From the NCBI RefSeq assembly GCF_028280385.1, contig NZ_JANQLX010000015.1, positions 1 through 64,000 of the forward strand: a stretch of DNA of 64,000 nt. Reading direction: 5' to 3'. Origin of the DNA: Allomuricauda sp. GTDB lineage: Bacteria > Bacteroidota > Bacteroidia > Flavobacteriales > Flavobacteriaceae. Made by a program: the position numbers and the translations under genes. Under the pieces are notes generated by a model. It had not been told where the DNA came from and ran no database searches. It worked only from the letters and a program-made list of their open reading frames with translations. This document shows positions 1 to 64,000 of the stretch, in pieces; position 1 is the stretch's first letter, and every line of letters starts with the position of its first letter.

Positions 1-1
1 T

Positions 2-1327
2 AAAAATTTTGGGAGTGCACCGACCGTTAAAATAGGTAATGCCATAATGACCATTGATGGCACTCCTACCGATACGGAGATATTCGCATTTATTCCTGAT
101 GGAGCAACCACGGGAAGAATCAGTGTCACTGCAAACGGCGATACCTATACCGGGGGCGAGTTTGAAGTGACCGAGGATGAAGAATCATCTTTTCCGACCG
201 TGGACAGTTTGAGCGACACCGAACTCGGCCCTGGCGATGTCCTTACCATCTCAGGAAGCGGATTTGATCCCGATGCCACTTATGTGGTTACATTTTCCAA
301 CAATGTACAGGGCACCATTACAGAAATAACCGAAAACCATATAAAGGTAGAGGTCCCAGAAGATGCTGCTTCCGGAGAAATTACCCTTTCCGTAAACAAT
401 GAAACGGATACCATCGGTTCCTTAAATATTTCCGAAGTAGTCATCCCGGAGCTTTACATTTTTGATTATACCTTAGACAAACTGGCCAAAATAAATATTG
501 AAACAGGGGAACTTACCTATATTGGGGAGGACATTCCTTATGGTTACAATACTCTGAATGCAGTGATTTTGGATAATGAATACATTGGATTTCAGATGGA
601 CAATCCTCAGCTCAATACAGAACCAAGCTTAGTTAAAATAAATTTGGAAACTGGCGTTTCTACCACAACGTATATTCAAGGATGGGGTGAAGTAGATTCA
701 TTTGATGATATGACTTTAAATGACGATAATGAGCTAATAATATTTCATGAGAATGAAGATTCCCAAAGCCATAAAGTCGCAAAAATAAATCCTAATGATG
801 CCACATTTGCTGATATTGGAACCATCAATGTCCCCGAATATGGAAACAATACCAGGGGGGCCGTCTATCACAGCGGAAATAACGAGTATGTTGGCCTTGC
901 AATAGACAATGCCGATTATGAAACGGAACCCGCCCTGGTCAGAATTAACCTAGATTCTGGAGAAGCAACCATAGTACCTATTCCAGAAAACGAGCTGACT
1001 GCAGGAAAGAGTTTTGATGACTTTGCTATTGACGATGATGATAATTTGTATGCATACTATTCTTCGGAAGATCGGTTGGTAAAAATAGACATCAACAATG
1101 GAGAGTTAACCCGAATAGGTGAAAACATTGGATATGGTAACAACACCAGAGGAATGGTTTATCATCCCGTCAACAACGAAATCATTGGGTTTCAAATGGA
1201 CAATGAAAACCAAGAAACTGCACCAAGTATAGTTCGTATCAATGTGGAAACGGGTAAAGTAACCACGGTTCCTGTATATCCACTACCAGAATCAGTTAAT
1301 TTTACCGATTTGGCCATTAAAAAATAG
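2..1327 (+). CDS. IPT/TIG-domain surface protein with C-terminal repeats, 5'-truncated
   Basis: The reading frame is open from base 2, upstream of the first ATG at 47, so the gene starts outside the window. The visible part holds the end of one IPT/TIG immunoglobulin-like domain (to about residue 44, counted from the ATG) and a second one (about 48-130, with the typical GSGF turn). Three repeats of about 95-100 residues follow (135-426). Each repeat has an L/V-x-K/R-I-N-x-E-T-G strand motif and a G-F-Q-M-D-N-like motif, which suggests a beta-propeller-like secreted domain. IPT/TIG domains are common in exported Bacteroidota proteins; no enzymatic motif is visible. It is rich in Asp, Asn and Glu, as expected for an extracellular protein. 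Its ligand is unknown. Confidence 0.8.
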   Translation, partial: KNFGSAPTVKIGNAIMTIDGTPTDTEIFAFIPDGATTGRISVTANGDTYTGGEFEVTEDEESSFPTVDSLSDTELGPGDVLTISGSGFDPDATYVVTFSNNVQGTITEITENHIKVEVPEDAASGEITLSVNNETDTIGSLNISEVVIPELYIFDYTLDKLAKINIETGELTYIGEDIPYGYNTLNAVILDNEYIGFQMDNPQLNTEPSLVKINLETGVSTTTYIQGWGEVDSFDDMTLNDDNELIIFHENEDSQSHKVAKINPNDATFADIGTINVPEYGNNTRGAVYHSGNNEYVGLAIDNADYETEPALVRINLDSGEATIVPIPENELTAGKSFDDFAIDDDDNLYAYYSSEDRLVKIDINNGELTRIGENIGYGNNTRGMVYHPVNNEIIGFQMDNENQETAPSIVRINVETGKVTTVPVYPLPESVNFTDLAIKK

Positions 1328-1356
1328 ACATTGAAATTTTAGCCCATAATAAGCGA

Positions 1357-1380
1357 CCGCCCACTTGGGCGGTTTTTTTT
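1357..1380 (+). terminator. Intrinsic terminator of the IPT/TIG gene
   Basis: CCGCCCA and TGGGCGG form a G+C-rich hairpin, followed by eight T on the plus strand. The T-run overlaps the stop codon of the convergent DUF2480 gene. Confidence 0.85.
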
Positions 1381-1882
1381 ATTTTCTTTTGTACAACGGC
1401 ACCGCAGAACAGGCTTCACCATACATCACGCTTTTGGCCACCTGTTGTATTTGGGTCATGGCCAAGATATAGGCGTTTTCCGGTACGGGTTTGTTTGAGC
1501 AACCCTTAATAATCACAGGTTTTTCCTTATAAGGTTCCAGGTCCAATTGGGAGAGTTGTTCTTGGTACAGCGAAGTCTCCAAGGTTTCCAAATCCCCAAC
1601 CACCACTTTTTTGGCGTAAGATGCCAATTTGGAGGTCACCAACATATAGGCCCAACCAGGTACTATAGCCTCTGAAGAGCAGGTTAAGGCAACATATGTA
1701 TCTTGGTATTGGGGCCAATCTTGATCATCCAAGTGGGTTCTAAACTCCTTTTCGCGAAGAATAAAGCCTTCATACAGCCAGTCTTTTATATCCAATACTT
1801 CCCTGCGACCTTCTTGGTAGAGATCCTCAAGGTCAAAGGTGATCAGTTTGCTTTCTGCCACTCGGTTTCTTATTTCTTCCAT
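1379..1882 (-). CDS. DUF2480 family protein, last gene of the SUF cluster
   Basis: This 167-residue cytoplasmic protein is recognised as DUF2480 by its overall sequence, including a conserved I-x-K-G-C-S segment (about 125-130) and an N-terminal acidic helix. The biochemical role is unknown. It often lies at the 3' end of flavobacterial suf clusters, and here it follows the DUF59 gene and an inserted four-helix-bundle gene on the same strand. That context suggests a role linked to Fe-S metabolism, but this is guilt by association. The ATG at 1882 follows an AGAG-like purine stretch. Confidence 0.8.
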   Translation of the reverse strand: MEEIRNRVAESKLITFDLEDLYQEGRREVLDIKDWLYEGFILREKEFRTHLDDQDWPQYQDTYVALTCSSEAIVPGWAYMLVTSKLASYAKKVVVGDLETLETSLYQEQLSQLDLEPYKEKPVIIKGCSNKPVPENAYILAMTQIQQVAKSVMYGEACSAVPLYKRK

Positions 1883-1898
1883 CTCTAAACAGTTGTCA

Positions 1899-1933
1899 GA
1901 TTTCGGATATCGGTTTTCGGTATTCAGTAATCG
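1899..1933. repeat. Degenerate 7-bp repeats, DUF2480-side border of the first fhb cassette
   Basis: Five consecutive 7-mers on the plus strand (GATTTCG, GATATCG, GTTTTCG, GTATTCA, GTAATCG) share the pattern GNNNTCR. They match the GATGTCG array at 2516-2557 on the other side of the fhb gene. The array ends 16 nt before the DUF2480 start codon. Confidence 0.65.
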
Positions 1934-2035
1934 GTGGTAAGTTATCAGAAACCAGTGCTCGGATTTCCTTTATCAGTAGTTCACGCCCTAGGCATAAAAT
2001 TCTGATTTCTGACCTCTGCCATCTGAAACGTAAAT

Positions 2036-2413
2036 TTAACTCTTGTTTTCCAAATACTTGATCAATCCAAAAATGGTCTTTGAAACTTTCTCACAAATGG
2101 CATATGTCTTTTCAAATTGTGTAGTGGAGATATAATCTGCGTCAACCGCCAAATACAATTGGGATTTTACCTCATAGCAAGAAGCTTTAGCCACATTTAG
2201 AAAATAAATGAACTCCTTTTTCGACTTTCTTCCAAAGCCTTCTGCAATATTTGAGGAAACCGAAATGGAGGCTCTTCTAATTTGATCTCGTAAAGCAAAA
2301 TCCCTTGAAAATGAATTGTCACTGGTTAATCTATATATCTCTTTGTTCAATTTTCTAGCACTTTGCCAGGAAACTAGTTGTTCAAACCCCTTATCCATAA
2401 CAGTACTTGCCAT
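2036..2413 (-). CDS. Four-helix-bundle protein (23S rRNA intervening-sequence family), copy 1
   Basis: This 125-residue all-helical protein belongs to the PF05635/TIGR02436 family, first known from ORFs inside 23S rRNA intervening sequences. The signature S-I-S-V-S-S-N-I-A-E-G-F-G lies at about 50-62, and a second conserved stretch (A-K-A-S-x-x-E-V-x-S-Q-L) at about 75-86. The molecular function is unknown; relatives assemble as pentameric bundles, and the Avd accessory protein of diversity-generating retroelements has the same fold. It lies between the DUF59 and DUF2480 genes of the SUF operon, on the same strand, with 7-bp repeats on both sides. The start could be the ATG at 2413 or the one at 2398 (M-D-K-G-F-E), which matches relatives better. 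Confidence 0.85.
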   Translation of the reverse strand: MASTVMDKGFEQLVSWQSARKLNKEIYRLTSDNSFSRDFALRDQIRRASISVSSNIAEGFGRKSKKEFIYFLNVAKASCYEVKSQLYLAVDADYISTTQFEKTYAICEKVSKTIFGLIKYLENKS

Positions 2414-2472
2414 TTTAGGATATCCGAGGTTATGATATCAGTTGTTGTTTCTAATTTTGTGTTTCTTTTTTT

Positions 2473-2557
2473 GGAACTCGGAACTCGGAACTCGGAACTC
2501 GGAACTCGGAACTCTGATGTCGGATGTCGGATGTCGGATGTCGGATGTCGGATGTCG
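2473..2557. repeat. Two adjacent perfect 7-bp tandem arrays, 6 x GGAACTC and 6 x GATGTCG
   Basis: Six perfect copies of GGAACTC (2473-2514) are followed, after one T, by six perfect copies of GATGTCG (2516-2557). They fill the gap between the DUF59 stop codon and the fhb gene. Perfect short repeats of this kind are prone to slippage, so the copy number probably varies between strains. The unit length of 7 would not preserve a reading frame, but the array is intergenic. Confidence 0.95.
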
Positions 2558-2563
2558 GAAAGT

Positions 2564-2893
2564 TTACAATAACCCCAACTCCAATTTCGCTTCCTCGCTC
2601 ATCAAGTCCTGGGTCCAGGGAGGATCAAAAGTGATTTCTACTTCCACATCTTTTAAAATATCCAAGGATTTTACCTTTTCCTCTACCTCAACCGGCAAGG
2701 TTTCTGCAACCGGGCAATTAGGAGTAGTCAGGGTCATTAGAATCTTCACATCATAATCCTCATTGACAAACACGTCGTAGATTAATCCCAATTCGTAAAT
2801 ATCCACTGGGATTTCAGGATCATAAATGGTCTTCAGCACCCCTACGATTTTCTCACCAAGCTCTTGGGTATCTATTGTGGTTTCTTCGCTCAT
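2564..2893 (-). CDS. DUF59/MIP18-family Fe-S assembly protein (SufT-like)
   Basis: This 109-residue protein is of the MIP18/DUF59 family. It has the hallmark D-P-E-I-P-V-D-I-Y-E-L-G-L-I-Y (about 25-39) and the conserved Cys in T-T-P-N-C-P (about 60). Family members act in maturation or trafficking of Fe-S clusters (SufT, CIA2-like). It lies 6 nt after sufE in the SUF operon, which fits this role. It is cytoplasmic, single-domain and of normal length. Confidence 0.9.
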   Translation of the reverse strand: MSEETTIDTQELGEKIVGVLKTIYDPEIPVDIYELGLIYDVFVNEDYDVKILMTLTTPNCPVAETLPVEVEEKVKSLDILKDVEVEITFDPPWTQDLMSEEAKLELGLL

Positions 2894-2899
2894 TCTTCT

Positions 2900-3322
2900 T
2901 TAATTCAATTGGGTTTGATAGGCCACGGCATACAACTTCAACTGCTTGATCATACTTACCAAACCATTGGCCCTTGTGGGCGATAAATGTTCTTTTAAGC
3001 CTATCTCATCTATAAACTCAGTGTCTGCATCTATGATATCCTGCGGCTTTTGATTGCTAAAAGCCCGGATCAAAATGGCAATAATGCCCTTGGTGATTAT
3101 GGCATCGCTATCTGCCGTGAACACCAATTTGTCCTCATCCAATTCGGCATGTACCCATACCTTGCTTTGGCAACCTTTTATGATGTTGTCCTCAACTTTA
3201 TATTGATCTTCGATCAAGGGAAGGGATTTGCCCAGTTCAATCATGTACTCATATCGCTGCATCCAATCATCGAACATGGAAAACTCATCCACAATTTCTT
3301 CCTGTATCTCTGTTATGGTCAT
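2900..3322 (-). CDS. sufE: SufE family cysteine desulfuration protein
   Basis: SufE accepts persulfide sulfur from SufS and passes it to the SufBCD scaffold. The 140-residue protein has the normal length. The acceptor Cys is in the family motif K-G-C-Q-S-K-V-W (about residue 51). It lies 72 nt downstream of sufS and just upstream of the DUF59 gene. The start ATG at 3322 precedes M-T-I-T-E-I-Q, which matches the family N-terminus. Confidence 0.93.
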   Translation of the reverse strand: MTITEIQEEIVDEFSMFDDWMQRYEYMIELGKSLPLIEDQYKVEDNIIKGCQSKVWVHAELDEDKLVFTADSDAIITKGIIAILIRAFSNQKPQDIIDADTEFIDEIGLKEHLSPTRANGLVSMIKQLKLYAVAYQTQLN

Positions 3323-3394
3323 TTAAAAATTTTGTTCAAAAATACGACTCAGGCCATTGTCCATCAAACCTTTAAGATAAAGATAACGTTGGTG

Positions 3395-4621
3395 CTACAA
3401 GAGCATGGATTTGGCCTTTTTTACCCCTTCCACCAAAATATCCACTTCCTCCTTGGTGTTATAGAAACTAAAACTTGCCCTAACCGTACCGGGAATTTTA
3501 TAGAAATCCATGATGGGTTGGGCACAATGATGACCTGTTCTTACGGCTATTCCCAATTTGTCCAAGATCGTTCCAATGTCATAGGGATGAATGCCATCTA
3601 TATTGAATGAAATCACCGAAGTCTTGTTTTTGGCCGTCCCATAAATACGAAGTCCTTCAATACCCAACAATTGTTCCGTGGCATACTGGAGCAAGTCTGA
3701 TTCATACTGGGCAATGTTGTCCATTCCAATCCCATTCAAATAATCCAGCGCCGCACCAAAAGCAATTCCACCGCAAATATTCGGGGTTCCTGCCTCAAAT
3801 TTATGGGGCAAATCAGCATAGGTGGTCTTTTCAAATGTCACCTCCGCAATCATCTCGCCTCCACCTTGATAGGGCGGTAGCTTGTTCAGCCATTCCTCTT
3901 TTCCGTAAAGAATCCCCACTCCGGTTGGACCGCACATTTTATGGGCAGACACTGTATAGAAGTCCACATCCAAAGCTTGCATATCCGCATTTATGTGAGG
4001 TGCGGCCTGGGCACCATCTATCAATACGGCAGCTCCCACTTTATGGGCGGCATCAATCAATTCTTCAATGGGGTTGACCGTTCCCAACGCATTGGATACA
4101 TGATTGCAGAACACCAGCTTGGTCCTATCAGACAACAAATTGTGAAATTCCTCAATGATCAGTTCTCCATTTTCGTTCATGGGAATGACCTTCAAAACAC
4201 CTCCTGTTCTCTCGCATAGCATCTGCCAGGGTACAATGTTGGAATGGTGCTCCATGGCAGAGACCAGTATCTCATCTCCCTCGCTTATAAAAGAAGAAAA
4301 GCCTTGAGCCACTAAATTGATGCCATGGGTTGTGCCCGAGGTAAAAATAACCTCGTGGGACCTGGCAATATTAAAATGGGCCTGTATCTTTTTCCGTGCC
4401 TCTTCATAGGCATCGGTTGCTTCTTGCGACAATGTATGTACTCCCCGGTGGATATTGGCATTGTAGCCATGGTAATACTCTACAATTGCATCTATGACCT
4501 GCTGCGGGGTCTGGGAGGTGGCAGCATTGTCCAGATACACCAACGGTCTACCATTGACCTCTCTTTGGAGGATGGGAAAATCCTTTCGGATTCTCTGAAT
4601 GTCCAATCCTATTTCCAACAT
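3395..4621 (-). CDS. sufS: Cysteine desulfurase SufS
   Basis: This 408-residue PLP enzyme converts L-cysteine to alanine and supplies persulfide sulfur for Fe-S clusters. The PLP lysine is in S-A-H-K-M-C-G-P (about 229), and the catalytic Cys is in R-T-G-H-H-C-A-Q-P (about 366), as in group II (SufS-type) enzymes. It starts 3 nt after the sufD stop codon, so the two are probably translationally coupled. An alternative ATG in the first residues cannot be excluded. Confidence 0.96.
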   Translation of the reverse strand: MLEIGLDIQRIRKDFPILQREVNGRPLVYLDNAATSQTPQQVIDAIVEYYHGYNANIHRGVHTLSQEATDAYEEARKKIQAHFNIARSHEVIFTSGTTHGINLVAQGFSSFISEGDEILVSAMEHHSNIVPWQMLCERTGGVLKVIPMNENGELIIEEFHNLLSDRTKLVFCNHVSNALGTVNPIEELIDAAHKVGAAVLIDGAQAAPHINADMQALDVDFYTVSAHKMCGPTGVGILYGKEEWLNKLPPYQGGGEMIAEVTFEKTTYADLPHKFEAGTPNICGGIAFGAALDYLNGIGMDNIAQYESDLLQYATEQLLGIEGLRIYGTAKNKTSVISFNIDGIHPYDIGTILDKLGIAVRTGHHCAQPIMDFYKIPGTVRASFSFYNTKEEVDILVEGVKKAKSMLL

Positions 4622-4624
4622 AAC

Positions 4625-5941
4625 TTACAGGTCAAATCCAACACGAACGCCAAGGGTATTGGCTATGATCTTGTTGATGCGTGTTTTAAGTTCGGGAATC
4701 CGAACACTTTCCAAAACATTGTTGGCAAAAGCATACATCAACAGGGCCGTGGCCTCTTTTTTGGGGATTCCGCGGGACTGCAGATAGAAGAGTGCATCCT
4801 CATCCAATTGTCCAATGGTACAGCCGTGGGAGCATTTTACATCATCAGCAAAAATCTCCAATTGGGGTTTGGTATTGATCGTGGCCTTGTCACTCAACAA
4901 TATATTGTTGTTCTGTTGGAAAGCATTGGTCTTTTGAGCAATTTGGTCCACAATAATCTTCCCGTTGAACACTCCCGTGGATTTCTCACCAAAAATTCCC
5001 TTATAATCTTGGTGGCTCTCACAATTTGGCTGCGCATGGTGTACCAAGGTATGGTGGTCCACATGTTGCTTTTCGCCCAAGATGGTCACCCCTTTTAAGG
5101 TAGAATCTATTCGCTCCCCGTTTTGGTAAAAATTAAGATTGTTCCGGGTCAGCTTACCTCCAAACGAAAAGGTATGCACCCGAACCACACTCTTATCCTT
5201 TTGGGCAATATAGGTGTTATCAATCAGTGATGCGGTCTTTGCATCATTCTGCATTTTGTAATAGTCCACGTGGGCGTCTTTACCTGCAAAAATTTCAGTG
5301 ACCGAGTTGGTAAATACCTCGTTGGTGGTCAAGCTTTGATGACGTTCAATAACCTGCACCTCGGCATTTTCCTCCACAATGATCAAGTTTCTGGGCTGTA
5401 GCATCAAGGCCGCCTCGTTACCGGTGGCAAAATGAATGATCTGAACCGGTTTTCTCGGTGCTTTGTTCTTGGGGATATAGATATAGGCTCCTTCCCTACT
5501 AAATGCGGTGTTCAAGGTTGTAAGCGACTCATCTTTGGAGGCCACTTTATTGAAATACACATCTATAATCTGTTTGTACTGTGGCTTGGTCAAAGCAGCG
5601 CTCAACAGACACACATCAACACCGTCATGGGTTGTCTCTGATAAATAAGAGCTATAAACCCCATCAATAAACACAATTTTATAGGTGTCTATCTCATGGA
5701 GGAAATACTTTTTGATCTCTTTGTAGTCCAGTGCGGCCTCTTGCTTGGGAAAAATGCTGAAATCAACCTTTTGGAGATTGTTCAAAGAAGTATATTTCCA
5801 AGCTTCTTCCTTTTTGGACGGAAAGCCCTTGGTCTCAAAATTTTTTATGGCCTCTGAACGAACCTCATGGACAGGATGATCCAAATCCACATTGTTCTCG
5901 AAGGCTATAAATGAAGAAAGTAATTTATCTTTTAAATCCAT
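4625..5941 (-). CDS. sufD: Fe-S cluster assembly protein SufD
   Basis: This is a subunit of the SufBC2D scaffold. The frame could start at 5959, but that ATG and the next residues lie inside the 80-bp repeat at 5954-6033. The ATG at 5941 is preceded by GAGAAAG and gives M-D-L-K-D-K-L-L, a usual SufD N-terminus of 438 residues. The C-terminal half has the SufB/D beta-helix with C-S-H-G-C-T-I-G-Q-L-D (about 375-385), a family signature. It lies between sufC and sufS in the operon. Confidence 0.95.
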   Translation of the reverse strand: MDLKDKLLSSFIAFENNVDLDHPVHEVRSEAIKNFETKGFPSKKEEAWKYTSLNNLQKVDFSIFPKQEAALDYKEIKKYFLHEIDTYKIVFIDGVYSSYLSETTHDGVDVCLLSAALTKPQYKQIIDVYFNKVASKDESLTTLNTAFSREGAYIYIPKNKAPRKPVQIIHFATGNEAALMLQPRNLIIVEENAEVQVIERHQSLTTNEVFTNSVTEIFAGKDAHVDYYKMQNDAKTASLIDNTYIAQKDKSVVRVHTFSFGGKLTRNNLNFYQNGERIDSTLKGVTILGEKQHVDHHTLVHHAQPNCESHQDYKGIFGEKSTGVFNGKIIVDQIAQKTNAFQQNNNILLSDKATINTKPQLEIFADDVKCSHGCTIGQLDEDALFYLQSRGIPKKEATALLMYAFANNVLESVRIPELKTRINKIIANTLGVRVGFDL

Positions 5942-5953
5942 TTTCTTTCTCGT

Positions 5954-6033
5954 TGTCATTCCCGTGAAAACGGGGATCTTAAAATTATCGGTTTATCGCA
6001 CATCCATGGATTCCTGCTGAAGTAGGAACGACA
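5954..6033. repeat. 80-bp two-hairpin REP/MITE-like element between sufC and sufD
   Basis: The ends TGTCATTCC (5954-5962) and GGAACGACA (6025-6033) are inverted with one mismatch. Inside are two smaller hairpins: ATTCCCGT/ACGGGGAT with loop GAAA (5958-5977) and TTCCTGC/GTAGGAA (6011-6028). This layout resembles the widespread intergenic REP-type elements. It is not coding and provides a false upstream ATG for sufD. In the transcript it would fold just ahead of sufD. Confidence 0.75.
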
Positions 6034-6039
6034 TAGGAC

Positions 6040-6792
6040 TTATACAACCGTTTCTTGCTTTATCCAGTCGTATCCTTTTTCTTCCAGTTCCAGGGCCAAC
6101 TCTTTCGAGCCCGATTTAACAATTTTTCCATCATGGAGCACATGAACAAAGTCTGGAACAATGTATTCCAATAATCTTTGGTAGTGGGTGATCACAATGA
6201 TGGCATTGTCTTTCCCGCGCAATTTGTTGACACCATTCGCCACTATTCGAAGTGCATCGATATCCAGTCCTGAATCTGTTTCATCCAGAATGGCCAGTTT
6301 GGGCTCCATCATCGCCATTTGGAATATTTCGTTCCTTTTTTTCTCCCCCCCTGAAAAACCTTCATTCAGGGAACGGGACAAAAACTTGCGGTCAATTTCC
6401 AACAGCTCTGACTTCTCACGAATCAATTTCAGCATCTGATTGGCGGGCATATCCTCCAATCCCCTTGCCTTTCTGGATTCGTTGATGGCCGTTTTCATAA
6501 AATTGGTGACCGTAACTCCGGGGATTTCCACAGGGTATTGGAACGAAAGGAAGATTCCCTTGTGTGCTCTTTCTTCAGGGGCCAGTTCCTCCAAGTCCTC
6601 CCCTTCGAGCGAAACACTTCCTTTTTTAATCTCAAATTCCTCTTTCCCGGCGATTACGGAAGCCAAAGTACTTTTTCCCGAACCATTAGGCCCCATGATC
6701 GCATGAACTTCGCCTGGTTTTACTTCAAGATTGATTCCTTTTAAAATCTTCTTATCCTCTACGCTGGCGTGTAAATTTTTTATTTCTAGCAT
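6040..6792 (-). CDS. sufC: SUF system ATPase SufC
   Basis: This ABC-type ATPase of the SufBC2D complex is about 250 residues with the ATG at 6792 (a TTG at 6801 is less likely). It shows Walker A G-P-N-G-S-G-K-S-T (about 36-44), the signature L-N-E-G-F-S-G-G-E-K-K-R (about 145-156) and Walker B L-A-I-L-D-E-T-D-S-G-L-D. It is soluble and has no membrane segment. It is separated from sufB by a four-helix-bundle gene whose left border repeat ends 14 nt before this start codon. Confidence 0.96.
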   Translation of the reverse strand: MLEIKNLHASVEDKKILKGINLEVKPGEVHAIMGPNGSGKSTLASVIAGKEEFEIKKGSVSLEGEDLEELAPEERAHKGIFLSFQYPVEIPGVTVTNFMKTAINESRKARGLEDMPANQMLKLIREKSELLEIDRKFLSRSLNEGFSGGEKKRNEIFQMAMMEPKLAILDETDSGLDIDALRIVANGVNKLRGKDNAIIVITHYQRLLEYIVPDFVHVLHDGKIVKSGSKELALELEEKGYDWIKQETVV

Positions 6793-6806
6793 TATTTCCA
6801 AGTCTA

Positions 6807-6830
6807 AAAGTCCAAAGTTGAAAAGTTGAT
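6807..6830. repeat. Left arm of the inverted repeat around the second fhb cassette
   Basis: The arm runs AAAGTCC, AAAGTTG, AAAAGTTGAT on the plus strand, with near 7-bp period. It matches the reverse complement of 7220-7244 at about 20 of 25 positions, including AAAGTCC and GTTGAT exactly. It starts 14 nt upstream of the sufC start and ends 6 nt from the fhb stop. Confidence 0.75.
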
Positions 6831-6836
6831 AAGCAT

Positions 6837-7208
6837 TTATTTGTTTTTGGTTTCCAAATACTTGATGAATCCTGATATCAACTTTGAAATTTCCGTTATT
6901 TCAAATTTTAGTTCCTCAAAAATCTCTTCCTTCAAATAGCGTAAGTCATAGGCAAGGTATAATTGAGATCTCACCTCTCCTGCTGATGCCTTTGCTATGA
7001 ATAAAAATTGTTTAAACTCTTTATCTGTATTTCTTTCAAACCCTTCAGCAATATTTGATGTTATCGATATTGCTGCTTTACGCATCTGTTTTTTTAGTTC
7101 AAAATCTACCTTAAAACCACCCTTTTCAGTTTCGGCGTACAACTTTTTGGTAAATGTTCTTGCTCTGGCCCATGCTTTTATTTCCTCAAAACATTCAATT
7201 TTCCCCAT
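6837..7208 (-). CDS. Four-helix-bundle protein (23S rRNA intervening-sequence family), copy 2
   Basis: This 123-residue protein starts M-G-K-I-E-C-F-E-E, a usual start for the family. It has A-I-S-I-T-S-N-I-A-E-G-F-E (about 48-60) and A-K-A-S-A-G-E-V-R-S-Q-L (about 74-85). Function is unknown. It lies between sufB and sufC, two genes for partner subunits of one complex, and on the same strand. An imperfect inverted repeat (6807-6830 and 7220-7244) encloses it. It is clearly related to copy 1 but diverged, so it is not a recent duplicate. Confidence 0.9.
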   Translation of the reverse strand: MGKIECFEEIKAWARARTFTKKLYAETEKGGFKVDFELKKQMRKAAISITSNIAEGFERNTDKEFKQFLFIAKASAGEVRSQLYLAYDLRYLKEEIFEELKFEITEISKLISGFIKYLETKNK

Positions 7209-7219
7209 CCCCTAAAACC

Positions 7220-7244
7220 ATCAACACTTTGAACATCGGACTTT
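7220..7244. repeat. Right arm of the inverted repeat around the second fhb cassette
   Basis: Read on the minus strand it is AAAGTCC, GATGTTC, AAAGTGTTGAT. It lies 16 nt after the sufB stop codon and 11 nt before the fhb start codon. In the minus-strand transcript it can pair with the arm at 6807-6830. Confidence 0.75.
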
Positions 7245-7260
7245 CGCCTTTTTACTTCAT

Positions 7261-8706
7261 TTACCCTACTGATCCTTCCAGACTGATTTCCAAAAGTTTT
7301 TGGGCTTCCACTGCAAACTCCATCGGAAGCTTGTTCAAGACCTCTTTACTAAATCCGTTCACTATCAGTGCAATTGCTTTTTCAGTATCGATACCTCTTT
7401 GGTTGCAATAGAAAATCTGGTCCTCCCCAATTTTGCTGGTAGTGGCCTCGTGTTCTATTTGTGCTGATTTGTTTTTTGCTTCTATATAGGGGAAAGTGTG
7501 TGCTCCACATTTATTGCCCATGAGCAGGGAATCGCATTGTGAAAAGTTCCTGGCATTTTCTGCCCTGCTGTTCACCTGCACCAATCCTCTGTAGCTGTTT
7601 TGTGATTGCCCTGCGGAAATTCCCTTGGAAATGATGGTACTTTTGGTGTTCTTTCCCAAATGGATCATCTTGGTCCCGGTGTCCGCTTGTTGAAAATTAT
7701 TGGTCACGGCGATGGAGTAAAACTCCCCAATTGAATTGTTGCCTTTCAGCACACAGGAAGGATATTTCCAGGTAACTGCCGAACCCGTTTCTACCTGGGT
7801 CCAGGAAATTTTGGCGTTTTCCTCGCAAATCCCCCTTTTGGTCACAAAGTTGAACACCCCGCCCTTACCTTCCTTATCGCCAGGAAACCAATTCTGGACG
7901 GTGGAATATTTGATCTCCGCATTGTCCAATGCAATAAGTTCCACCACTGCTGCGTGCAGTTGGTTTTCATCCCGTGATGGAGCGGTACAACCTTCCAAAT
8001 AACTTACATAACTCCCTTCGTCCGCTACTACCAAAGTTCTTTCGAACTGTCCTGTCCCGGCTTGGTTGATTCTAAAGTACGTGGACAGTTCCATGGGGCA
8101 TCGTACGCCTTTTGGGATATAGCAAAAAGATCCATCAGAAAACACGGCCGAGTTTAAAGCGGCATAAAAATTATCTTTTTGTGGCACCACGGTTCCAATA
8201 TATTTCTTCACCAAGTCTGGATGTTCTTGGATAGCTTCGGACATGGAGCAGAAAATAATCCCCTTTTCGGCCAAGGTCTTTTTGAAGGTAGTGGCCACGG
8301 AAACGGAATCCATAACTATATCTACGGCGACTCCTGCCAATTTCTTTTGTTCTTCCAAGGAAATTCCCAAACGTTTGAACGTATCCAACAACTCGGGATC
8401 TACCTCATCCAAACTGTTATACTTGGGTTTTTTATTGGGTGCAGAGTAATAGGAAATATCTTGGAAATTGGGCTTTTCGTATTGTACATTGGCCCATTCA
8501 GGTTCTTCCATTCCCTTCCAAATGCGAAATGCTTCCAGTCGCCATTCGGTCATCCATTCCGGCTCTTGCTTTTTCTGCGAAATGGCAATGACAATGTCCT
8601 CACTCAATCCTTTGGGAAAGGTATCGGACTCTATATCGGTGTAGAAACCATACTCATACTCCTTGGTTTCCAGTTCTTTTTTTAATTCTTCCTCTGTGTA
8701 AGCCAT
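7261..8706 (-). CDS. sufB: Fe-S cluster assembly protein SufB
   Basis: This scaffold subunit of SufBC2D is 481 residues from the ATG at 8706 (M-A-Y-T-E-E-E-L). A TTG 9 nt upstream is less likely. It carries the conserved stretches E-G-C-T-A-P (about 240), [13 protein letters not shown] (about 370) and [12 protein letters not shown] (about 425). The Cys of E-G-C-T-A-P and the C-D-S-L-L-M-G segment are the usual cluster-related residues. It is the second gene of the operon. Confidence 0.97.
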
Positions 8707-8749
8707 AATTAACAATTAGTCAATGACCAATGGACGATCAACGATAGTA

Positions 8750-9079
8750 CTATAGGGAAAAGCTTTCTCCACATCCGCAAGTGCGCTGGGCGTTGGGATT
8801 GTTAAAGACAAAGCCCTTTCCATTTAAGCCGCCAGAATATTCCAAGGTGGTTCCAACGAGGTACAAAAAACTCTTTTTATCCACTATGATACGAACTGAA
8901 TTATCCTCAAAAACCTTGTCATTTTCCGCGGCGGACTTATCAAATTTCAACTCGTAGGACAATCCACTGCAACCTCCACTTTTTACCCCAACACGAACAA
9001 AATCGGTAGCAGCATCAAAACCCTCTTCCGTCATCAGGTTGACGACCTTTTGCTTAGCTGATTCTGAAACTTTTATCAT
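8750..9079 (-). CDS. HesB/IscA family A-type Fe-S carrier (SufA-like)
   Basis: This 109-residue protein has the three conserved cysteines of A-type carriers: C-S-G-L-S-Y (about 38) and the terminal C-G-C-G-E-S-F (about 102-104). Such proteins take Fe-S clusters from SufBCD and deliver them to apoproteins. It is the first gene of the SUF operon, 44 nt upstream of sufB, so the promoter upstream of it probably drives the whole unit. SufA, IscA and ErpA cannot be told apart from the sequence alone. Confidence 0.93.
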   Translation of the reverse strand: MIKVSESAKQKVVNLMTEEGFDAATDFVRVGVKSGGCSGLSYELKFDKSAAENDKVFEDNSVRIIVDKKSFLYLVGTTLEYSGGLNGKGFVFNNPNAQRTCGCGESFSL

Positions 9080-9108
9080 TCTTACTTGGATTTATTCTAA
9101 ATAGCTTA

Positions 9109-9116
9109 CAAATATA
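9109..9116 (-). promoter_or_regulatory. -7 element of the SUF operon promoter
   Basis: On the minus strand TATATTTG matches the Bacteroidota -7 consensus TAnnTTTG, about 30 nt upstream of the first SUF start codon. A clear -33 TTTG is not seen at the usual distance. Confidence 0.45.
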
Positions 9117-9197
9117 GGTCATTAGTGGGGTTTTACCTCATTTCCTAACATTATAATAACGAATGATCCAATAGGGGTTATCTATGGTGCTGGAAGA

Positions 9198-10538
9198 TCA
9201 TTTTATCTTGATGACCACAAGATCGGTCAATCCTTTGGATGACAGGCCAGGAAAGTCTTCACTGGCAGTTTCCCCAACCAGTACAAGGCCCCCCGTTGAA
9301 GTCTCAATGGCATCAAAGCCAAAATCTATTCCCGAGCCACCAAATGTCTGCTGGTATTCAATATTGCCTTCGGCGTTGGTCTTTATGATCCAGAGGTCAT
9401 TTTCACCTCCATTTTCATTCGTATCCCCATCTGTGCTTTTGGAGTTGCCTGCCAACACCAATCCCCCTTCGGAAGTAACATTGACACCATGTCCTGCATC
9501 AAATTCCAAGCCGCCGAAAGTCTTCTCCCATAGTAAATTCCCATTCTGATCCAACTTGATCAACCAGAGGTCAGATTCTCCTTTGTTTTCTGATATATCG
9601 GCATCCGTGCTAAAGGTATTTCCAGTTACCACGTATCCTCCATCAAGGGTCTTGGCAATATCATATCCTTTGTCAATTCCTGTTCCTCCAAACGATTTTT
9701 GCCATTGCATTTCTCCATTTCCGGCAACCTTTACTACCCAAAAATCATAGCTCCCTTTTGGGTCGGTCACATCAAAATCATCGCTTTCCGATGCTCCGGC
9801 CATCACAAAGCCACCATCATCTGCTTGCACAACCCCGTAGGAGCGATCGTTGTTGGTGCCTCCAAAATATCGGCGCCATTGCAGGTTCCCATTGGCATCC
9901 AGTTTGGTGCCCCAAAACTCTCCCACCCCATGGCGGGTTAGATAATTGCCCTTGCCTTCGTTGCCCGCTCCGCCGGAAGAGGTAACATCCAAAAAACCAG
10001 AAAAAAAGAAGCCTCCATCCGAAGTCTCCACCACATCATAGGAGTGATCATGGCCAGAAAACCCAAAGCTTTTCTCCCAAAGGATGTTGCCGGCATTGTC
10101 CAATCTGAGAATCCAGTTGTCATGAAATCCTTCATTGTTGCTTCCATCCCCATCATCGCTCATGGCATATCCCACTATGGCATAGCCCCCATCTGTGGTT
10201 TGAATCACAGATTGACCCCTATCATCTTTGCTTCCCCCATAGGTCTTGCTCCAGCGTAAGTTACCTTCTTCATCCAGTTTCAATAACCAATAGTCGTTAA
10301 CATTGGTGGTTTTCCCAACCAAATCTCCATCGAAACTGTTGGTAAATCCCAAAATGGCATAGCCCCCATCTGTGGTTTGAATCACTGATTGAGCCGTGTC
10401 CTCACCACTTCCCCCATAACTTTTTACCCAGTCCAGTGTGCCTTCAAACCTATTGGAGTCCGGTGGTGTCCCTGTTGGGTCATCATCAGCACATGATCCG
10501 GTCAGAATCAAGGCCAATATGGCCAAATACTTTTTCAT
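9198..10538 (-). CDS. Lipoprotein with repeated G-G-S/D-G-G-Y units, probable beta-propeller
   Basis: This 446-residue protein has an SPII signal peptide (lipobox L-T-G-S-C at 13-17, followed by Asp residues). The rest is built of about seven units of roughly 55 residues. Each unit carries W-x-K/R-x-x-G-G-S/T (strand), D-G-G-Y/F-x-x-x-G (turn) and S-x-D. This is a common Bacteroidota repeat in surface proteins and suggests a beta-propeller. No catalytic motif is seen. It lies 9 nt downstream of a second lipoprotein gene on the same strand, so the two are probably co-transcribed. Confidence 0.8.
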   Translation of the reverse strand: MKKYLAILALILTGSCADDDPTGTPPDSNRFEGTLDWVKSYGGSGEDTAQSVIQTTDGGYAILGFTNSFDGDLVGKTTNVNDYWLLKLDEEGNLRWSKTYGGSKDDRGQSVIQTTDGGYAIVGYAMSDDGDGSNNEGFHDNWILRLDNAGNILWEKSFGFSGHDHSYDVVETSDGGFFFSGFLDVTSSGGAGNEGKGNYLTRHGVGEFWGTKLDANGNLQWRRYFGGTNNDRSYGVVQADDGGFVMAGASESDDFDVTDPKGSYDFWVVKVAGNGEMQWQKSFGGTGIDKGYDIAKTLDGGYVVTGNTFSTDADISENKGESDLWLIKLDQNGNLLWEKTFGGLEFDAGHGVNVTSEGGLVLAGNSKSTDGDTNENGGENDLWIIKTNAEGNIEYQQTFGGSGIDFGFDAIETSTGGLVLVGETASEDFPGLSSKGLTDLVVIKIK

Positions 10539-10547
10539 AGCGTTGAA

Positions 10548-11810
10548 TCAATTGGATTTTTGGACCACAAAAAGTCCGTTGTTGGAATCGTTGATGATGA
10601 TCTTGCCACTTTCAAAATAGGGATATACGCTCCACACCCCATTAAACCCGGCCGTATTGTTCGCAGGGAAGGTATCGAAGAATGCCTTTTCAGTGATTAT
10701 GGCATTTTCAATATCCGATATGTCGAGTACCCGCATCCCAGCAGTATAATTTGCCAAATAGAACTCATCGCCCAAAACATATCCATTGTGGTCGATGGCT
10801 CCGGTGGGTCCAAGGTAAGTGGTATGCAAGACAGGATCATCAAGATCAGAAAAATCGAAAATCAATGTTCTTGAATTGAAACCAAAATCGGTTTCATCCA
10901 GTTCATCTCCCAAGATAAAATAGCGATGGTCCTCTGTAAACCAGCCTTGGTGTGTATACCCTATATTGGTGTATCCCAAAGTGGCAATTTCAGTTGGATT
11001 GTCCTTGTCTGTAAAGTCTGCAATGGCAATCTGGTTTTCGTTGGCTCCAACAAATATTTCCCGCCCAGTATACTGGGTATCCGGACCTTGATAGGTTACC
11101 ACTTGCGCGTCATGGGTATATCCATTGGCACCGTAACCCCCAACACCAATTGGACTTGTTGGGTCTTGGATATTGATAAAGTGCACCCCGCCATTGAAAG
11201 CATCATTTCGCGCCGTGCCCACAGGATATGCAAATCCCATTTCTTCGTTGATCACAATGTTATGGGCATTGCCAATTCCTGTGTATCTCGCATCCGCTTC
11301 AAAAACCTGCGGTGGATTTTGAACATTTCTCAAGCGGGTCAAATCGAACACCTGCATGCCATGGCCCGGCGCCTCGGAGACAATAAAGACATGGTTTCCG
11401 TATACTTTTAAGTCCCTCCAAGTACTGGCAGATGTGGCTGTGGGCAATTTTCCCAAATAGGTAGGGTCATCTTCATCGGTAATATCCACAAAAGCGGTAC
11501 CATTATCCAATCCCACCAAGGCATATTCCCTATTGTTGGCGGTATCGGTCCAGCCCCAAATATCATTTCCGGCAGCTCCTGCAAAAGCACTTATCTCCAT
11601 TTGGAACAACAAATCGTAACCATCACAAGGAAATATGCTTGCCATGCCGCTCGCACATGGCGTTGCGCTACGGACAACTTCACCCGTTCCTATATTGGAG
11701 GAATTTCCGCCATTGTTCCCATTGTCGTCCGGAGGGGTATCGTTTCCACCATCGCTGGAGCAGCCTAAAAAGATAAAAGCCAATACGATGGCAATTTGAG
11801 GTCTTACCAT
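10548..11810 (-). CDS. Choice-of-anchor B family lipoprotein
   Basis: This 420-residue lipoprotein (lipobox F-L-G-C at about 14-17, then a Gly/Asn/Asp-rich linker) has LVIvd-type repeats such as F-V-D-I-T-D, V-F-D-L-T and I-F-D-F-S-D. It resembles the choice-of-anchor B family, in which the same domain is anchored either as a lipoprotein or by a C-terminal sorting domain. Here the anchor is the lipid. Four cysteines follow the lipobox region, of which C-x-S-G-M and F-P-C-D-G may form a disulfide. Function is unknown; it pairs with the downstream repeat lipoprotein. Confidence 0.8.
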   Translation of the reverse strand: MVRPQIAIVLAFIFLGCSSDGGNDTPPDDNGNNGGNSSNIGTGEVVRSATPCASGMASIFPCDGYDLLFQMEISAFAGAAGNDIWGWTDTANNREYALVGLDNGTAFVDITDEDDPTYLGKLPTATSASTWRDLKVYGNHVFIVSEAPGHGMQVFDLTRLRNVQNPPQVFEADARYTGIGNAHNIVINEEMGFAYPVGTARNDAFNGGVHFINIQDPTSPIGVGGYGANGYTHDAQVVTYQGPDTQYTGREIFVGANENQIAIADFTDKDNPTEIATLGYTNIGYTHQGWFTEDHRYFILGDELDETDFGFNSRTLIFDFSDLDDPVLHTTYLGPTGAIDHNGYVLGDEFYLANYTAGMRVLDISDIENAIITEKAFFDTFPANNTAGFNGVWSVYPYFESGKIIINDSNNGLFVVQKSN

Positions 11811-11863
11811 TTCAAAGCAATTTTAAGTTTAAATTAAAGATACCATTTTATAATTATCCTATT

Positions 11864-11871
11864 TACTTTTG
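11864..11871 (+). promoter_or_regulatory. -7 element directly upstream of thiL
   Basis: TACTTTTG matches TAnnTTTG and ends 4 nt before the thiL ATG. A start of transcription at the normal distance would make the mRNA leaderless or nearly so. No convincing -33 element is seen. Confidence 0.4.
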
Positions 11872-11875
11872 CCAA

Positions 11876-12922
11876 ATGTTAGAAGACAAAAATCCGGCAC
11901 GGACATCATTGGAAAATTTAGGTGAGTTTGGGTTGATAAAACATCTTACCCAGCACTTTGAATTGGCTCAACCCTCATCAATCAAAGGTATTGGGGACGA
12001 TGCCGCCATTTTGGATTTTAAGGATAAAAAAACGGTAGTCTCCACAGATTTGTTGGTGGAAGGCGTTCATTTTGACCTTAGCTATATGCCCTTGAAACAT
12101 TTGGGCTATAAGTCGGTCATTGTAAATCTATCCGATATCTATGCCATGAATGCCCAAGCCACCCAAATAACAGTTTCCCTGGCAGTGTCCAACCGTTTTC
12201 CGTTGGAAGCATTGGAAGAGTTTTATGCCGGTGTGGCCCAAGCTTGCAAAATGTACAAGGTTGACCTGATTGGCGGGGACACCACTTCTTCCACCAAGGG
12301 AATGTTGATCAGCGTTACCGCCCTTGGGGTAGTAGATGAAAAGGATATAAGTTATCGTACCGGCGCCAAGCCCAACGACCTGTTGGTAGTGACCGGCGAC
12401 TTGGGAGGCGCCTATCTTGGCCTGCAAGTTTTGGAACGGGAAAAGGAAGTGTTCAAAGTAAACCCCAATAGCCAGCCCGATCTGGAACCCTATTCGTACA
12501 TAGTAGAGCGACAATTAAAGCCGGAGGCGAGAAAAGACATTGTGGAGTTACTACAGAAGTTGGAAGTGCGGCCAACTGCCATGATCGACATTAGCGATGG
12601 TCTATCTTCTGAAATATTACATCTCTGCGACCAAAGTCAAGTGGGCTGCAACCTTTTTGAGGATAAAATTCCCTTGGATCCCACTGTGATCTCAACAGCA
12701 GAGGAGTTTAACATGGACAGCACCATGATCGCCCTAGGAGGCGGCGAGGAATATGAATTACTATTTACCATTGATCAGGCGGATTTTCCAAAGATCAAGG
12801 GCAACCCGAATTTAACGGTGATCGGACATATGACGTCCAAAGGGGAAGGTGCCCATTTGGTTACCCGGGCCAACACCAAGATTGAACTTACGGCTCAGGG
12901 TTGGAATTCATTTGGGGAATAA
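11876..12922 (+). CDS. thiL: Thiamine-monophosphate kinase
   Basis: ThiL phosphorylates thiamine monophosphate to thiamine diphosphate. The 348-residue protein has the family features: G-I-G-D-D-A-A (about 41-47), S-T-D-L-L-V-E-G-V-H-F (about 59-69), the N-L-S-D-I-Y-A-M segment and G-G-D-T-T (about 136-140), which line the ATP/Mg site. It is monocistronic here, without other thi genes nearby, and has no TPP riboswitch. Confidence 0.95.
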   Translation: MLEDKNPARTSLENLGEFGLIKHLTQHFELAQPSSIKGIGDDAAILDFKDKKTVVSTDLLVEGVHFDLSYMPLKHLGYKSVIVNLSDIYAMNAQATQITVSLAVSNRFPLEALEEFYAGVAQACKMYKVDLIGGDTTSSTKGMLISVTALGVVDEKDISYRTGAKPNDLLVVTGDLGGAYLGLQVLEREKEVFKVNPNSQPDLEPYSYIVERQLKPEARKDIVELLQKLEVRPTAMIDISDGLSSEILHLCDQSQVGCNLFEDKIPLDPTVISTAEEFNMDSTMIALGGGEEYELLFTIDQADFPKIKGNPNLTVIGHMTSKGEGAHLVTRANTKIELTAQGWNSFGE

Positions 12923-13044
12923 AAAATCCCGAAAACCAAGGGCAAATCTCATTAAACGGTCTTGGGGCACTTGACTGAATGGAACGAGCTGCTTACTCAA
13001 TCTCCGGGATAACCGGTGAAGACTGTATAAAAGTGAAGTGCAGA

Positions 13045-13299
13045 CTAAGCTACGTGCTGAACCTGTCTACCTCTTCTTTTGCGGTACATGTCCGCCAACG
13101 TACTGTTGATATCCTGCATCTCTGGGGTAAGAACAGAAAGTTGTCCGCTTGCATCGGTAGTTACCTCTTTGCCGCAATGCAGACATTTGTATTCCTTAAT
13201 ATGTTCCGTTACTTTCTTTGACACTACATAGTGGTGTCCGAAAAGATTGCAGAAGAAAGAAGAGAATTTGTTGCCATGGTGGTGAGTGGGAGTCTTCAT
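13045..13299 (-). CDS. Small His/Cys-containing protein of unknown function
   Basis: This 84-residue protein starts with a His-rich stretch (T-H-H-H-G) and has C-N-L-F-G-H-H-Y (about 17-24) and C-L-H-C-G (about 39-43). Together these could form a small zinc site. The C-terminus is basic (R-K-R-R-G-R). The pattern recalls DUF1660-like small proteins, but I cannot assign a function. It stands alone between thiL and brnQ. Confidence 0.65.
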   Translation of the reverse strand: MKTPTHHHGNKFSSFFCNLFGHHYVVSKKVTEHIKEYKCLHCGKEVTTDASGQLSVLTPEMQDINSTLADMYRKRRGRQVQHVA

Positions 13300-13464
13300 A
13301 AGTTGGTGTTGTTTGGGGAGAGCATCGTTCGATTTGGGGATCGGTAAATGCCGAAAAACTTTGTTGTAATTTTATTTTATAAGGTCAAAATTATATTGGA
13401 CATTTAATTTAGCAACGGCTGTTGATAACTTTTTATTTTGCTGCGCAACTTGAAATTGTCTTTT

Positions 13465-13515
13465 TTCGATGAAATGCACAGCTTTCGATAAAATGTGATA
13501 TTCAACCGATGAATC
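13465..13515. promoter_or_regulatory. Three phased CGATRAAAT-type repeats upstream of brnQ
   Basis: TTCGATGAAATG (13465-13476) and TTCGATAAAATG (13484-13495) differ at one base and lie 19 bp apart. A weaker third copy, ACCGATGAATC, follows at 13505-13515. The spacing of about two helical turns is typical of an operator. The regulator is unknown. Confidence 0.4.
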
Positions 13516-13570
13516 ACTAGTTCGAAATATACTATTTTGATTTATTTTAACAAAAAATTATTAACACTTT

Positions 13571-14845
13571 ATGAACAAAAAAACGGTTGCGGTCACCGCC
13601 TTCGCACTTTTCTCTCTATTCTTTGGTGCGGGCAACCTTATTTTACCTCCGCTGCTCGGATTTAAATCTGGAAATCTATGGTGGTTGGTAGCCTTGGGAT
13701 TTACACTTTCCGCAGTGCTGATTCCCATTTTGGGCATTCTGGCCCATGCCAAGATCCAAGGCACCATGTTCGATTTTGCAAAAAAAGTATCCCCAGCATT
13801 TAGCTTGGTCTATTGTTATATTGTTTATGCCATTTCCATAGCGCTTCCATCCCCGAGAACTGCTTCCGTTACACACGAAATGGCCATTCAGCCCAATTGG
13901 GATTCGTCTTCTTTGGTGACCAGCATTATCTATTTTGCCTTGGTCTATGTTTTTGTGGTAAACCGTTCCAAGATCCTAGACGTGGTAGGGAAATTTCTAA
14001 CTCCGGGAATTTTGATCGTGTTGGTTTTGATCATAGGGGTAGCCGTGTTTTCATTGGACTTTAATTTTGGTGATTCCCTTTTTAAAAATTCCTTTACCGC
14101 TGGGGTTTTGGAAGGCTACCAAACTTTTGATGCCATTGGTGCTGTTGTGGTTGGCGGGGTCATTATCATATCCATTAATCTAAAGGATAAAAAAGCAAGC
14201 TATGCAGCTAAAAAGGAGCTCATTGCCAAAGCGGGCTGGTTCGCAGGCTTGGGATTGTTTCTAATTTATGCCGGCTTGATCCTGACGGGGTCTTTGTTCG
14301 GTGATGCGTTTGATCCAGAGATCAACCGTACTTCCCTACTTAGTGGAATCAGTCAAAAAACATGGGGCAACACTGCGTCACTATTGTTGAGTATTTTGGT
14401 GAGCCTTGCCTGTTTTACAACGGCTGTGGGAATTGTTACGGGCACCGCTGATTTTATTCGGGGCAGGTTTAACAATTCCCGGCAAGCATATATGTTTACC
14501 GCTATTGTTGGCTGTGTTATGGGTGTGCTCATGGGCCAGTTTAACGTGGGCTATATCATTGCTGTGGCCCTCCCGGCACTCATGTTCATTTACCCTATTA
14601 CCATAGTATTGATATTGCTGAATGTACTCCCGGAAAAGTGGGCTTCCCCCACCGTCTTTAGATGGGTGGTGGTTGTTACCATCCTATTTAGCATTCCGGA
14701 CTTTTTGGGAAGTATTGGTTGGGGCGAATCTATTTCAGGAATTACCCAATGGATTCCTCTAAGTCAAGCCCATATGGGTTGGGTGCTACCTGCTTTGGTG
14801 GTTTTTGCCATAGCCAACCTAACACTGAAAGCTAGCAGGGCCTAA
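13571..14845 (+). CDS. brnQ: Branched-chain amino acid:cation symporter BrnQ
   Basis: This 424-residue inner-membrane protein has about 12 hydrophobic segments. The N-terminal F-F-G-A-G-N-L-I-L-P-P segment (about 17-27) is diagnostic of the LIVCS family, which imports Leu, Ile and Val with Na+ or H+. It stands alone; upstream are three phased short repeats that may be an operator. The ATG at 13571 gives M-N-K-K-T, a usual start. Confidence 0.93.
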   Translation: MNKKTVAVTAFALFSLFFGAGNLILPPLLGFKSGNLWWLVALGFTLSAVLIPILGILAHAKIQGTMFDFAKKVSPAFSLVYCYIVYAISIALPSPRTASVTHEMAIQPNWDSSSLVTSIIYFALVYVFVVNRSKILDVVGKFLTPGILIVLVLIIGVAVFSLDFNFGDSLFKNSFTAGVLEGYQTFDAIGAVVVGGVIIISINLKDKKASYAAKKELIAKAGWFAGLGLFLIYAGLILTGSLFGDAFDPEINRTSLLSGISQKTWGNTASLLLSILVSLACFTTAVGIVTGTADFIRGRFNNSRQAYMFTAIVGCVMGVLMGQFNVGYIIAVALPALMFIYPITIVLILLNVLPEKWASPTVFRWVVVVTILFSIPDFLGSIGWGESISGITQWIPLSQAHMGWVLPALVVFAIANLTLKASRA

Positions 14846-14906
14846 ACCAATAAAACGACCTGTTGGTACTTCCCTGTCAATGCCGAGTGAGGAGCAACCA
14901 CTATAT

Positions 14907-15568
14907 CTATTTGGACATCTCTACATAAAGTGTTTCCCGATTTCTATTCTCTAAATCCATCACTGATAAAACTTCAGACTCTGATTGCCCGAAGGATTGC
15001 TTGGATATTTTTCGAAACCCAACTTCTTCACAACAAAGTTTTAGGGTTTCAAAATCATAAAACCATCTATGGTTGAAAAAATGTTTGGTGCCCAATAAAT
15101 TTAAAACGCCACCGGCCGAACGTACCATCCAAAATTTTTGTTTGCCGCTTTTCCCCAATGGTTCATATTTTTCCAAATAAGGCGCAAAAAAACTATGGTC
15201 CTTCTGAACATATTTTGTGGCCAAAAGTTCCAAGTCGGGAACAGTTATCCTTAATATTCCTCCTGGTTTCAGAACCCTTAGGCATTCTTCCAAAAAAACT
15301 TCACTTTGGTAATGTTCAAGTGCTCCAATGTATGTTCCGAATACAAATAGTCAAATGTGTTTCCCTTAAAAGGCATTTTTTTATAGACATTTAAGTATAT
15401 ATCGGCTGCAGGATTGAACTTATCGGCATTCAACCAGCCAACCACATGGTTTGATCCGCATCCAATATGCAATCTGGGACTCTTATTGGATTTAAGATGC
15501 TGTTTGATCTTTTGGTTCCGGACCAATACCCGAAATCTCATAAGTTCCGAGGGTAATTTGAATCTCAT
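14907..15568 (-). pseudogene. Class I SAM methyltransferase, broken by a -1 frameshift in an A7 run
   Basis: Two minus-strand frames together give one methyltransferase of about 220 residues. The 5' frame (15568-15278) holds the SAM-binding motif L-H-I-G-C-G-S and ends soon after S-E-H-T-L-E-H-L. The 3' frame (from about 15293 to 14907) continues exactly with L-E-E-C-L-R-V-L-K-P-G-G. They join at A7 on the plus strand (15292-15298); one more A would restore K-V-K-F-F-L-E-E-C. This could be a true pseudogene, a phase-variable or slippage-prone gene, or a sequencing error. A perfect 7-1-7 palindrome lies 33 nt upstream. The substrate is unknown; the family often acts in glycan or lipid pathways. 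Confidence 0.85.
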
Positions 15569-15600
15569 CAATTACTATTTAAGCTTCAACTTGATTTTTG

Positions 15601-15615
15601 TAAACTCCGAGTTTA
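15601..15615. promoter_or_regulatory. Perfect palindrome TAAACTC-C-GAGTTTA
   Basis: A perfect 7-1-7 inverted repeat lies 33 nt upstream of the frameshifted methyltransferase. It could be an operator or the remains of a hairpin; no T-run follows on either strand. Confidence 0.3.
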
Positions 15616-15726
15616 AGGTTTACACAAGTCTTGCAAGCCCTGAAATTGATGAATACTGCTTTTGAATTGATGTATGCCCGAACAGCATATTTAAATACCA
15701 AACCAGTTGATGGCAACCGATATCTT

Positions 15727-16434
15727 TTAAAGCCTCCTTTTGTTCTCCACGGTAATTTTGGATCCTTCGGCCAACATGACGGATTTAGGCAGCTCCTGGT
15801 TCAAAAAACCAAAGTCATTTCCATACAATTGACCAAAATCTACCCGGATTTGGCTATCCAACACTGGATACACTTTCCATTTAGGATGGGTTACCTCATA
15901 CTCAAAAGTGGTGAGGTCATCTTTTTTGGTATATCCCCAATAGTGTTCTGTAATAAATTCTTCTTCCGATCCTTCAACAATTGTTGAAGGTTCCAATTCG
16001 GCCGTCACGGCAAACCGGTGTTCCTTTCCATTTTTGGACCATGCGTATTCCACCAATCTGCCGTTTGAGTGTTCAGCCCATTGATGGGACATGTCAAAAG
16101 TTTCGTAATGCTCCTTGTAAATGGTGTTGGCCACCCAGGACAAGGCTGGTTTTGGCACGATTTCTTTAACAAAAACCACTCCTCGTTTCCATGTTGGTCC
16201 GTCTTTAAATCGCACATAGAAACGAAGATTCACTTCTTCAAAATTCCTATGAAATGGGATTGGGATCCCCAATAGTTTGGTATTCAGAAACATAAATCCG
16301 ACCAAGGAAACATAGCAGGTTCCATTCCACAGATCCAGTTCGGTTTTGGCCGGTACATATTTCTTCAGAACAACCCGGTCCACCGCATAATTGGCAATGG
16401 CCAACTTTCTCCACTCCGCAATTAAGAAACTCAT
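15727..16434 (-). CDS. DUF2071 family protein (YqjF-like)
   Basis: This 235-residue soluble protein is recognised as DUF2071 from its overall sequence. Features are the V-P-A-K-T-E-L-D-L-W-N-G segment (about 28-39), F-E-E-V-N-L-R-F-Y-V-R (about 66-76) and the H-Y-W-G-Y-T segment (about 165-170). The function of the family is unknown. There are no signal peptide or membrane segments. It stands between a short membrane protein and the broken methyltransferase, all on the minus strand with gaps, so an operon is not certain. Confidence 0.85.
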   Translation of the reverse strand: MSFLIAEWRKLAIANYAVDRVVLKKYVPAKTELDLWNGTCYVSLVGFMFLNTKLLGIPIPFHRNFEEVNLRFYVRFKDGPTWKRGVVFVKEIVPKPALSWVANTIYKEHYETFDMSHQWAEHSNGRLVEYAWSKNGKEHRFAVTAELEPSTIVEGSEEEFITEHYWGYTKKDDLTTFEYEVTHPKWKVYPVLDSQIRVDFGQLYGNDFGFLNQELPKSVMLAEGSKITVENKRRL

Positions 16435-16482
16435 ATCATCACGCTATTTTCCATCCGAAAATCCCTGGCAGGGATTCCTTCC

Positions 16483-16608
16483 CTATTCACCCTGTTTCTT
16501 TTTACTATAATAATAAATGGTATAGGCAAGAACCACGAGGACCACAAATGGAATGTACGATCCAATGACCACCCCAATTTCATACCATTGGTCCGGGGCC
16601 TCTTCCAT
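16483..16608 (-). CDS. Single-span small membrane protein
   Basis: With the ATG at 16608 (preceded by GAGAAG) the product is 41 residues: a short acidic head, one membrane helix (about 12-34) and a lysine-rich tail, predicted N-out, C-in. The frame stays open to 16695, with a possible ATG at 16653 after AAGGA, so the start is uncertain. It lies 18 nt or more downstream of the pepP-like gene and may be co-transcribed with it. No function is assigned. Confidence 0.5.
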   Translation of the reverse strand: MEEAPDQWYEIGVVIGSYIPFVVLVVLAYTIYYYSKKKQGE

Positions 16609-16712
16609 TTTCTTCTCTATGTCTATTTGAAATAAGCTCAAAAGTGGCATGTATCCTTGTATCTGAATTGTCACGCTGGGCAGCGAAGAGTCCAACTATA
16701 TTTGCGGTTGGT

Positions 16713-18005
16713 TTAGCTGTTCATCAAGTCTTCTATCTCTTCCGCTTCAATAGGAATGTTCCTCATTAGGTTGAACGGCTCCCCTTTTTCTTGAATCACC
16801 ACATCATCTTCCAATCGTACGCCAAATCCTTCATCGGGAATATAAATTCCTGGTTCTACCGTGAATACCATGTTGGCTTGCATAGGAGTTTTTAGCTCTC
16901 CGTAATCATGGGTATCCAAACCAATATGGTGACTGGTACCGTGCATAAAGTACTTTTTATAGGCAGGCCAGTTCTTGTCCTCGTTTTGCACATCGGCCTT
17001 ATCCAAAAGCCCAAGGCCTAAAAGTTCTGAGGTCATCAATTTGCCCACTTCCTTGTGGTATTCCGCCCAAATGGTTCCTGGAACCAACATTTTGGTGGCA
17101 TCATTCTTCACTCTAAGCACTGCATCGTAAACAGCTCGTTGGCGTGGGGTATATGTTCCATTTGCAGGGATGGTCCGCGTTAGATCACTGGAATAATTGG
17201 CATATTCAGCAGCAACATCCATCAATATCAAATCCCCATCTTTTACTTGTTGATTGTTTTCAACATAGTGGAGCACATTGGCATTGTTTCCAGAAGCTAT
17301 AATCGGGGTGTAGGCAAATCCCTTGGAACGGTTTCGTACAAATTCATGGAGCAACTCAGCTTCCATTTCGTATTCCCAAACTCCGGGTTTGGTAAACGAC
17401 AAAAGTCGCCTAAACCCTTTTTCAGTGATATCGCAGGCTTGCTGCATTAAAGCTATTTCCTCCGGCTCCTTGATTCCCCTGATTTTCTGCAAGATGGGAT
17501 TGCTCTTTGACCAGCGATGGGCTGGAAAATCTTTTTTGCACTTTTCAATAAAACGGTCTTCCCTGGTTTGGGTCACCACGGCTTGTCTGTAATGTTCGTT
17601 CGTATTAAAATAGATGGTATCGGCCTCGGTCATCAAGTCGAAAAAGACCTTGTCAAATTCGGTCAACCAGTAAATGGTTTCAATTCCTGAAACCTCAGTG
17701 GCCTGTTGCTTTGTTAACTTGGCTCCTTCCCATATGGCAATGTGTTCGTTGGTCTCCCTTACAAATAACACCTCCCTAAACTTTTTATCCAATGCATCCG
17801 GGAACAACAACAAGATGGTTTCTTCCTGATCGGCTCCGCTCAAATAAAAAATATCCCTATGCTGTTCAAAGGCCATGGTACTGTCCGCACTAATGGGATA
17901 AATGTCATTGGAGTTAAATATCGCAATACTTCCCGGTTGCATTTGGGACATAAATTTTTTGCGATTTTTAATAAAAAGCTGGTTGCTTATAGGTTGATAT
18001 TTCAT
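16713..18005 (-). CDS. Xaa-Pro aminopeptidase (aminopeptidase P, M24B)
   Basis: This 430-residue metallopeptidase removes N-terminal residues ahead of proline. The N-terminal AMP_N domain is at about 5-135 and the pita-bread M24 domain at about 170-425. Metal ligands are visible: the two Asp in L-M-D-V-A-A-E-Y-A-N-Y-S-S-D-L-T, the His in H-H-I-G-L-D-T-H-D, and the Glu residues in V-E-P-G-I-Y and R-L-E-D-D-V. It has no signal peptide. A good promoter lies directly upstream. Confidence 0.93.
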   Translation of the reverse strand: MKYQPISNQLFIKNRKKFMSQMQPGSIAIFNSNDIYPISADSTMAFEQHRDIFYLSGADQEETILLLFPDALDKKFREVLFVRETNEHIAIWEGAKLTKQQATEVSGIETIYWLTEFDKVFFDLMTEADTIYFNTNEHYRQAVVTQTREDRFIEKCKKDFPAHRWSKSNPILQKIRGIKEPEEIALMQQACDITEKGFRRLLSFTKPGVWEYEMEAELLHEFVRNRSKGFAYTPIIASGNNANVLHYVENNQQVKDGDLILMDVAAEYANYSSDLTRTIPANGTYTPRQRAVYDAVLRVKNDATKMLVPGTIWAEYHKEVGKLMTSELLGLGLLDKADVQNEDKNWPAYKKYFMHGTSHHIGLDTHDYGELKTPMQANMVFTVEPGIYIPDEGFGVRLEDDVVIQEKGEPFNLMRNIPIEAEEIEDLMNS

Positions 18006-18022
18006 TGTTCAATTCGTTTCTC

Positions 18023-18053
18023 CAAATGTAAAGATTTGACCGTCGGACGGCAA
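18023..18053 (-). promoter_or_regulatory. Bacteroidota-type promoter of the aminopeptidase P gene
   Basis: On the minus strand TTG (18053-18051), 20 nt, then TACATTTG (18030-18023) matches the -33/-7 consensus with the usual spacing, about 18 nt upstream of the start codon. It abuts the T-run of the terminator of the gene behind it. Confidence 0.65.
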
Positions 18054-18081
18054 CAAAAAAAGGAGCCTAAATGGCTCCTTT
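18054..18081 (-). terminator. Intrinsic terminator of the glycine-rich small protein gene
   Basis: AGGAGCC and GGCTCCT form a 7-bp stem around TAAAT, followed on the minus strand by a run of seven T. Confidence 0.85.
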
Positions 18082-18101
18082 AAACTTTGGTCCTACATTT
18101 C

Positions 18102-18383
18102 CTATTTGGAGATGGCATTTTTTATGACGCCAATGATTGCCATGATAACACCTCCACCAACGCCCCCGCCGGCAATACTGCCAATAATCCCGGCAACGTC
18201 CATCCCTCCATCAGTTCCCAGTCCCAACATTCCCAAAAGGTAGCCTCCAAGTCCGCCCCCCAATATTCCCGAGAGGGAATTTCCCAGAGATCCAAGGCTG
18301 AGCTTGGGCATTAATTTTCCTGCAAGGTTACCTCCTACGGCCCCTGCGATCAGTTGAATGATCAACGGTAAATAAGATTCCAT
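18102..18383 (-). CDS. Glycine-rich hydrophobic small protein
   Basis: This 93-residue protein is very rich in Gly, Leu and Ile, with three hydrophobic stretches (about 5-22, 38-55, 62-88) separated by G-G-G and G-x-x-x-G patterns. It is probably an inner-membrane protein of the loosely defined glycine-zipper type. No function can be given. It is monocistronic, with its own terminator. Confidence 0.7.
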   Translation of the reverse strand: MESYLPLIIQLIAGAVGGNLAGKLMPKLSLGSLGNSLSGILGGGLGGYLLGMLGLGTDGGMDVAGIIGSIAGGGVGGGVIMAIIGVIKNAISK

Positions 18384-18562
18384 TTTTATAGTATTTAATG
18401 GTTATGTGGCAATAAATAAACAGGTTTTTAATGGATTTGTCAAAATTCATGGCAGTTTGTTGGATATTCTTCAGAAATAAGCTACAACAGTTGTACTATT
18501 GGCAGTTTGTGCCAGTAGTTTGTTATTCATACCTTGACCAAAAGAATGCAATCCGCCTTTTC

Positions 18563-21406
18563 ATGAAAAAACTGCTTTGTCTTGGACTCCTAGTCCTGGT
18601 AACTCCCATTTTTGGCCAACAAAAACCTACATCCAAGGAACAGATTGCTTCGGCACTTACACAAAAGGCCCAAATGGCCGAAACTTCCCTGGTTAAAAAT
18701 ATTCCGCTTAAGAACATCGGACCTTCCATCATGAGTGGTAGGGTGGTAGATCTAGAGGTCAATCCGCAAGATCCAACGGAATTTTATGTGGCCTATGCAT
18801 CCGGTGGACTTTGGTACACCCATACCAACGGGATTTCCTTTGACCCTGTGATGGACAATTCCGATACCCAAAACATTGGCGATATAGCCGTGGACTGGAA
18901 AAGTGGCACCCTATGGGTGGGTACGGGGGAAAACAATTCCTCCCGTTCTTCCTATGCGGGCATCGGGATTCTTAAATCTACAGATAAAGGCAACACCTGG
19001 CAAAACATGGGCCTTCATGATTCCCATCACATAGGAAGAATATTGATCAATCCCAGCAATCCGGATGAAGTAGTAGTAGGTGTTACAGGACATTTGTATT
19101 CTCCCAATACTGAACGGGGGGTCTATAAAACCACGGATGGAGGCAAAAGTTGGAAACGGACGCTTTTTGTAAACCAAGCCACCGGAATCATTGATATGGC
19201 CATGTCGCCAAACAATTTTAATGTACAATTTGCAGCGGCATGGGAAAAGGACCGTAAAGCATGGAATTTTATTGGAAATGGCGAGGCATCCGGAATTTAT
19301 AAGAGTGTGGATGGCGGTAGTAACTGGACGTTGGTTTCCTCCAAGGAAAGTGGCTTTCCTACCGGTGAGGGAGTAGGTCGTATAGGTTTGGCGGTATTTG
19401 ACGAAAACACCGTTTATGCCGTACACGATAGTCAATTTAGGCGTGCCAAATTAACAGAAGAAAAAAAGGAGGAATTGACAAAAGCCGATTTTAAGCGCAT
19501 GAACGTTGAAACCTTTTTGGCCCTGGATGATAAAAAACTCAACGACTATTTAAAAACCAATGGCTTTCAGGAAAAATATCGCTCCGAAAATGTGAAACAA
19601 ATGGTGCGAAGCGGCTCAGTAAAACCGGAAGATCTTGCCAAATATCTTGAAAATGCAAATTCGCTCTTATTTGATACTCCGGTTGTGGGTGCTGAGGTTT
19701 ATCGGAGTGATGACGCTGGTTCTAGCTGGAAAAAGATGAATTCCAACTACATTGATGATCTATTTTACAGCTACGGGTATTATTTTGCCCAGATCAGGGT
19801 AGACCCTAATGCCAAAGACCGAATTTATCTTGCCGGAGTCCCTCTGATCAAGTCGGAGGATGGAGGGAACACCTTTACATCCATCAGCAAGGAAAATGTG
19901 CACGCGGATCATCATGCACTTTGGATCAATCCAGAACGGTCCGGACATTTGATCAATGGAAATGATGGCGGGGTAAACATCAGTTATGATGATGGTGGAC
20001 ATTGGATGAAAAACAACAGTCCCAAAGTGGGTCAGTTTTATGCCATCAATGTAGATCATGAAGAACCGTACAATGTCTACGGTGGACTCCAGGATAACGG
20101 GGTGTGGAAAGGAGCACATAACAATAAGGAGAATTCGGCCTGGCACCAAAACGGAAAAAATCCTTGGCAAAGCATTATGGGCGGAGACGGTATGCAAGTG
20201 CAAATAGATAACCGCAATTCCAATATTGTTTACACAGGTTTTCAATTTGGGAACTACTATCGTCTGGATCTTTCCAAAGGAAAGCGCACTTACATCCAGC
20301 CCAAACACGAGCTGGGTGAATCACCTTATCGCTTCAATTGGCAAACCCCCATTCTCCTATCCAATCACAATCAGGATATTCTGTATTTAGGGGGAAATAA
20401 ACTACATCGTTCCTTAGATCAAGGAAATACCTGGGAAACCATTTCTGAGGATTTGACTTTGGGCGGCAAAACTGGCAATGTGGCCTATGGTACGATCACT
20501 TCAATCTCCGAATCGCCTTTTAAATTTGGTTTGTTGTACACCGGGAGCGATGATGGTCTTATCCATGTTTCCAAGAACGGGGGTGGTAGCTGGGAGTCCA
20601 TTGGCTCAAAACTTCCCAAAAATCTATGGGTGAGTGAAGTGGCTGCTTCCAAACATAAAAAGGAAAGGGTGTATGCCACTTTAAACGGTTATAGATGGGA
20701 TGATTTTACTCCTTATATATATGTAAGTGATGATTATGGCCAAAACTGGAAGTCCATCAGTAACGGAATCCCCGCTTCGCCGGTCAATGCACTTGTGGAA
20801 GACCCAAGTAACGGGAATCTTTTGTTTGTGGGAACGGATAATGGTCTTTATGTCAGTTTTGACCGGGGGAACAGTTGGGAGCTGTTTCAAAATGGAATGC
20901 CCAATGTTGCAGTGCACGATTTGGTGATACAGCCCAAGGCCAAACATCTTTTGATAGGTACCCACGGCCGAAGCATTTACAAGGCTGATATTTCCGTTTT
21001 ACAACAAATGACCCCAACAGTCATAAACACGGCCTTGGCAATTTTTGAAGTAGATCCTATCAAACATTCCAAAAATTGGGGCAATGCCACATATGGATGG
21101 GACAAGCCCAATACCCCTGGCTTGGATATTCCATTCTATTGTAACTCCGCAGGGCCCTGTTCGGCCAAAGTGATGACCGCCAATGGAACGGAGGTCAGTT
21201 CGGTAAACATGCAGGCCGATAAAGGTTTAAATATTTTGTCCTATGATCTTGCCTTTTCCAAAAAGGGTAAGAGCAATTTTCTGAAAAGAAACAAAATGAA
21301 GCTCGTTCCCGCCAAAAATGGGAAAACGTATCTCCCCAAGGGAACATACCAAGTTGAAATTAGCGGGAATGGGCAGGTGGAGTCCGTTCAGTTTAAAATA
21401 GAATAA
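18563..21406 (+). CDS. Secreted sortilin/BNR-repeat protein (VPS10-like, glycosyl-hydrolase-like)
   Basis: The frame is open from 18431, but the signal peptide M-K-K-L-L-C-L-G-L-L-V-L-V starts at 18563, giving 947 residues. The mature part has many BNR/sortilin-type blades with S-x-D-x-G-x-T/S-W, for example S-T-D-K-G-N-T-W, T-T-D-G-G-K-S-W, S-V-D-G-G-S-N-W and S-L-D-Q-G-N-T-W, so a ten-bladed VPS10-like propeller or tandem propellers is likely. Databases often label such proteins glycosyl hydrolases, but no catalytic pair can be named here. A helical insert at about 300-370 carries many lysines. There is no sorting domain or lipobox, so it is probably periplasmic. Confidence 0.85.
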   Translation: MKKLLCLGLLVLVTPIFGQQKPTSKEQIASALTQKAQMAETSLVKNIPLKNIGPSIMSGRVVDLEVNPQDPTEFYVAYASGGLWYTHTNGISFDPVMDNSDTQNIGDIAVDWKSGTLWVGTGENNSSRSSYAGIGILKSTDKGNTWQNMGLHDSHHIGRILINPSNPDEVVVGVTGHLYSPNTERGVYKTTDGGKSWKRTLFVNQATGIIDMAMSPNNFNVQFAAAWEKDRKAWNFIGNGEASGIYKSVDGGSNWTLVSSKESGFPTGEGVGRIGLAVFDENTVYAVHDSQFRRAKLTEEKKEELTKADFKRMNVETFLALDDKKLNDYLKTNGFQEKYRSENVKQMVRSGSVKPEDLAKYLENANSLLFDTPVVGAEVYRSDDAGSSWKKMNSNYIDDLFYSYGYYFAQIRVDPNAKDRIYLAGVPLIKSEDGGNTFTSISKENVHADHHALWINPERSGHLINGNDGGVNISYDDGGHWMKNNSPKVGQFYAINVDHEEPYNVYGGLQDNGVWKGAHNNKENSAWHQNGKNPWQSIMGGDGMQVQIDNRNSNIVYTGFQFGNYYRLDLSKGKRTYIQPKHELGESPYRFNWQTPILLSNHNQDILYLGGNKLHRSLDQGNTWETISEDLTLGGKTGNVAYGTITSISESPFKFGLLYTGSDDGLIHVSKNGGGSWESIGSKLPKNLWVSEVAASKHKKERVYATLNGYRWDDFTPYIYVSDDYGQNWKSISNGIPASPVNALVEDPSNGNLLFVGTDNGLYVSFDRGNSWELFQNGMPNVAVHDLVIQPKAKHLLIGTHGRSIYKADISVLQQMTPTVINTALAIFEVDPIKHSKNWGNATYGWDKPNTPGLDIPFYCNSAGPCSAKVMTANGTEVSSVNMQADKGLNILSYDLAFSKKGKSNFLKRNKMKLVPAKNGKTYLPKGTYQVEISGNGQVESVQFKIE

Positions 21407-21600
21407 TCTTCCCTATAGCTGTAAGACAACTCTTTACAAGTGCGGAAGTTTTCCCATTTGGTTGAAGAGTTTATTGCCAATCAATGCCATAGGAATTAGG
21501 ATTTCCTTATTTTTATAAGGCAACCAGGTGCGTCAATCGTACTGTTCCCCGCTTGTACCTGGCATAATCCTCTTGTTCTACCAACCAAAAACTGTATATC

Positions 21601-22779
21601 ATGGAAAACGATAGACGAAAACGTATCAAATCCATTGACCTGCTCCGTGGATTGGTCATGGTGATCATGGCCTTGGATCATGTGCGGGACTACTTTCACG
21701 TTGATGCCTTTATGTTTGATCCCTCCGACCTAAGTCAAACCAATGTTCCCTTGTTCTGGACTCGTTTTGTAACCCATTTCTGTGCACCAGTATTTGTCTT
21801 TCTGGCGGGAACCTCAGCCTTTTTTGTCGGGCAACGACGTGATAAAAAATCACTATCCAAATGGTTATTGAAAAGAGGGGTGTGGCTCATAATTGCGGAA
21901 ATCACCATTATTAAGCTGGCCTGGATGTTTAAATTGGATTACTCGGGAATACTACTTCAGGTTATTTGGGTGCTGGGCGTAGGAATGATTTTCTTGGCGG
22001 GAGTTATCCATCTTCCCAAAAAAGTGGGGCTGGTGATTTGTTTACTTGTCGTGTTCGGACATAATTTGCTGGATTCCGTTGCCCCTACCTCGCCAGTTGC
22101 CAATGGAATATGGACCTTCCTTCATGTATTCAATCTTGTTGATATGGGTGGATTCGTGGTGTTTGTAGGCTACCCCATGATCCCTTGGATATTTGTGATG
22201 CCCTTGGGGTATTATCTGGGTGAATTGTACAAACCAACATTTGATCCCGCGCTCAGAAAAAAATGGTTGTTGCAATTGGGTCTGGGCAGTACCGTGCTGT
22301 TCTTTGCCCTCAGGGCCATAAATATTTATGGGGATATGGTACCGTGGTCCACTCAAGAAACATTGGGACTCACCATTGCGTCCTTTTTTAACGTAACCAA
22401 ATATCCCCCTTCCCTACAATTTTTGTTGATTACATTGGGGCCATCTCTAGTGTTTCTTGCCCTTGCGGAAAATTGGCGCAATCGCATAACCGAAAAAGTT
22501 GTGGTCATAGGAAGGGTCCCCATGTTTTTCTATATCGTTCATATTTATGTGATTCACGGGTTGGCTGTCATTGCCGCCATGCTCACCGGGTTTAGCTTCT
22601 CGGATATGGTCATTGATCTTTGGATCACCCTGCAACCGGAACTGCGAGGTTATGGTTTCAATTTGGGGGTGGTCTATCTTATCTGGGCAGTGCTTACTAT
22701 CGCCCTTTATCCCGTTTGCAATTGGTACAACAACTATAAAACGGCCCATAGGGAAAAGTGGTGGCTGGCGTATTTGTAA
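21601..22779 (+). CDS. DUF1624/heparan-alpha-glucosaminide N-acetyltransferase-like membrane protein
   Basis: This 392-residue protein has about ten membrane helices. The N-terminal R-I-K-S-I-D-L-L-R-G-L-V-M-V-I-M-A-L-D-H segment is diagnostic of the HGSNAT-like/DUF1624 family, in which a membrane His (here in A-L-D-H, about residue 27) takes part in acyl transfer. The substrate in bacteria is unknown; cell-envelope glycans are a reasonable guess. An AraC regulator follows 35 nt downstream on the same strand. Confidence 0.85.
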   Translation: MENDRRKRIKSIDLLRGLVMVIMALDHVRDYFHVDAFMFDPSDLSQTNVPLFWTRFVTHFCAPVFVFLAGTSAFFVGQRRDKKSLSKWLLKRGVWLIIAEITIIKLAWMFKLDYSGILLQVIWVLGVGMIFLAGVIHLPKKVGLVICLLVVFGHNLLDSVAPTSPVANGIWTFLHVFNLVDMGGFVVFVGYPMIPWIFVMPLGYYLGELYKPTFDPALRKKWLLQLGLGSTVLFFALRAINIYGDMVPWSTQETLGLTIASFFNVTKYPPSLQFLLITLGPSLVFLALAENWRNRITEKVVVIGRVPMFFYIVHIYVIHGLAVIAAMLTGFSFSDMVIDLWITLQPELRGYGFNLGVVYLIWAVLTIALYPVCNWYNNYKTAHREKWWLAYL

Positions 22780-22814
22780 CTGGAAGGGACAGGTAAAATT
22801 GCTAATTTTAGGTT

Positions 22815-23678
22815 ATGATCGTAGATATCCAACAGTATTTCAGAAAGCATACGGCTTTCAACAAGCTGGTGGGTGACGATTATCTATTTGTGGAATACAA
22901 ATGCCCTATTGACATTGAAAAATTCCAGTTGTTCACGGATTCCCATATCATCAATTATGTGATCAGCGGAAAAAAAGACTGGTTTGGCCCCAAACAAACA
23001 TTTGCTATTGAAGGGGGCGATGCCCTTTTTGTTCGAAAGGGGGTATATACCACCAAGCAATACTTTGAAGTGGATTACTGCGTGATTCTATTTTTTATCA
23101 CCGACGATTTTATCACCAAATTTTTCAAAGAGCATCCCAAACTCAAATTTCCTGCCAGCGAAGAAGATCATCCCCAAATTTTTGAAATACAGGTAAATGA
23201 TTCTTTTGAATCCTTGATCCTGAGCATTTTCAACTACTTTAAACAAGCAGGGGAAATTCCCAAGAGTCTTGTTGAAATCAAATTCCGGGAATTGTTGTTC
23301 AATGTGTTGTTAAATCCCAAAAACAGACCTCTTGCACAATACCTATATTCCCTATTGGACACCCAAAAGGCAGAAATGGAATATACCATGCTCAAGCATT
23401 TTCAATATGATCTGGGCATGGAGGAGTTTGCCAGACTTTGTGGTAGGAGCCTTTCTACTTTTAAACGCGATTTCAAACTTCATTTTCAACAGACCCCAGG
23501 TCAATGGATCAAGACCAAAAGGTTGGAATATGCCAAAACACTACTGGACCAATCCGAGCTAACGGTCAACGAAGTCTGCTACGAAAGCGGCTTTAAAAAT
23601 CCCTCCCACTTTAATAAAACATTTAAGGATAAATACGGCCTCCCCCCACTCCAATTTAGGTCCAGCGCCAAGGTTTAA
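22815..23678 (+). CDS. AraC family transcriptional regulator
   Basis: This 287-residue protein has an N-terminal effector-type domain (about 1-170) and a C-terminal double helix-turn-helix (about 190-282). The latter shows M-E-E-F-A-R-L-C-G-R-S-L-S-T-F-K-R-D-F and the second-helix motif V-C-Y-E-S-G-F-K-N-P-S-H-F-N-K-T-F, followed by P-P. It lies 35 nt after the acyltransferase-like gene and may be in the same transcript. TAATTTTA, one base off the -7 consensus, stands a few bases before the ATG. The target and effector are unknown. Confidence 0.92.
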   Translation: MIVDIQQYFRKHTAFNKLVGDDYLFVEYKCPIDIEKFQLFTDSHIINYVISGKKDWFGPKQTFAIEGGDALFVRKGVYTTKQYFEVDYCVILFFITDDFITKFFKEHPKLKFPASEEDHPQIFEIQVNDSFESLILSIFNYFKQAGEIPKSLVEIKFRELLFNVLLNPKNRPLAQYLYSLLDTQKAEMEYTMLKHFQYDLGMEEFARLCGRSLSTFKRDFKLHFQQTPGQWIKTKRLEYAKTLLDQSELTVNEVCYESGFKNPSHFNKTFKDKYGLPPLQFRSSAKV

Positions 23679-23783
23679 TGCCAGTAAACCCAGTTGGACC
23701 CCATAACAAATCATTTGGACTTTTAAGAAAATCCTTGCTGCCGCAGTTGCTTCAATTTTGCATGGTAACCAAAACAGAAGATC

Positions 23784-24899
23784 ATGCAAGCAACCATCAT
23801 TGAAACAAAACACTGGATAAAACTGGCCCATAAGCTAGGGGAAACTTTTGAGCTAAGGGCTGCAGAAAAAGACCAGAACAGGGCTTTCGTCCATGAAAAC
23901 TATGAGGACTTAAAAGCTGAAAGATTCTTTTCCCTTTTGATCCCGACGGAGCTGGGAGGAAGTGGACTATCCCACCAGGACGTATGCCATATAATCCGAA
24001 TCATTGGCAACCATTGTGGCTCCACTGCATTGGCATTTTCCATGCACCAGCACCTAGTGGCCGCCGCCGTTTGGAAATACAGGCATAAAAACGAAGGTGC
24101 GGATACCTTGGCCAAAATTGCGGAGCACCAATTGGTATTGGTCAGCACAGGTGCCAAAGACTGGTTGGATTCCAACGGGAGCCTAAAAAAAGTGGAGGGC
24201 GGATATTTGTTCACGGCCAAAAAGTACTTTGCAAGTCAGTCGGTGGCAGGTGATGTTGCCGTGACCAGTGCGGTGTACGAGGCTGAAGATGGAGCGGAAT
24301 CCGTATTCCATTTTTCCATCCCCTTAAAGCAGGAAGGCGTATCGCAATTGGATGATTGGAATACGTTGGGCATGCGGGCCACCGGTTCACAAACCTTGGT
24401 ATTTGACGATGTATTTGTACCAGAAGACAGCATTGCCCTTATAAGAAAGCGCAATGAGTTTCATCCTGTTTGGAATGTGGTGTTGACCGTAGCCATGCCC
24501 CTGATCATGTCTGCTTATGCAGGCATTGCGGAACGGGCTGAAAAGCTGGCCATTGATAGCGCCAAAAAAAGAAATGAAAATCATTTGACCTATAGCGTGG
24601 GCAAGCTGCACAACACATTTTTAGGATGCAAATCGCAATGGAACTCCATGCAAGTCTTGGCCAACAACCTGGGTTTTTCTCCGGACAAAGCGATTACCGC
24701 CAATATGTTGAGCTATAAGACCAATGTCTCGGAACTGGCAAGGAACACCGTTGCGGAAGCTATGGAGATTGTAGGAGGACAAAGCTTTTATAAAAAGCAT
24801 TTGTTGGAGCGTTTGTTCAGGGATGTGCAAGCCTCGCAATTCCACCCACTGCCCAAATGGAATCAATATGAATTTACGGGCAGCCATTTGTTGGAGTAG
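23784..24899 (+). CDS. Acyl-CoA dehydrogenase family flavoprotein
   Basis: This 371-residue protein has the acyl-CoA dehydrogenase fold: N-terminal helical domain, middle beta domain with T-L-G-M-R-A-T-G-S-Q-T (about 193-203), and C-terminal helical bundle. It is shorter than fatty-acid enzymes (about 380-390) and is more like the DszC/hydroxylase-type side branch of the family. The catalytic Glu is not evident, so dehydrogenase activity is not assured. Its operon context (AraC regulator upstream, small secreted protein downstream) does not suggest a pathway. Confidence 0.85.
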   Translation: MQATIIETKHWIKLAHKLGETFELRAAEKDQNRAFVHENYEDLKAERFFSLLIPTELGGSGLSHQDVCHIIRIIGNHCGSTALAFSMHQHLVAAAVWKYRHKNEGADTLAKIAEHQLVLVSTGAKDWLDSNGSLKKVEGGYLFTAKKYFASQSVAGDVAVTSAVYEAEDGAESVFHFSIPLKQEGVSQLDDWNTLGMRATGSQTLVFDDVFVPEDSIALIRKRNEFHPVWNVVLTVAMPLIMSAYAGIAERAEKLAIDSAKKRNENHLTYSVGKLHNTFLGCKSQWNSMQVLANNLGFSPDKAITANMLSYKTNVSELARNTVAEAMEIVGGQSFYKKHLLERLFRDVQASQFHPLPKWNQYEFTGSHLLE

Positions 24900-24929
24900 A
24901 AATAAGAAACAACCTTAAAATCAAAAAAT

Positions 24930-25460
24930 ATGAAAACAAAGTTTAAAGTGATTGCCTTCTTGGGATATATCACAACAGCAATGGCCCTTGGCCAACAATC
25001 GGATCTTTTGGCCTACAACCAACTTCCCGAACCATCTGTTGGTTCAATGGGGTTGAAGAAAAGTGGGGAAGTAAGGAATAGCAGCTATATTTCCGAGGTT
25101 TCCCATTTGAAACTTGGTAAAACAGTCAATGCGTGGCAAACGCAAATTGCACAGTTGAACCTGAACGAAATGGCCATTCATGTTCCTGAGGACCCCTCTT
25201 TATATGAGGTGGTGCTACGGGATAAAAATGTGGGCATTCATGCCAGATATGATGCCTCCGGTAACTTGATATCGAGTATTGAACGATATAAGAATACCCG
25301 GATTCCCTATAAAATCAACAGGGAGATCGTGTTGGAATATCCTGGTTGGAACCTAAAAAACAGCCTGTTGACTCTTCATTTTCGAAGAGGATCTCCGATC
25401 AAAAAGGAGTATAAAATCCAAATTCAACATGGAAGTAAGCGAAAAACACTAAAGTTTTAA
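24930..25460 (+). CDS. Secreted protein of unknown function
   Basis: This 176-residue protein has an N-terminal signal peptide (about 1-21, ending A-M-A-L-G-Q). The mature part contains a segment with strands around V-V-L-R-D-K-N-V-G-I-H-A-R-Y-D-A-S-G-N-L (about 88-107), resembling beta-lactamase-inhibitor-like PepSY small domains, but I cannot name a family. The gene starts 30 nt after the acyl-CoA dehydrogenase gene and ends at a strong hairpin, so it is probably the last gene of that unit. Confidence 0.7.
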   Translation: MKTKFKVIAFLGYITTAMALGQQSDLLAYNQLPEPSVGSMGLKKSGEVRNSSYISEVSHLKLGKTVNAWQTQIAQLNLNEMAIHVPEDPSLYEVVLRDKNVGIHARYDASGNLISSIERYKNTRIPYKINREIVLEYPGWNLKNSLLTLHFRRGSPIKKEYKIQIQHGSKRKTLKF

Positions 25461-25473
25461 CAATCCAATGATG

Positions 25474-25520
25474 ACCCATGCCTTGAAAGTATACATCAGG
25501 GCATGGGTTTATGTTTATTT
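25474..25520 (+). terminator. Terminator with 9-bp perfect stem after the secreted protein gene
   Basis: ACCCATGCC (25474-25482) and GGCATGGGT (25500-25508) pair perfectly around a 17-nt loop, followed by a T-rich tract. Confidence 0.65.
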
Positions 25521-25598
25521 TTCTAAAAATTAATGTAACCCCTCTGAAAACTTGCCATTTAATTCCCGTTGGACCCTGTATTTCAATTGAATTATTTC

Positions 25599-25606
25599 TA
25601 ATTTTG
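25599..25606 (+). promoter_or_regulatory. -7 element upstream of the STAS-like gene
   Basis: TAATTTTG matches TAnnTTTG exactly, 55 nt upstream of the ATG at 25661. No -33 element stands out. Confidence 0.35.
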
Positions 25607-25660
25607 CATATTCCAACCAACCTTATTGAATCAATTGATACATACTCGATTCTGGGAACT

Positions 25661-26092
25661 ATGCAAAGGGTACGGGAAATAGAGTTTTTCAGGAATATCA
25701 GGGAAATCAGGGAATATGAATTTGGAATATTCTATTTCTTTGATGGATTGGTCATTTCCGAAATCAAGGAAGATGTGGTCTTTAATTGGGGCATGGCCAA
25801 AAAGGCCATTGATGCCGCCTATGAGATTATTGGCAAAGACAAACCCATTGCCTACATTTCCAATAGGATCAACAACTATTCCGTGGTTCCTACCGATTGG
25901 ATCAAATTCTATACCCATCGCAATCAACTGGAACTCTATTCTGTGGTGGCCTATTCCAAAAGCGGATTGGCCAGTTTAATTTTGGAGCGGATGTTCTTTA
26001 AGAACAGTATCCGACAGTTTTCCGATTTGGAAAGTGCCATTAAGTGGAGCCTGTCAAAGCTGGAGGCCAAAAAGGAAAGTCTTCAGGATTAA
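25661..26092 (+). CDS. Hypothetical protein, possibly STAS/SpoIIAA-like
   Basis: The frame is open from 25511, but the region before 25661 carries a terminator tail and a -7 element, so the start is taken at the ATG at 25661 (143 residues). The sequence alternates strands and helices (G-I-F-Y-F-F-D-G-L-V-I-S-E-I, then A-K-K-A-I-D-A-A-Y-E-I, then P-I-A-Y-I-S-N-R), which resembles a STAS/SpoIIAA-like fold. It ends 4 nt inside the 3' end of the convergent aspartoacylase-like gene. The assignment to STAS is tentative. Confidence 0.65.
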   Translation: MQRVREIEFFRNIREIREYEFGIFYFFDGLVISEIKEDVVFNWGMAKKAIDAAYEIIGKDKPIAYISNRINNYSVVPTDWIKFYTHRNQLELYSVVAYSKSGLASLILERMFFKNSIRQFSDLESAIKWSLSKLEAKKESLQD

Positions 26093-27048
26093 TTTCCTAA
26101 ATGGAACAGGGCATCACCCTGGTTTACCACTGCTTGATGGTTGATACAAAACACCAGTCCGTCAAACGGCGCCTTGATTTTCTTGTTTTTTCTTGCATCC
26201 GTATCTGTTACCAATCCTATGATCTGGCCCTTTTTCACCAAACTGCCATTGATAACCTGGGGGATGAACATCCCCGCCCTGGGTGCCCGTATCCAACGGG
26301 TTTGGACAAGGTGCATGGATTTACGCTTTTTGGTGGCCGCTTTTTTGGATAACATCCCCAAATTGGCCAAAACATTGGTGACACCCAAGATACCCTCCTC
26401 TATACAGCTTTCATCGAAGCGCATGCTTTCACCAGCCTCAAAAACTATGGTCGGGATTCCCATTTTTAGAGCTGTTTTTCGAAACGAGCCTGCAATTAAA
26501 CGGGACGCAAAATACATAGGGGCATTAAAAGCTTCCGCCAACTGCTTGCTCCGATCATCCTCGGCCGAGTACCGTACTTGCGGAAAATTGTACCGCAGTC
26601 CGCCTCCTGTATGTAGGTCAATACCATAATCCACCTGGGGCAGGAGTTCTGAAGTAAAGGTGTACGCTATCCTGCTGGCCAGCGATCCGGTTTTTCTTCC
26701 GGGAAAACTTCGGTTTACATCCTTGCCATCAGGCACATCCCTGGAGAAATGGATAAACCCAAAAATATTGAGGATTGGGACTACAATTACAGCGCCCTTT
26801 TTTATGTGGAACATGTTTTCCTGAAGCATCCGTCTCATGGTTTCCACTCCGTTGATCTCATCGCCGTGAAGTCCGGCCTGCACCAACACGGTGGGACCTG
26901 GTTTTTTGGAGTTGAACACATGCACGGGTATATGGATCAAGGTGCCTGTTGGCAAGCGGGCGATGTTGATCTGCACCAGCTTGTTCTCTCCTGGGGCCAC
27001 AGACTCCCCGTTAATGTTTATGATCTTATTTTCTTCGTCGGTACCCAT
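26089..27048 (-). CDS. Succinylglutamate desuccinylase/aspartoacylase family zinc hydrolase
   Basis: From the ATG at 27048 the protein has about 319 residues. It is an M14-like zinc hydrolase with G-L-H-G-D-E-I-N-G (about 60-68) and the later I-D-L-H-T-G-G (about 142-148), giving the usual His, Glu and His zinc ligands; the Glu in F-E-A-G-E is the likely base. The C-terminal 80 residues form a barrel-hybrid-like domain (A-P-R-A-G-M-F to K-A-P-F-D-G). It overlaps the 3' end of rimK by 23 nt, so translation is coupled. In other bacteria this family is repeatedly paired with RimK; the substrate may be a glutamylated or acylated species, but this is inference. Confidence 0.9.
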   Translation of the reverse strand: MGTDEENKIININGESVAPGENKLVQINIARLPTGTLIHIPVHVFNSKKPGPTVLVQAGLHGDEINGVETMRRMLQENMFHIKKGAVIVVPILNIFGFIHFSRDVPDGKDVNRSFPGRKTGSLASRIAYTFTSELLPQVDYGIDLHTGGGLRYNFPQVRYSAEDDRSKQLAEAFNAPMYFASRLIAGSFRKTALKMGIPTIVFEAGESMRFDESCIEEGILGVTNVLANLGMLSKKAATKKRKSMHLVQTRWIRAPRAGMFIPQVINGSLVKKGQIIGLVTDTDARKNKKIKAPFDGLVFCINHQAVVNQGDALFHLGN

Positions 27049-27916
27049 TCTTTTCCACGTATTGAATGATGTGCTTGGCCACGTTAACCCCAGATGCCGC
27101 TTCAATGCCCTGCAAGCCAGGTGAAGCATTGACCTCGATGAGCACAGGTCCTTTTTTGGAACGCATCAAATCCACTCCGGCAACACCCAAACCCAAATAT
27201 TTTGTGGCATTCAAGGCTATAAATTGTTCTTTGGCCGTGGGTTTGATCGCGGTGGTATCCGCCCCGCGATGCACATTGGACCTAAAATCGTCCAGATCGC
27301 TCATGCGCTTCATGCTGGCCACTACCTTATTGCCCACCACAATGATCCTAATATCTTCCCCATTTGCCTCAGCAATGTAGCGCTGCAGCAAAATGCTGGT
27401 ATCCATTTTGTAAAAGGTATCTATTATGGATTTGGCCGACTTTTTTGATTCTGCCAAAATTACTCCCATGCCATGGGTGCCTTCCTGCAACTTGATAATC
27501 ACTGGGGGGCCGCCCAATAATTTAATCTGCTCTTCAATGTTGTCTGGGTTGATCGAGAAGACTGTCTCCGGAATGGGAATCCCTTTTCTGGCCATGATCT
27601 GCAGCGTTCGCACCTTATTTCTTGCCCTAGTAATGCCCAACGATCTTGCGGTACTAAAAACATTGTTCATTTCAAATTGCTTAACGATGGCCGCCCCGTG
27701 ACGGGTAACCTTGGCACCGATCCTTGGAATGATAGCATCAAATTCGTTGGTCACATTTTCGTCCCCCAAATAAATCTGGGGCCTACCCTCTCCCAATTTC
27801 ACCGAGCATTTGGTATGATCTATAAGTTCCACATAATGTCCTGCATTTTGTGCTTCCTCAACAATCCTTTTGGTAGAGTGCACATTGAGGCTTACGGATA
27901 AAATGGCAATGTCCAT
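27026..27916 (-). CDS. rimK: RimK-type ATP-grasp ligase (ribosomal protein S6--L-glutamate ligase)
   Basis: This 296-residue enzyme starts M-D-I-A-I-L-S-V-S (ATG at 27916; a start at 27943 is less likely). It has the ATP-grasp features: N-terminal preATP domain, K-L-Q-E-G-T-H-G-M-G-V (about 140-150), R-I-I-V-V-G-N-K-V (about 190) and the Mg site E-V-N-A-S-P-G-L-Q-G-I-E (about 268-279). RimK adds Glu residues to the C-terminus of ribosomal protein S6. The substrate here cannot be proven; related enzymes act on other small molecules. It forms an overlapping pair with a zinc hydrolase gene. Confidence 0.9.
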   Translation of the reverse strand: MDIAILSVSLNVHSTKRIVEEAQNAGHYVELIDHTKCSVKLGEGRPQIYLGDENVTNEFDAIIPRIGAKVTRHGAAIVKQFEMNNVFSTARSLGITRARNKVRTLQIMARKGIPIPETVFSINPDNIEEQIKLLGGPPVIIKLQEGTHGMGVILAESKKSAKSIIDTFYKMDTSILLQRYIAEANGEDIRIIVVGNKVVASMKRMSDLDDFRSNVHRGADTTAIKPTAKEQFIALNATKYLGLGVAGVDLMRSKKGPVLIEVNASPGLQGIEAASGVNVAKHIIQYVEKNGYRRRK

Positions 27917-28065
27917 TGCGTTTTGGTATGATGCTAAAATCAATGGTAATATCGGTTAAAATTCCCAGTTGTTGGAAAATAAACCACAATAAATCCTTCA
28001 TTTTGAGCGAATCAAGGAGGTTGGCTATAATCGGTCTAAATTAGCCGTTTAAGAATATTGAAAAC

Positions 28066-28096
28066 TTGTTAAAAACTCCATCGTGCCGTAAATTTG
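28066..28096 (+). promoter_or_regulatory. Promoter of the sdh operon
   Basis: TTG (28066-28068), 20 nt, then TAAATTTG (28089-28096) match the Bacteroidota -33/-7 consensus. The leader to the sdhC ATG would be about 12 nt. Confidence 0.65.
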
Positions 28097-28114
28097 TTAC
28101 TTAAACCAACGCTA

Positions 28115-28783
28115 ATGAGTGGATTGATAAAATCTTCGATTGCCCGCAAAGTAGTGATGGCACTTTCGGGTCTCTTTCTGGTAATTTTTCTGGTACTGCA
28201 CGTAACCATCAACCTAGCATCGGTATTTTCACCTGACTTTTTCAATGAAGCATCCCATTTTATGGGATACAATCCTTTGGTGCAATATATCATGCAGCCC
28301 ATTTTGATTGTCGGGGTCATTGTGCATTTTGTTATGGGCTTTTATTTAGAGCGGCAGAACAAACTGGCCCGTGGAGTAAACTATGTACAATATAAAGGAA
28401 GTGCCAATGCGCCATGGGTGTCAAGGAATATGATTTATTCCGGATTGGTGATCTTGGCCTTTTTGTTTTTGCATTTCTACGATTTTTGGATTCATGAAAT
28501 GACCTATAAATACATTGAGGTGAACCCGGAGGACCCAACCCGCTATTATGCGGAAACCGTAGAAAAATTTGAGCCGTTTTGGAGAACCATCATTTATGTG
28601 ATCTCCTTTGTGCTGTTGAGCCTCCACCTTTGGCATGGGTTTTCCTCCTCATTCCAGTCCATGGGAGTCAACAACAAATACACTCCAGGCATAAAATCCT
28701 TTACAAAAATATTTGCCGTGGTGGTTCCGTTGGCGTTTGTCTTTATAGCCCTCTACCATCACCTTAACCCAATAACACATTAA
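28115..28783 (+). CDS. sdhC: Succinate dehydrogenase cytochrome b subunit
   Basis: This 222-residue inner-membrane subunit anchors SdhAB and carries heme b. It starts at the ATG at 28115 (M-S-G-L-I-K-S). It has five hydrophobic helices, with conserved His residues in [24 protein letters not shown] and [13 protein letters not shown]. One large subunit in place of SdhC+SdhD is typical of type B (di-heme) enzymes of Bacteroidota. The sdhA gene follows after 2 nt. Confidence 0.95.
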
Positions 28784-28785
28784 TT

Positions 28786-30789
28786 ATGGGCATATTGGAT
28801 TCTAAAATTCCATCCGGTCCATTGGCCGATAAATGGACCAAACATAAAAATGACATCAATCTGGTGAACCCTGCCAACAAGCGCAATATAGACGTGATTG
28901 TGGTAGGAACAGGTTTGGCAGGAGGTGCCGCTGCAGCCACCCTGGCCGAATTGGGTTATAATGTAAAAACGTTTTGTTATCAAGATTCTCCTCGAAGAGC
29001 ACACTCCATTGCTGCCCAAGGGGGTATCAATGCAGCTAAAAATTATCAGGGGGATGGAGACAGCCCCTACCGTTTATTTTACGACACCATCAAAGGTGGA
29101 GACTATCGCTCCCGTGAAGCCAACGTTTATCGATTGGCTGAAGAATCGGCCAATATCATTGATCAATGTGTGGCGCAAGGAGTCCCTTTTGCCCGTGAAT
29201 ATGGTGGTCTTTTGGACAACCGTTCTTTTGGAGGGGTTTTGGTGTCCCGGACATTTTATGCCAAAGGACAGACCGGCCAGCAGTTGCTCTTGGGAGCATA
29301 TGCCGCTATGAACCGACAGATCAACAGAGGGAAAATACAATCCTACAACCGTCATGAGATGATGGATCTCGTGCTTGTGGATGGTAAAGCCCGAGGTATC
29401 ATTGCCAGGGATTTGGTAAGTGGTGAAATCCAAAGACATGCTGCACATGCGGTGGTGCTCGCCACTGGAGGTTATGGAAATGTATTTTTCCTATCTACCA
29501 ATGCCATGGGCAGTAACGTAATGGCCGCTTGGCGTGCCCATAAAAAGGGTGCCTTTTTTGCCAATCCTTGCTATACGCAAATCCACCCTACCTGTATTCC
29601 GGTTTCCGGGGAGCATCAGTCCAAGTTGACGTTGATGTCCGAGTCCCTTAGAAACGATGGCCGTATTTGGGTGCCAAAACGCAAAGAGGATGCCGTGGCC
29701 ATCAGGGAAGGGAAATTGAAACCTACCCAGCTTTCGGAGGAAGAACGCGATTACTACTTGGAACGCAGGTATCCGGCATTCGGAAATTTGGTTCCACGTG
29801 ATGTGGCTTCCAGAGCTGCAAAAGAAAGATGTGATGCTGGGTTTGGCGTAAACAAAACTGGCGAGGCCGTTTACCTTGATTTTGCGGCAGCAATTGAAAG
29901 GTACGGTAAGGAAAAGGCCATGACCACCGGAATCAAAAATCCGGATAAGGAAACCATCACAAAACTGGGTGAGGAAATTATCGAGGCCAAGTACGGTAAC
30001 CTCTTCCAGATGTATGAAAAAATCGTGGATGAAAATCCATATAAAACCCCAATGATGATCTACCCGGCAGTGCATTATACCATGGGGGGACTTTGGGTGG
30101 ATTATAACCTGCAGACCACCATACCCGGATGCTATTGCGCCGGAGAGGCCAACTTTAGTGATCATGGTGCCAACCGCTTAGGGGCTTCGGCCTTGATGCA
30201 AGGTTTGGCCGATGGTTATTTTGTCCTGCCCTACACCATCGGGGATTATTTGTCCAATGACATTAGAACAGGTCCCATTTCAACGGATTCCCCAGAATTT
30301 GAAGCCGTGGAAAACGAGGTGAAAGGACGTTTGGATAAATTGATGTCGGGTGCTGGTATCCATTCTGTGGATTATTACCACAAAAAACTGGGCAAGATCA
30401 TGTGGAACAAATGTGGAATGTCAAGAAATGCCAAAGAGCTAGAAGAAGCCATTGGGGAAATTGCCGCTTTGCGAAAGGACTTCTGGGAAAACGTAAAGAT
30501 TCCTGGCACTGCGGAGTCAAAAAACCAAGAGCTTGAAAAAGCTGGGAGAGTGGCCGATTTCCTTGAATTGGGAGAATTGTTTGCCAAAGATGCGCTGCAT
30601 AGAAATGAATCCTGCGGCGGACATTTCCGCGAAGAATACCAAACCCCTGAAGGAGAGGCCTTAAGGGATGATGAGAACTTTAAATATGTGGCCGCATGGG
30701 AATTTAAGGGAGAACCCAAAGATGCCGTGCTTCACAAAGAGGATTTGGTTTATGAGAATATTGAATTAAAGACACGTTCATATAAATAG
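28786..30789 (+). CDS. sdhA: Succinate dehydrogenase flavoprotein subunit
   Basis: This 667-residue catalytic subunit oxidises succinate to fumarate (TCA cycle, complex II). It shows the FAD dinucleotide fold [10 protein letters not shown] (about 43-52), the flavinylated His in [11 protein letters not shown] (about 70-80), and active-site elements H-P-T-C-I-P and [10 protein letters not shown]. Its length is usual for type B enzymes. Between sdhA and sdhB lies an inserted four-helix-bundle gene. Confidence 0.97.
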
Positions 30790-30804
30790 TTGTTGGGTTG
30801 TTGA

Positions 30805-30838
30805 GTTGATTGAGTTATTAAGTTGATTGAGTTATTAA
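30805..30838. repeat. 17-bp perfect tandem repeat upstream of the third fhb gene
   Basis: GTTGATTGAGTTATTAA occurs twice in a row, and the flanks (from about 30788 and to 30846) continue in degenerate GTTG/TTGAG units. The array fills the gap between the sdhA stop codon and the fhb start. A short related sequence in inverted orientation lies at 31237-31257. Confidence 0.85.
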
Positions 30839-30858
30839 GTTGCTGAGCAGGAGTTGAT

Positions 30859-31236
30859 GTGGGAAATTTAAGATCATTTGAAGAATTGGAATGTTGGAGA
30901 GCGGCGAGAATTCTTCGAAATTACGTGAAAAAAGAAATTGTTCCACTGATTCCCAAATCTGAACACTATGGCCTGATCAGTCAAATTAAAAGGTCTTCCA
31001 GGTCCATTGGCAATAATATTGCGGAGGGTTTTGGAAGATTCCACTATCAAGAAAACATTCAATTCTGTAGGATAGCCCGAGGTTCTCTTTGCGAGACCTT
31101 AGATCATGGAATTGTTGCTTTTGATGAACAATATATTTCAGAAGAAATGCTCAACGAACTAAGGAAATTACACAACAAAGTTTTGAAAATACTCAATGGG
31201 TACATCAAATATTTGAAGGAATCAAATTCGAAATAA
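30859..31236 (+). CDS. Four-helix-bundle protein (23S rRNA intervening-sequence family), copy 3
   Basis: This 125-residue protein starts with GTG after an AGGAG site 5 nt upstream; the ATG 2 nt earlier is in another frame and stops at once. It begins M-G-N-L-R-S-F-E-E-L and has S-R-S-I-G-N-N-I-A-E-G-F-G (about 50-62). It belongs to PF05635/TIGR02436, but is diverged from the other three copies. It splits sdhA from sdhB on the same strand. Unlike sdh genes, it has no known role in complex II, and its upstream side carries a 17-bp tandem repeat. Confidence 0.9.
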   Translation: MGNLRSFEELECWRAARILRNYVKKEIVPLIPKSEHYGLISQIKRSSRSIGNNIAEGFGRFHYQENIQFCRIARGSLCETLDHGIVAFDEQYISEEMLNELRKLHNKVLKILNGYIKYLKESNSK

Positions 31237-31269
31237 CCCATTAACATATAACTTAAGAATAGCGAAGCT

Positions 31270-32016
31270 ATGAAACTGACACTTAAAATTTGGAGACAAA
31301 AGGATGCCGAAACCAAAGGCCAAATCGTAGATTATACGCTGGATGGCGTTGAGGGCGATATGTCTTTTTTGGAAATGTTGGATATCCTCAATGAGGAACT
31401 GGTCTCAAAAGGAGAGGAACCTGTAGAGTTTGATCACGATTGTCGTGAAGGAATTTGCGGAACCTGCTCTTTGCAAATCAATGGAGAGCCCCATGGTCCG
31501 GACCGATTGATAACTACATGTCAGTTGCACATGCGCAAATTTAACGATGGAGATACCATCGTTATTGAGCCCTTTAGGGCCAAGGCTTTTCCAGTAGTGA
31601 AAGATTTAATCGTAGATCGCAGCGCATTTGACCGTATCCAACAGGCGGGTGGTTATATTTCAGTGAACACTTCCGGAAATACCGTGGATGCCAATGCCAT
31701 TCCCATTCGTAAGGAGGATGCAGACAAAGCCATGGATGCTGCTACCTGTATTGGTTGTGGCGCCTGTGTAGCGGCCTGTAAAAATGCCAGTGCCATGCTA
31801 TTTACCTCAGCCAAGGTATCCCAATTTGCATTGTTACCGCAAGGACAGGTAGAAGCGGCAGAACGTGTGGAAAATATGGTGCGCCAAATGGACCTTGAAG
31901 GGTTTGGCAACTGTACCAATACAGGAGCATGTGAAATAGAGTGCCCAAAGGGAATTTCTTTGGAGAACATTGCCAGAATGAACCGGGAGTACCTATCTGC
32001 CTCTATTAAGGGATAG
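31270..32016 (+). CDS. sdhB: Succinate dehydrogenase iron-sulfur subunit
   Basis: This 248-residue subunit transfers electrons from FAD to quinone. All three cluster motifs are present: C-R-E-G-I-C-G-T-C with the later T-T-C for [2Fe-2S] (about 57-80), [11 protein letters not shown] (about 160-170) and [11 protein letters not shown] (about 216-226) for the [4Fe-4S] and [3Fe-4S] clusters. It lies 33 nt after the fhb gene and ends at a strong terminator. Confidence 0.97.
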
Positions 32017-32038
32017 TATTTTAATACATAAAAAACAA

Positions 32039-32070
32039 AACCCGAACACCAATAGGCGTTCGGGTTTTTT
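32039..32070 (+). terminator. Intrinsic terminator of the sdh operon
   Basis: AACCCGAACACC and GGCGTTCGGGTT form a stem of about 11 pairs with one mismatch around AATA, followed by six T. Confidence 0.85.
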
Positions 32071-32071
32071 G

Positions 32072-33022
32072 TTACTCAATTATTCTAAGGAGGTTGGCAT
32101 TTTCATCCCATAAAGCAATCCTCCCTTCGCTGCTCGTCGTTAGAATAAATTTACCATCAGGACTCCAGTCCACCCCCCACAGGTAATCTTCCGTAGATTC
32201 AGATTGTGCCAGCAGCTTGCCTTTTTTGGACCATACTCTAAGTGCATCACTGGCACTGGCCAATCTTCCGCCATCAGGGCTCCATCTAATATTCCTATAC
32301 TCTCCGGGACTTCCATCAATTGTTTTCAGCATATCTCCTCCCTCATTCCAAAACTGAAGTAGTTTGACTTCGGCCTTTTCTAAATCCCCATAGTCGCCAA
32401 CGGCAAAGAATTCACCAGAATTATGCCATTCAACACAAAGTAGAAATGTCTCCACTTTACGAGGCTCAAAGGCATTGATGGTATCCCCATGTTGTGTAAA
32501 AATTCCTATCTGCGTCCCAACCGTTACCATAATGTTTTTGGTTGGATGCCAATCCAATCCCGCAACACCCTTAACATCTGCGCGAAACCTGCTTATGCGT
32601 TTTCCATCCGGGGCATAAACAGAAACCATGTCCTCAAGTTCTGAAACCGCTAGCAATTCTCCAGTATGATTCCAGTCCAATGCCCTAAAACTTGATTCCA
32701 AATCTTGTAGATCTGTCCATTTTTCGTTTTGAAGGTCGAGTATTTTGGCTTTAAAAGTCCTCCCCTGTGTTATAACGGCCAAAAGGTGTTTGGTGGGATG
32801 CCACTTCAGACGGCTTAGTTGCACACCTTTAACCGGATACGTTTTCCATAGCTGAAAAGTCTTGGCATCAAATATTTTCAGGATATCTTGATTGCCCCCT
32901 GTTGCAAAATATTTTCCATCCTGACTCCAAGCTATGGTCCAAAGTGTTTTTTTGTCCGCTTGCTGGCTTGAGACATTGGATATCGCAAGAATCAAGAAAA
33001 TGGTGGTCAGGAGTTTTCCCAT
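32072..33022 (-). CDS. Periplasmic WD40-repeat protein
   Basis: This protein of 316 residues (ATG at 33022, M-G-K-L-L-T-T-I-F, a signal peptide ending near N-V-S-S-Q-Q) has six to seven WD40-type blades. Motifs include I-A-W-S-Q-D-G-K-Y-F, L-K-W-H-P-T-K-H and V-D-W-S-P-D-G-K-F, the H-P-T and S-P-D-G turns being typical. It forms a beta-propeller, presumably a binding scaffold. An ATG at 33052 is possible but makes the N-terminus less like a signal peptide. Confidence 0.85.
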   Translation of the reverse strand: MGKLLTTIFLILAISNVSSQQADKKTLWTIAWSQDGKYFATGGNQDILKIFDAKTFQLWKTYPVKGVQLSRLKWHPTKHLLAVITQGRTFKAKILDLQNEKWTDLQDLESSFRALDWNHTGELLAVSELEDMVSVYAPDGKRISRFRADVKGVAGLDWHPTKNIMVTVGTQIGIFTQHGDTINAFEPRKVETFLLCVEWHNSGEFFAVGDYGDLEKAEVKLLQFWNEGGDMLKTIDGSPGEYRNIRWSPDGGRLASASDALRVWSKKGKLLAQSESTEDYLWGVDWSPDGKFILTTSSEGRIALWDENANLLRIIE

Positions 33023-33035
33023 TTGAAAGACCTTA

Positions 33036-33137
33036 TTAAGAGGTAGATTCATTCACAATCCCATTTAACGACTTCAATAAATCTTTCGGCGCCTCTTCAC
33101 TTCCACGCTTTTCATTTTTACCAAGAGGGTATTTCAT
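33036..33137 (-). CDS. Possible 33-residue ORF
   Basis: The frame M-K-Y-P-L-G-K-N-E-K-R-G runs to T-S-stop in the gap between the YceI gene and the WD40 gene. It is charged, has no hydrophobic segment and resembles nothing I know. Codon use looks normal. It may be chance. Confidence 0.25.
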   Translation of the reverse strand: MKYPLGKNEKRGSEEAPKDLLKSLNGIVNESTS

Positions 33138-33181
33138 AGGGTTATTGTAGCGTCATGAGGAAAAAGACCATTGTCGAAAAT

Positions 33182-33766
33182 TCAACACCCTGGTTTGGTT
33201 ACGAGAACCACCTCAAACCCAATATCGTCAGATATGATATTTTCCTTTACGGTTCCCAGCAAACCTTGGGATTCATATTGTATTCCCCAGCGGGTTCTGT
33301 CTATAACAAAGTTAGTTTTAAAGACCTGGGTTGGGCCTTGTTTTTCAACACTCATCCTGAATTTTATGGGATGGGTTACCTCCTTAATGGTCAACTCTGC
33401 TTCAACACCTATTTCATTATAATCAACGTATTGGGCGTTAAGAATCTTCAATTGGGCCGCAGGATGGTTTTCCACATCGAAGAAATCCTCGTTTTTTAAA
33501 TGGGAAACCAGCATTTCATTGAACTTGCCATCGGTATTGACAATGGATTTCATGTCCGCCTCAAAATCGCCCCCCGCGACCCTGTCCCCGGTCCAATAAA
33601 AAGTGCCATTTGAAAACTTCACCGTGCCATAATGTTCATCCAACCGGAACAATTTGGAGCCTGTCCACTTGATAACGCTCTTTTCTGTATCAATATTTAT
33701 GGTACCTTGTCCATACATAAAGGCATTAAATCCAATGCCCACCGCTAATAAGATGATTTTTTTCAT
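33182..33766 (-). CDS. YceI family periplasmic protein
   Basis: The start at 33766 gives M-K-K-I-I-L-L-A-V-G with a signal peptide cut near Y-G-Q, so the mature protein is about 175 residues. The YceI fold, an eight-stranded lipocalin-like barrel that binds polyprenoids, is suggested by V-I-K-W-T-G-S-K-L-F (about 32-41), G-D-F-E-A-D-M-K-S-I and T-H-P-I-K-F. It has a clear -7 element 15 nt upstream. The regulator gene on the other side is divergent. Confidence 0.92.
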   Translation of the reverse strand: MKKIILLAVGIGFNAFMYGQGTINIDTEKSVIKWTGSKLFRLDEHYGTVKFSNGTFYWTGDRVAGGDFEADMKSIVNTDGKFNEMLVSHLKNEDFFDVENHPAAQLKILNAQYVDYNEIGVEAELTIKEVTHPIKFRMSVEKQGPTQVFKTNFVIDRTRWGIQYESQGLLGTVKENIISDDIGFEVVLVTKPGC

Positions 33767-33780
33767 TGTTTTGTTTTGGA

Positions 33781-33788
33781 CAAATCTA
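33781..33788 (-). promoter_or_regulatory. -7 element of the YceI gene
   Basis: On the minus strand TAGATTTG matches TAnnTTTG, 15 nt upstream of the YceI start. The expected -33 TTTG is not seen. Confidence 0.4.
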
Positions 33789-33874
33789 GGTTTGAGGGCC
33801 TTGGGAGAGGTGAATAAAATGTAAATGAAGTGCAAAAAATTGCAATTTTTTAAATTGACAGTAATCCAGCATAC

Positions 33875-34756
33875 ATGAAAGTTGTACTCTATGTATATAG
33901 CACCCTTTTCCTGATTGCACTTTCTTTTGCGGTACTCAAAAATGAGCCAAAAAACCAAGATGATACATTTTCAAACCGGGTAAAAATCGCGCTTAGAAAT
34001 ACGGGAAACACCTTGCTGTTGCAAAGTCGGGATTCCAGCTCCTTAGTATTGCCCGTATTACAAAACGGACCCCATAGTTTTCAGCTGACTTTTGAAATGG
34101 AGTTGCCCATAATACCCGACAGTTTAGTGGCTTCGGTAGAGCGAAATTTTAGGGCCATGAATCTGCCCAGCGACTATTTGGTGGAAGTGGTGGACTGCCA
34201 ACAGAAGGAAGTGAATTATAGCTATGCGGTATCAGATAATGAGGAACGAAACATTGTGCCCTGTTTGGGTAGAAATCTCCCCATGAATTGCTATTCCATT
34301 CATGTGATTTTCCCTAATCCTTCGGAAGTGAAAGAGTCCAAATTAAATGCGCCCTGGTACACATTGGTGGTGTTTGGCACGCTGGGAATAGGTCTGTTTT
34401 TCTTGGTAAGGCGAAGGGAAACCATGGAACCTCAAGATGCATTGTCCTATGTGCCCATTGACAATTATGCTTTCTACAAAGATCAGAATAAGCTGGTCAA
34501 GGACGGGACGGAGATCAAGTTAACCGCAAAGGAAACGGAATTGCTCAAAATATTTTCTGAAAACATAAACCAGGTGGTAAGCCGAGATCAATTGCTCAAA
34601 GAGGTTTGGGAAAACAAAGGTGTGTTCGTAGGGAGAAGCCTGGATACCTTTATCTCCAAATTGAGAAAGAAGTTCAAAGATGACGAACATATCAACTTGA
34701 ACAATGTACATGGAGTGGGATACAAGCTGGAAATTGTCAAGCAATCCCAACGATAA
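33875..34756 (+). CDS. Membrane-anchored winged-helix transcription factor (reverse ToxR-like)
   Basis: This 293-residue protein has a first hydrophobic segment (about 4-21), then an extracytoplasmic region of about 135 residues with two Cys (about 110 and 128), a second membrane helix (about 160-180, followed by V-R-R-R-E), and a C-terminal OmpR/PhoB-type winged helix (about 199-288: L-T-A-K-E-T-E-L-L, Q-L-L-K-E-V-W, R-S-L-D-T-F-I-S-K-L-R-K-K-F, G-V-G-Y-K). The order is reversed relative to ToxR or CadC. It presumably senses a periplasmic signal and binds DNA from the membrane. It diverges from yceI, a possible target. Confidence 0.8.
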   Translation: MKVVLYVYSTLFLIALSFAVLKNEPKNQDDTFSNRVKIALRNTGNTLLLQSRDSSSLVLPVLQNGPHSFQLTFEMELPIIPDSLVASVERNFRAMNLPSDYLVEVVDCQQKEVNYSYAVSDNEERNIVPCLGRNLPMNCYSIHVIFPNPSEVKESKLNAPWYTLVVFGTLGIGLFFLVRRRETMEPQDALSYVPIDNYAFYKDQNKLVKDGTEIKLTAKETELLKIFSENINQVVSRDQLLKEVWENKGVFVGRSLDTFISKLRKKFKDDEHINLNNVHGVGYKLEIVKQSQR

Positions 34757-34765
34757 CCTTAATAT

Positions 34766-35245
34766 ATGTCCCAAAACTACCCCAAAGAACGCATCAAGGT
34801 CCCAAGATTTAATGAGGAATCCGGGTTTTATACCACTCCGGAACGCTCCAAGATCATGGGAAAGATAAGGGGCAAAAACACCAAGCCTGAACTTGCTTTT
34901 AGAAAGGCCCTTTGGGCTGCTGGATATAGATATCGAATTGATTATAAAAAGTTGATCGGCAAACCTGATATTGTCCTGAACAAATACAAAACCGCCATTT
35001 TTATTGATGGGGAGTTTTGGCACGGACACAATTGGGAAGAACGCAAACAACGAATCAAAACCAACCGGGAATTTTGGATCCCAAAAATTGAAAGGAACAT
35101 ACAACGCGATGCCGAAGTGAATAACGGGCTAAAAATGCTGGGCTATACGGTTTTTAGGTTTTGGGAAAGTGAGGTAAAGAAAAATTTGGAAGAATGTCTT
35201 CAAACCGTAATTGATTCCCTGGAAAAAAAACATGTAGATGATTAG
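34766..35245 (+). CDS. Very-short-patch-repair-type endonuclease, Vsr-like
   Basis: This 159-residue protein has the Vsr fold: M-G-K-I-R-G-K-N-T-K-P-E-L-A-F-R (about 31-46), Y-R-Y-R-I (about 53-57), P-D-I-V-L (catalytic Asp, about 68) and I-D-G-E-F-W-H-G-H (about 79-87). In E. coli Vsr the last segment is G-C-F-W-H-H-H, with Cys ligands for a structural zinc; here the Cys are replaced. No cytosine methyltransferase lies nearby. It overlaps the next gene by 8 nt, so the two are translationally linked. Confidence 0.85.
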   Translation: MSQNYPKERIKVPRFNEESGFYTTPERSKIMGKIRGKNTKPELAFRKALWAAGYRYRIDYKKLIGKPDIVLNKYKTAIFIDGEFWHGHNWEERKQRIKTNREFWIPKIERNIQRDAEVNNGLKMLGYTVFRFWESEVKKNLEECLQTVIDSLEKKHVDD

Positions 35246-36383
35246 ACCAACTTCCAAGCTCCCCAAGGTAGGCACCACCATTTTCACGGTCATCAACCAA
35301 TTGGCACAACAATACAATGCGGTAAACCTATCCCAGGGATTTCCCAATTTCAGTCCGGATCCAGAATTACTTCGCCTCACCCAAAAAGCGTTGGCGGGTA
35401 ATTACAATCAATATGCCCCCATGCAGGGGTCCTTGAAATTGCGGGAAACCATCGCTGAAAAAACAGAATCCCTATATGGTAGGGTGTATCATCCCGAATC
35501 GGAAATCACCATAACGGCGGGTGCTACCCAAGCTATTTTTTCAGCTTTTGGGGCATTTGTGCATCCTGGAGATGAGGTTATTGTATTTAGGCCTGCCTAT
35601 GATTGCTACGTTCCGGCCATTGAGCTTTTTGGTGGGAAAGTGGTGCCACTAGATCTGGTGGGTTCCCATTTTAAGGTGGACTGGGAAGCTCTTAAAGCCG
35701 CCATCAATCCGAAAACAAGGATGGTGGTCATAAATTCCCCACACAATCCAACCGGCACGATTTGGACGGAATCGGACATGCTCCGTCTTCAGGAAATTCT
35801 TCGTGAGACCAACATTATCTTGCTCAGTGATGAGGTATATGAACATATTGTATTTGACGGCCAACCGCATGAGAGCGCTTCCAAGTTTCCAGATTTGGCC
35901 TCCCGAAGCCTTATTTGTTCCTCTTTTGGAAAGACATTTCATATCACGGGATGGAAAATTGGATATTGTGTGGCACCAAAAACATTGATGAAAGAATTTC
36001 ACAAGGTGCACCAATACACCGTTTTTTCGGTGTACCATCCGGCCCAAATTGCCCTTGATGCATACTTGCAACATCCAGAGCATTATACAACACTTGGTAG
36101 CTTCTATCAGAAAAAACGCGATTATTTCCTAGATGCCATTACTGGTTCAAAATTTTTGGCGGTACCATCTTCCGGCACCTACTTTCAGCTCATGGATTAC
36201 AGTGGAATCTCGCATGCATCGGATACTGATTTTGCGGAGTTCTTAATCAAGGAACACCAATTGGCCAGTATTCCTATTTCTGTATTCTGTGGCCCTGGGT
36301 ACGATCAAAAAATCCTTAGGTTTTGTTTTGGGAAAACGGAAGAAGTATTGGAAAAAGCCGCGGAAATCCTGAATGGGATTTAG
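35238..36383 (+). CDS. PLP-dependent aminotransferase, methionine aminotransferase type (YbdL-like)
   Basis: This 381-residue class I/II aminotransferase has the PLP lysine in S-S-F-G-K-T-F-H-I-T-G-W-K (about 234) and the substrate Arg in L-R-F-C-F-G (about 358). N-S-P-H-N-P-T-G-T-I-W (about 165-175) is the usual cofactor segment. S-Q-G-F-P-N-F at the N-terminus and S-S-F-G-K-T-F are typical of YbdL-like methionine aminotransferases and kynurenine aminotransferases; the first is more likely. It overlaps the Vsr-like gene by 8 nt and ends 3 nt before a convergent regulator gene. Confidence 0.9.
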   Translation: MIRPTSKLPKVGTTIFTVINQLAQQYNAVNLSQGFPNFSPDPELLRLTQKALAGNYNQYAPMQGSLKLRETIAEKTESLYGRVYHPESEITITAGATQAIFSAFGAFVHPGDEVIVFRPAYDCYVPAIELFGGKVVPLDLVGSHFKVDWEALKAAINPKTRMVVINSPHNPTGTIWTESDMLRLQEILRETNIILLSDEVYEHIVFDGQPHESASKFPDLASRSLICSSFGKTFHITGWKIGYCVAPKTLMKEFHKVHQYTVFSVYHPAQIALDAYLQHPEHYTTLGSFYQKKRDYFLDAITGSKFLAVPSSGTYFQLMDYSGISHASDTDFAEFLIKEHQLASIPISVFCGPGYDQKILRFCFGKTEEVLEKAAEILNGI

Positions 36384-36386
36384 TGG

Positions 36387-37094
36387 TTACAGCTGCTTTT
36401 TGGCAATCTGGAAGATCTGTAGGATATCCTTTAAAGGAAGTTCAAAATCTTGGTATTCGGGAGATTTGTTCAGATTACTGCAGTGAATGGAATGGGTTTC
36501 ACTGTTGTAATCCATAATCTGTTTGCAAATAATGCGGTCGCTGCAGACTAAAATATAAGGTTTGCCCAAATAGCTTGAATTGGGGGTGGTAATGTCTTTG
36601 GTATCCACTAACACTCCCAGAACAATGGCCTTGTTGGGGACTGATGCTATGCTACCATCGTTCATGGAATCGCCGGTAATCTCAAAGGCCATATGGCGAC
36701 CATCATCCAATGCGTCCAACACAAAACCGGTCTGATAGGCATTTTTGGCCTCAATTTGCGCCTTTACCATGCCTATGTATTCTTTTTGTTGTTCCATATG
36801 GACCAGGTGCGACATGATCAAATATTTTCCATGGTCCAAGGGATAAAATGCACTTCCGTGTTTGGCAAATGGTTTTTTATGGGCATAGGAAGCTTGTGGG
36901 TCATTAAATTCCCTGAAGTACATCTCATCAATGCTCATATCAAAGAAATTGGCAATTTTTGTAAGATTTTTCATAGGAATATTCGCCCCTTTCCGCTCAT
37001 AAAGCTGTATTGTACGTAAACTTACTCCTATTTCCTTTGCAAATTCTGACTGACTTAATCCTTTTTTTCTTCTTAATTGTTTTATTATGAACAT
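36387..37094 (-). CDS. XRE-type regulator with C-terminal S24/LexA-like domain
   Basis: From the ATG at 37094 (M-F-I-I-K-Q-L-R-R-K-K-G) the protein has 235 residues. The N-terminal helix-turn-helix (about 3-60) includes L-S-Q-S-E-F-A-K-E-I-G-V-S-L-R-T-I-Q-L-Y-E. The C-terminal part has I-T-G-D-S-M-N-D-G-S (Ser about 142) and I-I-C-K-Q-I-M (Lys about 190), positions that fit the Ser-Lys pair of the S24 family. I see no Ala-Gly cleavage site, so autocleavage is unproven. Such proteins act as repressors, often of phages, but there are no phage genes nearby. A palindrome lies just upstream. Confidence 0.85.
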   Translation of the reverse strand: MFIIKQLRRKKGLSQSEFAKEIGVSLRTIQLYERKGANIPMKNLTKIANFFDMSIDEMYFREFNDPQASYAHKKPFAKHGSAFYPLDHGKYLIMSHLVHMEQQKEYIGMVKAQIEAKNAYQTGFVLDALDDGRHMAFEITGDSMNDGSIASVPNKAIVLGVLVDTKDITTPNSSYLGKPYILVCSDRIICKQIMDYNSETHSIHCSNLNKSPEYQDFELPLKDILQIFQIAKKQL

Positions 37095-37119
37095 AAATTT
37101 ACTATCTTGTGTAATATTA

Positions 37120-37143
37120 TTGCGCTTAACGCTAAATGCGCAA
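37120..37143. promoter_or_regulatory. Inverted repeat TTGCGC-N12-GCGCAA between divergent regulators
   Basis: TTGCGC (37120-37125) and GCGCAA (37138-37143) are a perfect inverted pair; in the 12-nt centre TTAACG and CTAAAT are half-site-like. It lies 26 nt upstream of the XRE/S24 gene and 90 nt from the divergent small gene. It is a candidate autoregulatory operator. Confidence 0.45.
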
Positions 37144-37232
37144 CCTTCAACCTCACCTCTGTAATTCACTTACGATCAAATATAGAAAAAGGGAATTACT
37201 TCAATAAAACTTGTTTAATAAACTCTAAAACT

Positions 37233-37553
37233 ATGGGTAGTCTCAAGTCATCAGACCTACAGCTAGACAGCGACAAAATGTTTGACCAATCTGAATATGG
37301 CAAACCGATCAGCAAAGAACTTTCAACGATTTTGCGAAGAAACCTGGACAAAAACAATATGGCCGATATTGCTTCCAGCACCAACATGAGTTATTCCACC
37401 GTTAGGGACGTGGTGTACCGGACCAATAGCTTAACGCCTGCCAATGCAGAGGCTCTTTGTCTGTTGGTTCACGCGGCCTATCAAAATTCCATTGGCTATA
37501 AATTACGCTCTGAAGGGGATATGATGTTCTTGGATAGTTTGCTAAACCTTTAG
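37233..37553 (+). CDS. Small helix-turn-helix-like protein
   Basis: The frame opens at 37077 inside the regulator gene, but the realistic ATG is at 37233 (M-G-S-L-K-S-S-D), giving 106 residues. The middle has a helix-turn-helix-like stretch M-A-D-I-A-S-S-T-N-M-S-Y-S-T-V-R-D-V-V (about 42-60). It is acidic at the N-terminus and has no membrane segment. It is divergent from the XRE/S24 gene and could share its operator. Its 3' end overlaps the convergent GNAT gene by 12 nt. Function is unknown. Confidence 0.7.
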   Translation: MGSLKSSDLQLDSDKMFDQSEYGKPISKELSTILRRNLDKNNMADIASSTNMSYSTVRDVVYRTNSLTPANAEALCLLVHAAYQNSIGYKLRSEGDMMFLDSLLNL

Positions 37554-38072
37554 TCTAAGCAGCCAATCCGTTTGTTTGTCCCCACCAATAAAATAGGGAT
37601 GGGTGCCAAATTTTGTAAACCCATATCTCAGGTAAAACCTTATGGCCTTTGGATTGTGCTCCCAAACACCTAGCCAAACATAATCCAAAGCGTCATTTTT
37701 GGCTATGGCAATAACCTGCTCCAAAATCCAGGCACCTATTCCCAACCCCTGCTTGTTGGGCAATACATAAATGCGCTCCAGCTCCAGGGAAACACGGTCC
37801 TTAATATCGGATTGTGCCTTGCCCGTGTTCAATTTAAAATACCCTACCAGGTCCATGTCCTCATATACGAAATAGAAGCGGGTGCCTTTGGTGTCCAATT
37901 CTTGGCGAAGTTGCTCCGGGCTGAACGCGGATCCGATATAATCCACAAAGTCGTTAGGGTCGTTATCCTTTTCAAATGCAGCAATAAAGGTTTCCTTGGA
38001 AATATTGACCAACATGTCCAGGTCGGCCAGTGTACAAAGACGGTAATAGCGTTCGTTTGAAACTGGTTTCAT
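37542..38072 (-). CDS. GNAT family N-acetyltransferase
   Basis: This 176-residue protein has the GNAT core: V-S-L-E-L-E-R-I-Y-V-L-P (beta 4), the acetyl-CoA loop N-K-Q-G-L-G-I-G-A-W-I-L-E (about 105-117) and V-W-L-G-V-W-E-H-N-P-K-A-I-R-F-Y (about 130-145). The substrate is unknown; small amines or protein N-termini are possible. It is convergent with the small HTH gene and lies alone on the minus strand downstream of the sco transcript terminator. Confidence 0.9.
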   Translation of the reverse strand: MKPVSNERYYRLCTLADLDMLVNISKETFIAAFEKDNDPNDFVDYIGSAFSPEQLRQELDTKGTRFYFVYEDMDLVGYFKLNTGKAQSDIKDRVSLELERIYVLPNKQGLGIGAWILEQVIAIAKNDALDYVWLGVWEHNPKAIRFYLRYGFTKFGTHPYFIGGDKQTDWLLRLKV

Positions 38073-38090
38073 TCCCTCAAGTTATGGAAT

Positions 38091-38120
38091 AAAAAAAGAG
38101 CCTAACAAATTGTTGGCCCT
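38091..38120 (-). terminator. Terminator of the sco transcript
   Basis: On the minus strand GGGCC-AACAA and TTGTT-A-GGCTC pair into a stem with a one-base bulge, followed by seven T (38097-38091). It lies after scoB and the 35-residue ORF and before the GNAT gene. Confidence 0.6.
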
Positions 38121-38146
38121 TATATTTTTTCATTCTTTATGAATGT

Positions 38147-38254
38147 TTAAAGCATAAATAGCTTTTTGATCAATTGCATAAATCCAGTGAAAAAATCGTT
38201 TCTGTAAACTTGAACATTGTCCTCTACCGAGGAGTGGGTAAATTTGGGTGCCAT
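38147..38254 (-). CDS. Possible 35-residue ORF at the end of the sco transcript
   Basis: The frame M-A-P-K-F-T-H-S-S-V-E-D-N-V to L-I-K-K-L-F-M-L-stop lies between scoB and its terminator. It is the only candidate gene in the 312-nt gap 38073-38384. It has an amphipathic C-terminal end (F-F-T-G-F-M-Q-L-I-K-K-L-F). There is no clear ribosome-binding site and no known family. Confidence 0.35.
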   Translation of the reverse strand: MAPKFTHSSVEDNVQVYRNDFFTGFMQLIKKLFML

Positions 38255-38384
38255 GGTGTTGATTTTAATGGAGTTAATTTGGGAAAAATATTCTAATAAA
38301 CCAAAATACCATCAAAGTTTTAAGAAATAAAAATAATTGTTGTGAAAATGGCCGGGATTGTGGTCAAAAAAGGCGTTGAAAAGG

Positions 38385-39038
38385 TCAGATGACCATCTCT
38401 GGAACCGCGTCAGGAACGGTCAAATTCCCTTCGGTTGCCTCCTTTATTTGTGCTACGGAAACCCCGGGCGCCCTTTCCAAGAGTTTAAACCCATTATCCG
38501 TTACTTCCAGAACAGCCAAATTGGTCACGATTTTTTTGACGCAGCCCACCCCGGTCAAGGGTAGTGTGCATTTTTTCAGCAGTTTGGACTTTCCTGCCTT
38601 GTTGGTGTGCATCATGGCCACAATAATATTCTCTGCAGAGGCCACCAGGTCCATAGCGCCTCCCATCCCCTTTACCATTTTACCGGGAATTTTCCAGTTG
38701 GCAATGTCCCCGTTTTCCGCCACTTCCATTGCACCCAAAATGGTAAGGTCCACATGCTGGCCCCTGATCATTCCAAAACTCAATGCCGAATCGAAGAAGG
38801 AAGCTCCTGGCAAAGTGGTAATGGTCTGTTTTCCCGCATTGATGATATCGGCATCTTCTTCTCCTTCAAAAGGGAAAGGCCCCATGCCCAAAACACCATT
38901 TTCACTTTGGAACTCCACGCTGATATCTTCGCGGACAAAATTGGCCACCAACGTGGGTATTCCAATACCAAGGTTTACGTAATATCCGTCCTTTACCTCT
39001 TTTGCAATGCGTTTTGCTATTCCGTTTTTATCCAACAT
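38385..39038 (-). CDS. scoB: 3-oxoacid CoA-transferase subunit B
   Basis: This 217-residue beta subunit transfers CoA between succinyl-CoA and acetoacetate or a related acid. The catalytic Glu is in Q-S-E-N-G-V-L-G-M-G-P (about 46), and the family motif G-G-A-M-D-L-V (about 126-132) is present. An fhb gene with 8-bp repeats separates it from scoA. It starts 9 nt after the end of these repeats, which therefore lie in the position of its ribosome-binding region. Confidence 0.94.
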   Translation of the reverse strand: MLDKNGIAKRIAKEVKDGYYVNLGIGIPTLVANFVREDISVEFQSENGVLGMGPFPFEGEEDADIINAGKQTITTLPGASFFDSALSFGMIRGQHVDLTILGAMEVAENGDIANWKIPGKMVKGMGGAMDLVASAENIIVAMMHTNKAGKSKLLKKCTLPLTGVGCVKKIVTNLAVLEVTDNGFKLLERAPGVSVAQIKEATEGNLTVPDAVPEMVI

Positions 39039-39047
39039 GTTTAATAT

Positions 39048-39079
39048 GCTAATTTTTCAACTTGGCAATGTGCCAATTC
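39048..39079. repeat. 8-bp period repeats at the scoB side of the fourth fhb cassette
   Basis: Four octads on the plus strand (GCTAATTT, TTCAACTT, GGCAATGT, GCCAATTC) lie between the fhb stop codon and scoB. They contain GCTAAT and CAATGTG, which occur in inverted orientation in the array at 39443-39490. Confidence 0.6.
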
Positions 39080-39080
39080 T

Positions 39081-39431
39081 CTACTTTTTTGAATTTCTTT
39101 TACTTGTACTTACAATTTTGCCTAAAATCAATCCCAATTCCTTGGTCATTGGACCCAGTTTGGACTTTGATGGATACGTAGGGGCCTTTTCACAAAGTTC
39201 CAACCAGTATTTGGTTTCTTCCAACTCCTTGGCTGCAATTTTTAGTTTATGGATGAAGTCAGCCCTGCTTTCTGCATGTTGCGCTTCTCGAATATTTGCC
39301 CCAACACTTGTTCCCGACCTTAATAGTTGCTTGCCCACAACAAATTTCTTTTTTGCTTCAAGCACTTCGCAAAATGAAATTATCTCCAAAGCCAATTCCG
39401 TAGATTTTACCACAACGACGTTCTCCTTCAT
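39081..39431 (-). CDS. Four-helix-bundle protein (23S rRNA intervening-sequence family), copy 4
   Basis: The ATG at 39431 gives M-K-E-N-V-V-V-V-K-S, the usual start of this subgroup; a GTG 6 nt upstream is less likely. The 116 residues include R-S-G-T-S-V-G-A-N-I-R-E-A (about 38-50) and A-A-K-E-L-E-E-T-K-Y-W-L (about 67-78), which mark the TIGR02436-type family. It is the most divergent of the four copies. It separates scoA from scoB on the same strand, with 8-bp period repeats on both sides. Confidence 0.85.
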   Translation of the reverse strand: MKENVVVVKSTELALEIISFCEVLEAKKKFVVGKQLLRSGTSVGANIREAQHAESRADFIHKLKIAAKELEETKYWLELCEKAPTYPSKSKLGPMTKELGLILGKIVSTSKRNSKK

Positions 39432-39442
39432 TCCCACAAACT

Positions 39443-39490
39443 CATTAGGCCATTTTTACATTAGCTCATTTTCAAATTTCCACATTGGGG
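39443..39490. repeat. Six 8-bp units at the scoA side of the fourth fhb cassette
   Basis: Six octads in a row read CATTAGGC, CATTTTTA, CATTAGCT, CATTTTCA, AATTTCCA, CATTGGGG on the plus strand. All but one start CATT. They fill the gap between the scoA stop codon and the fhb start. Confidence 0.75.
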
Positions 39491-39492
39491 AA

Positions 39493-40194
39493 TCAATTAA
39501 TTGCCCGAACAGTTCTCTGCTCAATCCTCTTTTCGTAATGTGCCCCTTGGAATATACGTTGAACAAATATCCCTGGGATATGGATTTCATTGGGGTCCAA
39601 ACTCCCGGCCGGAACCAACTCCTCCACCTCGGCCACCGTAATTTTTGCCGCCCCACACATACATGGATTAAAGTTTCTGGCGGTACCTTTAAATATCAGG
39701 TTGCCCGCTTCATCTCCCTTCCAGGCCTTCACAAATGAAAAATCTGCCTTGTACGCAGGCTCCAAAACATACATCTTACCGTCAAACTCACGGGTTTCTT
39801 TTCCTTCGGCCACTTCGGTTCCATATCCTGCCGGGGTATAAAATGCTGGAAAACCAGCTTGGGCCGCCCTACATTTTTCCGCCAATGTTCCTTGGGGGGT
39901 CAGTTCCACTTCCAGTTCCCCACTCAACATCTGACGTTCAAATTCGTCGTTCTCCCCCACATAGGAGGAAATCATTTTTTTAATTTGGTGTTGCTGCAAC
40001 AAAAGTCCCAGTCCAAAATCATCCACACCGGCATTATTGGAGATACAGGTAATGTCCTTTATCCCCAGTTTAACGAGCTCCGCTATGGCATTCTCTGGTA
40101 TACCGCATAGCCCGAAACCGCCCAGCATAAAGGTCATCCCATCTTTAACCCCTGCCAAGGCTTCCTGTACATTGGAAACTGTTTTTTTGATCAT
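39493..40194 (-). CDS. scoA: 3-oxoacid CoA-transferase subunit A
   Basis: The ATG at 40194 (M-I-K-K-T-V-S-N) gives 233 residues. The CoA-binding [11 protein letters not shown] (about 23-33) and the S-N-N-A-G (about 53-57) are the subunit A signature. It forms the enzyme with scoB, used in ketone-body or branched-chain acid degradation. The gene is the first of the unit; its stop codon lies 2 nt from the border repeat of the fhb cassette. Confidence 0.94.
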
Positions 40195-40354
40195 TCGGTC
40201 TTTATTTTGAGATCGTTTGAAATTACAACAATTAAAGATTTCCTGAAACCGTTTTGCAACCAAAAGCAAGGTTTGATTTCATGCCGAATGGGAATTCTAT
40301 TTGTATGTTCTTTGGACTAAACCCATTGGGAATACCAAAAAAATTTCGCTTTAA

Positions 40355-40390
40355 ATAAAAAGCCCCAAGAAACATTTTGTTTCCCAGGGC
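40355..40390 (-). terminator. Terminator of the PBP1A operon
   Basis: On the minus strand GCCC and GGGC plus AAACA and TGTTT pair with a small internal loop between them, followed by TTTTTATTT. It lies 27 nt after the PBP1A stop codon. Confidence 0.6.
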
Positions 40391-40416
40391 CATTCACAAA
40401 AAATCTTATTGTTGGA

Positions 40417-42747
40417 TTAAAAACTTAGGTCATCTTCAAGATCGTCCTCAATATCCGTTTCTTCTTTTAGTTTTTCCAGCACCTTGGTACAATCCACATT
40501 AATGGACAATTCCTCGGGTTCCTCAAAGGCTTCTACAGAAACGTCCAATTCTTCATTTTCATAGTTCTTTTTCATGTACAAGGCCCAAATGGGCAAGGCC
40601 ATGGATGCACCCTGGCCATATACTAGACTTTTAAAGTGAATGGACCTGTCATCGCCACCAACCCAAACTCCCGTGACCAAATTGGGCACCATCCCCATAA
40701 ACCATCCATCACTTTGGTTTTGGGTGGTTCCGGTCTTACCGGCAATAGGGTTGGAAAGCTCGTATGGATATCCGGTAATGATGTCTTTGTACACCGCTTG
40801 TTCTTTAGCAAAAGTGTGTCGCAATCTGGTTCCTGAACCACCTTGGGTCACGCCTTCCATCAGATTTACCATGGCATAGGCCACATCCTTGCTGAGCACA
40901 TCTTTGGTCTCGGGAACATATTCGTAGAGCACGGTGCCATTTTTGTCCTCAATCCGCGTGAACATTACTGGCTTCACATATACGCCCTGGTTGGCAAAGG
41001 TACCATAGGCCCCTACCATTTCATATACATTGAAATCGTGGGTTCCCAGTGCTATGGATGGTACTTCCGGAATATCGTCCCTTAACCCCATTCCTTTGGC
41101 AATATTTACCACTGAGCCCGGACCTACCTGATCAATCAATTGGGCCGTAACGGTGTTTACGGAGTTGGCCAATGCATTTTTCAAGGTCAGGTTCTTTCCG
41201 GAATATTTTCCATCGGAATTCTTGGGGCACCAGGCCTCCATATTTCCGTGTTTTAACGGCTCTATACAATATTGGTTGTCTGGTAACGAATCGCAGGGCG
41301 AATACCGCAATTGATCAATGGCAGCAGCATAGACAAAAGGCTTAAAAGTAGATCCTGCCTGCCTTGCGCCTTGAATCACATTGTCGTATTGAAAGTGTTT
41401 GTAGTCCACTCCACCTACCCAAGCTTTTACATGGCCGGTTTGTGGTTCCATGGACATCATGGCCGTCCTAAGGAAAGTTTTGTAATAGCGAATGGAATCC
41501 AAAGGTGTCATGATGGTGTCTTTTTCATAGGAATCACTATTCCAATCAAAGACGGTCATTTCTGTTTTTTCGTGGAAGGATTTTTTAATTTCCTCCTCGC
41601 TCTTTCCTTTTCTGGACATGCTCCTCCAACGAGCGGAACGTTTCATGGCACTCCTCATGATGGTATCAATGGCCCCATTGGTAATGTCCAAAAAAGGTGC
41701 GATTGGATTTCGCTTAGGGGTGTTTTGATGGAAAAATTCCGCCTGAAGGTTTTTCATGTGTTCCTCCACGGCTTCCTCCGCATTCTTCTGCATCCGCGAA
41801 TCGATGGTAGTGTAGATTTTTAATCCATCCAGATATATGTTGTACTTCTCTCCATTTGGTTTTGGATTGTTCTTTACCCATCCGTTGAGCCATTTCTGGG
41901 CATACATCCTGAAATAGGTGGCCAGCCCTTCCCGATGCGATTCCGGGCTAAAATTGATGTCCATCTCCAGATTTTGAAGAGAGTCTTTTTCAGCACTGGT
42001 GATATAATCATACTTTGCCATTTGGGCCAGCACCACGTTTCTACGGTTCAAGACCATTTCCGGTCGTCTGATAGGATTGTAAAGTGAAGAGTTTTTCAGC
42101 ATACCCACCAGAACCGCGGACTCTTCTGTTTTGAGCTCAGTCGGTTCCTTTCCAAAATAGATTCGGGCTGCTGAGCGGATTCCATCGGCAGCATATCCAA
42201 AATCATAGATGTTCAAATACATGGCAACTATTTCCTGTTTGGTATAATTGCGTTCCAATCTTGTAGAAATAACCCACTCCTTTATTTTTTGAAAAAGGGC
42301 ATTGGTTGTGCTACGCTTGTCCCTCACCCCAATAAAAAGTTGTCTTGCCAATTGCTGCGAAATTGTACTTGCGCCACCTTTTTTTCCTAAATAAGCGAAG
42401 GCTCTTATTGTACCACGCGCATCAATACCTGCATGATCGTAATAACGCGCATCTTCTGTGGCTACCAGGGCATCCACCAAATTCTTCGGTAGTTCTTCAA
42501 ACGCAACTGGTGTCCGGTTGTCATCCAGGTATAATTTTCCCAAGGTTTCGCCGTCCGAGGAAATAATCTCGGTAGCCAAATTAGTGTCTGGGTTTTCCAA
42601 GTGCTCAAAGGTGGGCATCTCCCCAAAAGCGCCCCAAGATGCCAATAAAAAAATCATTGCGGCTGAGAGAATCCCAACTCCAAAAAGAATCCAAAACCAT
42701 TTAATAAAGGGAAAGAAGCTTTTTTGTTTCTGTTTTGTCTTTGCCAT
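40417..42747 (-). CDS. Bifunctional penicillin-binding protein 1A
   Basis: This 776-residue class A PBP polymerises and cross-links peptidoglycan. It has one membrane anchor (about 12-34), a GT51 glycosyltransferase domain (E-D-A-R-Y-Y-D-H about 98-105; G-A-S-T-I-S-Q-Q-L-A-R about 118-128) and a transpeptidase domain with S-T-F-K (about 463), S-V-N and K-T-G-T (about 673). The acidic C-terminus is low in complexity. It begins 2 nt after gldH, so it is translated in the same operon as a gliding gene. Confidence 0.95.
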   Translation of the reverse strand: MAKTKQKQKSFFPFIKWFWILFGVGILSAAMIFLLASWGAFGEMPTFEHLENPDTNLATEIISSDGETLGKLYLDDNRTPVAFEELPKNLVDALVATEDARYYDHAGIDARGTIRAFAYLGKKGGASTISQQLARQLFIGVRDKRSTTNALFQKIKEWVISTRLERNYTKQEIVAMYLNIYDFGYAADGIRSAARIYFGKEPTELKTEESAVLVGMLKNSSLYNPIRRPEMVLNRRNVVLAQMAKYDYITSAEKDSLQNLEMDINFSPESHREGLATYFRMYAQKWLNGWVKNNPKPNGEKYNIYLDGLKIYTTIDSRMQKNAEEAVEEHMKNLQAEFFHQNTPKRNPIAPFLDITNGAIDTIMRSAMKRSARWRSMSRKGKSEEEIKKSFHEKTEMTVFDWNSDSYEKDTIMTPLDSIRYYKTFLRTAMMSMEPQTGHVKAWVGGVDYKHFQYDNVIQGARQAGSTFKPFVYAAAIDQLRYSPCDSLPDNQYCIEPLKHGNMEAWCPKNSDGKYSGKNLTLKNALANSVNTVTAQLIDQVGPGSVVNIAKGMGLRDDIPEVPSIALGTHDFNVYEMVGAYGTFANQGVYVKPVMFTRIEDKNGTVLYEYVPETKDVLSKDVAYAMVNLMEGVTQGGSGTRLRHTFAKEQAVYKDIITGYPYELSNPIAGKTGTTQNQSDGWFMGMVPNLVTGVWVGGDDRSIHFKSLVYGQGASMALPIWALYMKKNYENEELDVSVEAFEEPEELSINVDCTKVLEKLKEETDIEDDLEDDLSF

Positions 42748-42749
42748 TG

Positions 42750-43238
42750 CTATGGGGTACTTTTTTCAATTTCCAAACCTACATCGGTTATGCCTTCCAA
42801 AATGTGGAGACCGTTTACCTCCCCATTTTTTCGCATGGCGTGTGTCACGCTCAACTTATATACGCCAGATTCTGGAAAAACGATGTTTTCCTTGTACCAA
42901 AGCTTGTTTTCCTTAATACTCCCAAAACCTTTGCCCAACCATTCACCGGTAGGTTCGGCCATTTTGTATTCCAAGGTGTCCCTTTGGGTTTCGCCATTGG
43001 GAAACTCCAGTTCCGTGATCAAAAAGAGATTGGCAAAGGGAAACGAATTGTCGTTTCTCACATTGATGAACATATGGTGGGTCTGCAAGGAATCCGGTTG
43101 GGAAAACTCAAATTCCATCGTCTTGTCCATTTCCCAATTCCCATTACCTACTGACTCAAACTTTGAAAAAACAAGGTCGCTGTTACACGAGACCAGGCTT
43201 ATGAAGAAAACCAAGGCATAGCAAATTTTATTGTGCAT
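42750..43238 (-). CDS. gldH: Gliding motility lipoprotein GldH
   Basis: From the ATG at 43238 the product has 162 residues, with an SPII signal peptide (lipobox F-I-S-L-V-S-C). It is recognised as GldH by its overall sequence, including the beta-rich stretch with V-R-N-D-N-S-F-P-F-A-N-L-F and the S-G-V-Y-K-L-S segment. GldH is an outer-envelope lipoprotein needed for gliding and T9SS function in Flavobacterium. It overlaps the upstream ricT-like gene by 11 nt and is followed 2 nt later by PBP1A. Confidence 0.88.
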   Translation of the reverse strand: MHNKICYALVFFISLVSCNSDLVFSKFESVGNGNWEMDKTMEFEFSQPDSLQTHHMFINVRNDNSFPFANLFLITELEFPNGETQRDTLEYKMAEPTGEWLGKGFGSIKENKLWYKENIVFPESGVYKLSVTHAMRKNGEVNGLHILEGITDVGLEIEKSTP

Positions 43239-44385
43239 TGGGGGAAGCTTTTCGTTTGTTTTTTCTTCTTTTTTTATGGCGCTTCTTTTTCTTGGGCCGG
43301 TCAAATCTGGTAAGGCTGTCTTGACCCACCACATTTTCGAAGGCCATTTTTTCCTCGCTAACATTGTCCTGTGCATATTCCTCCAGACTATCTATCTTTT
43401 CTCCTTTCTTGTTCATTTCCAGGATTTCCAGCACATGATCTTTGTCCAAGGCATGCCAAGTGGCGGGGTCGTCCCGGTAAGAAAACCAGAGGGTCTGTTT
43501 AAAGATGTCCGCCTTTTGGCAAAAAGCAACGCCCTTTTTGGTCTGCAATTTGCAATCTTGAGGTGGAAAATCCTTTAGGGCCTCCAAGTACATGTCCAGC
43601 TCGTAATTGAGGCAGCATTTGAGCTTCCCACACTGACCTGCAAGTTTTTGCGGGTTCAAGGCCAATTGTTGGTACCGGGCGGAAGAGGTGCTTACCGACC
43701 TAAAGTCCGTCAGCCAAGTGGAACAGCACAACTCTCTACCACACGAGCCAATGCCGCCCAATCGTTGCGCTTCTTGGCGGTACCCAATCTGCCGCATCTC
43801 AATTCGAATGCCAAAGGCTTTGGCCATATCCTTGATCAGCTGGCGGAAGTCCACCCGTTCTTCGGCAGTATAATAAAAAGTGGCCTTGGATCCATCTCCC
43901 TGGAATTCCACATCGCTCAATTTCATTTGTAGCTTGAGGGAAATGGCAATCTCACGGGACCGTTTTTGTACCTCGGCCTCTTTGCTTCTGCTTTTTTGCC
44001 AAATGTCTATATCACGTTGTGAGGCCTTTCGGTAGATTTTGGGAATGGTCTTGTCGTCTGCGGAAACTTTTTTCCGTTTCATTTGGACTTTGACAAGTTC
44101 CCCAACAAGGGTCACAATGCCCACATCATGCCCTGATTTGGCTTGGGTGGCCACAATATCGCCAATGGACAGGGGTATATTGTCCACATTCCTAAAAAAT
44201 TCCTTTCTACTGTTTTTAAAACGTACCTCAACACAATCAAAAGGTTTTTGACCGTTGGGCAACGCCATATTGGAAAGCCAGTCAAAGACTGTAAGCTTGT
44301 TACAACCATCTGAGCCACAAGTTCCGTTGTTCTTGCAACCCCGCGGTTGTCCATCCTTGCCGGTTGAACAACTGCTACATCCCAT
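43228..44385 (-). CDS. PSP1 C-terminal domain protein (RicT/YaaT-like)
   Basis: This 385-residue protein has a Cys-rich N-terminus with C3, C6, C17, C23 and C28 (M-G-C-S-S-C-S-T-G-K), then the PSP1 domain (about 60-270) with the family's R-E-L-C-C-S-T-W (about 218-225) and C-G-K-L-K-C-C-L-N-Y-E (about 252-262), and a very basic C-terminal tail (K-K-K-R-H-K-K-R-R-K-N-K-R-K). RicT in Bacillus binds an Fe-S cluster with RicA/RicF and affects RNA processing. The Cys set and the basic tail are compatible with an Fe-S- or RNA-related role. It precedes gldH in an overlapping operon. Confidence 0.88.
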   Translation of the reverse strand: MGCSSCSTGKDGQPRGCKNNGTCGSDGCNKLTVFDWLSNMALPNGQKPFDCVEVRFKNSRKEFFRNVDNIPLSIGDIVATQAKSGHDVGIVTLVGELVKVQMKRKKVSADDKTIPKIYRKASQRDIDIWQKSRSKEAEVQKRSREIAISLKLQMKLSDVEFQGDGSKATFYYTAEERVDFRQLIKDMAKAFGIRIEMRQIGYRQEAQRLGGIGSCGRELCCSTWLTDFRSVSTSSARYQQLALNPQKLAGQCGKLKCCLNYELDMYLEALKDFPPQDCKLQTKKGVAFCQKADIFKQTLWFSYRDDPATWHALDKDHVLEILEMNKKGEKIDSLEEYAQDNVSEEKMAFENVVGQDSLTRFDRPKKKKRHKKRRKNKRKASPNAQ

Positions 44386-44405
44386 ATTTAATATCTTGAT
44401 TTAGA

Positions 44406-44423
44406 GTGTGGCCCAGACCACAC
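44406..44423. terminator. Weak G+C-rich hairpin between trhO and the ricT-like gene
   Basis: GTGTGG and CCACAC pair perfectly around CCCAGA. There is no T-run on either strand, so termination is uncertain; it could also be a leader structure of the ricT-like mRNA. Confidence 0.3.
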
Positions 44424-44486
44424 CTAAAAAGGGTTCATAAAATAATCTTGAGGTAAAGATAGCATAATTTGGGGCAGGGATGAAAA

Positions 44487-45518
44487 TCACTTTTTATACT
44501 TCAGCACCTTAGAACGTCCCTTTTTAAAAATTTTATTGCTGACCTCTTTGCCCTTCCGTAGTTTTTTTTGCTCCTCATAAGGTAATGCATGTACTTCTTG
44601 GCACTCAGCGGAACAACAATTGTCCATGGCCTTGGCGCATTCCTCACATTGGATAAAGAGCAGATGGCAGGCTTCATTGGCGCAATTTACATGGGTGTCG
44701 CAGGGCTTGCCGCATTGGTGGCAATTGGCAATTACATCCTCCGAGATACGCTCCCCCCTGCGGTGGTCAAACACAAAGTTTTTGCCCAAGAACTTGTTTT
44801 CCAAACCTTCAGCCTTTACCTGGCGGGTGTATTCTATAATTCCACCTTCCAATTGGTATACATTTTTAAAGCCCTTGTGTTTATAATAAGCACTGGCCTT
44901 TTCGCAACGGATACCGCCGGTGCAGTACATCACCAATTTTTTGTCCTCCTTGTGCTCCTTTAGGTCGTTCTCAATAATATCCAAAGAATCCCGGAAAGTA
45001 TCCACATCCGGGGTAACAGCATTTTTAAAATGGCCTATCTCACTTTCGTAGTGGTTGCGCATATCCACCAAAACGGTATCGGGATCTTCAATGAGCTCAT
45101 TGAACTTTTTGGCCCCCACGTGAATCCCTTTGTTGGTAACATCAAAGGTGTCATCGTTCAATCCATCGGCCACAATTTTATGGCGGACCTTCACCTTGAG
45201 CTTTAGGAAAGATTTGTTGTCCTGCTCCACTGCTATGTTCAGACGAACATTTTCCAAAAAGGAAATACTGTCCAAATGGGACTTAAAGACTTCAAAATTT
45301 TCAGCGGGAACAGAAAGTTGGGCATTTATCCCCTCATTGGCCACATAGATCCGGCCCAGAACATCCATATCGTTCCAAGCAATAAATAGGTGGTTCCTTA
45401 AAATTTGTGGATTTCCAATGTGTGCATATTTGTAGAAAGAGATGGTCAGCCGATCCTTGCCGGCCTCCTCAATAAGTTTCTCCCTTTCCTTTGCACTTAA
45501 TGTATTGTACAGTTGCAT
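44487..45518 (-). CDS. trhO: tRNA uridine(34) hydroxylase TrhO (rhodanese family, YceA)
   Basis: This 343-residue protein has an acylphosphatase-like N-terminal domain (about 1-115), a rhodanese domain (about 130-240) with the active-site Cys in C-T-G-G-I-R-C-E-K (about 200), and a Cys-rich C-terminal region (C-H-Q-C-G, C-A-N-E-A-C, C-E-E-C, C-C-S-A-E-C) of zinc-ribbon type. Members hydroxylate wobble uridine in tRNAs independently of prephenate. The C-terminus is basic, as in RNA-binding tails. Confidence 0.92.
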   Translation of the reverse strand: MQLYNTLSAKEREKLIEEAGKDRLTISFYKYAHIGNPQILRNHLFIAWNDMDVLGRIYVANEGINAQLSVPAENFEVFKSHLDSISFLENVRLNIAVEQDNKSFLKLKVKVRHKIVADGLNDDTFDVTNKGIHVGAKKFNELIEDPDTVLVDMRNHYESEIGHFKNAVTPDVDTFRDSLDIIENDLKEHKEDKKLVMYCTGGIRCEKASAYYKHKGFKNVYQLEGGIIEYTRQVKAEGLENKFLGKNFVFDHRRGERISEDVIANCHQCGKPCDTHVNCANEACHLLFIQCEECAKAMDNCCSAECQEVHALPYEEQKKLRKGKEVSNKIFKKGRSKVLKYKK

Positions 45519-45589
45519 GCTATACCAATAGTTAAGATTAAAGAATAGATTGTCCTAAAGTGCGACAAAGTTAAAAAATCCAGGGTGCT

Positions 45590-45770
45590 AAAAAAGAAAA
45601 AGGGTTTCTAAAAAGAAACCCCTCCCAACCGATTAATCCTTTTTCATAGCGCAAATTTCCCTTTTGCCCAAAGGCAACGAGCCCGAGTTGGGCCCGATAT
45701 GATAATACGAGTTAGTACCCTCTAGATACGGTTGTTCAAAAAGGTTGCGTGACCTTGTTGTTGTATGCCA
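45590..45770 (-). ncRNA. Candidate small RNA in the trhO-recA gap
   Basis: The region holds a strong minus-strand terminator with no minus-strand gene to terminate: GGGTTTC/GAAACCC (45602-45608, 45615-45621) followed on that strand by TTTTTCTTTTTT. Just upstream in the transcript TTGCC/GGCAA form a tetraloop-like hairpin (45664-45677) and CCCAAC (45624-45629) can pair with GTTGGG (45687-45692). On the minus strand TTTG, 18 nt, TTCTTTTG (one mismatch to the -7 consensus) near 45770-45800 could be the promoter. A short in-frame stretch ends M-K-K-D-stop but lacks a start codon. I do not recognise a known RNA family. Confidence 0.35.
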
Positions 45771-45788
45771 AAAGAAATGGTATTTTTA
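45758..45788 (+). promoter_or_regulatory. Promoter of recA
   Basis: TTG (45758-45760), 20 nt, then TATTTTTA (45781-45788) match the Bacteroidota -33/-7 consensus with one base off at the last position, 22 nt upstream of the ATG. I see no SOS-box-like palindrome. Confidence 0.4.
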
Positions 45789-45810
45789 GCCTTCCAAATA
45801 CGTAGAGACC

Positions 45811-46818
45811 ATGAGTAACGAGAAAGATGCGAAACTGAAAGCCTTAAAACTAACACTGGACAAGCTGGACAAAACCTATGGCAAAGGTGCCGTAATGAAA
45901 TTGGGTGACAGTGTGGTGGAAGATGTGGAAGTAATCCCTTCTGGATCTTTGGGGCTGGACATTGCTTTGGGCGTTGGCGGATATCCGCGCGGACGTGTGA
46001 TCGAGATCTACGGACCCGAATCTTCCGGTAAGACCACCTTAACACTTCATGCCATTGCAGAGGCCCAAAAAAATGGTGGCATTGCTGCCTTTATTGATGC
46101 AGAACATGCTTTTGACCGCTTCTATGCCCAAAAATTGGGAGTAGATATTGACAATTTGATCATTTCCCAGCCCGATCACGGAGAGCAGGCCCTGGAAATA
46201 GCCGATAATCTAATTCGTTCTGGCGCCATTGATATTGTAATCGTGGATTCCGTGGCGGCCCTTACCCCAAAAAGTGAGATCGAAGGGGAAATGGGAGATT
46301 CAAAAATGGGACTGCATGCCCGATTGATGTCACAAGCTCTTAGGAAATTGACTTCTACCATTAGTAAGACCAATTGTACCGTGATCTTTATCAACCAGCT
46401 AAGGGAAAAAATCGGGGTCATGTTCGGGAATCCGGAGACCACCACAGGAGGAAATGCGCTAAAATTCTATGCCTCGGTGCGTTTGGATATTCGCCGCTCC
46501 ACCCAGATCAAGGACACAGATGGGGTGGTGCAAGGAAACAAGACACGGGTCAAGGTGGTGAAGAACAAAGTGGCACCCCCATTCAAGACCGCGGAATTTG
46601 ACATCATGTACGGAGAGGGAATCTCCAAAATTGGAGAGATTCTTGATCTTGGAGTAGCCTATGAAATCGTGAAAAAGAGCGGTTCGTGGTTCAGTTATGG
46701 AGACACCAAATTAGGACAGGGACGGGATGCCGTTAAAGCCTTGTTGCTAGACAACCCTGAACTATCCGAGGAACTGGAGGCCAAAATCAAGGAGGCCATT
46801 GCCCTGGTAAGCGCCTGA
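45811..46818 (+). CDS. recA: Recombinase RecA
   Basis: This 335-residue protein catalyses strand exchange in recombinational repair and stimulates LexA-like autocleavage. It has Walker [10 protein letters not shown] (about 67-75), the Walker B region [10 protein letters not shown] (about 139-148), the L2 loop [15 protein letters not shown] (about 206-220) and the C-terminal domain. There is no recX adjacent; the next gene is a lipoprotein. Confidence 0.98.
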
Positions 46819-46906
46819 TCCATTCCTGGAACCGTTGTATTTTAGGTTGCAAATCTTACGCAACCCTTGTGATTGCTGTTCATCTAGGAAATAAAAAAGG
46901 AATTTT

Positions 46907-47329
46907 ATGATGAAAAAGGCAATAATGCTGATCATGCTTTTGGGAACAGCATTGCTGTTTAATGCCTGTGAGTTGGATGACGGACAGAATTTTCGATTTA
47001 CCACCTTGGCCATTGTTGACGCCAAGTTGCCCGAATCCTTTGAATTGAATGAGACTTACAGCATTGAGGTGACCTATGTACGACCGGATGCCTGTACCTT
47101 CTTTGAAGGTTTTGATATTGCCAGAACGGCCCAAACCGACAGGGACGTGGTTGTTATTGGCTCCGTACTTACCGATGAAACAGCATGTGCCCAGGTAATT
47201 GAAGAGGTTACTGCCTCTTTTGATTTTGTTGTGCTATTTTCAGGGGAATACCACTTTAGATTTTTTAGTGGCAGGGATGAAAATGATAATTCCCAATTTT
47301 TGGAATTCACCGTTCCAGTAATAGAATAA
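46907..47329 (+). CDS. Small lipoprotein of unknown function
   Basis: This 140-residue protein has an SPII signal peptide (lipobox L-F-N-A-C, about 17-21, followed by E-L-D-D). The mature part is beta-rich, with two more Cys (about 64 and 97) that could form a disulfide. AGGA stands 8 nt before the ATG. It sits between recA and the ECF sigma gene; no family is recognised. The gap to the sigma gene is only 41 nt, so it may be in the same transcript. Confidence 0.7.
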   Translation: MMKKAIMLIMLLGTALLFNACELDDGQNFRFTTLAIVDAKLPESFELNETYSIEVTYVRPDACTFFEGFDIARTAQTDRDVVVIGSVLTDETACAQVIEEVTASFDFVVLFSGEYHFRFFSGRDENDNSQFLEFTVPVIE

Positions 47330-47370
47330 CCCTGATTTTGGGACAACCCTAATCCAAAATTGACCAACAT

Positions 47371-47901
47371 TTGGATCTTGAAGAGCTGATACATAATTGC
47401 AAAAAAGGAAAACGACAGGCGCAGGCCGAGTTATACCGAAAATATTCCGGTGTGCTCTTTGGTATGTGCCTAAAATATTCCAGGAACCAAACGGAGGCCG
47501 AGGACAATTTGCACGACAGCTTTATGACTATTTTCAATAAAATAGATCAGTACAAGTTTAACGGCTCCTTTGAAGGTTGGATAAAAAGGATTACGGTAAA
47601 CACCGTGCTCCAGAAATATAGGAAGGAGCAATACATGGACGTGGTTTCGGAAAATGTGGGCGAGGTAGTTGAAGTGGATACGGAACAGGCAGACATTAGT
47701 CTTTCCACCCTATTGGGGTATATACAGGAATTACCCAACAAGTACAGGTTGACATTTAATCTGTATGTGTTGGATGGCTATAGCCATAAAGAAATCAGTG
47801 AGATGTTGGGGACATCCACAGGAACATCCAAGAGCAATTTGGCCAGGGCCAAAATGATCTTGAGGGAAAAAATCGAAAAGGAAAACATAAACATTGCTTA
47901 G
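47371..47901 (+). CDS. ECF-type RNA polymerase sigma factor
   Basis: This 176-residue factor shows region 2 (C-L-K-Y-S-R-N-Q-T-E-A-E-D-N-L-H-D-S-F at about 32-50; E-G-W-I-K-R-I-T-V-N at about 68-77) and region 4 (about 110-165: Y-S-H-K-E-I-S-E-M-L-G-T-S-T-G-T-S-K-S-N-L-A-R-A-K). The start is a TTG at 47371; no in-frame ATG lies near it. The ATG of the next gene follows its stop codon directly, which implies tight coupling. The next gene has the layout of a membrane-bound regulator of the sigma factor. Confidence 0.9.
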   Translation: MDLEELIHNCKKGKRQAQAELYRKYSGVLFGMCLKYSRNQTEAEDNLHDSFMTIFNKIDQYKFNGSFEGWIKRITVNTVLQKYRKEQYMDVVSENVGEVVEVDTEQADISLSTLLGYIQELPNKYRLTFNLYVLDGYSHKEISEMLGTSTGTSKSNLARAKMILREKIEKENINIA

Positions 47902-49428
47902 ATGGGGAAAAAGGATTTAGAGCAATTGTTCAAAGAAAAGTTGGGGGACTTTCAGGAAACCCCGGACAGTAAGGTCTGGAATTCCATTGAAACCTCTTTG
48001 GACAAACAAAAGCAAAAGAGAAGGGTTATACCAATATGGTGGCGTCTTGGGGGAGCTGCGGCAGTATTGGCCATCCTATTGTATGTCATCAATCCATTTG
48101 GTGCCGCAGACAATGAAGGACAGATTATTGTGGACACGGAAAACCCTGAAATGGCAGATCCACAAAATGAGGTTCAGGACATTAGCGATCCCAATATTGT
48201 TCCCGATGGGAATGGCTTGGTCAATACGGAAGATGCTAACCCGACCAAAACAACAGGTGACGAAGGAACGGAATCGAAATCAGGGAAATCAAATACCAAA
48301 GGAAACAATCCAAGTCTTCAGTCCATTCCTTCAGGAATTACTGAAAATGCCCTGGCGGAAAATGACAAAGCATCCGAATCGGATTTGGTCAACACTCAAG
48401 AAAATTCCGGTAATGCCCTGGCAACGGCAACAAATAATAATGCCAAAGTAGCTACCCAAACAAATCAAGATTCCGATCCCGTTAAAAATGAAATGGAAAC
48501 CTTAACGGAAACTGAGGCTGTAGCACAAAACCAAGCCAACAAGCAGTTACCGGCCAAAGAAAATGGCAATACTGTCTTAAACAACGAAATTCCTGAAAAG
48601 GAGAAGGAGATTGTGGCCCAAAATGATGAGGCAAAACAAGATGAAAAGCAATCTATTTTTGATGTGATTGCGGAGCAAGAAGAGGAAGTGGTCGCCGGTA
48701 CTAATGGTGACAAATGGTCTATTGGTCCCACAGTGGCCCCGGTTTATTTCAGTGCTTCTGGAGAAGGGTCTCCCGTACATTCAACTTTTGCCTCCAATTC
48801 AAAATCCGGCAACGTTGACCTTAGTTACGGCCTTACCGTTGCCTATGAGGTGGGCAAAAAATTGAAAATACGTACGGGGGTGCATCGTGTAAATTATGGT
48901 TATGATACCAACGATGTTGTCTTTACTTCTTCCCTGGATGGTTCGGTCAACCTAATTGATAACATCAACTATAGTAGTGACTCCCAAAATATTGTTTTGG
49001 AAAGCAAGAACAAAGGAGCCTTGAGTGTGGAAAAAGCTGAATTGGCCTCAGATGCCAGTGCTATTTTGGATGGTAAAATGATTCAAAATCTGGGATATCT
49101 GGAAATTCCTTTGGAACTGAACTATAGTTTGATCGACAAGAAATTTGGCGTGGATCTAATTGGTGGGCTAAGCTCGCTGTTCTTGGTGGACAATGCTGTA
49201 CTATTGGAGTCTGAAGGGCTGGTTACAGAAGTGGGGGAAGCCAATAACGTGAATACAACAAATTTCAGTACCAATATAGGTGTTGGGTTTAACTACCAAT
49301 TTTCTCCCAAAGTACAGTTGAACTTAGAGCCCATGTTTAAATACCAATTGAATACTTTTTCCGATACCGCCGGTTCGTTCAGGCCTTTTTCGGTGGGGGT
49401 GTACAGTGGCTTCAGTTTCAAATTTTAA
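47902..49428 (+). CDS. Membrane-anchored protein with C-terminal outer-membrane-type beta-barrel, probable anti-sigma partner
   Basis: This 508-residue protein has an N-terminal cytoplasmic segment of about 40 residues (M-G-K-K-D-L-E-Q-L-F), one membrane helix (about 46-66) and a long linker (about 67-265) rich in Asn, Glu, Gln and Thr. The C-terminal domain (about 268-508) has the alternating strands and aromatic girdle of porin-like barrels and ends in G-F-S-F-K-F, with terminal Phe. It follows the ECF sigma gene without a gap. An N-terminal anti-sigma function is plausible by position, but there is no clear zinc-type anti-sigma motif. Confidence 0.75.
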   Translation: MGKKDLEQLFKEKLGDFQETPDSKVWNSIETSLDKQKQKRRVIPIWWRLGGAAAVLAILLYVINPFGAADNEGQIIVDTENPEMADPQNEVQDISDPNIVPDGNGLVNTEDANPTKTTGDEGTESKSGKSNTKGNNPSLQSIPSGITENALAENDKASESDLVNTQENSGNALATATNNNAKVATQTNQDSDPVKNEMETLTETEAVAQNQANKQLPAKENGNTVLNNEIPEKEKEIVAQNDEAKQDEKQSIFDVIAEQEEEVVAGTNGDKWSIGPTVAPVYFSASGEGSPVHSTFASNSKSGNVDLSYGLTVAYEVGKKLKIRTGVHRVNYGYDTNDVVFTSSLDGSVNLIDNINYSSDSQNIVLESKNKGALSVEKAELASDASAILDGKMIQNLGYLEIPLELNYSLIDKKFGVDLIGGLSSLFLVDNAVLLESEGLVTEVGEANNVNTTNFSTNIGVGFNYQFSPKVQLNLEPMFKYQLNTFSDTAGSFRPFSVGVYSGFSFKF

Positions 49429-49488
49429 GAGTCTAAAAGAAATCCAAGAAGTTGGTTAGGATGGTTGCCCCTTTAGGCAATCGTTAAG

Positions 49489-49513
49489 CACCCCGCGTTC
49501 CAGCGGGGTGTTT
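49489..49513 (+). terminator. Terminator of the sigma/beta-barrel unit
   Basis: CACCCCGC and GCGGGGTG form an 8-bp G+C-rich stem around GTTCCA, followed by a short T-rich tract. Confidence 0.75.
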
Positions 49514-49633
49514 CTGTTATGGCCCAATTTAGGCCGCTTATTTTTCGACAGAATTTACATTTATATAAAGTAGTAAAAACCTGTGCTGTAGTGAAATATT
49601 TACTATTTTGTTGCAACACAAAGTCCCATTAAC

Positions 49634-50803
49634 TTGAAAGCCGAGCAGTTTGAAGATATCTTAATCTACTTTTCCAAATCGCTATTGGGAAAAGAAAACG
49701 AGGAGGAAATTCTTTGGGACCTTGCCAAAAATTGTATCGCCAAGCTCGGTTTTGTGGACTGTGTGGTCTATTTGGTGGACAATGGTCAGCAAGCACTTGT
49801 CCAAATAGCGGCCTATGGCCCCAAGAATCCAAAAGATCATAATCTGTACAAACCTGTGGAAATTGCCCTAGGCCAGGGGATAACGGGTTCTGTTGCTGTT
49901 TCGGGAAAGCCTGAGATTGTTCCTGATACTTCCAAAGATGCCAGGTATATTGTTGACGACGACCGGCGTTTGTCCGAAATCTGCGTTCCCATTTCCAATG
50001 AGGATATCATTTATGGAGTGATCGATTGTGAACATCCCAAAATCGGTTTTTTTACCGAGCACCATCTTAAAATGTTATCGGCCATTGCCTCCATTTGTTC
50101 CATTAAAATAAAAAGTGTCCGTACCCACAAGGCACTTCGGGAAAAGCAAGACAAATTGCTACAGATGAAAGAAGAAATGATGGAGCTCAAAATCAAGGCC
50201 CTAAATTCAAATCTTAATCCACATTTTGTCTTCAATACACTCAATGGAATCCAATACTATGTTACTTCGGAAGACAAGAAATCAGCCTTGGAATACCTAT
50301 CTACCTTTAGTAAACTCATACGGTTCAACCTTAAAAATTTAGGTGCGGAAACCGTTATTCTAAAGGAAGAAATCAAGATGTTGGAATGGTATCTAAAGCT
50401 TCAAAAACTTCGTTACGACGACCATTTTGACTATGCCATCAATATTGAAAATCCGGTTGGAAAATGGGATGCGGTCATTCCGTCCAATCTTATCCAAATC
50501 TTATTGGAAAACATGATCGAGGAAGCCATGTCCAGCACTTTTTCCAAAGAACTACTACATATCCTTATCGTGGTTTTGGAAGATACGGTGGATGTTCAAA
50601 TATCGTACAATAGAAATGGCCCAACCATGATGACGGAACAAAGACAGGAATACTTGAAACGCTATTCACAGTTGGAGGACCAAATTAGACTTTTGAACTC
50701 CAACAAAGGATACCAGATTACCAAACAGGAACGAAAGGAGCAGGATTCAGATTCCGGAACAGTGACTTTGACCTTGCCCAATCTCAAAACCATCCAAGGG
50801 TGA
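49634..50803 (+). CDS. GAF-domain LytS-type histidine kinase homologue with degenerate ATPase site
   Basis: The start is a TTG at 49634 (M-K-A-E-Q-F-E). The 389-residue protein has a GAF domain (about 20-158) and a His_kinase-type domain with the phospho-acceptor in L-N-P-H-F-V-F-N-T-L-N-G (His about 197). The ATPase part is altered: the N box reads L-L-E-N-M-I-E-E-A-M in place of E-N-A-I-K-H-G, and the D-x-G-x-G motif is replaced by Y-N-R-N-G-P. It is cytoplasmic; no LytTR regulator is adjacent. It may be a non-catalytic partner or binding protein. Confidence 0.85.
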   Translation: MKAEQFEDILIYFSKSLLGKENEEEILWDLAKNCIAKLGFVDCVVYLVDNGQQALVQIAAYGPKNPKDHNLYKPVEIALGQGITGSVAVSGKPEIVPDTSKDARYIVDDDRRLSEICVPISNEDIIYGVIDCEHPKIGFFTEHHLKMLSAIASICSIKIKSVRTHKALREKQDKLLQMKEEMMELKIKALNSNLNPHFVFNTLNGIQYYVTSEDKKSALEYLSTFSKLIRFNLKNLGAETVILKEEIKMLEWYLKLQKLRYDDHFDYAINIENPVGKWDAVIPSNLIQILLENMIEEAMSSTFSKELLHILIVVLEDTVDVQISYNRNGPTMMTEQRQEYLKRYSQLEDQIRLLNSNKGYQITKQERKEQDSDSGTVTLTLPNLKTIQG

Positions 50804-50812
50804 CTGAAGAAG

Positions 50813-51565
50813 TCATTTCTTTGCGAAGCTTGTTTGAACAAGTTCCTTCAAAATAACCTCCCTAACTTCTTCACGTAGGGTGGACTTATCTTCTTCCGCC
50901 AAAATACCTGTCTCAAAAAACGGGTGTACCTTAATACGGATCACACCTGGTCCCCCGCTAAAAAAAGTAAATGAAAAACGCTTTTTGTTATCGTAAAATG
51001 TAATGGGAACCACAGGGATCTTGTGAGCAATGGCCATCTTAAAAGCGCCATCCTTAAAGGCATCCAGCACTATGTGCTCCTCCGGCACCCCACCCTCGGG
51101 GAAAATACAAATACTCAGCCCCTGATCCAACCTCCGTTGTGCACGCAGATATACTCCGGTTCGGCTTTTAATACTTTCCCGATCTACCATGATACAAACG
51201 CGTTTATAGAAAAATCCAAACACCGGAATCTTTACCAATTCTTTTTTTCCTACAAATACGAAGGGATTCTTGCTCACTACCAACATCGACATAATATCCA
51301 GCATACTGGTATGGTTGGATACCAACATATAACTTTCTCCTTTTACCATTCGTTGTTCCCTTTTGATCTTGGGAATACATCCCATACCGATCAATATGGG
51401 CCTGGCCCACAGATTCCTGGCCAACCAGAAAAATTGGGGGTACGTCTTTTCTGAAAGAACGCTAAGCAATAAAAATGGGAAAAAGAGAAAAATGGGCAGG
51501 GCCACCAATACGTAGAACCAAATTCGGTATAGGACATGCCCAATGTTCCGGAAAAACTGAACCAT
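50813..51565 (-). CDS. Lysophospholipid acyltransferase (PlsC-like)
   Basis: This 250-residue membrane enzyme has an N-terminal helix (about 10-40) and the acyltransferase motifs S-N-H-T-S-M-L-D (His about 79, H-x4-D) and F-P-E-G-G-V-P-E (about 155-162). It probably makes phosphatidic acid from 1-acyl-glycerol-3-phosphate or acylates a related lysophospholipid; the exact acceptor is not visible. It is convergent with the GAF gene and monocistronic. Confidence 0.9.
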   Translation of the reverse strand: MVQFFRNIGHVLYRIWFYVLVALPIFLFFPFLLLSVLSEKTYPQFFWLARNLWARPILIGMGCIPKIKREQRMVKGESYMLVSNHTSMLDIMSMLVVSKNPFVFVGKKELVKIPVFGFFYKRVCIMVDRESIKSRTGVYLRAQRRLDQGLSICIFPEGGVPEEHIVLDAFKDGAFKMAIAHKIPVVPITFYDNKKRFSFTFFSGGPGVIRIKVHPFFETGILAEEDKSTLREEVREVILKELVQTSFAKK

Positions 51566-51621
51566 GCCCCAAAAGTAGAATTTTTGAATATCTTTAAAGA
51601 AACAACCTTAAAAACTTGATT

Positions 51622-51864
51622 ATGGGAATTTTGTATGCCATTCTTATTGGAGCAGCAGCCGGTTGGCTGGCCGGAAAAATTATGAAAGGTGGTGGCTTCG
51701 GGGCCTTGATCAATATCATCCTGGGTATTGTGGGTGGCGCTGTGGGCAACTGGTTATTTGGCACCTTGGGCATCCATGTGGGATCTGGTATTGTGGGTGA
51801 TCTTATAACGGGAGTTATCGGTGCGGTCGTCATTCTCTTTGTGGCCGGACTCTTTAAAAAGTAA
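51622..51864 (+). CDS. GlsB/YeaQ/YmgE family membrane protein
   Basis: This 80-residue protein (ATG at 51622) has three hydrophobic segments rich in Gly (A-I-L-I-G-A-A-A-G-W-L-A-G-K-I, G-I-V-G-G-A-V-G-N, I-G-A-V-V-I-L-F-V), which is the GlsB/YeaQ/YmgE family pattern. These small inner-membrane proteins are linked to stress. It is divergent from the plsC-like gene. Confidence 0.88.
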   Translation: MGILYAILIGAAAGWLAGKIMKGGGFGALINIILGIVGGAVGNWLFGTLGIHVGSGIVGDLITGVIGAVVILFVAGLFKK

Positions 51865-51949
51865 ATATTACGGCACATTTTTCAATCCCGTTGCCTCGCT
51901 ACTTTTTTAATCCCTATCGGATTGTTACTTTTACCGCCAAAAATTAGGC

Positions 51950-52918
51950 ATGTCCAGAATTTTAACGGGAATCCAGAGTACGGGCACCCCGCATTTGGGA
52001 AATATTTTAGGGGCCATAATCCCTGCCATTCAAATGGCGGACGATCCCAACAATGAATCCTTCCTATTTATTGCGGATATGCATTCGCTTACCCAGATAA
52101 AAAATGGGGAAGAGCTCCGGAACAATACCTATGCCACCGCGGCCACATGGCTGGCCTTCGGTCTTGATATTGAAAAAACTGTTTTTTATCGCCAAAGCGA
52201 TGTTCCCCAAGTAACGGAATTGGCCTGGTACCTCAATTGCTTTTTTCCCTACCAACGACTAACCCTGGCACATTCCTTTAAGGACAAGGCCGATCGCCTG
52301 GAAGATGTAAATTCTGGGCTATTCATGTATCCTATGCTAATGGCAGCGGATATATTGCTTTACGATGCTGACTACGTTCCGGTTGGAAAAGATCAACAAC
52401 AACATTTGGAAATGACCCGGGATGTAGCCTCAAGGTTTCACAACCAGTTTGGGGAAACCTTTGTTCTACCTGAAATTATCCTGCAAGAAGAAACCATGTA
52501 CGTTCCTGGAACTGATGGAGCTAAAATGAGCAAGAGCAAAGGCAATATCATCAACTTGTTCCAGCCAGATAAAAAGCTACGGAAGCAGATCATGGGAATT
52601 GTTACGGATAGCACTCCCATGGAGGATCCAAAAGATCCTACCAACGACAATGTGTTCGCACTTTACAAAATCTTGGCGCAACCAGAACAAGTGGAGGAAA
52701 TGAGCGCCAATTACTTGGCGGGAAATTATGGCTACGGTCATGCCAAGCAAGCCCTTTTTGAAGTTATCATGGAGAAGTTTGCAGAGCCCAGGGAAAAGTT
52801 TGAGTACTACATGAACCATTTGGAGGAAGTGGACGAGGCGTTGGCTGTTGGCGCCGAAAAAGCCAAAAAAGTTGCCAATGGTGTCCTTGCCCGTGTTCGC
52901 GGGAAAGTAGGGTATTAA
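51950..52918 (+). CDS. trpS: Tryptophan--tRNA ligase
   Basis: This 322-residue class I synthetase has the HIGH-like motif T-P-H-L-G-N (about 13-18), the Trp-binding D-M-H-S-L-T (about 43-48) and K-M-S-K-S (about 193-197). It is cytoplasmic and of the normal short bacterial length. TACTTTTA, one base off the -7 consensus, lies about 20 nt upstream. Confidence 0.97.
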   Translation: MSRILTGIQSTGTPHLGNILGAIIPAIQMADDPNNESFLFIADMHSLTQIKNGEELRNNTYATAATWLAFGLDIEKTVFYRQSDVPQVTELAWYLNCFFPYQRLTLAHSFKDKADRLEDVNSGLFMYPMLMAADILLYDADYVPVGKDQQQHLEMTRDVASRFHNQFGETFVLPEIILQEETMYVPGTDGAKMSKSKGNIINLFQPDKKLRKQIMGIVTDSTPMEDPKDPTNDNVFALYKILAQPEQVEEMSANYLAGNYGYGHAKQALFEVIMEKFAEPREKFEYYMNHLEEVDEALAVGAEKAKKVANGVLARVRGKVGY

Positions 52919-52924
52919 AGATTT

Positions 52925-54028
52925 TTAAACTGCTTCAAACCGTTTCCCGGGTAGCGCTCTGATCAAGCCTTTCATTTCCATGGACAATAGCATGGACGAC
53001 ACTTCAAAAACGGGAAGATGGCATTCCAATGCAATGGTATCCAATAACTGTTTTCCTTGTTTTTGCAGAAAGTTATAAACAGTTTCTTCGGCGCCTTCCA
53101 ATTCCACAAACAATTGTTTTTGCACCTCTTTGGATTTTTGCTCTTCCAGTTTCCATCCCAGTAAGTATACCAATTCCGCAGCCGATGTTAGCAAATGGGC
53201 CTGCTGCTTTTTGATCAGGTTGTTGCAGCCTTTGCTAAATTGATCTGAGGTGCGGCCAGGTACGGCAAAAACTTCCCTATTATACCCATTGGCCAAATCA
53301 GCCGTTACAAGACTTCCGCCTTTTTCTGCGGATTCCACAACAATGGTAGCCTCGCTGATTCCGGCAATAATCCGGTTTCGCTTTAAAAAGTTCTCCCTAT
53401 CCGGATTACTACTACTCCAAAATTCCGTGATAAATCCCCCATATTCCTCCACCTTGGAAACATATTTTCGGTGCGCCTTTGGATACACCTGGTTTAGACC
53501 ATGCGCCAAACATCCCACCGTCTGCAGTCCATGGTCCATGGCCGCCTTTTGGATGGTGATATCCACCCCGTAGGCAAATCCACTAACGATTACAGGGTTC
53601 AAAGGAGTTAGTTCCTCAATAAATGCCTCACAAAAAGAACTGCCATATTTGGTGATGTTTCGGGTACCCACCACGCTGATGATTTTTTTGTTCTCCAATT
53701 CCATATTCCCTTTTTGGAATAAGAGGATTGGTCCGTCCAAACAGTGTTTTAAATATTCGGGATAGTCCTGATCTTGAAAATAATGGAGGTTTATTCCTTG
53801 CTGCCGCACAAATTCGTATTCTGCCTCAGCTTCATGGGCATAAGTGGTATCAAAAAGGCCTTTAAGCGTGTGTTGGCCAATACCTTCAATCTTTAAAAGG
53901 TGCTGTTTTTTATCCTTGAAAATTGCTGTTGGACCGCCGCAGTGCGCAATTAGTTTTTTTGCCTTTAAATCGCCAATATTTGGGACAGCCTGCAGGCGGA
54001 GCACTGCAAGAATTTCATCCTCAGTCAT
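52925..54028 (-). CDS. dprA: DNA-processing protein DprA
   Basis: DprA loads RecA on incoming single-stranded DNA in natural transformation. The 367-residue protein has an N-terminal helix-hairpin-helix-like SAM region (about 1-70), the Rossmann-like core with S-V-V-G-T-R (about 118-123), G-G-S-L-V-T-A-D (about 237-244) and R-E-V-F-A-V-P-G-R (about 252-260), and a C-terminal winged helix (about 310-365). It is convergent with trpS and divergent from the HU-SPOR gene. Confidence 0.94.
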   Translation of the reverse strand: MTEDEILAVLRLQAVPNIGDLKAKKLIAHCGGPTAIFKDKKQHLLKIEGIGQHTLKGLFDTTYAHEAEAEYEFVRQQGINLHYFQDQDYPEYLKHCLDGPILLFQKGNMELENKKIISVVGTRNITKYGSSFCEAFIEELTPLNPVIVSGFAYGVDITIQKAAMDHGLQTVGCLAHGLNQVYPKAHRKYVSKVEEYGGFITEFWSSSNPDRENFLKRNRIIAGISEATIVVESAEKGGSLVTADLANGYNREVFAVPGRTSDQFSKGCNNLIKKQQAHLLTSAAELVYLLGWKLEEQKSKEVQKQLFVELEGAEETVYNFLQKQGKQLLDTIALECHLPVFEVSSMLLSMEMKGLIRALPGKRFEAV

Positions 54029-54133
54029 TTGAAAAGTTAGGTTAAGTTGTCCACAAAATACAGATTTTCAAATGTTAATAAAAAGTTATGGGGCATATTT
54101 TGTGCTCTAGGTTTTTTTGCAATATTTGTGGGA

Positions 54134-55078
54134 ATGCGGATAGATGCCTACATAGAAAATCTGTTGTACGATTACAATTGCGTGGTGGTCCCTGGTTTTG
54201 GGGCTTTTTTGGCGCACGGCAAGTCCGCGGAATTGGATTTGACCACTAACACCTTGTTGCCTCCAACCAAAACGGTTTCCTTCAATGCGCAATTAAGCAA
54301 GAATGATGGTTTGTTGGTATCGCATATTGCGAAGGAAAAAGGTTTGGGATACGATGAACTTCTCCAAGAAGTTGAAGCCGTTGCCGATAATTGGAAAAAG
54401 CAGTTGAACCGAGGGGAAAGTATTGAAGTCTTTGGCGTTGGAAAACTGTCCATGGGTCGTGAACACCGGATTCAGTTCCAACCTGAAAATAAGATCAACT
54501 ACCTTACCTCCTCATTTGGACTTTCCGCCTTTGCCGCCACTCCATTGCAGCGTGAAACCTTGAAAGAGGAAGTTGAAGAGCTCGAAGAACGGATTCCGTT
54601 CATTATTACTCCGGAAAAAAGGGAGGCCAACTCTTTTAGGCCCTGGCTCAAATATGCCGCGGTCATCCTTTTGGCCTTTTCATTGGGCACCACCTCTTTC
54701 AGAACCTATGAGAAGTGGCAGCAAGATCAGATATTGGCCGAACAAGAAGCTAGAAAAGAAGTTGCCAAACACATTCAGGAGGCAACTTTCTTTGAACGTG
54801 TTCCCATGGAGCTTCCCGCCATAAACATTGAAGTTTCCAAAAAGAGCTTGGGCAAACACCATGTTATTGCCGGTGCTTTCCGGGTTGAGCAAAATGCCGA
54901 AAAGAAGGTCGCCCAACTCAAAAAACAAGGTTACAATGCATTTTATCTCGGTGCAAACCGATTTGGACTGCACCAAGTGGCCTATGATAGTTTTGAAGAC
55001 CCCAAAGAGGCACTTGCATTTCTAAAAAAAGTAAAACGGGAAGAATCCCCGGATGCTTGGTTGCTCTCCGAAAAATAA
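54134..55078 (+). CDS. HU-CCDC81/SPOR membrane protein
   Basis: The frame opens at 54047, but M-R-I-D-A-Y-I-E-N-L-L-Y-D-Y-N-C-V-V-V-P-G-F-G-A-F at 54134 is the usual start, giving 314 residues. It has an HU-like CCDC81 domain (about 1-120), a membrane helix (about 170-190) and a C-terminal SPOR domain (about 235-314: H-V-I-A-G-A-F-R). SPOR domains bind denuded peptidoglycan at the septum; the HU-like part is predicted to be cytoplasmic. The pairing suggests a link between the cell-division site and a cytoplasmic partner. Confidence 0.85.
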   Translation: MRIDAYIENLLYDYNCVVVPGFGAFLAHGKSAELDLTTNTLLPPTKTVSFNAQLSKNDGLLVSHIAKEKGLGYDELLQEVEAVADNWKKQLNRGESIEVFGVGKLSMGREHRIQFQPENKINYLTSSFGLSAFAATPLQRETLKEEVEELEERIPFIITPEKREANSFRPWLKYAAVILLAFSLGTTSFRTYEKWQQDQILAEQEARKEVAKHIQEATFFERVPMELPAINIEVSKKSLGKHHVIAGAFRVEQNAEKKVAQLKKQGYNAFYLGANRFGLHQVAYDSFEDPKEALAFLKKVKREESPDAWLLSEK

Positions 55079-55116
55079 TCCCTCTTCCATTTCTTTAATT
55101 CCATTGTTCACTTCAA

Positions 55117-55124
55117 TATCTTTG
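55117..55124 (+). promoter_or_regulatory. -7 element of the thioesterase gene
   Basis: TATCTTTG matches TAnnTTTG exactly, 15 nt upstream of the ATG at 55140. No -33 element is clear. Confidence 0.4.
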
Positions 55125-55139
55125 CGCAAAAATTGACGT

Positions 55140-55655
55140 ATGCGCGCAAAAAAACCTAGTGAGTCCAGAACGGTCATGACCGATATGGTACTCCCCAGTG
55201 AAACCAATCCGTTGAAAAATCTTTTTGGGGGTGAACTATTGGCCCGAATGGACCGGGCTGCCAGCATAGCCGCAAGAAGGCACAGTAGAAGAATAACGGT
55301 TACAGCATCTGTGAACCATGTGGCCTTTAACCGATCTGTTCCCTTGGGCAGTGTGGTAACAGTTGAAGCTGCGGTATCCAGGGCGTTCAGGACTTCCATG
55401 GAAATTTTTATTGATGTTTGGATGGAAGACAGGTTTACCGGAGAACGCGCCAAGGCCAACGAGGCCATCTATACTTTTGTGGCAGTTGATGATGCGGGGA
55501 TTCCAACAGAGGTTCCTCCTTTGGAGCCAGAAACCGATTTGGAAAAGGAACGATTTGCCGGAGCATTACGAAGAAAACAATTGAGTTTGGTACTGGCCGG
55601 AAAGTTAAAACCTTCAGATGCCACCGAACTTAAGGCCCTTTTTATTTCAGATTAA
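55140..55655 (+). CDS. Acyl-CoA thioesterase (YciA/BFIT-like hot-dog fold)
   Basis: This 171-residue hot-dog protein has M-V-L-P-S-E-T-N-P-L-K-N-L-F-G-G-E-L-L-A-R-M-D (about 15-37), where the Asp is catalytic, and A-S-V-N-H-V-A-F (about 57-64), both typical of YciA/BFIT-type thioesterases. It hydrolyses acyl-CoA to free acids; chain-length specificity is unknown. It is cytoplasmic. Its end overlaps the convergent porin-like gene by 4 nt. Confidence 0.92.
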   Translation: MRAKKPSESRTVMTDMVLPSETNPLKNLFGGELLARMDRAASIAARRHSRRITVTASVNHVAFNRSVPLGSVVTVEAAVSRAFRTSMEIFIDVWMEDRFTGERAKANEAIYTFVAVDDAGIPTEVPPLEPETDLEKERFAGALRRKQLSLVLAGKLKPSDATELKALFISD

Positions 55656-56266
55656 AAAGTAAAGACCCTGATTCCCAAGGAGGGAACAAAAAGTTGGGCC
55701 TGGTCAAAAACAGACTCTAATTCTGATGGGGAATCGATGGCCATGAAGTCCCAAAAATTATCCATCTTTAAATAGATGCCCAGGGTGTTGCTCAGCCTAT
55801 AACTAAGGAGGAGCTGACCCATCAAGGAAAATCCGTCATCCCGAAAGTAGGAGACGTTCTGCTCATTCCGAAACCGGACATAACCTAGACCCAAAGCTGC
55901 TTTTAGTGAGGTCCGTTTTTTGGAATTTCCAACGGAATAACCCCCAAAAGCATGAAAGTGAAAAATCTGGCTCCGGTTAATCTCGCCAATCAATTCAGTA
56001 TTGGTCACGTCCGCACCAAAATAATTAAACTGGGCCCCGGCAAACCATTTCGGTTTCAGCCGAATCAATCCGTCCAACGTAAAGCCATGTTTGACATCGT
56101 ACCCATCTGAAAGAAAATTGCTTCCATAAGCGTGGGGAACAGCATAAGAAATGCCAATCTCCCCTAACACATCCCAATCCAGTGTCGCGGTATTTTCCTG
56201 TGCACTTGTAACCCCCATGCCGAACAGCCCTACAAGGACACAGCTAAATCTAAAAATCAAATTCAT
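55652..56266 (-). CDS. Outer-membrane beta-barrel protein, porin-like
   Basis: From the ATG at 56266 (M-N-L-I-F-R-F-S-C) it has 204 residues, with a signal peptide ending near V-T-S-A-Q. The mature part has eight or so alternating strands and a terminal R-V-F-T-F, typical of OM barrels. It overlaps the preceding lipoprotein gene by 17 nt, so the two are translated together. The ligand is unknown. Confidence 0.75.
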   Translation of the reverse strand: MNLIFRFSCVLVGLFGMGVTSAQENTATLDWDVLGEIGISYAVPHAYGSNFLSDGYDVKHGFTLDGLIRLKPKWFAGAQFNYFGADVTNTELIGEINRSQIFHFHAFGGYSVGNSKKRTSLKAALGLGYVRFRNEQNVSYFRDDGFSLMGQLLLSYRLSNTLGIYLKMDNFWDFMAIDSPSELESVFDQAQLFVPSLGIRVFTF

Positions 56267-56978
56267 AGGTGTTCGTTTCTGGATTGTAGGGTAGCAGCAC
56301 TTCCATTTCCTCCACCACAATATTGTTCAGCAGTTGATAATGGACCTGTACGGGTTCCCTACCTATATTTTCAAAATTGAGACTGCCGTCAGTTTCCGTG
56401 GGGTTCAGTTGTATCCCTAGTAATCCCTGATATGGTGCTTCCAGCTCCAATTCCGGATCTAAGCTAAGCTCCTTGACAGACCCATTAAAATTAAGGGTAA
56501 GGAGCAAGGTGTCCGTTTGGTTATTCGTACGGGACACTCTTAATTGTGTTTCAACAATAGGGTTTATGTTTTCTACAGGCACCTCATAGGTATGGGTTTC
56601 CAATGGTTCAACATTAAGCCTTTGTATTACAAGGGTTGGCCATTGGGTCTGATACCCCATGGCGTCTTCCCCATTCACCACCAAAAAAATGTTATAGGCA
56701 TTGGATGGTGATATGGTGGTAATGTTATAACTCCCATCAGCATTAAGTTCTCCATTCCCGATGCGGTCAATATCTTCAGTGTTGGAGTAGCCGAAAGGAA
56801 ACAAGATCAAGGGTGAAAAAAAGCGTCCGGAAGCATATACATCAACGGGCAGGGTTGGAAAGTCAATATTCTCCTGATTTTCCACTTGTCCCTTGATCAA
56901 CAGCCTTCTGTTGGGCTCGTATGTGAGTTCGCAGGAAAACAGCAGGAATATCAAAAGCAACAGGTAAATTCTTGGCAT
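56250..56978 (-). CDS. Lipoprotein of unknown function, partner of the barrel gene
   Basis: This 242-residue protein has an SPII signal peptide (L-L-F-S-C). The mature part is beta-rich, with an N-terminal carboxypeptidase-regulatory-like or Ig-like segment (K-G-Q-V-E-N-Q-E). The gene overlaps the OM barrel gene, so it is probably the surface lipoprotein of a barrel/lipoprotein pair. No family is named. Confidence 0.75.
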   Translation of the reverse strand: MPRIYLLLLIFLLFSCELTYEPNRRLLIKGQVENQENIDFPTLPVDVYASGRFFSPLILFPFGYSNTEDIDRIGNGELNADGSYNITTISPSNAYNIFLVVNGEDAMGYQTQWPTLVIQRLNVEPLETHTYEVPVENINPIVETQLRVSRTNNQTDTLLLTLNFNGSVKELSLDPELELEAPYQGLLGIQLNPTETDGSLNFENIGREPVQVHYQLLNNIVVEEMEVLLPYNPETNTYEFDF

Positions 56979-57047
56979 GGTAAATCCTAGATGCTTGCTG
57001 TGGCTAAAAGTAGCGGTCTTGTAGATTAAGTTATTGTTAATTATGGT

Positions 57048-57884
57048 CTAAAAATCAAAATTGTCAGGGTCAGGACCAAAGCGTTTTCCCCGGTCCAAGC
57101 GGTCCAAAAGTAAAACGTCATCATCAGTTAGTTCAAAATCGAATATTTCCGAGTTGGAAACGATACGTTCCGGTTTGGAAGATTTTGGGATGGTGACCAC
57201 TCCTTTTTGAAGGTCCCATCGCAACACAATTTGGGCAATGGTCTTTTTATTTTTTTTGGCCAATTGCTGGAATTCCGGCAACTTAAAAATATGCCCCTGC
57301 ATCATGGGCGACCAAGCTTCATATTGAATGTTCCTCTCCCTACAAAATTCCACCAAATCCTGTTGCACCAAATAGGGGTGGAATTCCATTTGGTTGACCA
57401 TGGGCACAATTTCGGCAGTTTGCAAAAGATGCTCCAAGTGGTGCTGCAAAAAATTGCTAACGCCAATGGCCTTTACCCTTTTTTCCCGGTAGAGTCGTTC
57501 CATGGCCTTCCAAGTCTCCTTTGAAAGCTCCCCTTTGGGCCAATGGATCAGGTAGAGGTCCAGATAGTCCAAATCCAAACGGGCCAAAGTTGCATCAAAG
57601 GCCTTGAGCGTGGTATCATATCCTTGATCACTGTTCCAGACCTTGCTCACTACAAAAACCTCATCTCGGGCAATGTTACTTTGTCTTATGCCTTGGCCAA
57701 CACCTTTTTCATTGTTGTAGATGGATGCCGTATCAACATGTCTATAGCCATGGTTCAAGGCTGTTTTGACCGCATTGGACACTTCATCCCCATCCTGCGA
57801 CAAATACACTCCTAAACCAAAATAGGGCATCTGAACTCCATTATGCAATTCAAATGTCCCTTTTAAATCTGTTATTTTTCCCAT
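57048..57884 (-). CDS. Aldo/keto reductase
   Basis: This 278-residue NADPH-dependent enzyme has the AKR tetrad: Asp in D-T-A-S-I-Y (about 49) and its Tyr (about 54), Lys in V-V-S-K-V-W (about 79) and His in L-I-H-W-P-K-G (about 112). The C-terminal I-P-K-S-S-K-P-E-R-I (about 234-243) is the NADPH segment. It reduces a carbonyl substrate that cannot be named. It begins 2 nt after the EnvC-like gene, so it is in the same transcript. Confidence 0.93.
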   Translation of the reverse strand: MGKITDLKGTFELHNGVQMPYFGLGVYLSQDGDEVSNAVKTALNHGYRHVDTASIYNNEKGVGQGIRQSNIARDEVFVVSKVWNSDQGYDTTLKAFDATLARLDLDYLDLYLIHWPKGELSKETWKAMERLYREKRVKAIGVSNFLQHHLEHLLQTAEIVPMVNQMEFHPYLVQQDLVEFCRERNIQYEAWSPMMQGHIFKLPEFQQLAKKNKKTIAQIVLRWDLQKGVVTIPKSSKPERIVSNSEIFDFELTDDDVLLLDRLDRGKRFGPDPDNFDF

Positions 57885-57885
57885 G

Positions 57886-59112
57886 TTATAGTTGATATAT
57901 CCAATCTTCCGGGTTAAGACGATTGGTGTCTTGGTACAAATAGAACTTCAACTTTGTGGTACCGTCAAACCGATTGGTATAAATGTCCCCCAATTGGTCC
58001 TTAACCGCTACTTTATCGCCCTTTTTAACGTATAGATTGGATAGATTGTAATAGGTGCTAATGTAATTTCCATGTTTAATGGAAACTGCCTTACTTCCCC
58101 CTGGAACGGAAAAAATTGCAATCACTTCCCCTTCAAAGATAGCCCTGGCCTTGCTCCCTTTATCGGTTGCAATGGTAACTCCATTGTTGCGGTGTTTTAT
58201 TCCCGGATAAAGACGGTCACTGTACACCCCATATCCTTGACTTTTTATTCCTTTTTCTACTGGCCAAATCAACTTTCCCTTATTTGCGGAAAAATTACTC
58301 GCCACCAATCTGGCCTCCGGGGTAAGCACAAATTTCGTTCTGCTTCCCGAAGAACCTGATTTTCTATTGGTGCTGACAATTGCACTTTTTATCAGCTTTT
58401 CTATTTCACGATCTATTTGTCGGGATTCCTTTCGCTTTTTTTCAATGGCAGCAGTGTACCTACTTTCGTTTTGACGAATGCTTGTCAAAAGATCTTTCTG
58501 GGTTTGAATCTCCTTAAAAAGTCCGGCTTTTACCTGTCTATTTTCCGCCAGCAACTGTTCCTTCACTTTACGTTGTTCCACCAATTCCTGATTCAAACTC
58601 GCCAATTGGTCGGTCTTTTTTTGAATATCCTCGCCCTGTTTTTTTCTATGCTTTGCATATTGCTCCATGTACTGAAGCCTTTTAAAGGCTTGGAAAAAGT
58701 TGTCTGCAGAGAGTAAAAACATCAACCTGTTTTGCTGTGTTTTGTTCTGATAGGATTTTTTAATCAACTTGGCATAATCTTCTTTTAAGATCTTAAGATC
58801 TTCCCTAAGCTTACTTATGCTCCTTATGTTAACATTGATTTGGCGGTTGAGCAAATTGGACTGTTGATTGGTGACTCGGATTAACTCCTGGTGTACATTG
58901 ATCCGTTTGTCCAGAGCTTCCATTTGATCTAGAACATTGCCTTTTTCCTTCTTTTCTGCGAAGAGAAGTCTGTTTATTTCCTTGATTTCCTCTTGTAGTC
59001 GTTCCCGCTTGGCCTCAAGCGCTTTCTGTTCGCTGGTTTGCCCAAACACAGGATTCCATGATAGCAGGGTAAAGACCAATAAGTAAATCCAATATGGACG
59101 ATTACTGAACAT
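57886..59112 (-). CDS. EnvC-like murein hydrolase activator (M23/LytM fold, likely non-catalytic)
   Basis: This 408-residue protein has a signal peptide (ending F-G-Q-T), a long coiled coil (about 27-260) and a C-terminal LytM domain (about 280-408). The zinc site is degenerate: K-H-R-N-N-G-V-T-I replaces H-x-G-x-D, Y-Y-N-L-S replaces Y-x-H-L-S, and K-F-Y-L replaces H-F-E. So it probably activates amidases and does not cut peptidoglycan itself, as E. coli EnvC. It follows the DUF4292 gene with no gap. Confidence 0.88.
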   Translation of the reverse strand: MFSNRPYWIYLLVFTLLSWNPVFGQTSEQKALEAKRERLQEEIKEINRLLFAEKKEKGNVLDQMEALDKRINVHQELIRVTNQQSNLLNRQINVNIRSISKLREDLKILKEDYAKLIKKSYQNKTQQNRLMFLLSADNFFQAFKRLQYMEQYAKHRKKQGEDIQKKTDQLASLNQELVEQRKVKEQLLAENRQVKAGLFKEIQTQKDLLTSIRQNESRYTAAIEKKRKESRQIDREIEKLIKSAIVSTNRKSGSSGSRTKFVLTPEARLVASNFSANKGKLIWPVEKGIKSQGYGVYSDRLYPGIKHRNNGVTIATDKGSKARAIFEGEVIAIFSVPGGSKAVSIKHGNYISTYYNLSNLYVKKGDKVAVKDQLGDIYTNRFDGTTKLKFYLYQDTNRLNPEDWIYQL

Positions 59113-59113
59113 A

Positions 59114-59902
59114 CTACTTTAATATAATTTCATCGAACCCCTTAGGGATTTTGTATGGAAAATTTAGGGATTTATTCAATTCAAGGCTCTTAAAGCTAAG
59201 ATCTATTTTAGTATTCCCATCGCTTTCCAGTGCCACAATATTAATTTCGCTCGGAATGATCTTTCCAGAAATATCCTGATAAGTATATTTTGCTGTTAAT
59301 TGTCGGTTCTCCTCTGGTTGTGAAATTTCCTGGGAAAGAATCTTAAAATTTCTGGGCTCCAATTGGAATAAAATTTTAAACAATTCCCTGGCTTTCTTAG
59401 GTTTTAACTCATAATGGTCCCCGTTTATTGTGGCATTATATTTTTCATCCCGAAGGTCCAATACCGCAGATCCCAAAAGAAGGTTCTGCACTTTGGTAAA
59501 ATCCAACTCGGTTCCCAACAGATTGGATAAGTAGGCAAAGTCTCCGTCAAAATATTCATTTTGCAATTTGTTGTAGAATGACACCTTTTGAGGAGTAATA
59601 TGGGCTTTTACCATTCCCAAAGGCGCACTGATCCAAATGACCGAATCTTTTTCCATTCTAAGACTCACGGTAACACCCTGCTCTTCCTTTCCATTGGCGT
59701 AATCTATTTTGACCCTCCCGCTCAAGGTCTTAAAATCGAGCTCATTGGCATAATGGTTTTCTATGATGCGTTTGCTGGACAAACGGGAATCTATTTCTCC
59801 TCCCGATATTGCCTTGCCCGATTTGCATCCGGATAAAAACATCATCCCCAAACAGGCTGACCATAACCCCCATTTTGTGAAAAATGAACTATCAAACCTC
59901 AT
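59114..59902 (-). CDS. DUF4292 family lipoprotein
   Basis: This 262-residue protein has an SPII signal peptide (lipobox F-L-S-G-C, about 21-25). The mature part fits DUF4292, a LolA/LolB-like fold suggested by repeated strands such as V-I-W-I-S-A-P-L-G-M-V-K-A. A role in lipoprotein or lipid transport to the outer membrane is likely by fold only. It overlaps the TPR gene by 4 nt and precedes the EnvC-like gene. Confidence 0.85.
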   Translation of the reverse strand: MRFDSSFFTKWGLWSACLGMMFLSGCKSGKAISGGEIDSRLSSKRIIENHYANELDFKTLSGRVKIDYANGKEEQGVTVSLRMEKDSVIWISAPLGMVKAHITPQKVSFYNKLQNEYFDGDFAYLSNLLGTELDFTKVQNLLLGSAVLDLRDEKYNATINGDHYELKPKKARELFKILFQLEPRNFKILSQEISQPEENRQLTAKYTYQDISGKIIPSEINIVALESDGNTKIDLSFKSLELNKSLNFPYKIPKGFDEIILK

Positions 59903-60813
59903 AAGCCAGTTTTTACTTTATTTAGATACTCTGTTGCTTTCGTGGTGTTTCCCAAGGTGGTATACGCTTTGGCCAATTCTTTATAGATCTTGTTGGACAG
60001 CGCATCATCGTCAAATACGTAATCCAAAGAACTTTCCAAAACTTCTATGGCCTTTGCAGTGTCTGACATCCCATTAAGGGCCGTGCCATAGCCATAATGG
60101 AAAAAGGCCTGCAAGGGGTAATTTTCCAAAGCTTCCTTCGTCAATTTTTCAAGAGCGACATAGTCGGAGGATTTTATGAGCTCCTCCATTCTGGATCTGT
60201 ACCCAGCAATGGGGTCATCTGCCTCAACCGTTTTTTTGGTCCTTGCCGTTTCTTGGGATGGGCTTCTTTGCTGAAGCGAATCCTTGATCTTTAATCCCAG
60301 TTCGTGGGCAAATTCTGAATCTCCCAAAGCTTCCAAAATTTTGAGCGCCTCACTGTATTTATCCTGTTTGAAATAAATCAATGCCAAATTTTCCTGGAGT
60401 TTAATGTTCCCATATGGGATTCGGTTACGGTAAGTCTCCATGGGACTCCCCAATTTTGAAGAAATATTGACCAGGTTTTCCAAATACCAAAAATCCGAAG
60501 GGGTGGATTGAAGCGCGCTTATGGCATAATCCTGTGCCACAACATATTTTTGGTCCAAGAAATACGTCTTTGCCAACTGGTAATCTATAACAGGATTGGA
60601 CGGGTCCAAGTTTTTGCAGGCAAGGAACAAATTGATGGCTTTATCATAGTTTTGAATGCTTTTTTGCTTTAGGGCCTCAAAAAAGTTCTCCTGGAATTCA
60701 TCAGTATAGGCTTCAAGATATAGCTCGGCACTTTCCTGTTCTTGGGCACAAGCCGAATAAACCGCAATTATCTGCAGGGTTCCAATAATCCAAAACTTGA
60801 CATGCCTTTTCAT
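59899..60813 (-). CDS. Tetratricopeptide repeat protein
   Basis: From the ATG at 60813 (M-K-R-H-V-K-F-W, signal peptide ending near S-A-C-A-Q) this 304-residue periplasmic protein has about five TPR-like helix pairs, for example N-Y-D-K-A-I-N-L-F and D-K-Y-S-E-A-L-K-I-L. It presumably acts as a scaffold for envelope proteins. It lies between the nucleotidyltransferase and DUF4292 genes, and overlaps the latter by 4 nt. Confidence 0.85.
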   Translation of the reverse strand: MKRHVKFWIIGTLQIIAVYSACAQEQESAELYLEAYTDEFQENFFEALKQKSIQNYDKAINLFLACKNLDPSNPVIDYQLAKTYFLDQKYVVAQDYAISALQSTPSDFWYLENLVNISSKLGSPMETYRNRIPYGNIKLQENLALIYFKQDKYSEALKILEALGDSEFAHELGLKIKDSLQQRSPSQETARTKKTVEADDPIAGYRSRMEELIKSSDYVALEKLTKEALENYPLQAFFHYGYGTALNGMSDTAKAIEVLESSLDYVFDDDALSNKIYKELAKAYTTLGNTTKATEYLNKVKTGL

Positions 60814-60858
60814 ACTACCGTCTTCCAAAAAATATCTTCAATTAAGAAGCTTCTTATA

Positions 60859-61875
60859 CTATACCAAAACTGAATAGTCCCCAATGCTGATGGATTCAAA
60901 ATTTCCATCAAAAACCACATTGTTGCCGATCATGGCATTATCCAAATTGGCATTGCTGATCTTGCTGTTGCTTTGGATCAAACTGTTCTTTATGGTGGAG
61001 TTCTCCACTATGGTGTCAGCTCCAAGGGAAACATAGGGGCCAACCGTTGTATTTTTTAGAACAACATTTTCGCCTATGAAACAGGGTTCTATGATGTTTG
61101 CATTTTCCTGTTTTACCGAACCGGAAATCAGGCTTTCTCCATCGTGCTCCAAAAATCCAAGCATCCGTTGGTTGGTTTCCACCGTAACATTTTTGTTGCC
61201 ACAATCCATCCACTCGTCCACTTTTCCAGGCACAAATTTCATGCCCTTCTCCATCATTCGTTTGATGCCATCATTAATTTGGTACTCCCCGCCATGTACG
61301 ATGTCATTGTCCAATACATATTGGAGTTCATTCTTCAATACCCCTACATCCTTAAAATAGTAAATGCCAATGACCGCCAAATCAGAAACGAATTCCTTGG
61401 GCTTCTCCACCAACTCCACTATTTCATTATTATCATTGAGGTTTACTACTCCAAAAGCTTCGGGATGCTCTACCTGTTTTACCCATATTACGCTATCAGC
61501 ACTTTTGTCCAGATCAAACTCTGCCCTGATCAGGGTGTCTGCATAGGCAATCACGGCCGGACCACTCAAGGATTCCTTGGCGCTCATAATGGCATGCCCG
61601 GTTCCAAGCGGCTGGTCTTGCCTGTAAATAGATCCTTTGGCCCCGAGTTCTTCTGCAAGCTGCATTAAGCTTTGGACCACATCTTCTCCAAAAAACGCAG
61701 GGTCTCCCAGAATAAAAGCCACTTCCTCGATTTGCTCGCCCAGTACTCTGGCAATGTCGGTCACCAAACGATGTACGATAGGCTTCCCTGCAACAGGAAT
61801 CAAAGGTTTGGGCACGGTCAATGTATGTGGTCTTAAACGGGAACCACGTCCCGCCATGGGTACAATAATTTTCAT
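60859..61875 (-). CDS. Sugar nucleotidyltransferase with left-handed beta-helix
   Basis: This 338-residue enzyme has the nucleotide-sugar pyrophosphorylase signature G-R-G-S-R-L-R-P-H-T-L-T-V-P-K-P-L (about 9-25), the metal-binding A-Y-A-D-T-L (about 111-116), and a C-terminal hexapeptide beta-helix (about 260-335). It makes an NDP-sugar, but the sugar cannot be told. It sits next to dut and a flippase, which together suggests cell-surface polysaccharide precursors. Confidence 0.92.
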   Translation of the reverse strand: MKIIVPMAGRGSRLRPHTLTVPKPLIPVAGKPIVHRLVTDIARVLGEQIEEVAFILGDPAFFGEDVVQSLMQLAEELGAKGSIYRQDQPLGTGHAIMSAKESLSGPAVIAYADTLIRAEFDLDKSADSVIWVKQVEHPEAFGVVNLNDNNEIVELVEKPKEFVSDLAVIGIYYFKDVGVLKNELQYVLDNDIVHGGEYQINDGIKRMMEKGMKFVPGKVDEWMDCGNKNVTVETNQRMLGFLEHDGESLISGSVKQENANIIEPCFIGENVVLKNTTVGPYVSLGADTIVENSTIKNSLIQSNSKISNANLDNAMIGNNVVFDGNFESISIGDYSVLV

Positions 61876-61905
61876 TTCAATTTTATATAAAGTAGTTAGG
61901 TTTTA

Positions 61906-62340
61906 CTATTGGGTGCCGGTACTTCCAAATCCGCCTGCTCCCCTTTCCGTATCTGTCAACATTTCCACTTCTTCCCAATCCACCCGCTCGTGCTTTGCAA
62001 TTACCATTTGGGCAATTCGCTCCCCGTTTTCGATTACAAATTCGTCATGGGAAAGGTTTACCAAAATTACTCCCACTTCCCCTCTATAATCGGCATCAAC
62101 TGTACCGGGTGCATTTAGTACCGTAATCCCTTTTTTGGCTGCCAGCCCGCTTCTGGGGCGTACTTGGGCCTCAAAACCAACGGGTAGTTCCAAATAGAGT
62201 CCAGTGGGGACAATGGTCCTTTCCAAAGTTTTTAGGGTTATTGGTTCCTTAAGATTTGCCCGGAGATCCATCCCCGCCGAAGCCAAGGTCCCGTAATGGG
62301 GTAATGGATGGTCTGATTTGTTGATGATCTTAACTTTCAC
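61906..62340 (-). CDS. dut: dUTP diphosphatase
   Basis: This 144-residue trimeric dUTPase has motif 1 A-G-M-D-L-R-A, motif 2 R-P-R-S-G-L-A (about 62-68), motif 3 [13 protein letters not shown] (about 77-89), motif 4 and the C-terminal G-A-G-G-F-G-S-T (about 135-142). It hydrolyses dUTP to dUMP and keeps uracil out of DNA. It overlaps the 3' end of the flippase gene by 11 nt. Confidence 0.96.
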
Positions 62341-63796
62341 GCTGTAGAAATATGGCTTTGAGCTTATCGCCCTCCATTTTATAAACTAACATCAAAAATA
62401 ACAAAAGTAGCAGCCCTCCGGCTATTAAATTTCGGTTAAAAGCATAAAAGGAAAGAGCAGAAAACACCAAGGATATACTGAGGTAAAAAATTATTTTACG
62501 CATGTTATAAGGAACGGGGTAGTACTTTCTTCCAAAGTAATAAGACATCAACATCATGCTTCCGTAGGCGGCAAGCGTTGCCAGGGCAGACGCCATATAG
62601 CCAATCTTATCTATAAAGGCCAGGTTTATGATTAAGGTAATCAAGGCGCCAATAGATGAAATATACGCGCCAAACTTCGTCTGATCCGTTACTTTATACC
62701 AAACCGATAGGTTGTGATATATCCCCAAACAAAAACTAGCCAGCAATATGATCGGCACTACCTGGAGTGCTTCCCAATACGCTGCGTTCCTGATAAAGAG
62801 TTTGCCTAGAGGGTTAATAAAAACTACCACGGTCAACAAGATCACACTGCCCAGAATTACAAAATAATTGGTAATCTGCGCATAGGTCTTTTGTGGTTTT
62901 TCCGAGTTGGCATGACTGAAGAAAAATGGCTCCACGCCCATTCTAAATGCAGTGCCAAACAAGGTCATGAACAAGGCCAACTTATAACACGCCCCATATT
63001 TTCCCACTTCTGTTTCAGCAATATCGGGTGGCAGGAGTTCCGTTAAAAGAATTTTATCGAATACTTCATTGATGGTAAAGGCAACCCCGGCCAACATAAC
63101 GGGGCCGGCATATTTCAACATGTTTTTCCATATTGAAAAACTGAACGCATAGGATGTTTTAAAATACGTTGGCAGCAGGAGCAGCAGGGTAATGCCGCTC
63201 GCTATGATATTGGAGATAAAAATATATTGGATTTCCCATCCTTCTTGATAGATGCTTTTAAAGAACCCTTCCCCTTGCTGTGCCAATTGTGGCAATAACA
63301 ACAAGAAGAAAATGTTGAAGCCCAAATTCACCGCCACATTAATGGTCTTTAAGACGGCATACTTCATTGGTTTTTCTTTCGCGCGCAAAAGGGCAAAAGG
63401 TATGATGACCAAGGCATCCAGCACTAAAATATAGGTGGTGAACTTAATGTAATCAATATTGATGTTGGTAAGGTTGGCCAAGTCTTCCTTGACCAAAAGT
63501 GCCACCATCAAAAACAAAAGGGAGGAACACAAAAGGGAAACCAAAGAAGTGGAAATGACCCGTTCTTTTTCTTCTTGTTTATGATAAAAACGAAAAAAAG
63601 CGGTTTCCATACCATAGGCCAGAAAAACATTGAAAATGGCGATCCACGCATATATATTGATGTATTGGCCATAGCCTGCGGCATTTTCGAAAACGGAGGT
63701 GTACAACGGGAGCAAAAAGAAGGAAAGAACCCGGGGCAAAACCGTTGCCAGCCCATAAATGAACGTTTGTTTAAATAACCTTTTTAGCGGATTCAA
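62330..63796 (-). CDS. Polysaccharide/lipid-linked oligosaccharide flippase (Wzx-like, MOP superfamily)
   Basis: Frame opening at 63970 is an artefact; a TTG at 63796 gives [15 protein letters not shown], a good start of about 488 residues. It has about 12-14 membrane helices, and its N-terminal [11 protein letters not shown] motif matches the Wzx/MurJ-like MOP family. It likely moves lipid-linked glycans across the inner membrane. It heads the operon of dut, nucleotidyltransferase and envelope genes. Confidence 0.87.
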
Positions 63797-63907
63797 GCGG
63801 ATTAATTCTTTTTGAAGCGTCTTCTTGAAATTGCAAGTTACACAAAACCCCCCACGTATAAGTTTTGGATTACAATTTGTACCTTTTGCAAATATTTGAC
63901 CCTTCCA

Positions 63908-64000
63908 TGAAAACCATATCCAAACCACTAGTTGCAGCCTGTATTTTCCTTGTTTTGTTGTCCTGCACACAAAAGGAAAAAGAATCCCAAACCCTCATTT
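63908..64000 (+). CDS. Lipoprotein, 3'-truncated by the window end
   Basis: The first 31 residues are visible: a Lys-containing head, a hydrophobic core and the lipobox L-L-S-C followed by T-Q-K-E-K-E. It is divergent from the flippase gene. Nothing more can be said about its function. Confidence 0.75.

Follow-up and report, generated by a model that had tools for sequence, protein, structure and literature searches.

Hairpin-closed PF05635 genes inside Allomuricauda operons as probable mobile relatives of the 23S rRNA intervening sequence

Four PF05635-family genes, here called fhb genes, lie within operons in the window, the whole 64,000-nt stretch of Allomuricauda sp. DNA that was analysed. 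They represent cassettes made of a 5' short-period arm, an fhb open reading frame and a complementary 3' arm, set on the sense strand in the gap that separates one gene's stop codon from the start codon of the following gene. We regard these cassettes as probable selfish, site-faithful mobile elements, here named operon intervening sequences; the operon intervening sequence is a new variant of the intervening sequence (IVS) of rRNA. The class has this anatomy and sense orientation, empty sites of near-zero length, hairpins that lack fhb, and decayed copies.

All four window proteins match PF05635 (Pfam E-values 9e-36, 9e-34, 5e-30 and 2e-23; 83 to 123 bits, curated cut-off 33.8) and TIGR02436 (93 to 121 bits, cut-off 24). 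Each gene shares the strand of both its neighbours, so the family and orientation claimed in a first-pass annotation of this DNA are borne out. The occupied junctions are DUF59/DUF2480, sufB/sufC, sdhA/sdhB and scoA/scoB. At sdhA/sdhB and scoA/scoB the element is some 420-510 bp long. Their parts are as follows, with the number of shuffles that paired as well as the arms.

2418..2562, minus strand: left (5') arm region of element 1, beginning 1 nt past the stop codon of DUF59; 43 of 500 shuffles as good
2473-2560, minus strand: period-7 array within that arm region, from Tandem Repeats Finder
2036..2413, minus strand: fhb1, PF05635 by profile match, at the DUF59/DUF2480 junction of the suf operon
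1900..2024, minus strand: right (3') arm region of element 1, degenerate units of 7-8 nt; DUF2480 starts at 1882
7217..7251, minus strand: left arm of element 2, 3' of sufB; 19 of 500 shuffles as good
6837..7208, minus strand: fhb2, PF05635 by profile match, at the sufB/sufC junction
6799..6833, minus strand: right arm of element 2, with a period of 8 by Tandem Repeats Finder
30799..30830, plus strand: left arm of element 3, 3' of sdhA, within the array at 30788-30847; 119 of 500 shuffles as good
30859..31236, plus strand: fhb3, PF05635 by profile match, at the sdhA/sdhB junction
31237..31269, plus strand: right arm of element 3, extending to the sdhB start at 31270
39459..39487, minus strand: left arm of element 4, 3' of scoA; 66 of 500 shuffles as good
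39081..39437, minus strand: fhb4, PF05635 by profile match, at the scoA/scoB junction
39042..39078, minus strand: right arm of element 4, which stops 3 nt short of scoB, whose start is 39038

The right arm of element 2 stops 6 nt short of an in-frame sufC ATG at 6792; the listed sufC frame starts at a TTG at 6801.

Comparisons beyond the window used 150 distinct copies (genus plus suf set), taken from 170 profile hits among the matches listed after removal of duplicates and of hits shorter than 60 aa. Genus and phylum copies are those with the top E-values among the matches listed, a ranking that under-samples decayed copies, and copies that share a site cannot be treated as independent. Where both neighbours were called, 137 of 144 fhb genes are co-directional with both; for the remaining genes of those loci the figure is 310 of 475 (Fisher p 8e-15). 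The first-pass annotation had placed each gene between members of one pathway or complex. The position inside operons holds, and the restriction to one complex is too narrow, since the genus also has sites at junctions that we read from the neighbouring genes as alsT/thyA, panB/rluA and lepB/wbqC. What the placements have in common is an operon; membership of one complex is not required.

Short-period border repeats had been reported at all four window sites. Tandem Repeats Finder returns arrays at three, 2473-2560 (period 7), 6814-6833 (period 8) and 30788-30847 (periods 8 and 17), and none reaching score 30 at the scoA/scoB borders. The observation that the repeats end 9-16 nt before the next gene agrees with the distance from the right arm to the next start codon, which has a median of 9 nt and an interquartile range of 5-15 in the 81 aligned copies of 103. 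Alignments for arm position were obtained for 81 of 103, 19 of 23 and 4 of 6 copies. Genus arms have a median length of 24 nt and lie 7 nt after the stop codon and 9 nt before the next start; the medians for phylum arms are 29, 4 and 7 nt. Arms from 40 loci, compared side by side, confirm that repeat units are unlike between sites. The unit type tends to persist across species within one site; no terminal inverted repeat sequence of the kind found with a sequence-specific DNA transposon is shared among these loci, and the feature common to arms of different sites is their complementarity.

The left and right borders of fhb genes tend to be reverse complements, which makes the gene the loop of a hairpin. 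The window sites are singly weak, with one of four below p 0.05 by the shuffle counts above. Across the 123 of 150 copies with both flanks at least 14 nt long, arm complementarity has a mean z of -1.99, 61 copies fall below p=0.05, and 22 of 23 site types have a negative z; control genes, 150 random draws from 332, give a mean z of -0.14 and 7 of 150 below p=0.05. A separate phylum-wide set, in which 27 of 30 copies were scored, gives a mean z of -3.34 with 20 of 27 below p 0.05. At the level of the class, complementary ends that close the open reading frame as a loop are beyond chance. Arms pair with their own partners at a mean of -30.7 kcal/mol, against -24.7 with the arms of other copies; the own right arm is the best of 41 in 9 of 144 cases (3.5 expected) and among the top three in 41 of 144 (10.5 expected). 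Left arms are G-rich and C-poor and right arms C-rich and G-poor, an opposite bias that points to pairing with each other and not with themselves. The first-pass annotation had missed the complementarity of the borders.

It had proposed that the inserts would split polycistronic mRNAs or set their gene ratios; on the full form of this view RNase III cuts the stem, and the arms are kept for that reason. Consistent with this are the anatomy, shared with rRNA IVSs that are RNase III substrates according to passages of PMC4990558, the closeness of the arms to stop and start codons, and their opposite G/C bias. The proposal is not supported so far, and the sole sequence test that bears on it was negative. 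G-U appositions are no commoner than A-C appositions in any of three sets (59 vs 82, 17 vs 26 and 2 vs 7, where 219/246, 58/65 and 20/26 were expected); the pooled counts, 78 vs 115, give p 0.08 in the direction opposite to RNA upkeep, with no positive control run, so maintenance of the stem at the RNA level is not visible. Covariation of the arms between species within a site reaches significance at two of nine sites, fadB/fadA with p 5e-5 and fadA/acyl-CoA dehydrogenase with p 0.014; that the other seven do not reach it follows from conservation of the repeat units within a site. We think it unlikely that mRNA processing accounts for the arms.

Operon intervening sequences are patchily present. 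The sdhA/sdhB survey covered the 30 best-scoring loci, in a search with a match in 69 of 70 genomes. Seven carry fhb, five have a 64-nt hairpin without fhb, two hold remnants and 16 are empty (5-7 nt). The 30 best-scoring scoA/scoB loci comprise five with fhb, two decayed, 17 empty (-1 to 3 nt) and six with other inserts. The search of related genomes for empty sites, suggested with the first-pass annotation, thus finds them at both junctions, with at most 7 nt from stop to start, and relatives often carry the orthologous operon without the gene, contrary to one of the refuting outcomes named there. Some empty sites may be precise losses, as the flanks at loci L213 and L215 are of the type seen at filled sites. 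Hairpins without fhb occur at the same or neighbouring junctions, some with GAAA loops (L014, L017, L024, L224, L227), and may be deletion products (compare the tetraloop replacement of IVSs). Broken fhb copies are found at L013, L035, L237 and L258.

Lineages of fhb are faithful to their operons: on a tree of 138 of the 150 copies (longer than 85 aa, no internal stop) the operon site changes 27 times, against a minimum of 23 and a shuffled mean of 103. The open reading frame is under purifying selection, with dN/dS of 0.03-0.27 in 13 of 14 pairs chosen as similar, the fourteenth having no synonymous change, and site medians of 0.07-0.34. Raw nucleotide identity was for this reason judged unsafe as proof of transfer, and synonymous sites were used; in that analysis uncertain start calls may have put the downstream values out of frame for panB/rluA and also for L130/L140.

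In comparisons between species at sdhA/sdhB and some further sites, the element shows higher similarity than the adjoining genes do. The elements of L214 and L230 are 92-98% identical in every 60-nt segment, with 90% in adjacent segments and host third positions at 0.64 and 0.62, while the sister hosts L229 and L230 (93% and 91%) have elements just 89% alike; the nine pairs of one such comparison were chosen as similar. The stretch shared between species at sdhA/sdhB comprises the element and, beyond it, 13-28 nt of the following gene; within the initial 13 nt of sdhB, four recipients have all four diagnostic bases in common. In 16 of 814 pairs, spread over seven of nine sites, fhb has less than 0.6 of the synonymous divergence of each flank. 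Only 38 of the 814 pairs show fhb identity more than 0.05 above that of the host. The median synonymous divergence of fhb is about that of the flanks, near saturation, and most pairs fit vertical descent. To judge from these similarities and the empty sites, some elements appear to have moved between species, in keeping with the mobility first suggested, and the movement at sdhA/sdhB and some other sites looks horizontal and homing-like. Short shared tracts can also arise when homologous recombination is combined with selection acting where the next gene starts. The element has no coding sequence for a recombinase, nuclease or reverse transcriptase, and transposition was not seen directly.

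Fidelity of lineages to operons and purifying selection would also be expected of domesticated, operon-specific RNA-binding regulators, each binding and regulating its own operon mRNA with the arms as binding site, and passages of PMC3936711 place IVP genes in cas loci and list them among associated functions. This reading is rather improbable given the sporadic presence of the gene (in close relatives, 23 sdhA/sdhB loci and 25 scoA/scoB loci, each out of the best-scoring 30, have no intact copy), the broken copies, the horizontal movement at the same site, and the spread of PF05635 over unrelated operons (CRISPR, conjugation, suf, fad, sdh).

The hairpin-flanked layout recurs in other Bacteroidota and on cyanobacterial plasmids, where the arms of 9 of 15 scored copies beat all 100 shuffles (the sixteenth copy, with a 3-nt right flank, was omitted); 3 of the 16 copies run antisense to the genes on both sides and have no good arms. 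An IVS with an S23p/IVP open reading frame is known from Leptospira, Coxiella and others. The anatomy of the operon elements is that of the 23S rRNA IVS, as the first reading held: a sense-strand gene of this family in the loop between complementary short-period ends, which are present in relatives as well. In Azospirillum (L267), a PF05635 frame lies inside a genuine 23S rRNA gene (RF02541, 2520 bits), closed by short-period complementary arms read directly from the sequence, with an arm z of -6.7 that takes in some adjoining rRNA. Passages of PMC4990558 describe heptameric repeats adjoining the frame in the rRNA IVS and a pentameric assembly for a relative of solved structure, and state that, decades on, neither function nor way of moving is known for 23S rRNA IVSs. 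Patchy presence, horizontal transfer and the lack of a known function are shared by both kinds of element. Operon intervening sequences differ in sitting at stop/start junctions of protein-coding operons, as the window copies do, at many junctions per genome and as several operon-specific lineages; excision by RNase III, with no ligation afterwards, is a feature of the rRNA IVS. In the literature, PMC2672173 treats 23S rRNA diversity, and PMC4679880, on heptamer repeats in Beggiatoaceae, uses no fhb or intervening-sequence term.

For operon intervening sequences we propose that the four-helix-bundle protein would recognise the hairpin by shape, not sequence, and promote copying into the allelic junction, the arms being made or kept complementary at the DNA level. 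The host would tolerate the insert because the hairpin brings stop and start codons to about 16 nt from each other (medians 7 + 9), just as a hairpin loop makes an IVS tolerable in rRNA. Homing group I and II introns and free-standing homing endonucleases likewise spread between species into an allelic site, faithfully and with co-inherited flanks; unlike them, the fhb element encodes no ribozyme, nuclease or reverse transcriptase, and it needs no splicing since it sits between genes. REP/RAYT and MITE-like hairpins are also small and intergenic, and fhb-less hairpins resemble their non-autonomous copies, but fhb arm sequence varies by site, and the class can therefore not be defined by a sequence-specific transposase. 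More tentatively, PF05635 as a whole might be a widespread class of shape-recognising homing hairpin elements without nuclease or reverse transcriptase of their own, each lineage copying itself across species into the stop-start junctions of a single operon, in which class rRNA is only one niche and the hairpin, not a ribozyme, makes the insert silent.

Hairpin-flanked fhb genes appear to form a class of mobile genetic passenger that has been overlooked. Relatives of the rRNA IVS are numerous in ordinary operons, a single genus having 433 matches across 71 genomes, and empty, filled and decayed alleles occur side by side in a group that includes many cultured strains, which makes IVS movement and the role of the open reading frame directly testable. 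The same reading offers an alternative where these genes are reported as operon parts, for example of cas operons.

Retrohoming in trans, with fhb acting as the Avd protein of a diversity-generating retroelement (DGR) beside a host reverse transcriptase and the hairpin as target, is very improbable. Avd is a distantly related four-helix bundle (NF033474 scores 21 bits, on fhb2 alone of the four proteins, cut-off 80), passages of PMC3240598 describe DGR targets as needing a DNA hairpin with free stem sequence and, in phage DGRs, a GRNA loop, and some fhb-less hairpins have the GAAA loops noted above. DGR stems are described as GC-rich and fhb arms are not; the fhb element has no reverse transcriptase, and no template or variable repeat was seen with it. 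A PF00078 match is absent from 43 of 70 genus genomes, fhb copy number is 6.2 without and 6.0 with one (p 0.61), and five single-contig genomes without a match hold 2-8 copies. A host reverse transcriptase was rejected as a requirement across the 70 genomes, within the limits that PF00078 may miss unusual enzymes and that copy number reflects persistence more than movement.

Hardly credible at all, and already disfavoured by the control genes, is the chance insertion of ordinary small genes with repeats as slippage noise in intergenic DNA: short-period repeats do occur in many of these spacers and other small open reading frames in the same junctions (L234, L244, L250), but arm complementarity is well above that of shuffled and control spacers, cyanobacteria included, and the arms have a fixed strand polarity.

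Ten genes of the PF05635 family (23S rRNA intervening-sequence protein, or IVP, a four-helix bundle; the gene is called fhb here) occur in the genome, and four of them lie within the window, at the junctions DUF59/DUF2480, sufB/sufC, sdhA/sdhB and scoA/scoB. Each had been described from sequence alone as standing between two operon genes on the host strand, and all four are indeed co-directional with both neighbors. The first-pass annotation also had short-period repeats bordering every copy; Tandem Repeats Finder confirms arrays at three of the sites. By its DUF2480 protein, 90-92% identical to the closest named records (Flagellimonas and Muricauda), the genome would belong to the Flagellimonas/Allomuricauda group. 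Of 71 genus genomes, 69 have at least one copy (433 copies in total), and in a phylum-wide draw of 247 genomes a PF05635 match turns up in 193.

The elements, which we call operon intervening sequences, have a recognizable anatomy and orientation, and exist as empty, filled and decayed alleles. A 5' short-period arm, the fhb ORF and a complementary 3' arm lie in order between a stop codon and the next start codon. When borders from 40 loci are set side by side, the left resembles the reverse complement of the right at many sites, despite a repeat unit that varies from site to site. Complementarity was scored by comparing the right border with its own dinucleotide shuffles, negative z meaning better pairing. 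For the 123 of 150 copies that could be scored, mean z is -1.99, with p <0.05 in 61, and the mean is negative in 22 of 23 site types (sign test p 6e-6). Under the same test, 150 of 332 co-directional gene triplets without fhb, taken from loci L011-L200, give a mean z of -0.14, with p <0.05 in 7/150. In a separate phylum-wide set of 30 loci, both neighbors are co-directional in 26/29, mean z is -3.34 and p is <0.05 in 20/27. Genus arms (81/103 aligned) have a median length of 24 nt, start 7 nt past the upstream stop codon, resume 5 nt past the fhb stop and terminate 9 nt short of the following start codon; the corresponding phylum medians (19/23 aligned) are 29, 4, 6 and 7 nt. Left arms are high in G (0.213) and low in C (0.116), right arms high in C (0.249) and low in G (0.086), while G and C are balanced in control spacers. 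Taken singly, the window sites pair weakly, with 43, 19, 119 and 66 of 500 shuffles as good at DUF59/DUF2480, sufB/sufC, sdhA/sdhB and scoA/scoB, respectively.

A search of relatives for the same operons without the insert found empty sites at sdhA/sdhB and scoA/scoB. Among the best-scoring 30 loci for sdhA/sdhB, 16 are empty (only 5-7 nt from stop to start), while fhb is present in 7, a 64-nt hairpin without fhb in 5 and remnants in 2. Among the best-scoring 30 for scoA/scoB, 17 are empty (-1 to 3 nt), 5 have fhb and 2 a decayed copy of it; of the other 6, 3 hold a different small ORF and 3 a hairpin of REP-like type. Filled sites are dispersed over the host-gene trees, and in the suf operon the junction occupied differs by species (DUF59/DUF2480, sufB/sufC, sufC/sufD or 5' of sufB). 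Spacers of 40-130 nt fold with z < -2 in 22/48 cases at sufC/sufD, 14/36 at DUF59/DUF2480 and 6/7 at sdhA/sdhB, compared with 6/58 at sufS/sufE; some of those that fold well are REP-like, others are short-period hairpins lacking fhb, of which a few have GAAA loops. At DUF59/DUF2480 in L013 and L035, fhb has, by eye, an internal in-frame stop with the arms still present, and its profile match is shortened. Where scoA/scoB holds fhb (L231, L237, L238, L240, L243, L254), scoA closes with a few codons unlike those found in most empty relatives, which looks like remodeling of the C-terminus by the insert.

Judged by sequence comparison, the element has been transferred between species at some sites. 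For sdhA/sdhB in L214 and L230, identity is 92-98% in each 60-nt window of the element, 90% in the adjoining windows and 75-93% in the remaining flanks, with third codon positions 64% (sdhA) and 62% (sdhB) identical. Between L229 and L230, which are sister hosts, third positions agree at 93% (sdhA) and 91% (sdhB), but the elements are just 89% alike. Four sdhA/sdhB recipients have the spacer of a donor-like clade plus 4/4 of its diagnostic bases over the initial 13 nt of sdhB, and match their own empty sisters by sdhB base 29. Elsewhere, in nine pairs picked as similar, the drop in identity at or soon past the element edges is clearest in L180/L185 (fadB/fadA) and L120/L135 (panB/rluA), the remainder being weaker or reaching into a flank. 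At synonymous sites, fhb divergence falls below 0.6 of both flanks in 16/814 pairs, at 7 of 9 sites; as a counterweight, median synonymous divergence is about the same in fhb and flanks and close to saturation, and vertical descent accounts for most pairs.

When 138 copies are placed in a protein tree, their site labels take 27 changes, against a minimum of 23 and 103 when shuffled, although deep forks are unsure because columns are few and branches long. Sister lineages tend toward neighboring junctions of one operon or gene cluster, such as metH1/metH2 with metH/metF, fadB/fadA with fadA/acyl-CoA dehydrogenase, the group of phzF, hemB and hemF, and the suf junctions, where neighbor names beyond those called from databases were read from sequence. 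The ORF itself is evidently under purifying selection, with dN/dS of 0.03-0.27 in 13 of 14 chosen pairs and site medians of 0.07-0.34.

Searches of plasmid proteins place the family mainly in cyanobacteria, where 13 of 16 annotated copies are co-directional with both listed neighbors (one in a Cas10/Cmr3 and one in a Cas6/Cas4 junction) and arms beat all 100 shuffles in 9 of 15 scored. Three copies on cyanobacterial plasmids (L301, L303, L308), unlike most in-operon copies, are antisense to both listed neighbors and lack well-paired arms. In Azospirillum lipoferum 4B, fhb lies inside a plasmid-borne 23S rRNA gene (RF02541, 2520 bits), flanked by short-period complementary arms like those in operons, with an arm score that takes in adjoining rRNA. 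A Gemmatimonadota plasmid copy has like arms, judged by eye; on the Gemmatirosa plasmid (L299, 1330-1520), the left border apparently contains a complete fhb-less short-period hairpin beside the fhb element, also by eye. PMC4990558 describes one rRNA intervening sequence with tandem heptameric repeats adjoining the ORF and complementary ends, which takes the place of a tetraloop and is excised by RNase III. In these examples, then, ribosomal and operon elements are built alike. CPR bacteria are also reported to have IVP ORFs in inserts of their 16S and 23S genes (PMC11270868). A literature search that covered a minority of subscription journals found no account of such an arrangement within operons. 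PMC3936711 counts 18 IVP genes among cas loci, one of them lying between Cmr3 and Cmr2, in a passage that says nothing of arms, and a genome paper (PMC5524665) has an fhb gene flanked by those for guanylate kinase and nicotinic acid mononucleotide adenylyltransferase.

We favor a selfish element that would recognize hairpins in a homing-like manner and whose stem would keep the host operon functional, for three reasons. A reverse transcriptase is apparently dispensable, since the 43 of 70 genus genomes without a PF00078 match hold as many fhb copies as those with one (6.2 vs 6.0). No excess of G-U over A-C appositions was found in the stems of three sets (59/82, 17/26, 2/7; scored without a positive control), so the stems look as if made or maintained at the DNA level. 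The arms have no sequence in common, which also makes sequence-specific transposition unlikely. Processing of the operon stem by RNase III is plausible by analogy with rRNA.

The same junctions have other occupants. Two further sequence types, both REP-like hairpins, occur at scoA/scoB (L242, L249, L259) and in suf spacers (L019, L025, L029, L055), which makes these spacers either insertion hot spots or tolerant sites. At DUF59/DUF2480, a different small ORF takes the junction in the related species L025, L039, L041, L045, L050 and L056 (77 aa in L045, reading MTTRQIDRIIEMAWEDRTPFEAIEYQFGL...), and in L051 the non-fhb ORF of this junction lies directly 5' of an fhb element. An ORF unrelated to fhb occupies the scoA/scoB stop-start junction in L234, L244 and L250; that of L244, 113 aa, has, by eye, CxxC motifs and likely membrane segments. 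Between sufB and sufC, L021 has a 291-aa ORF (3343-4218) that by eye, in this locus only, resembles a secreted metallo-beta-lactamase-fold protein, and spacers of similar length, about 900 nt, separate sufB and sufC in L016, L020, L024 and others.
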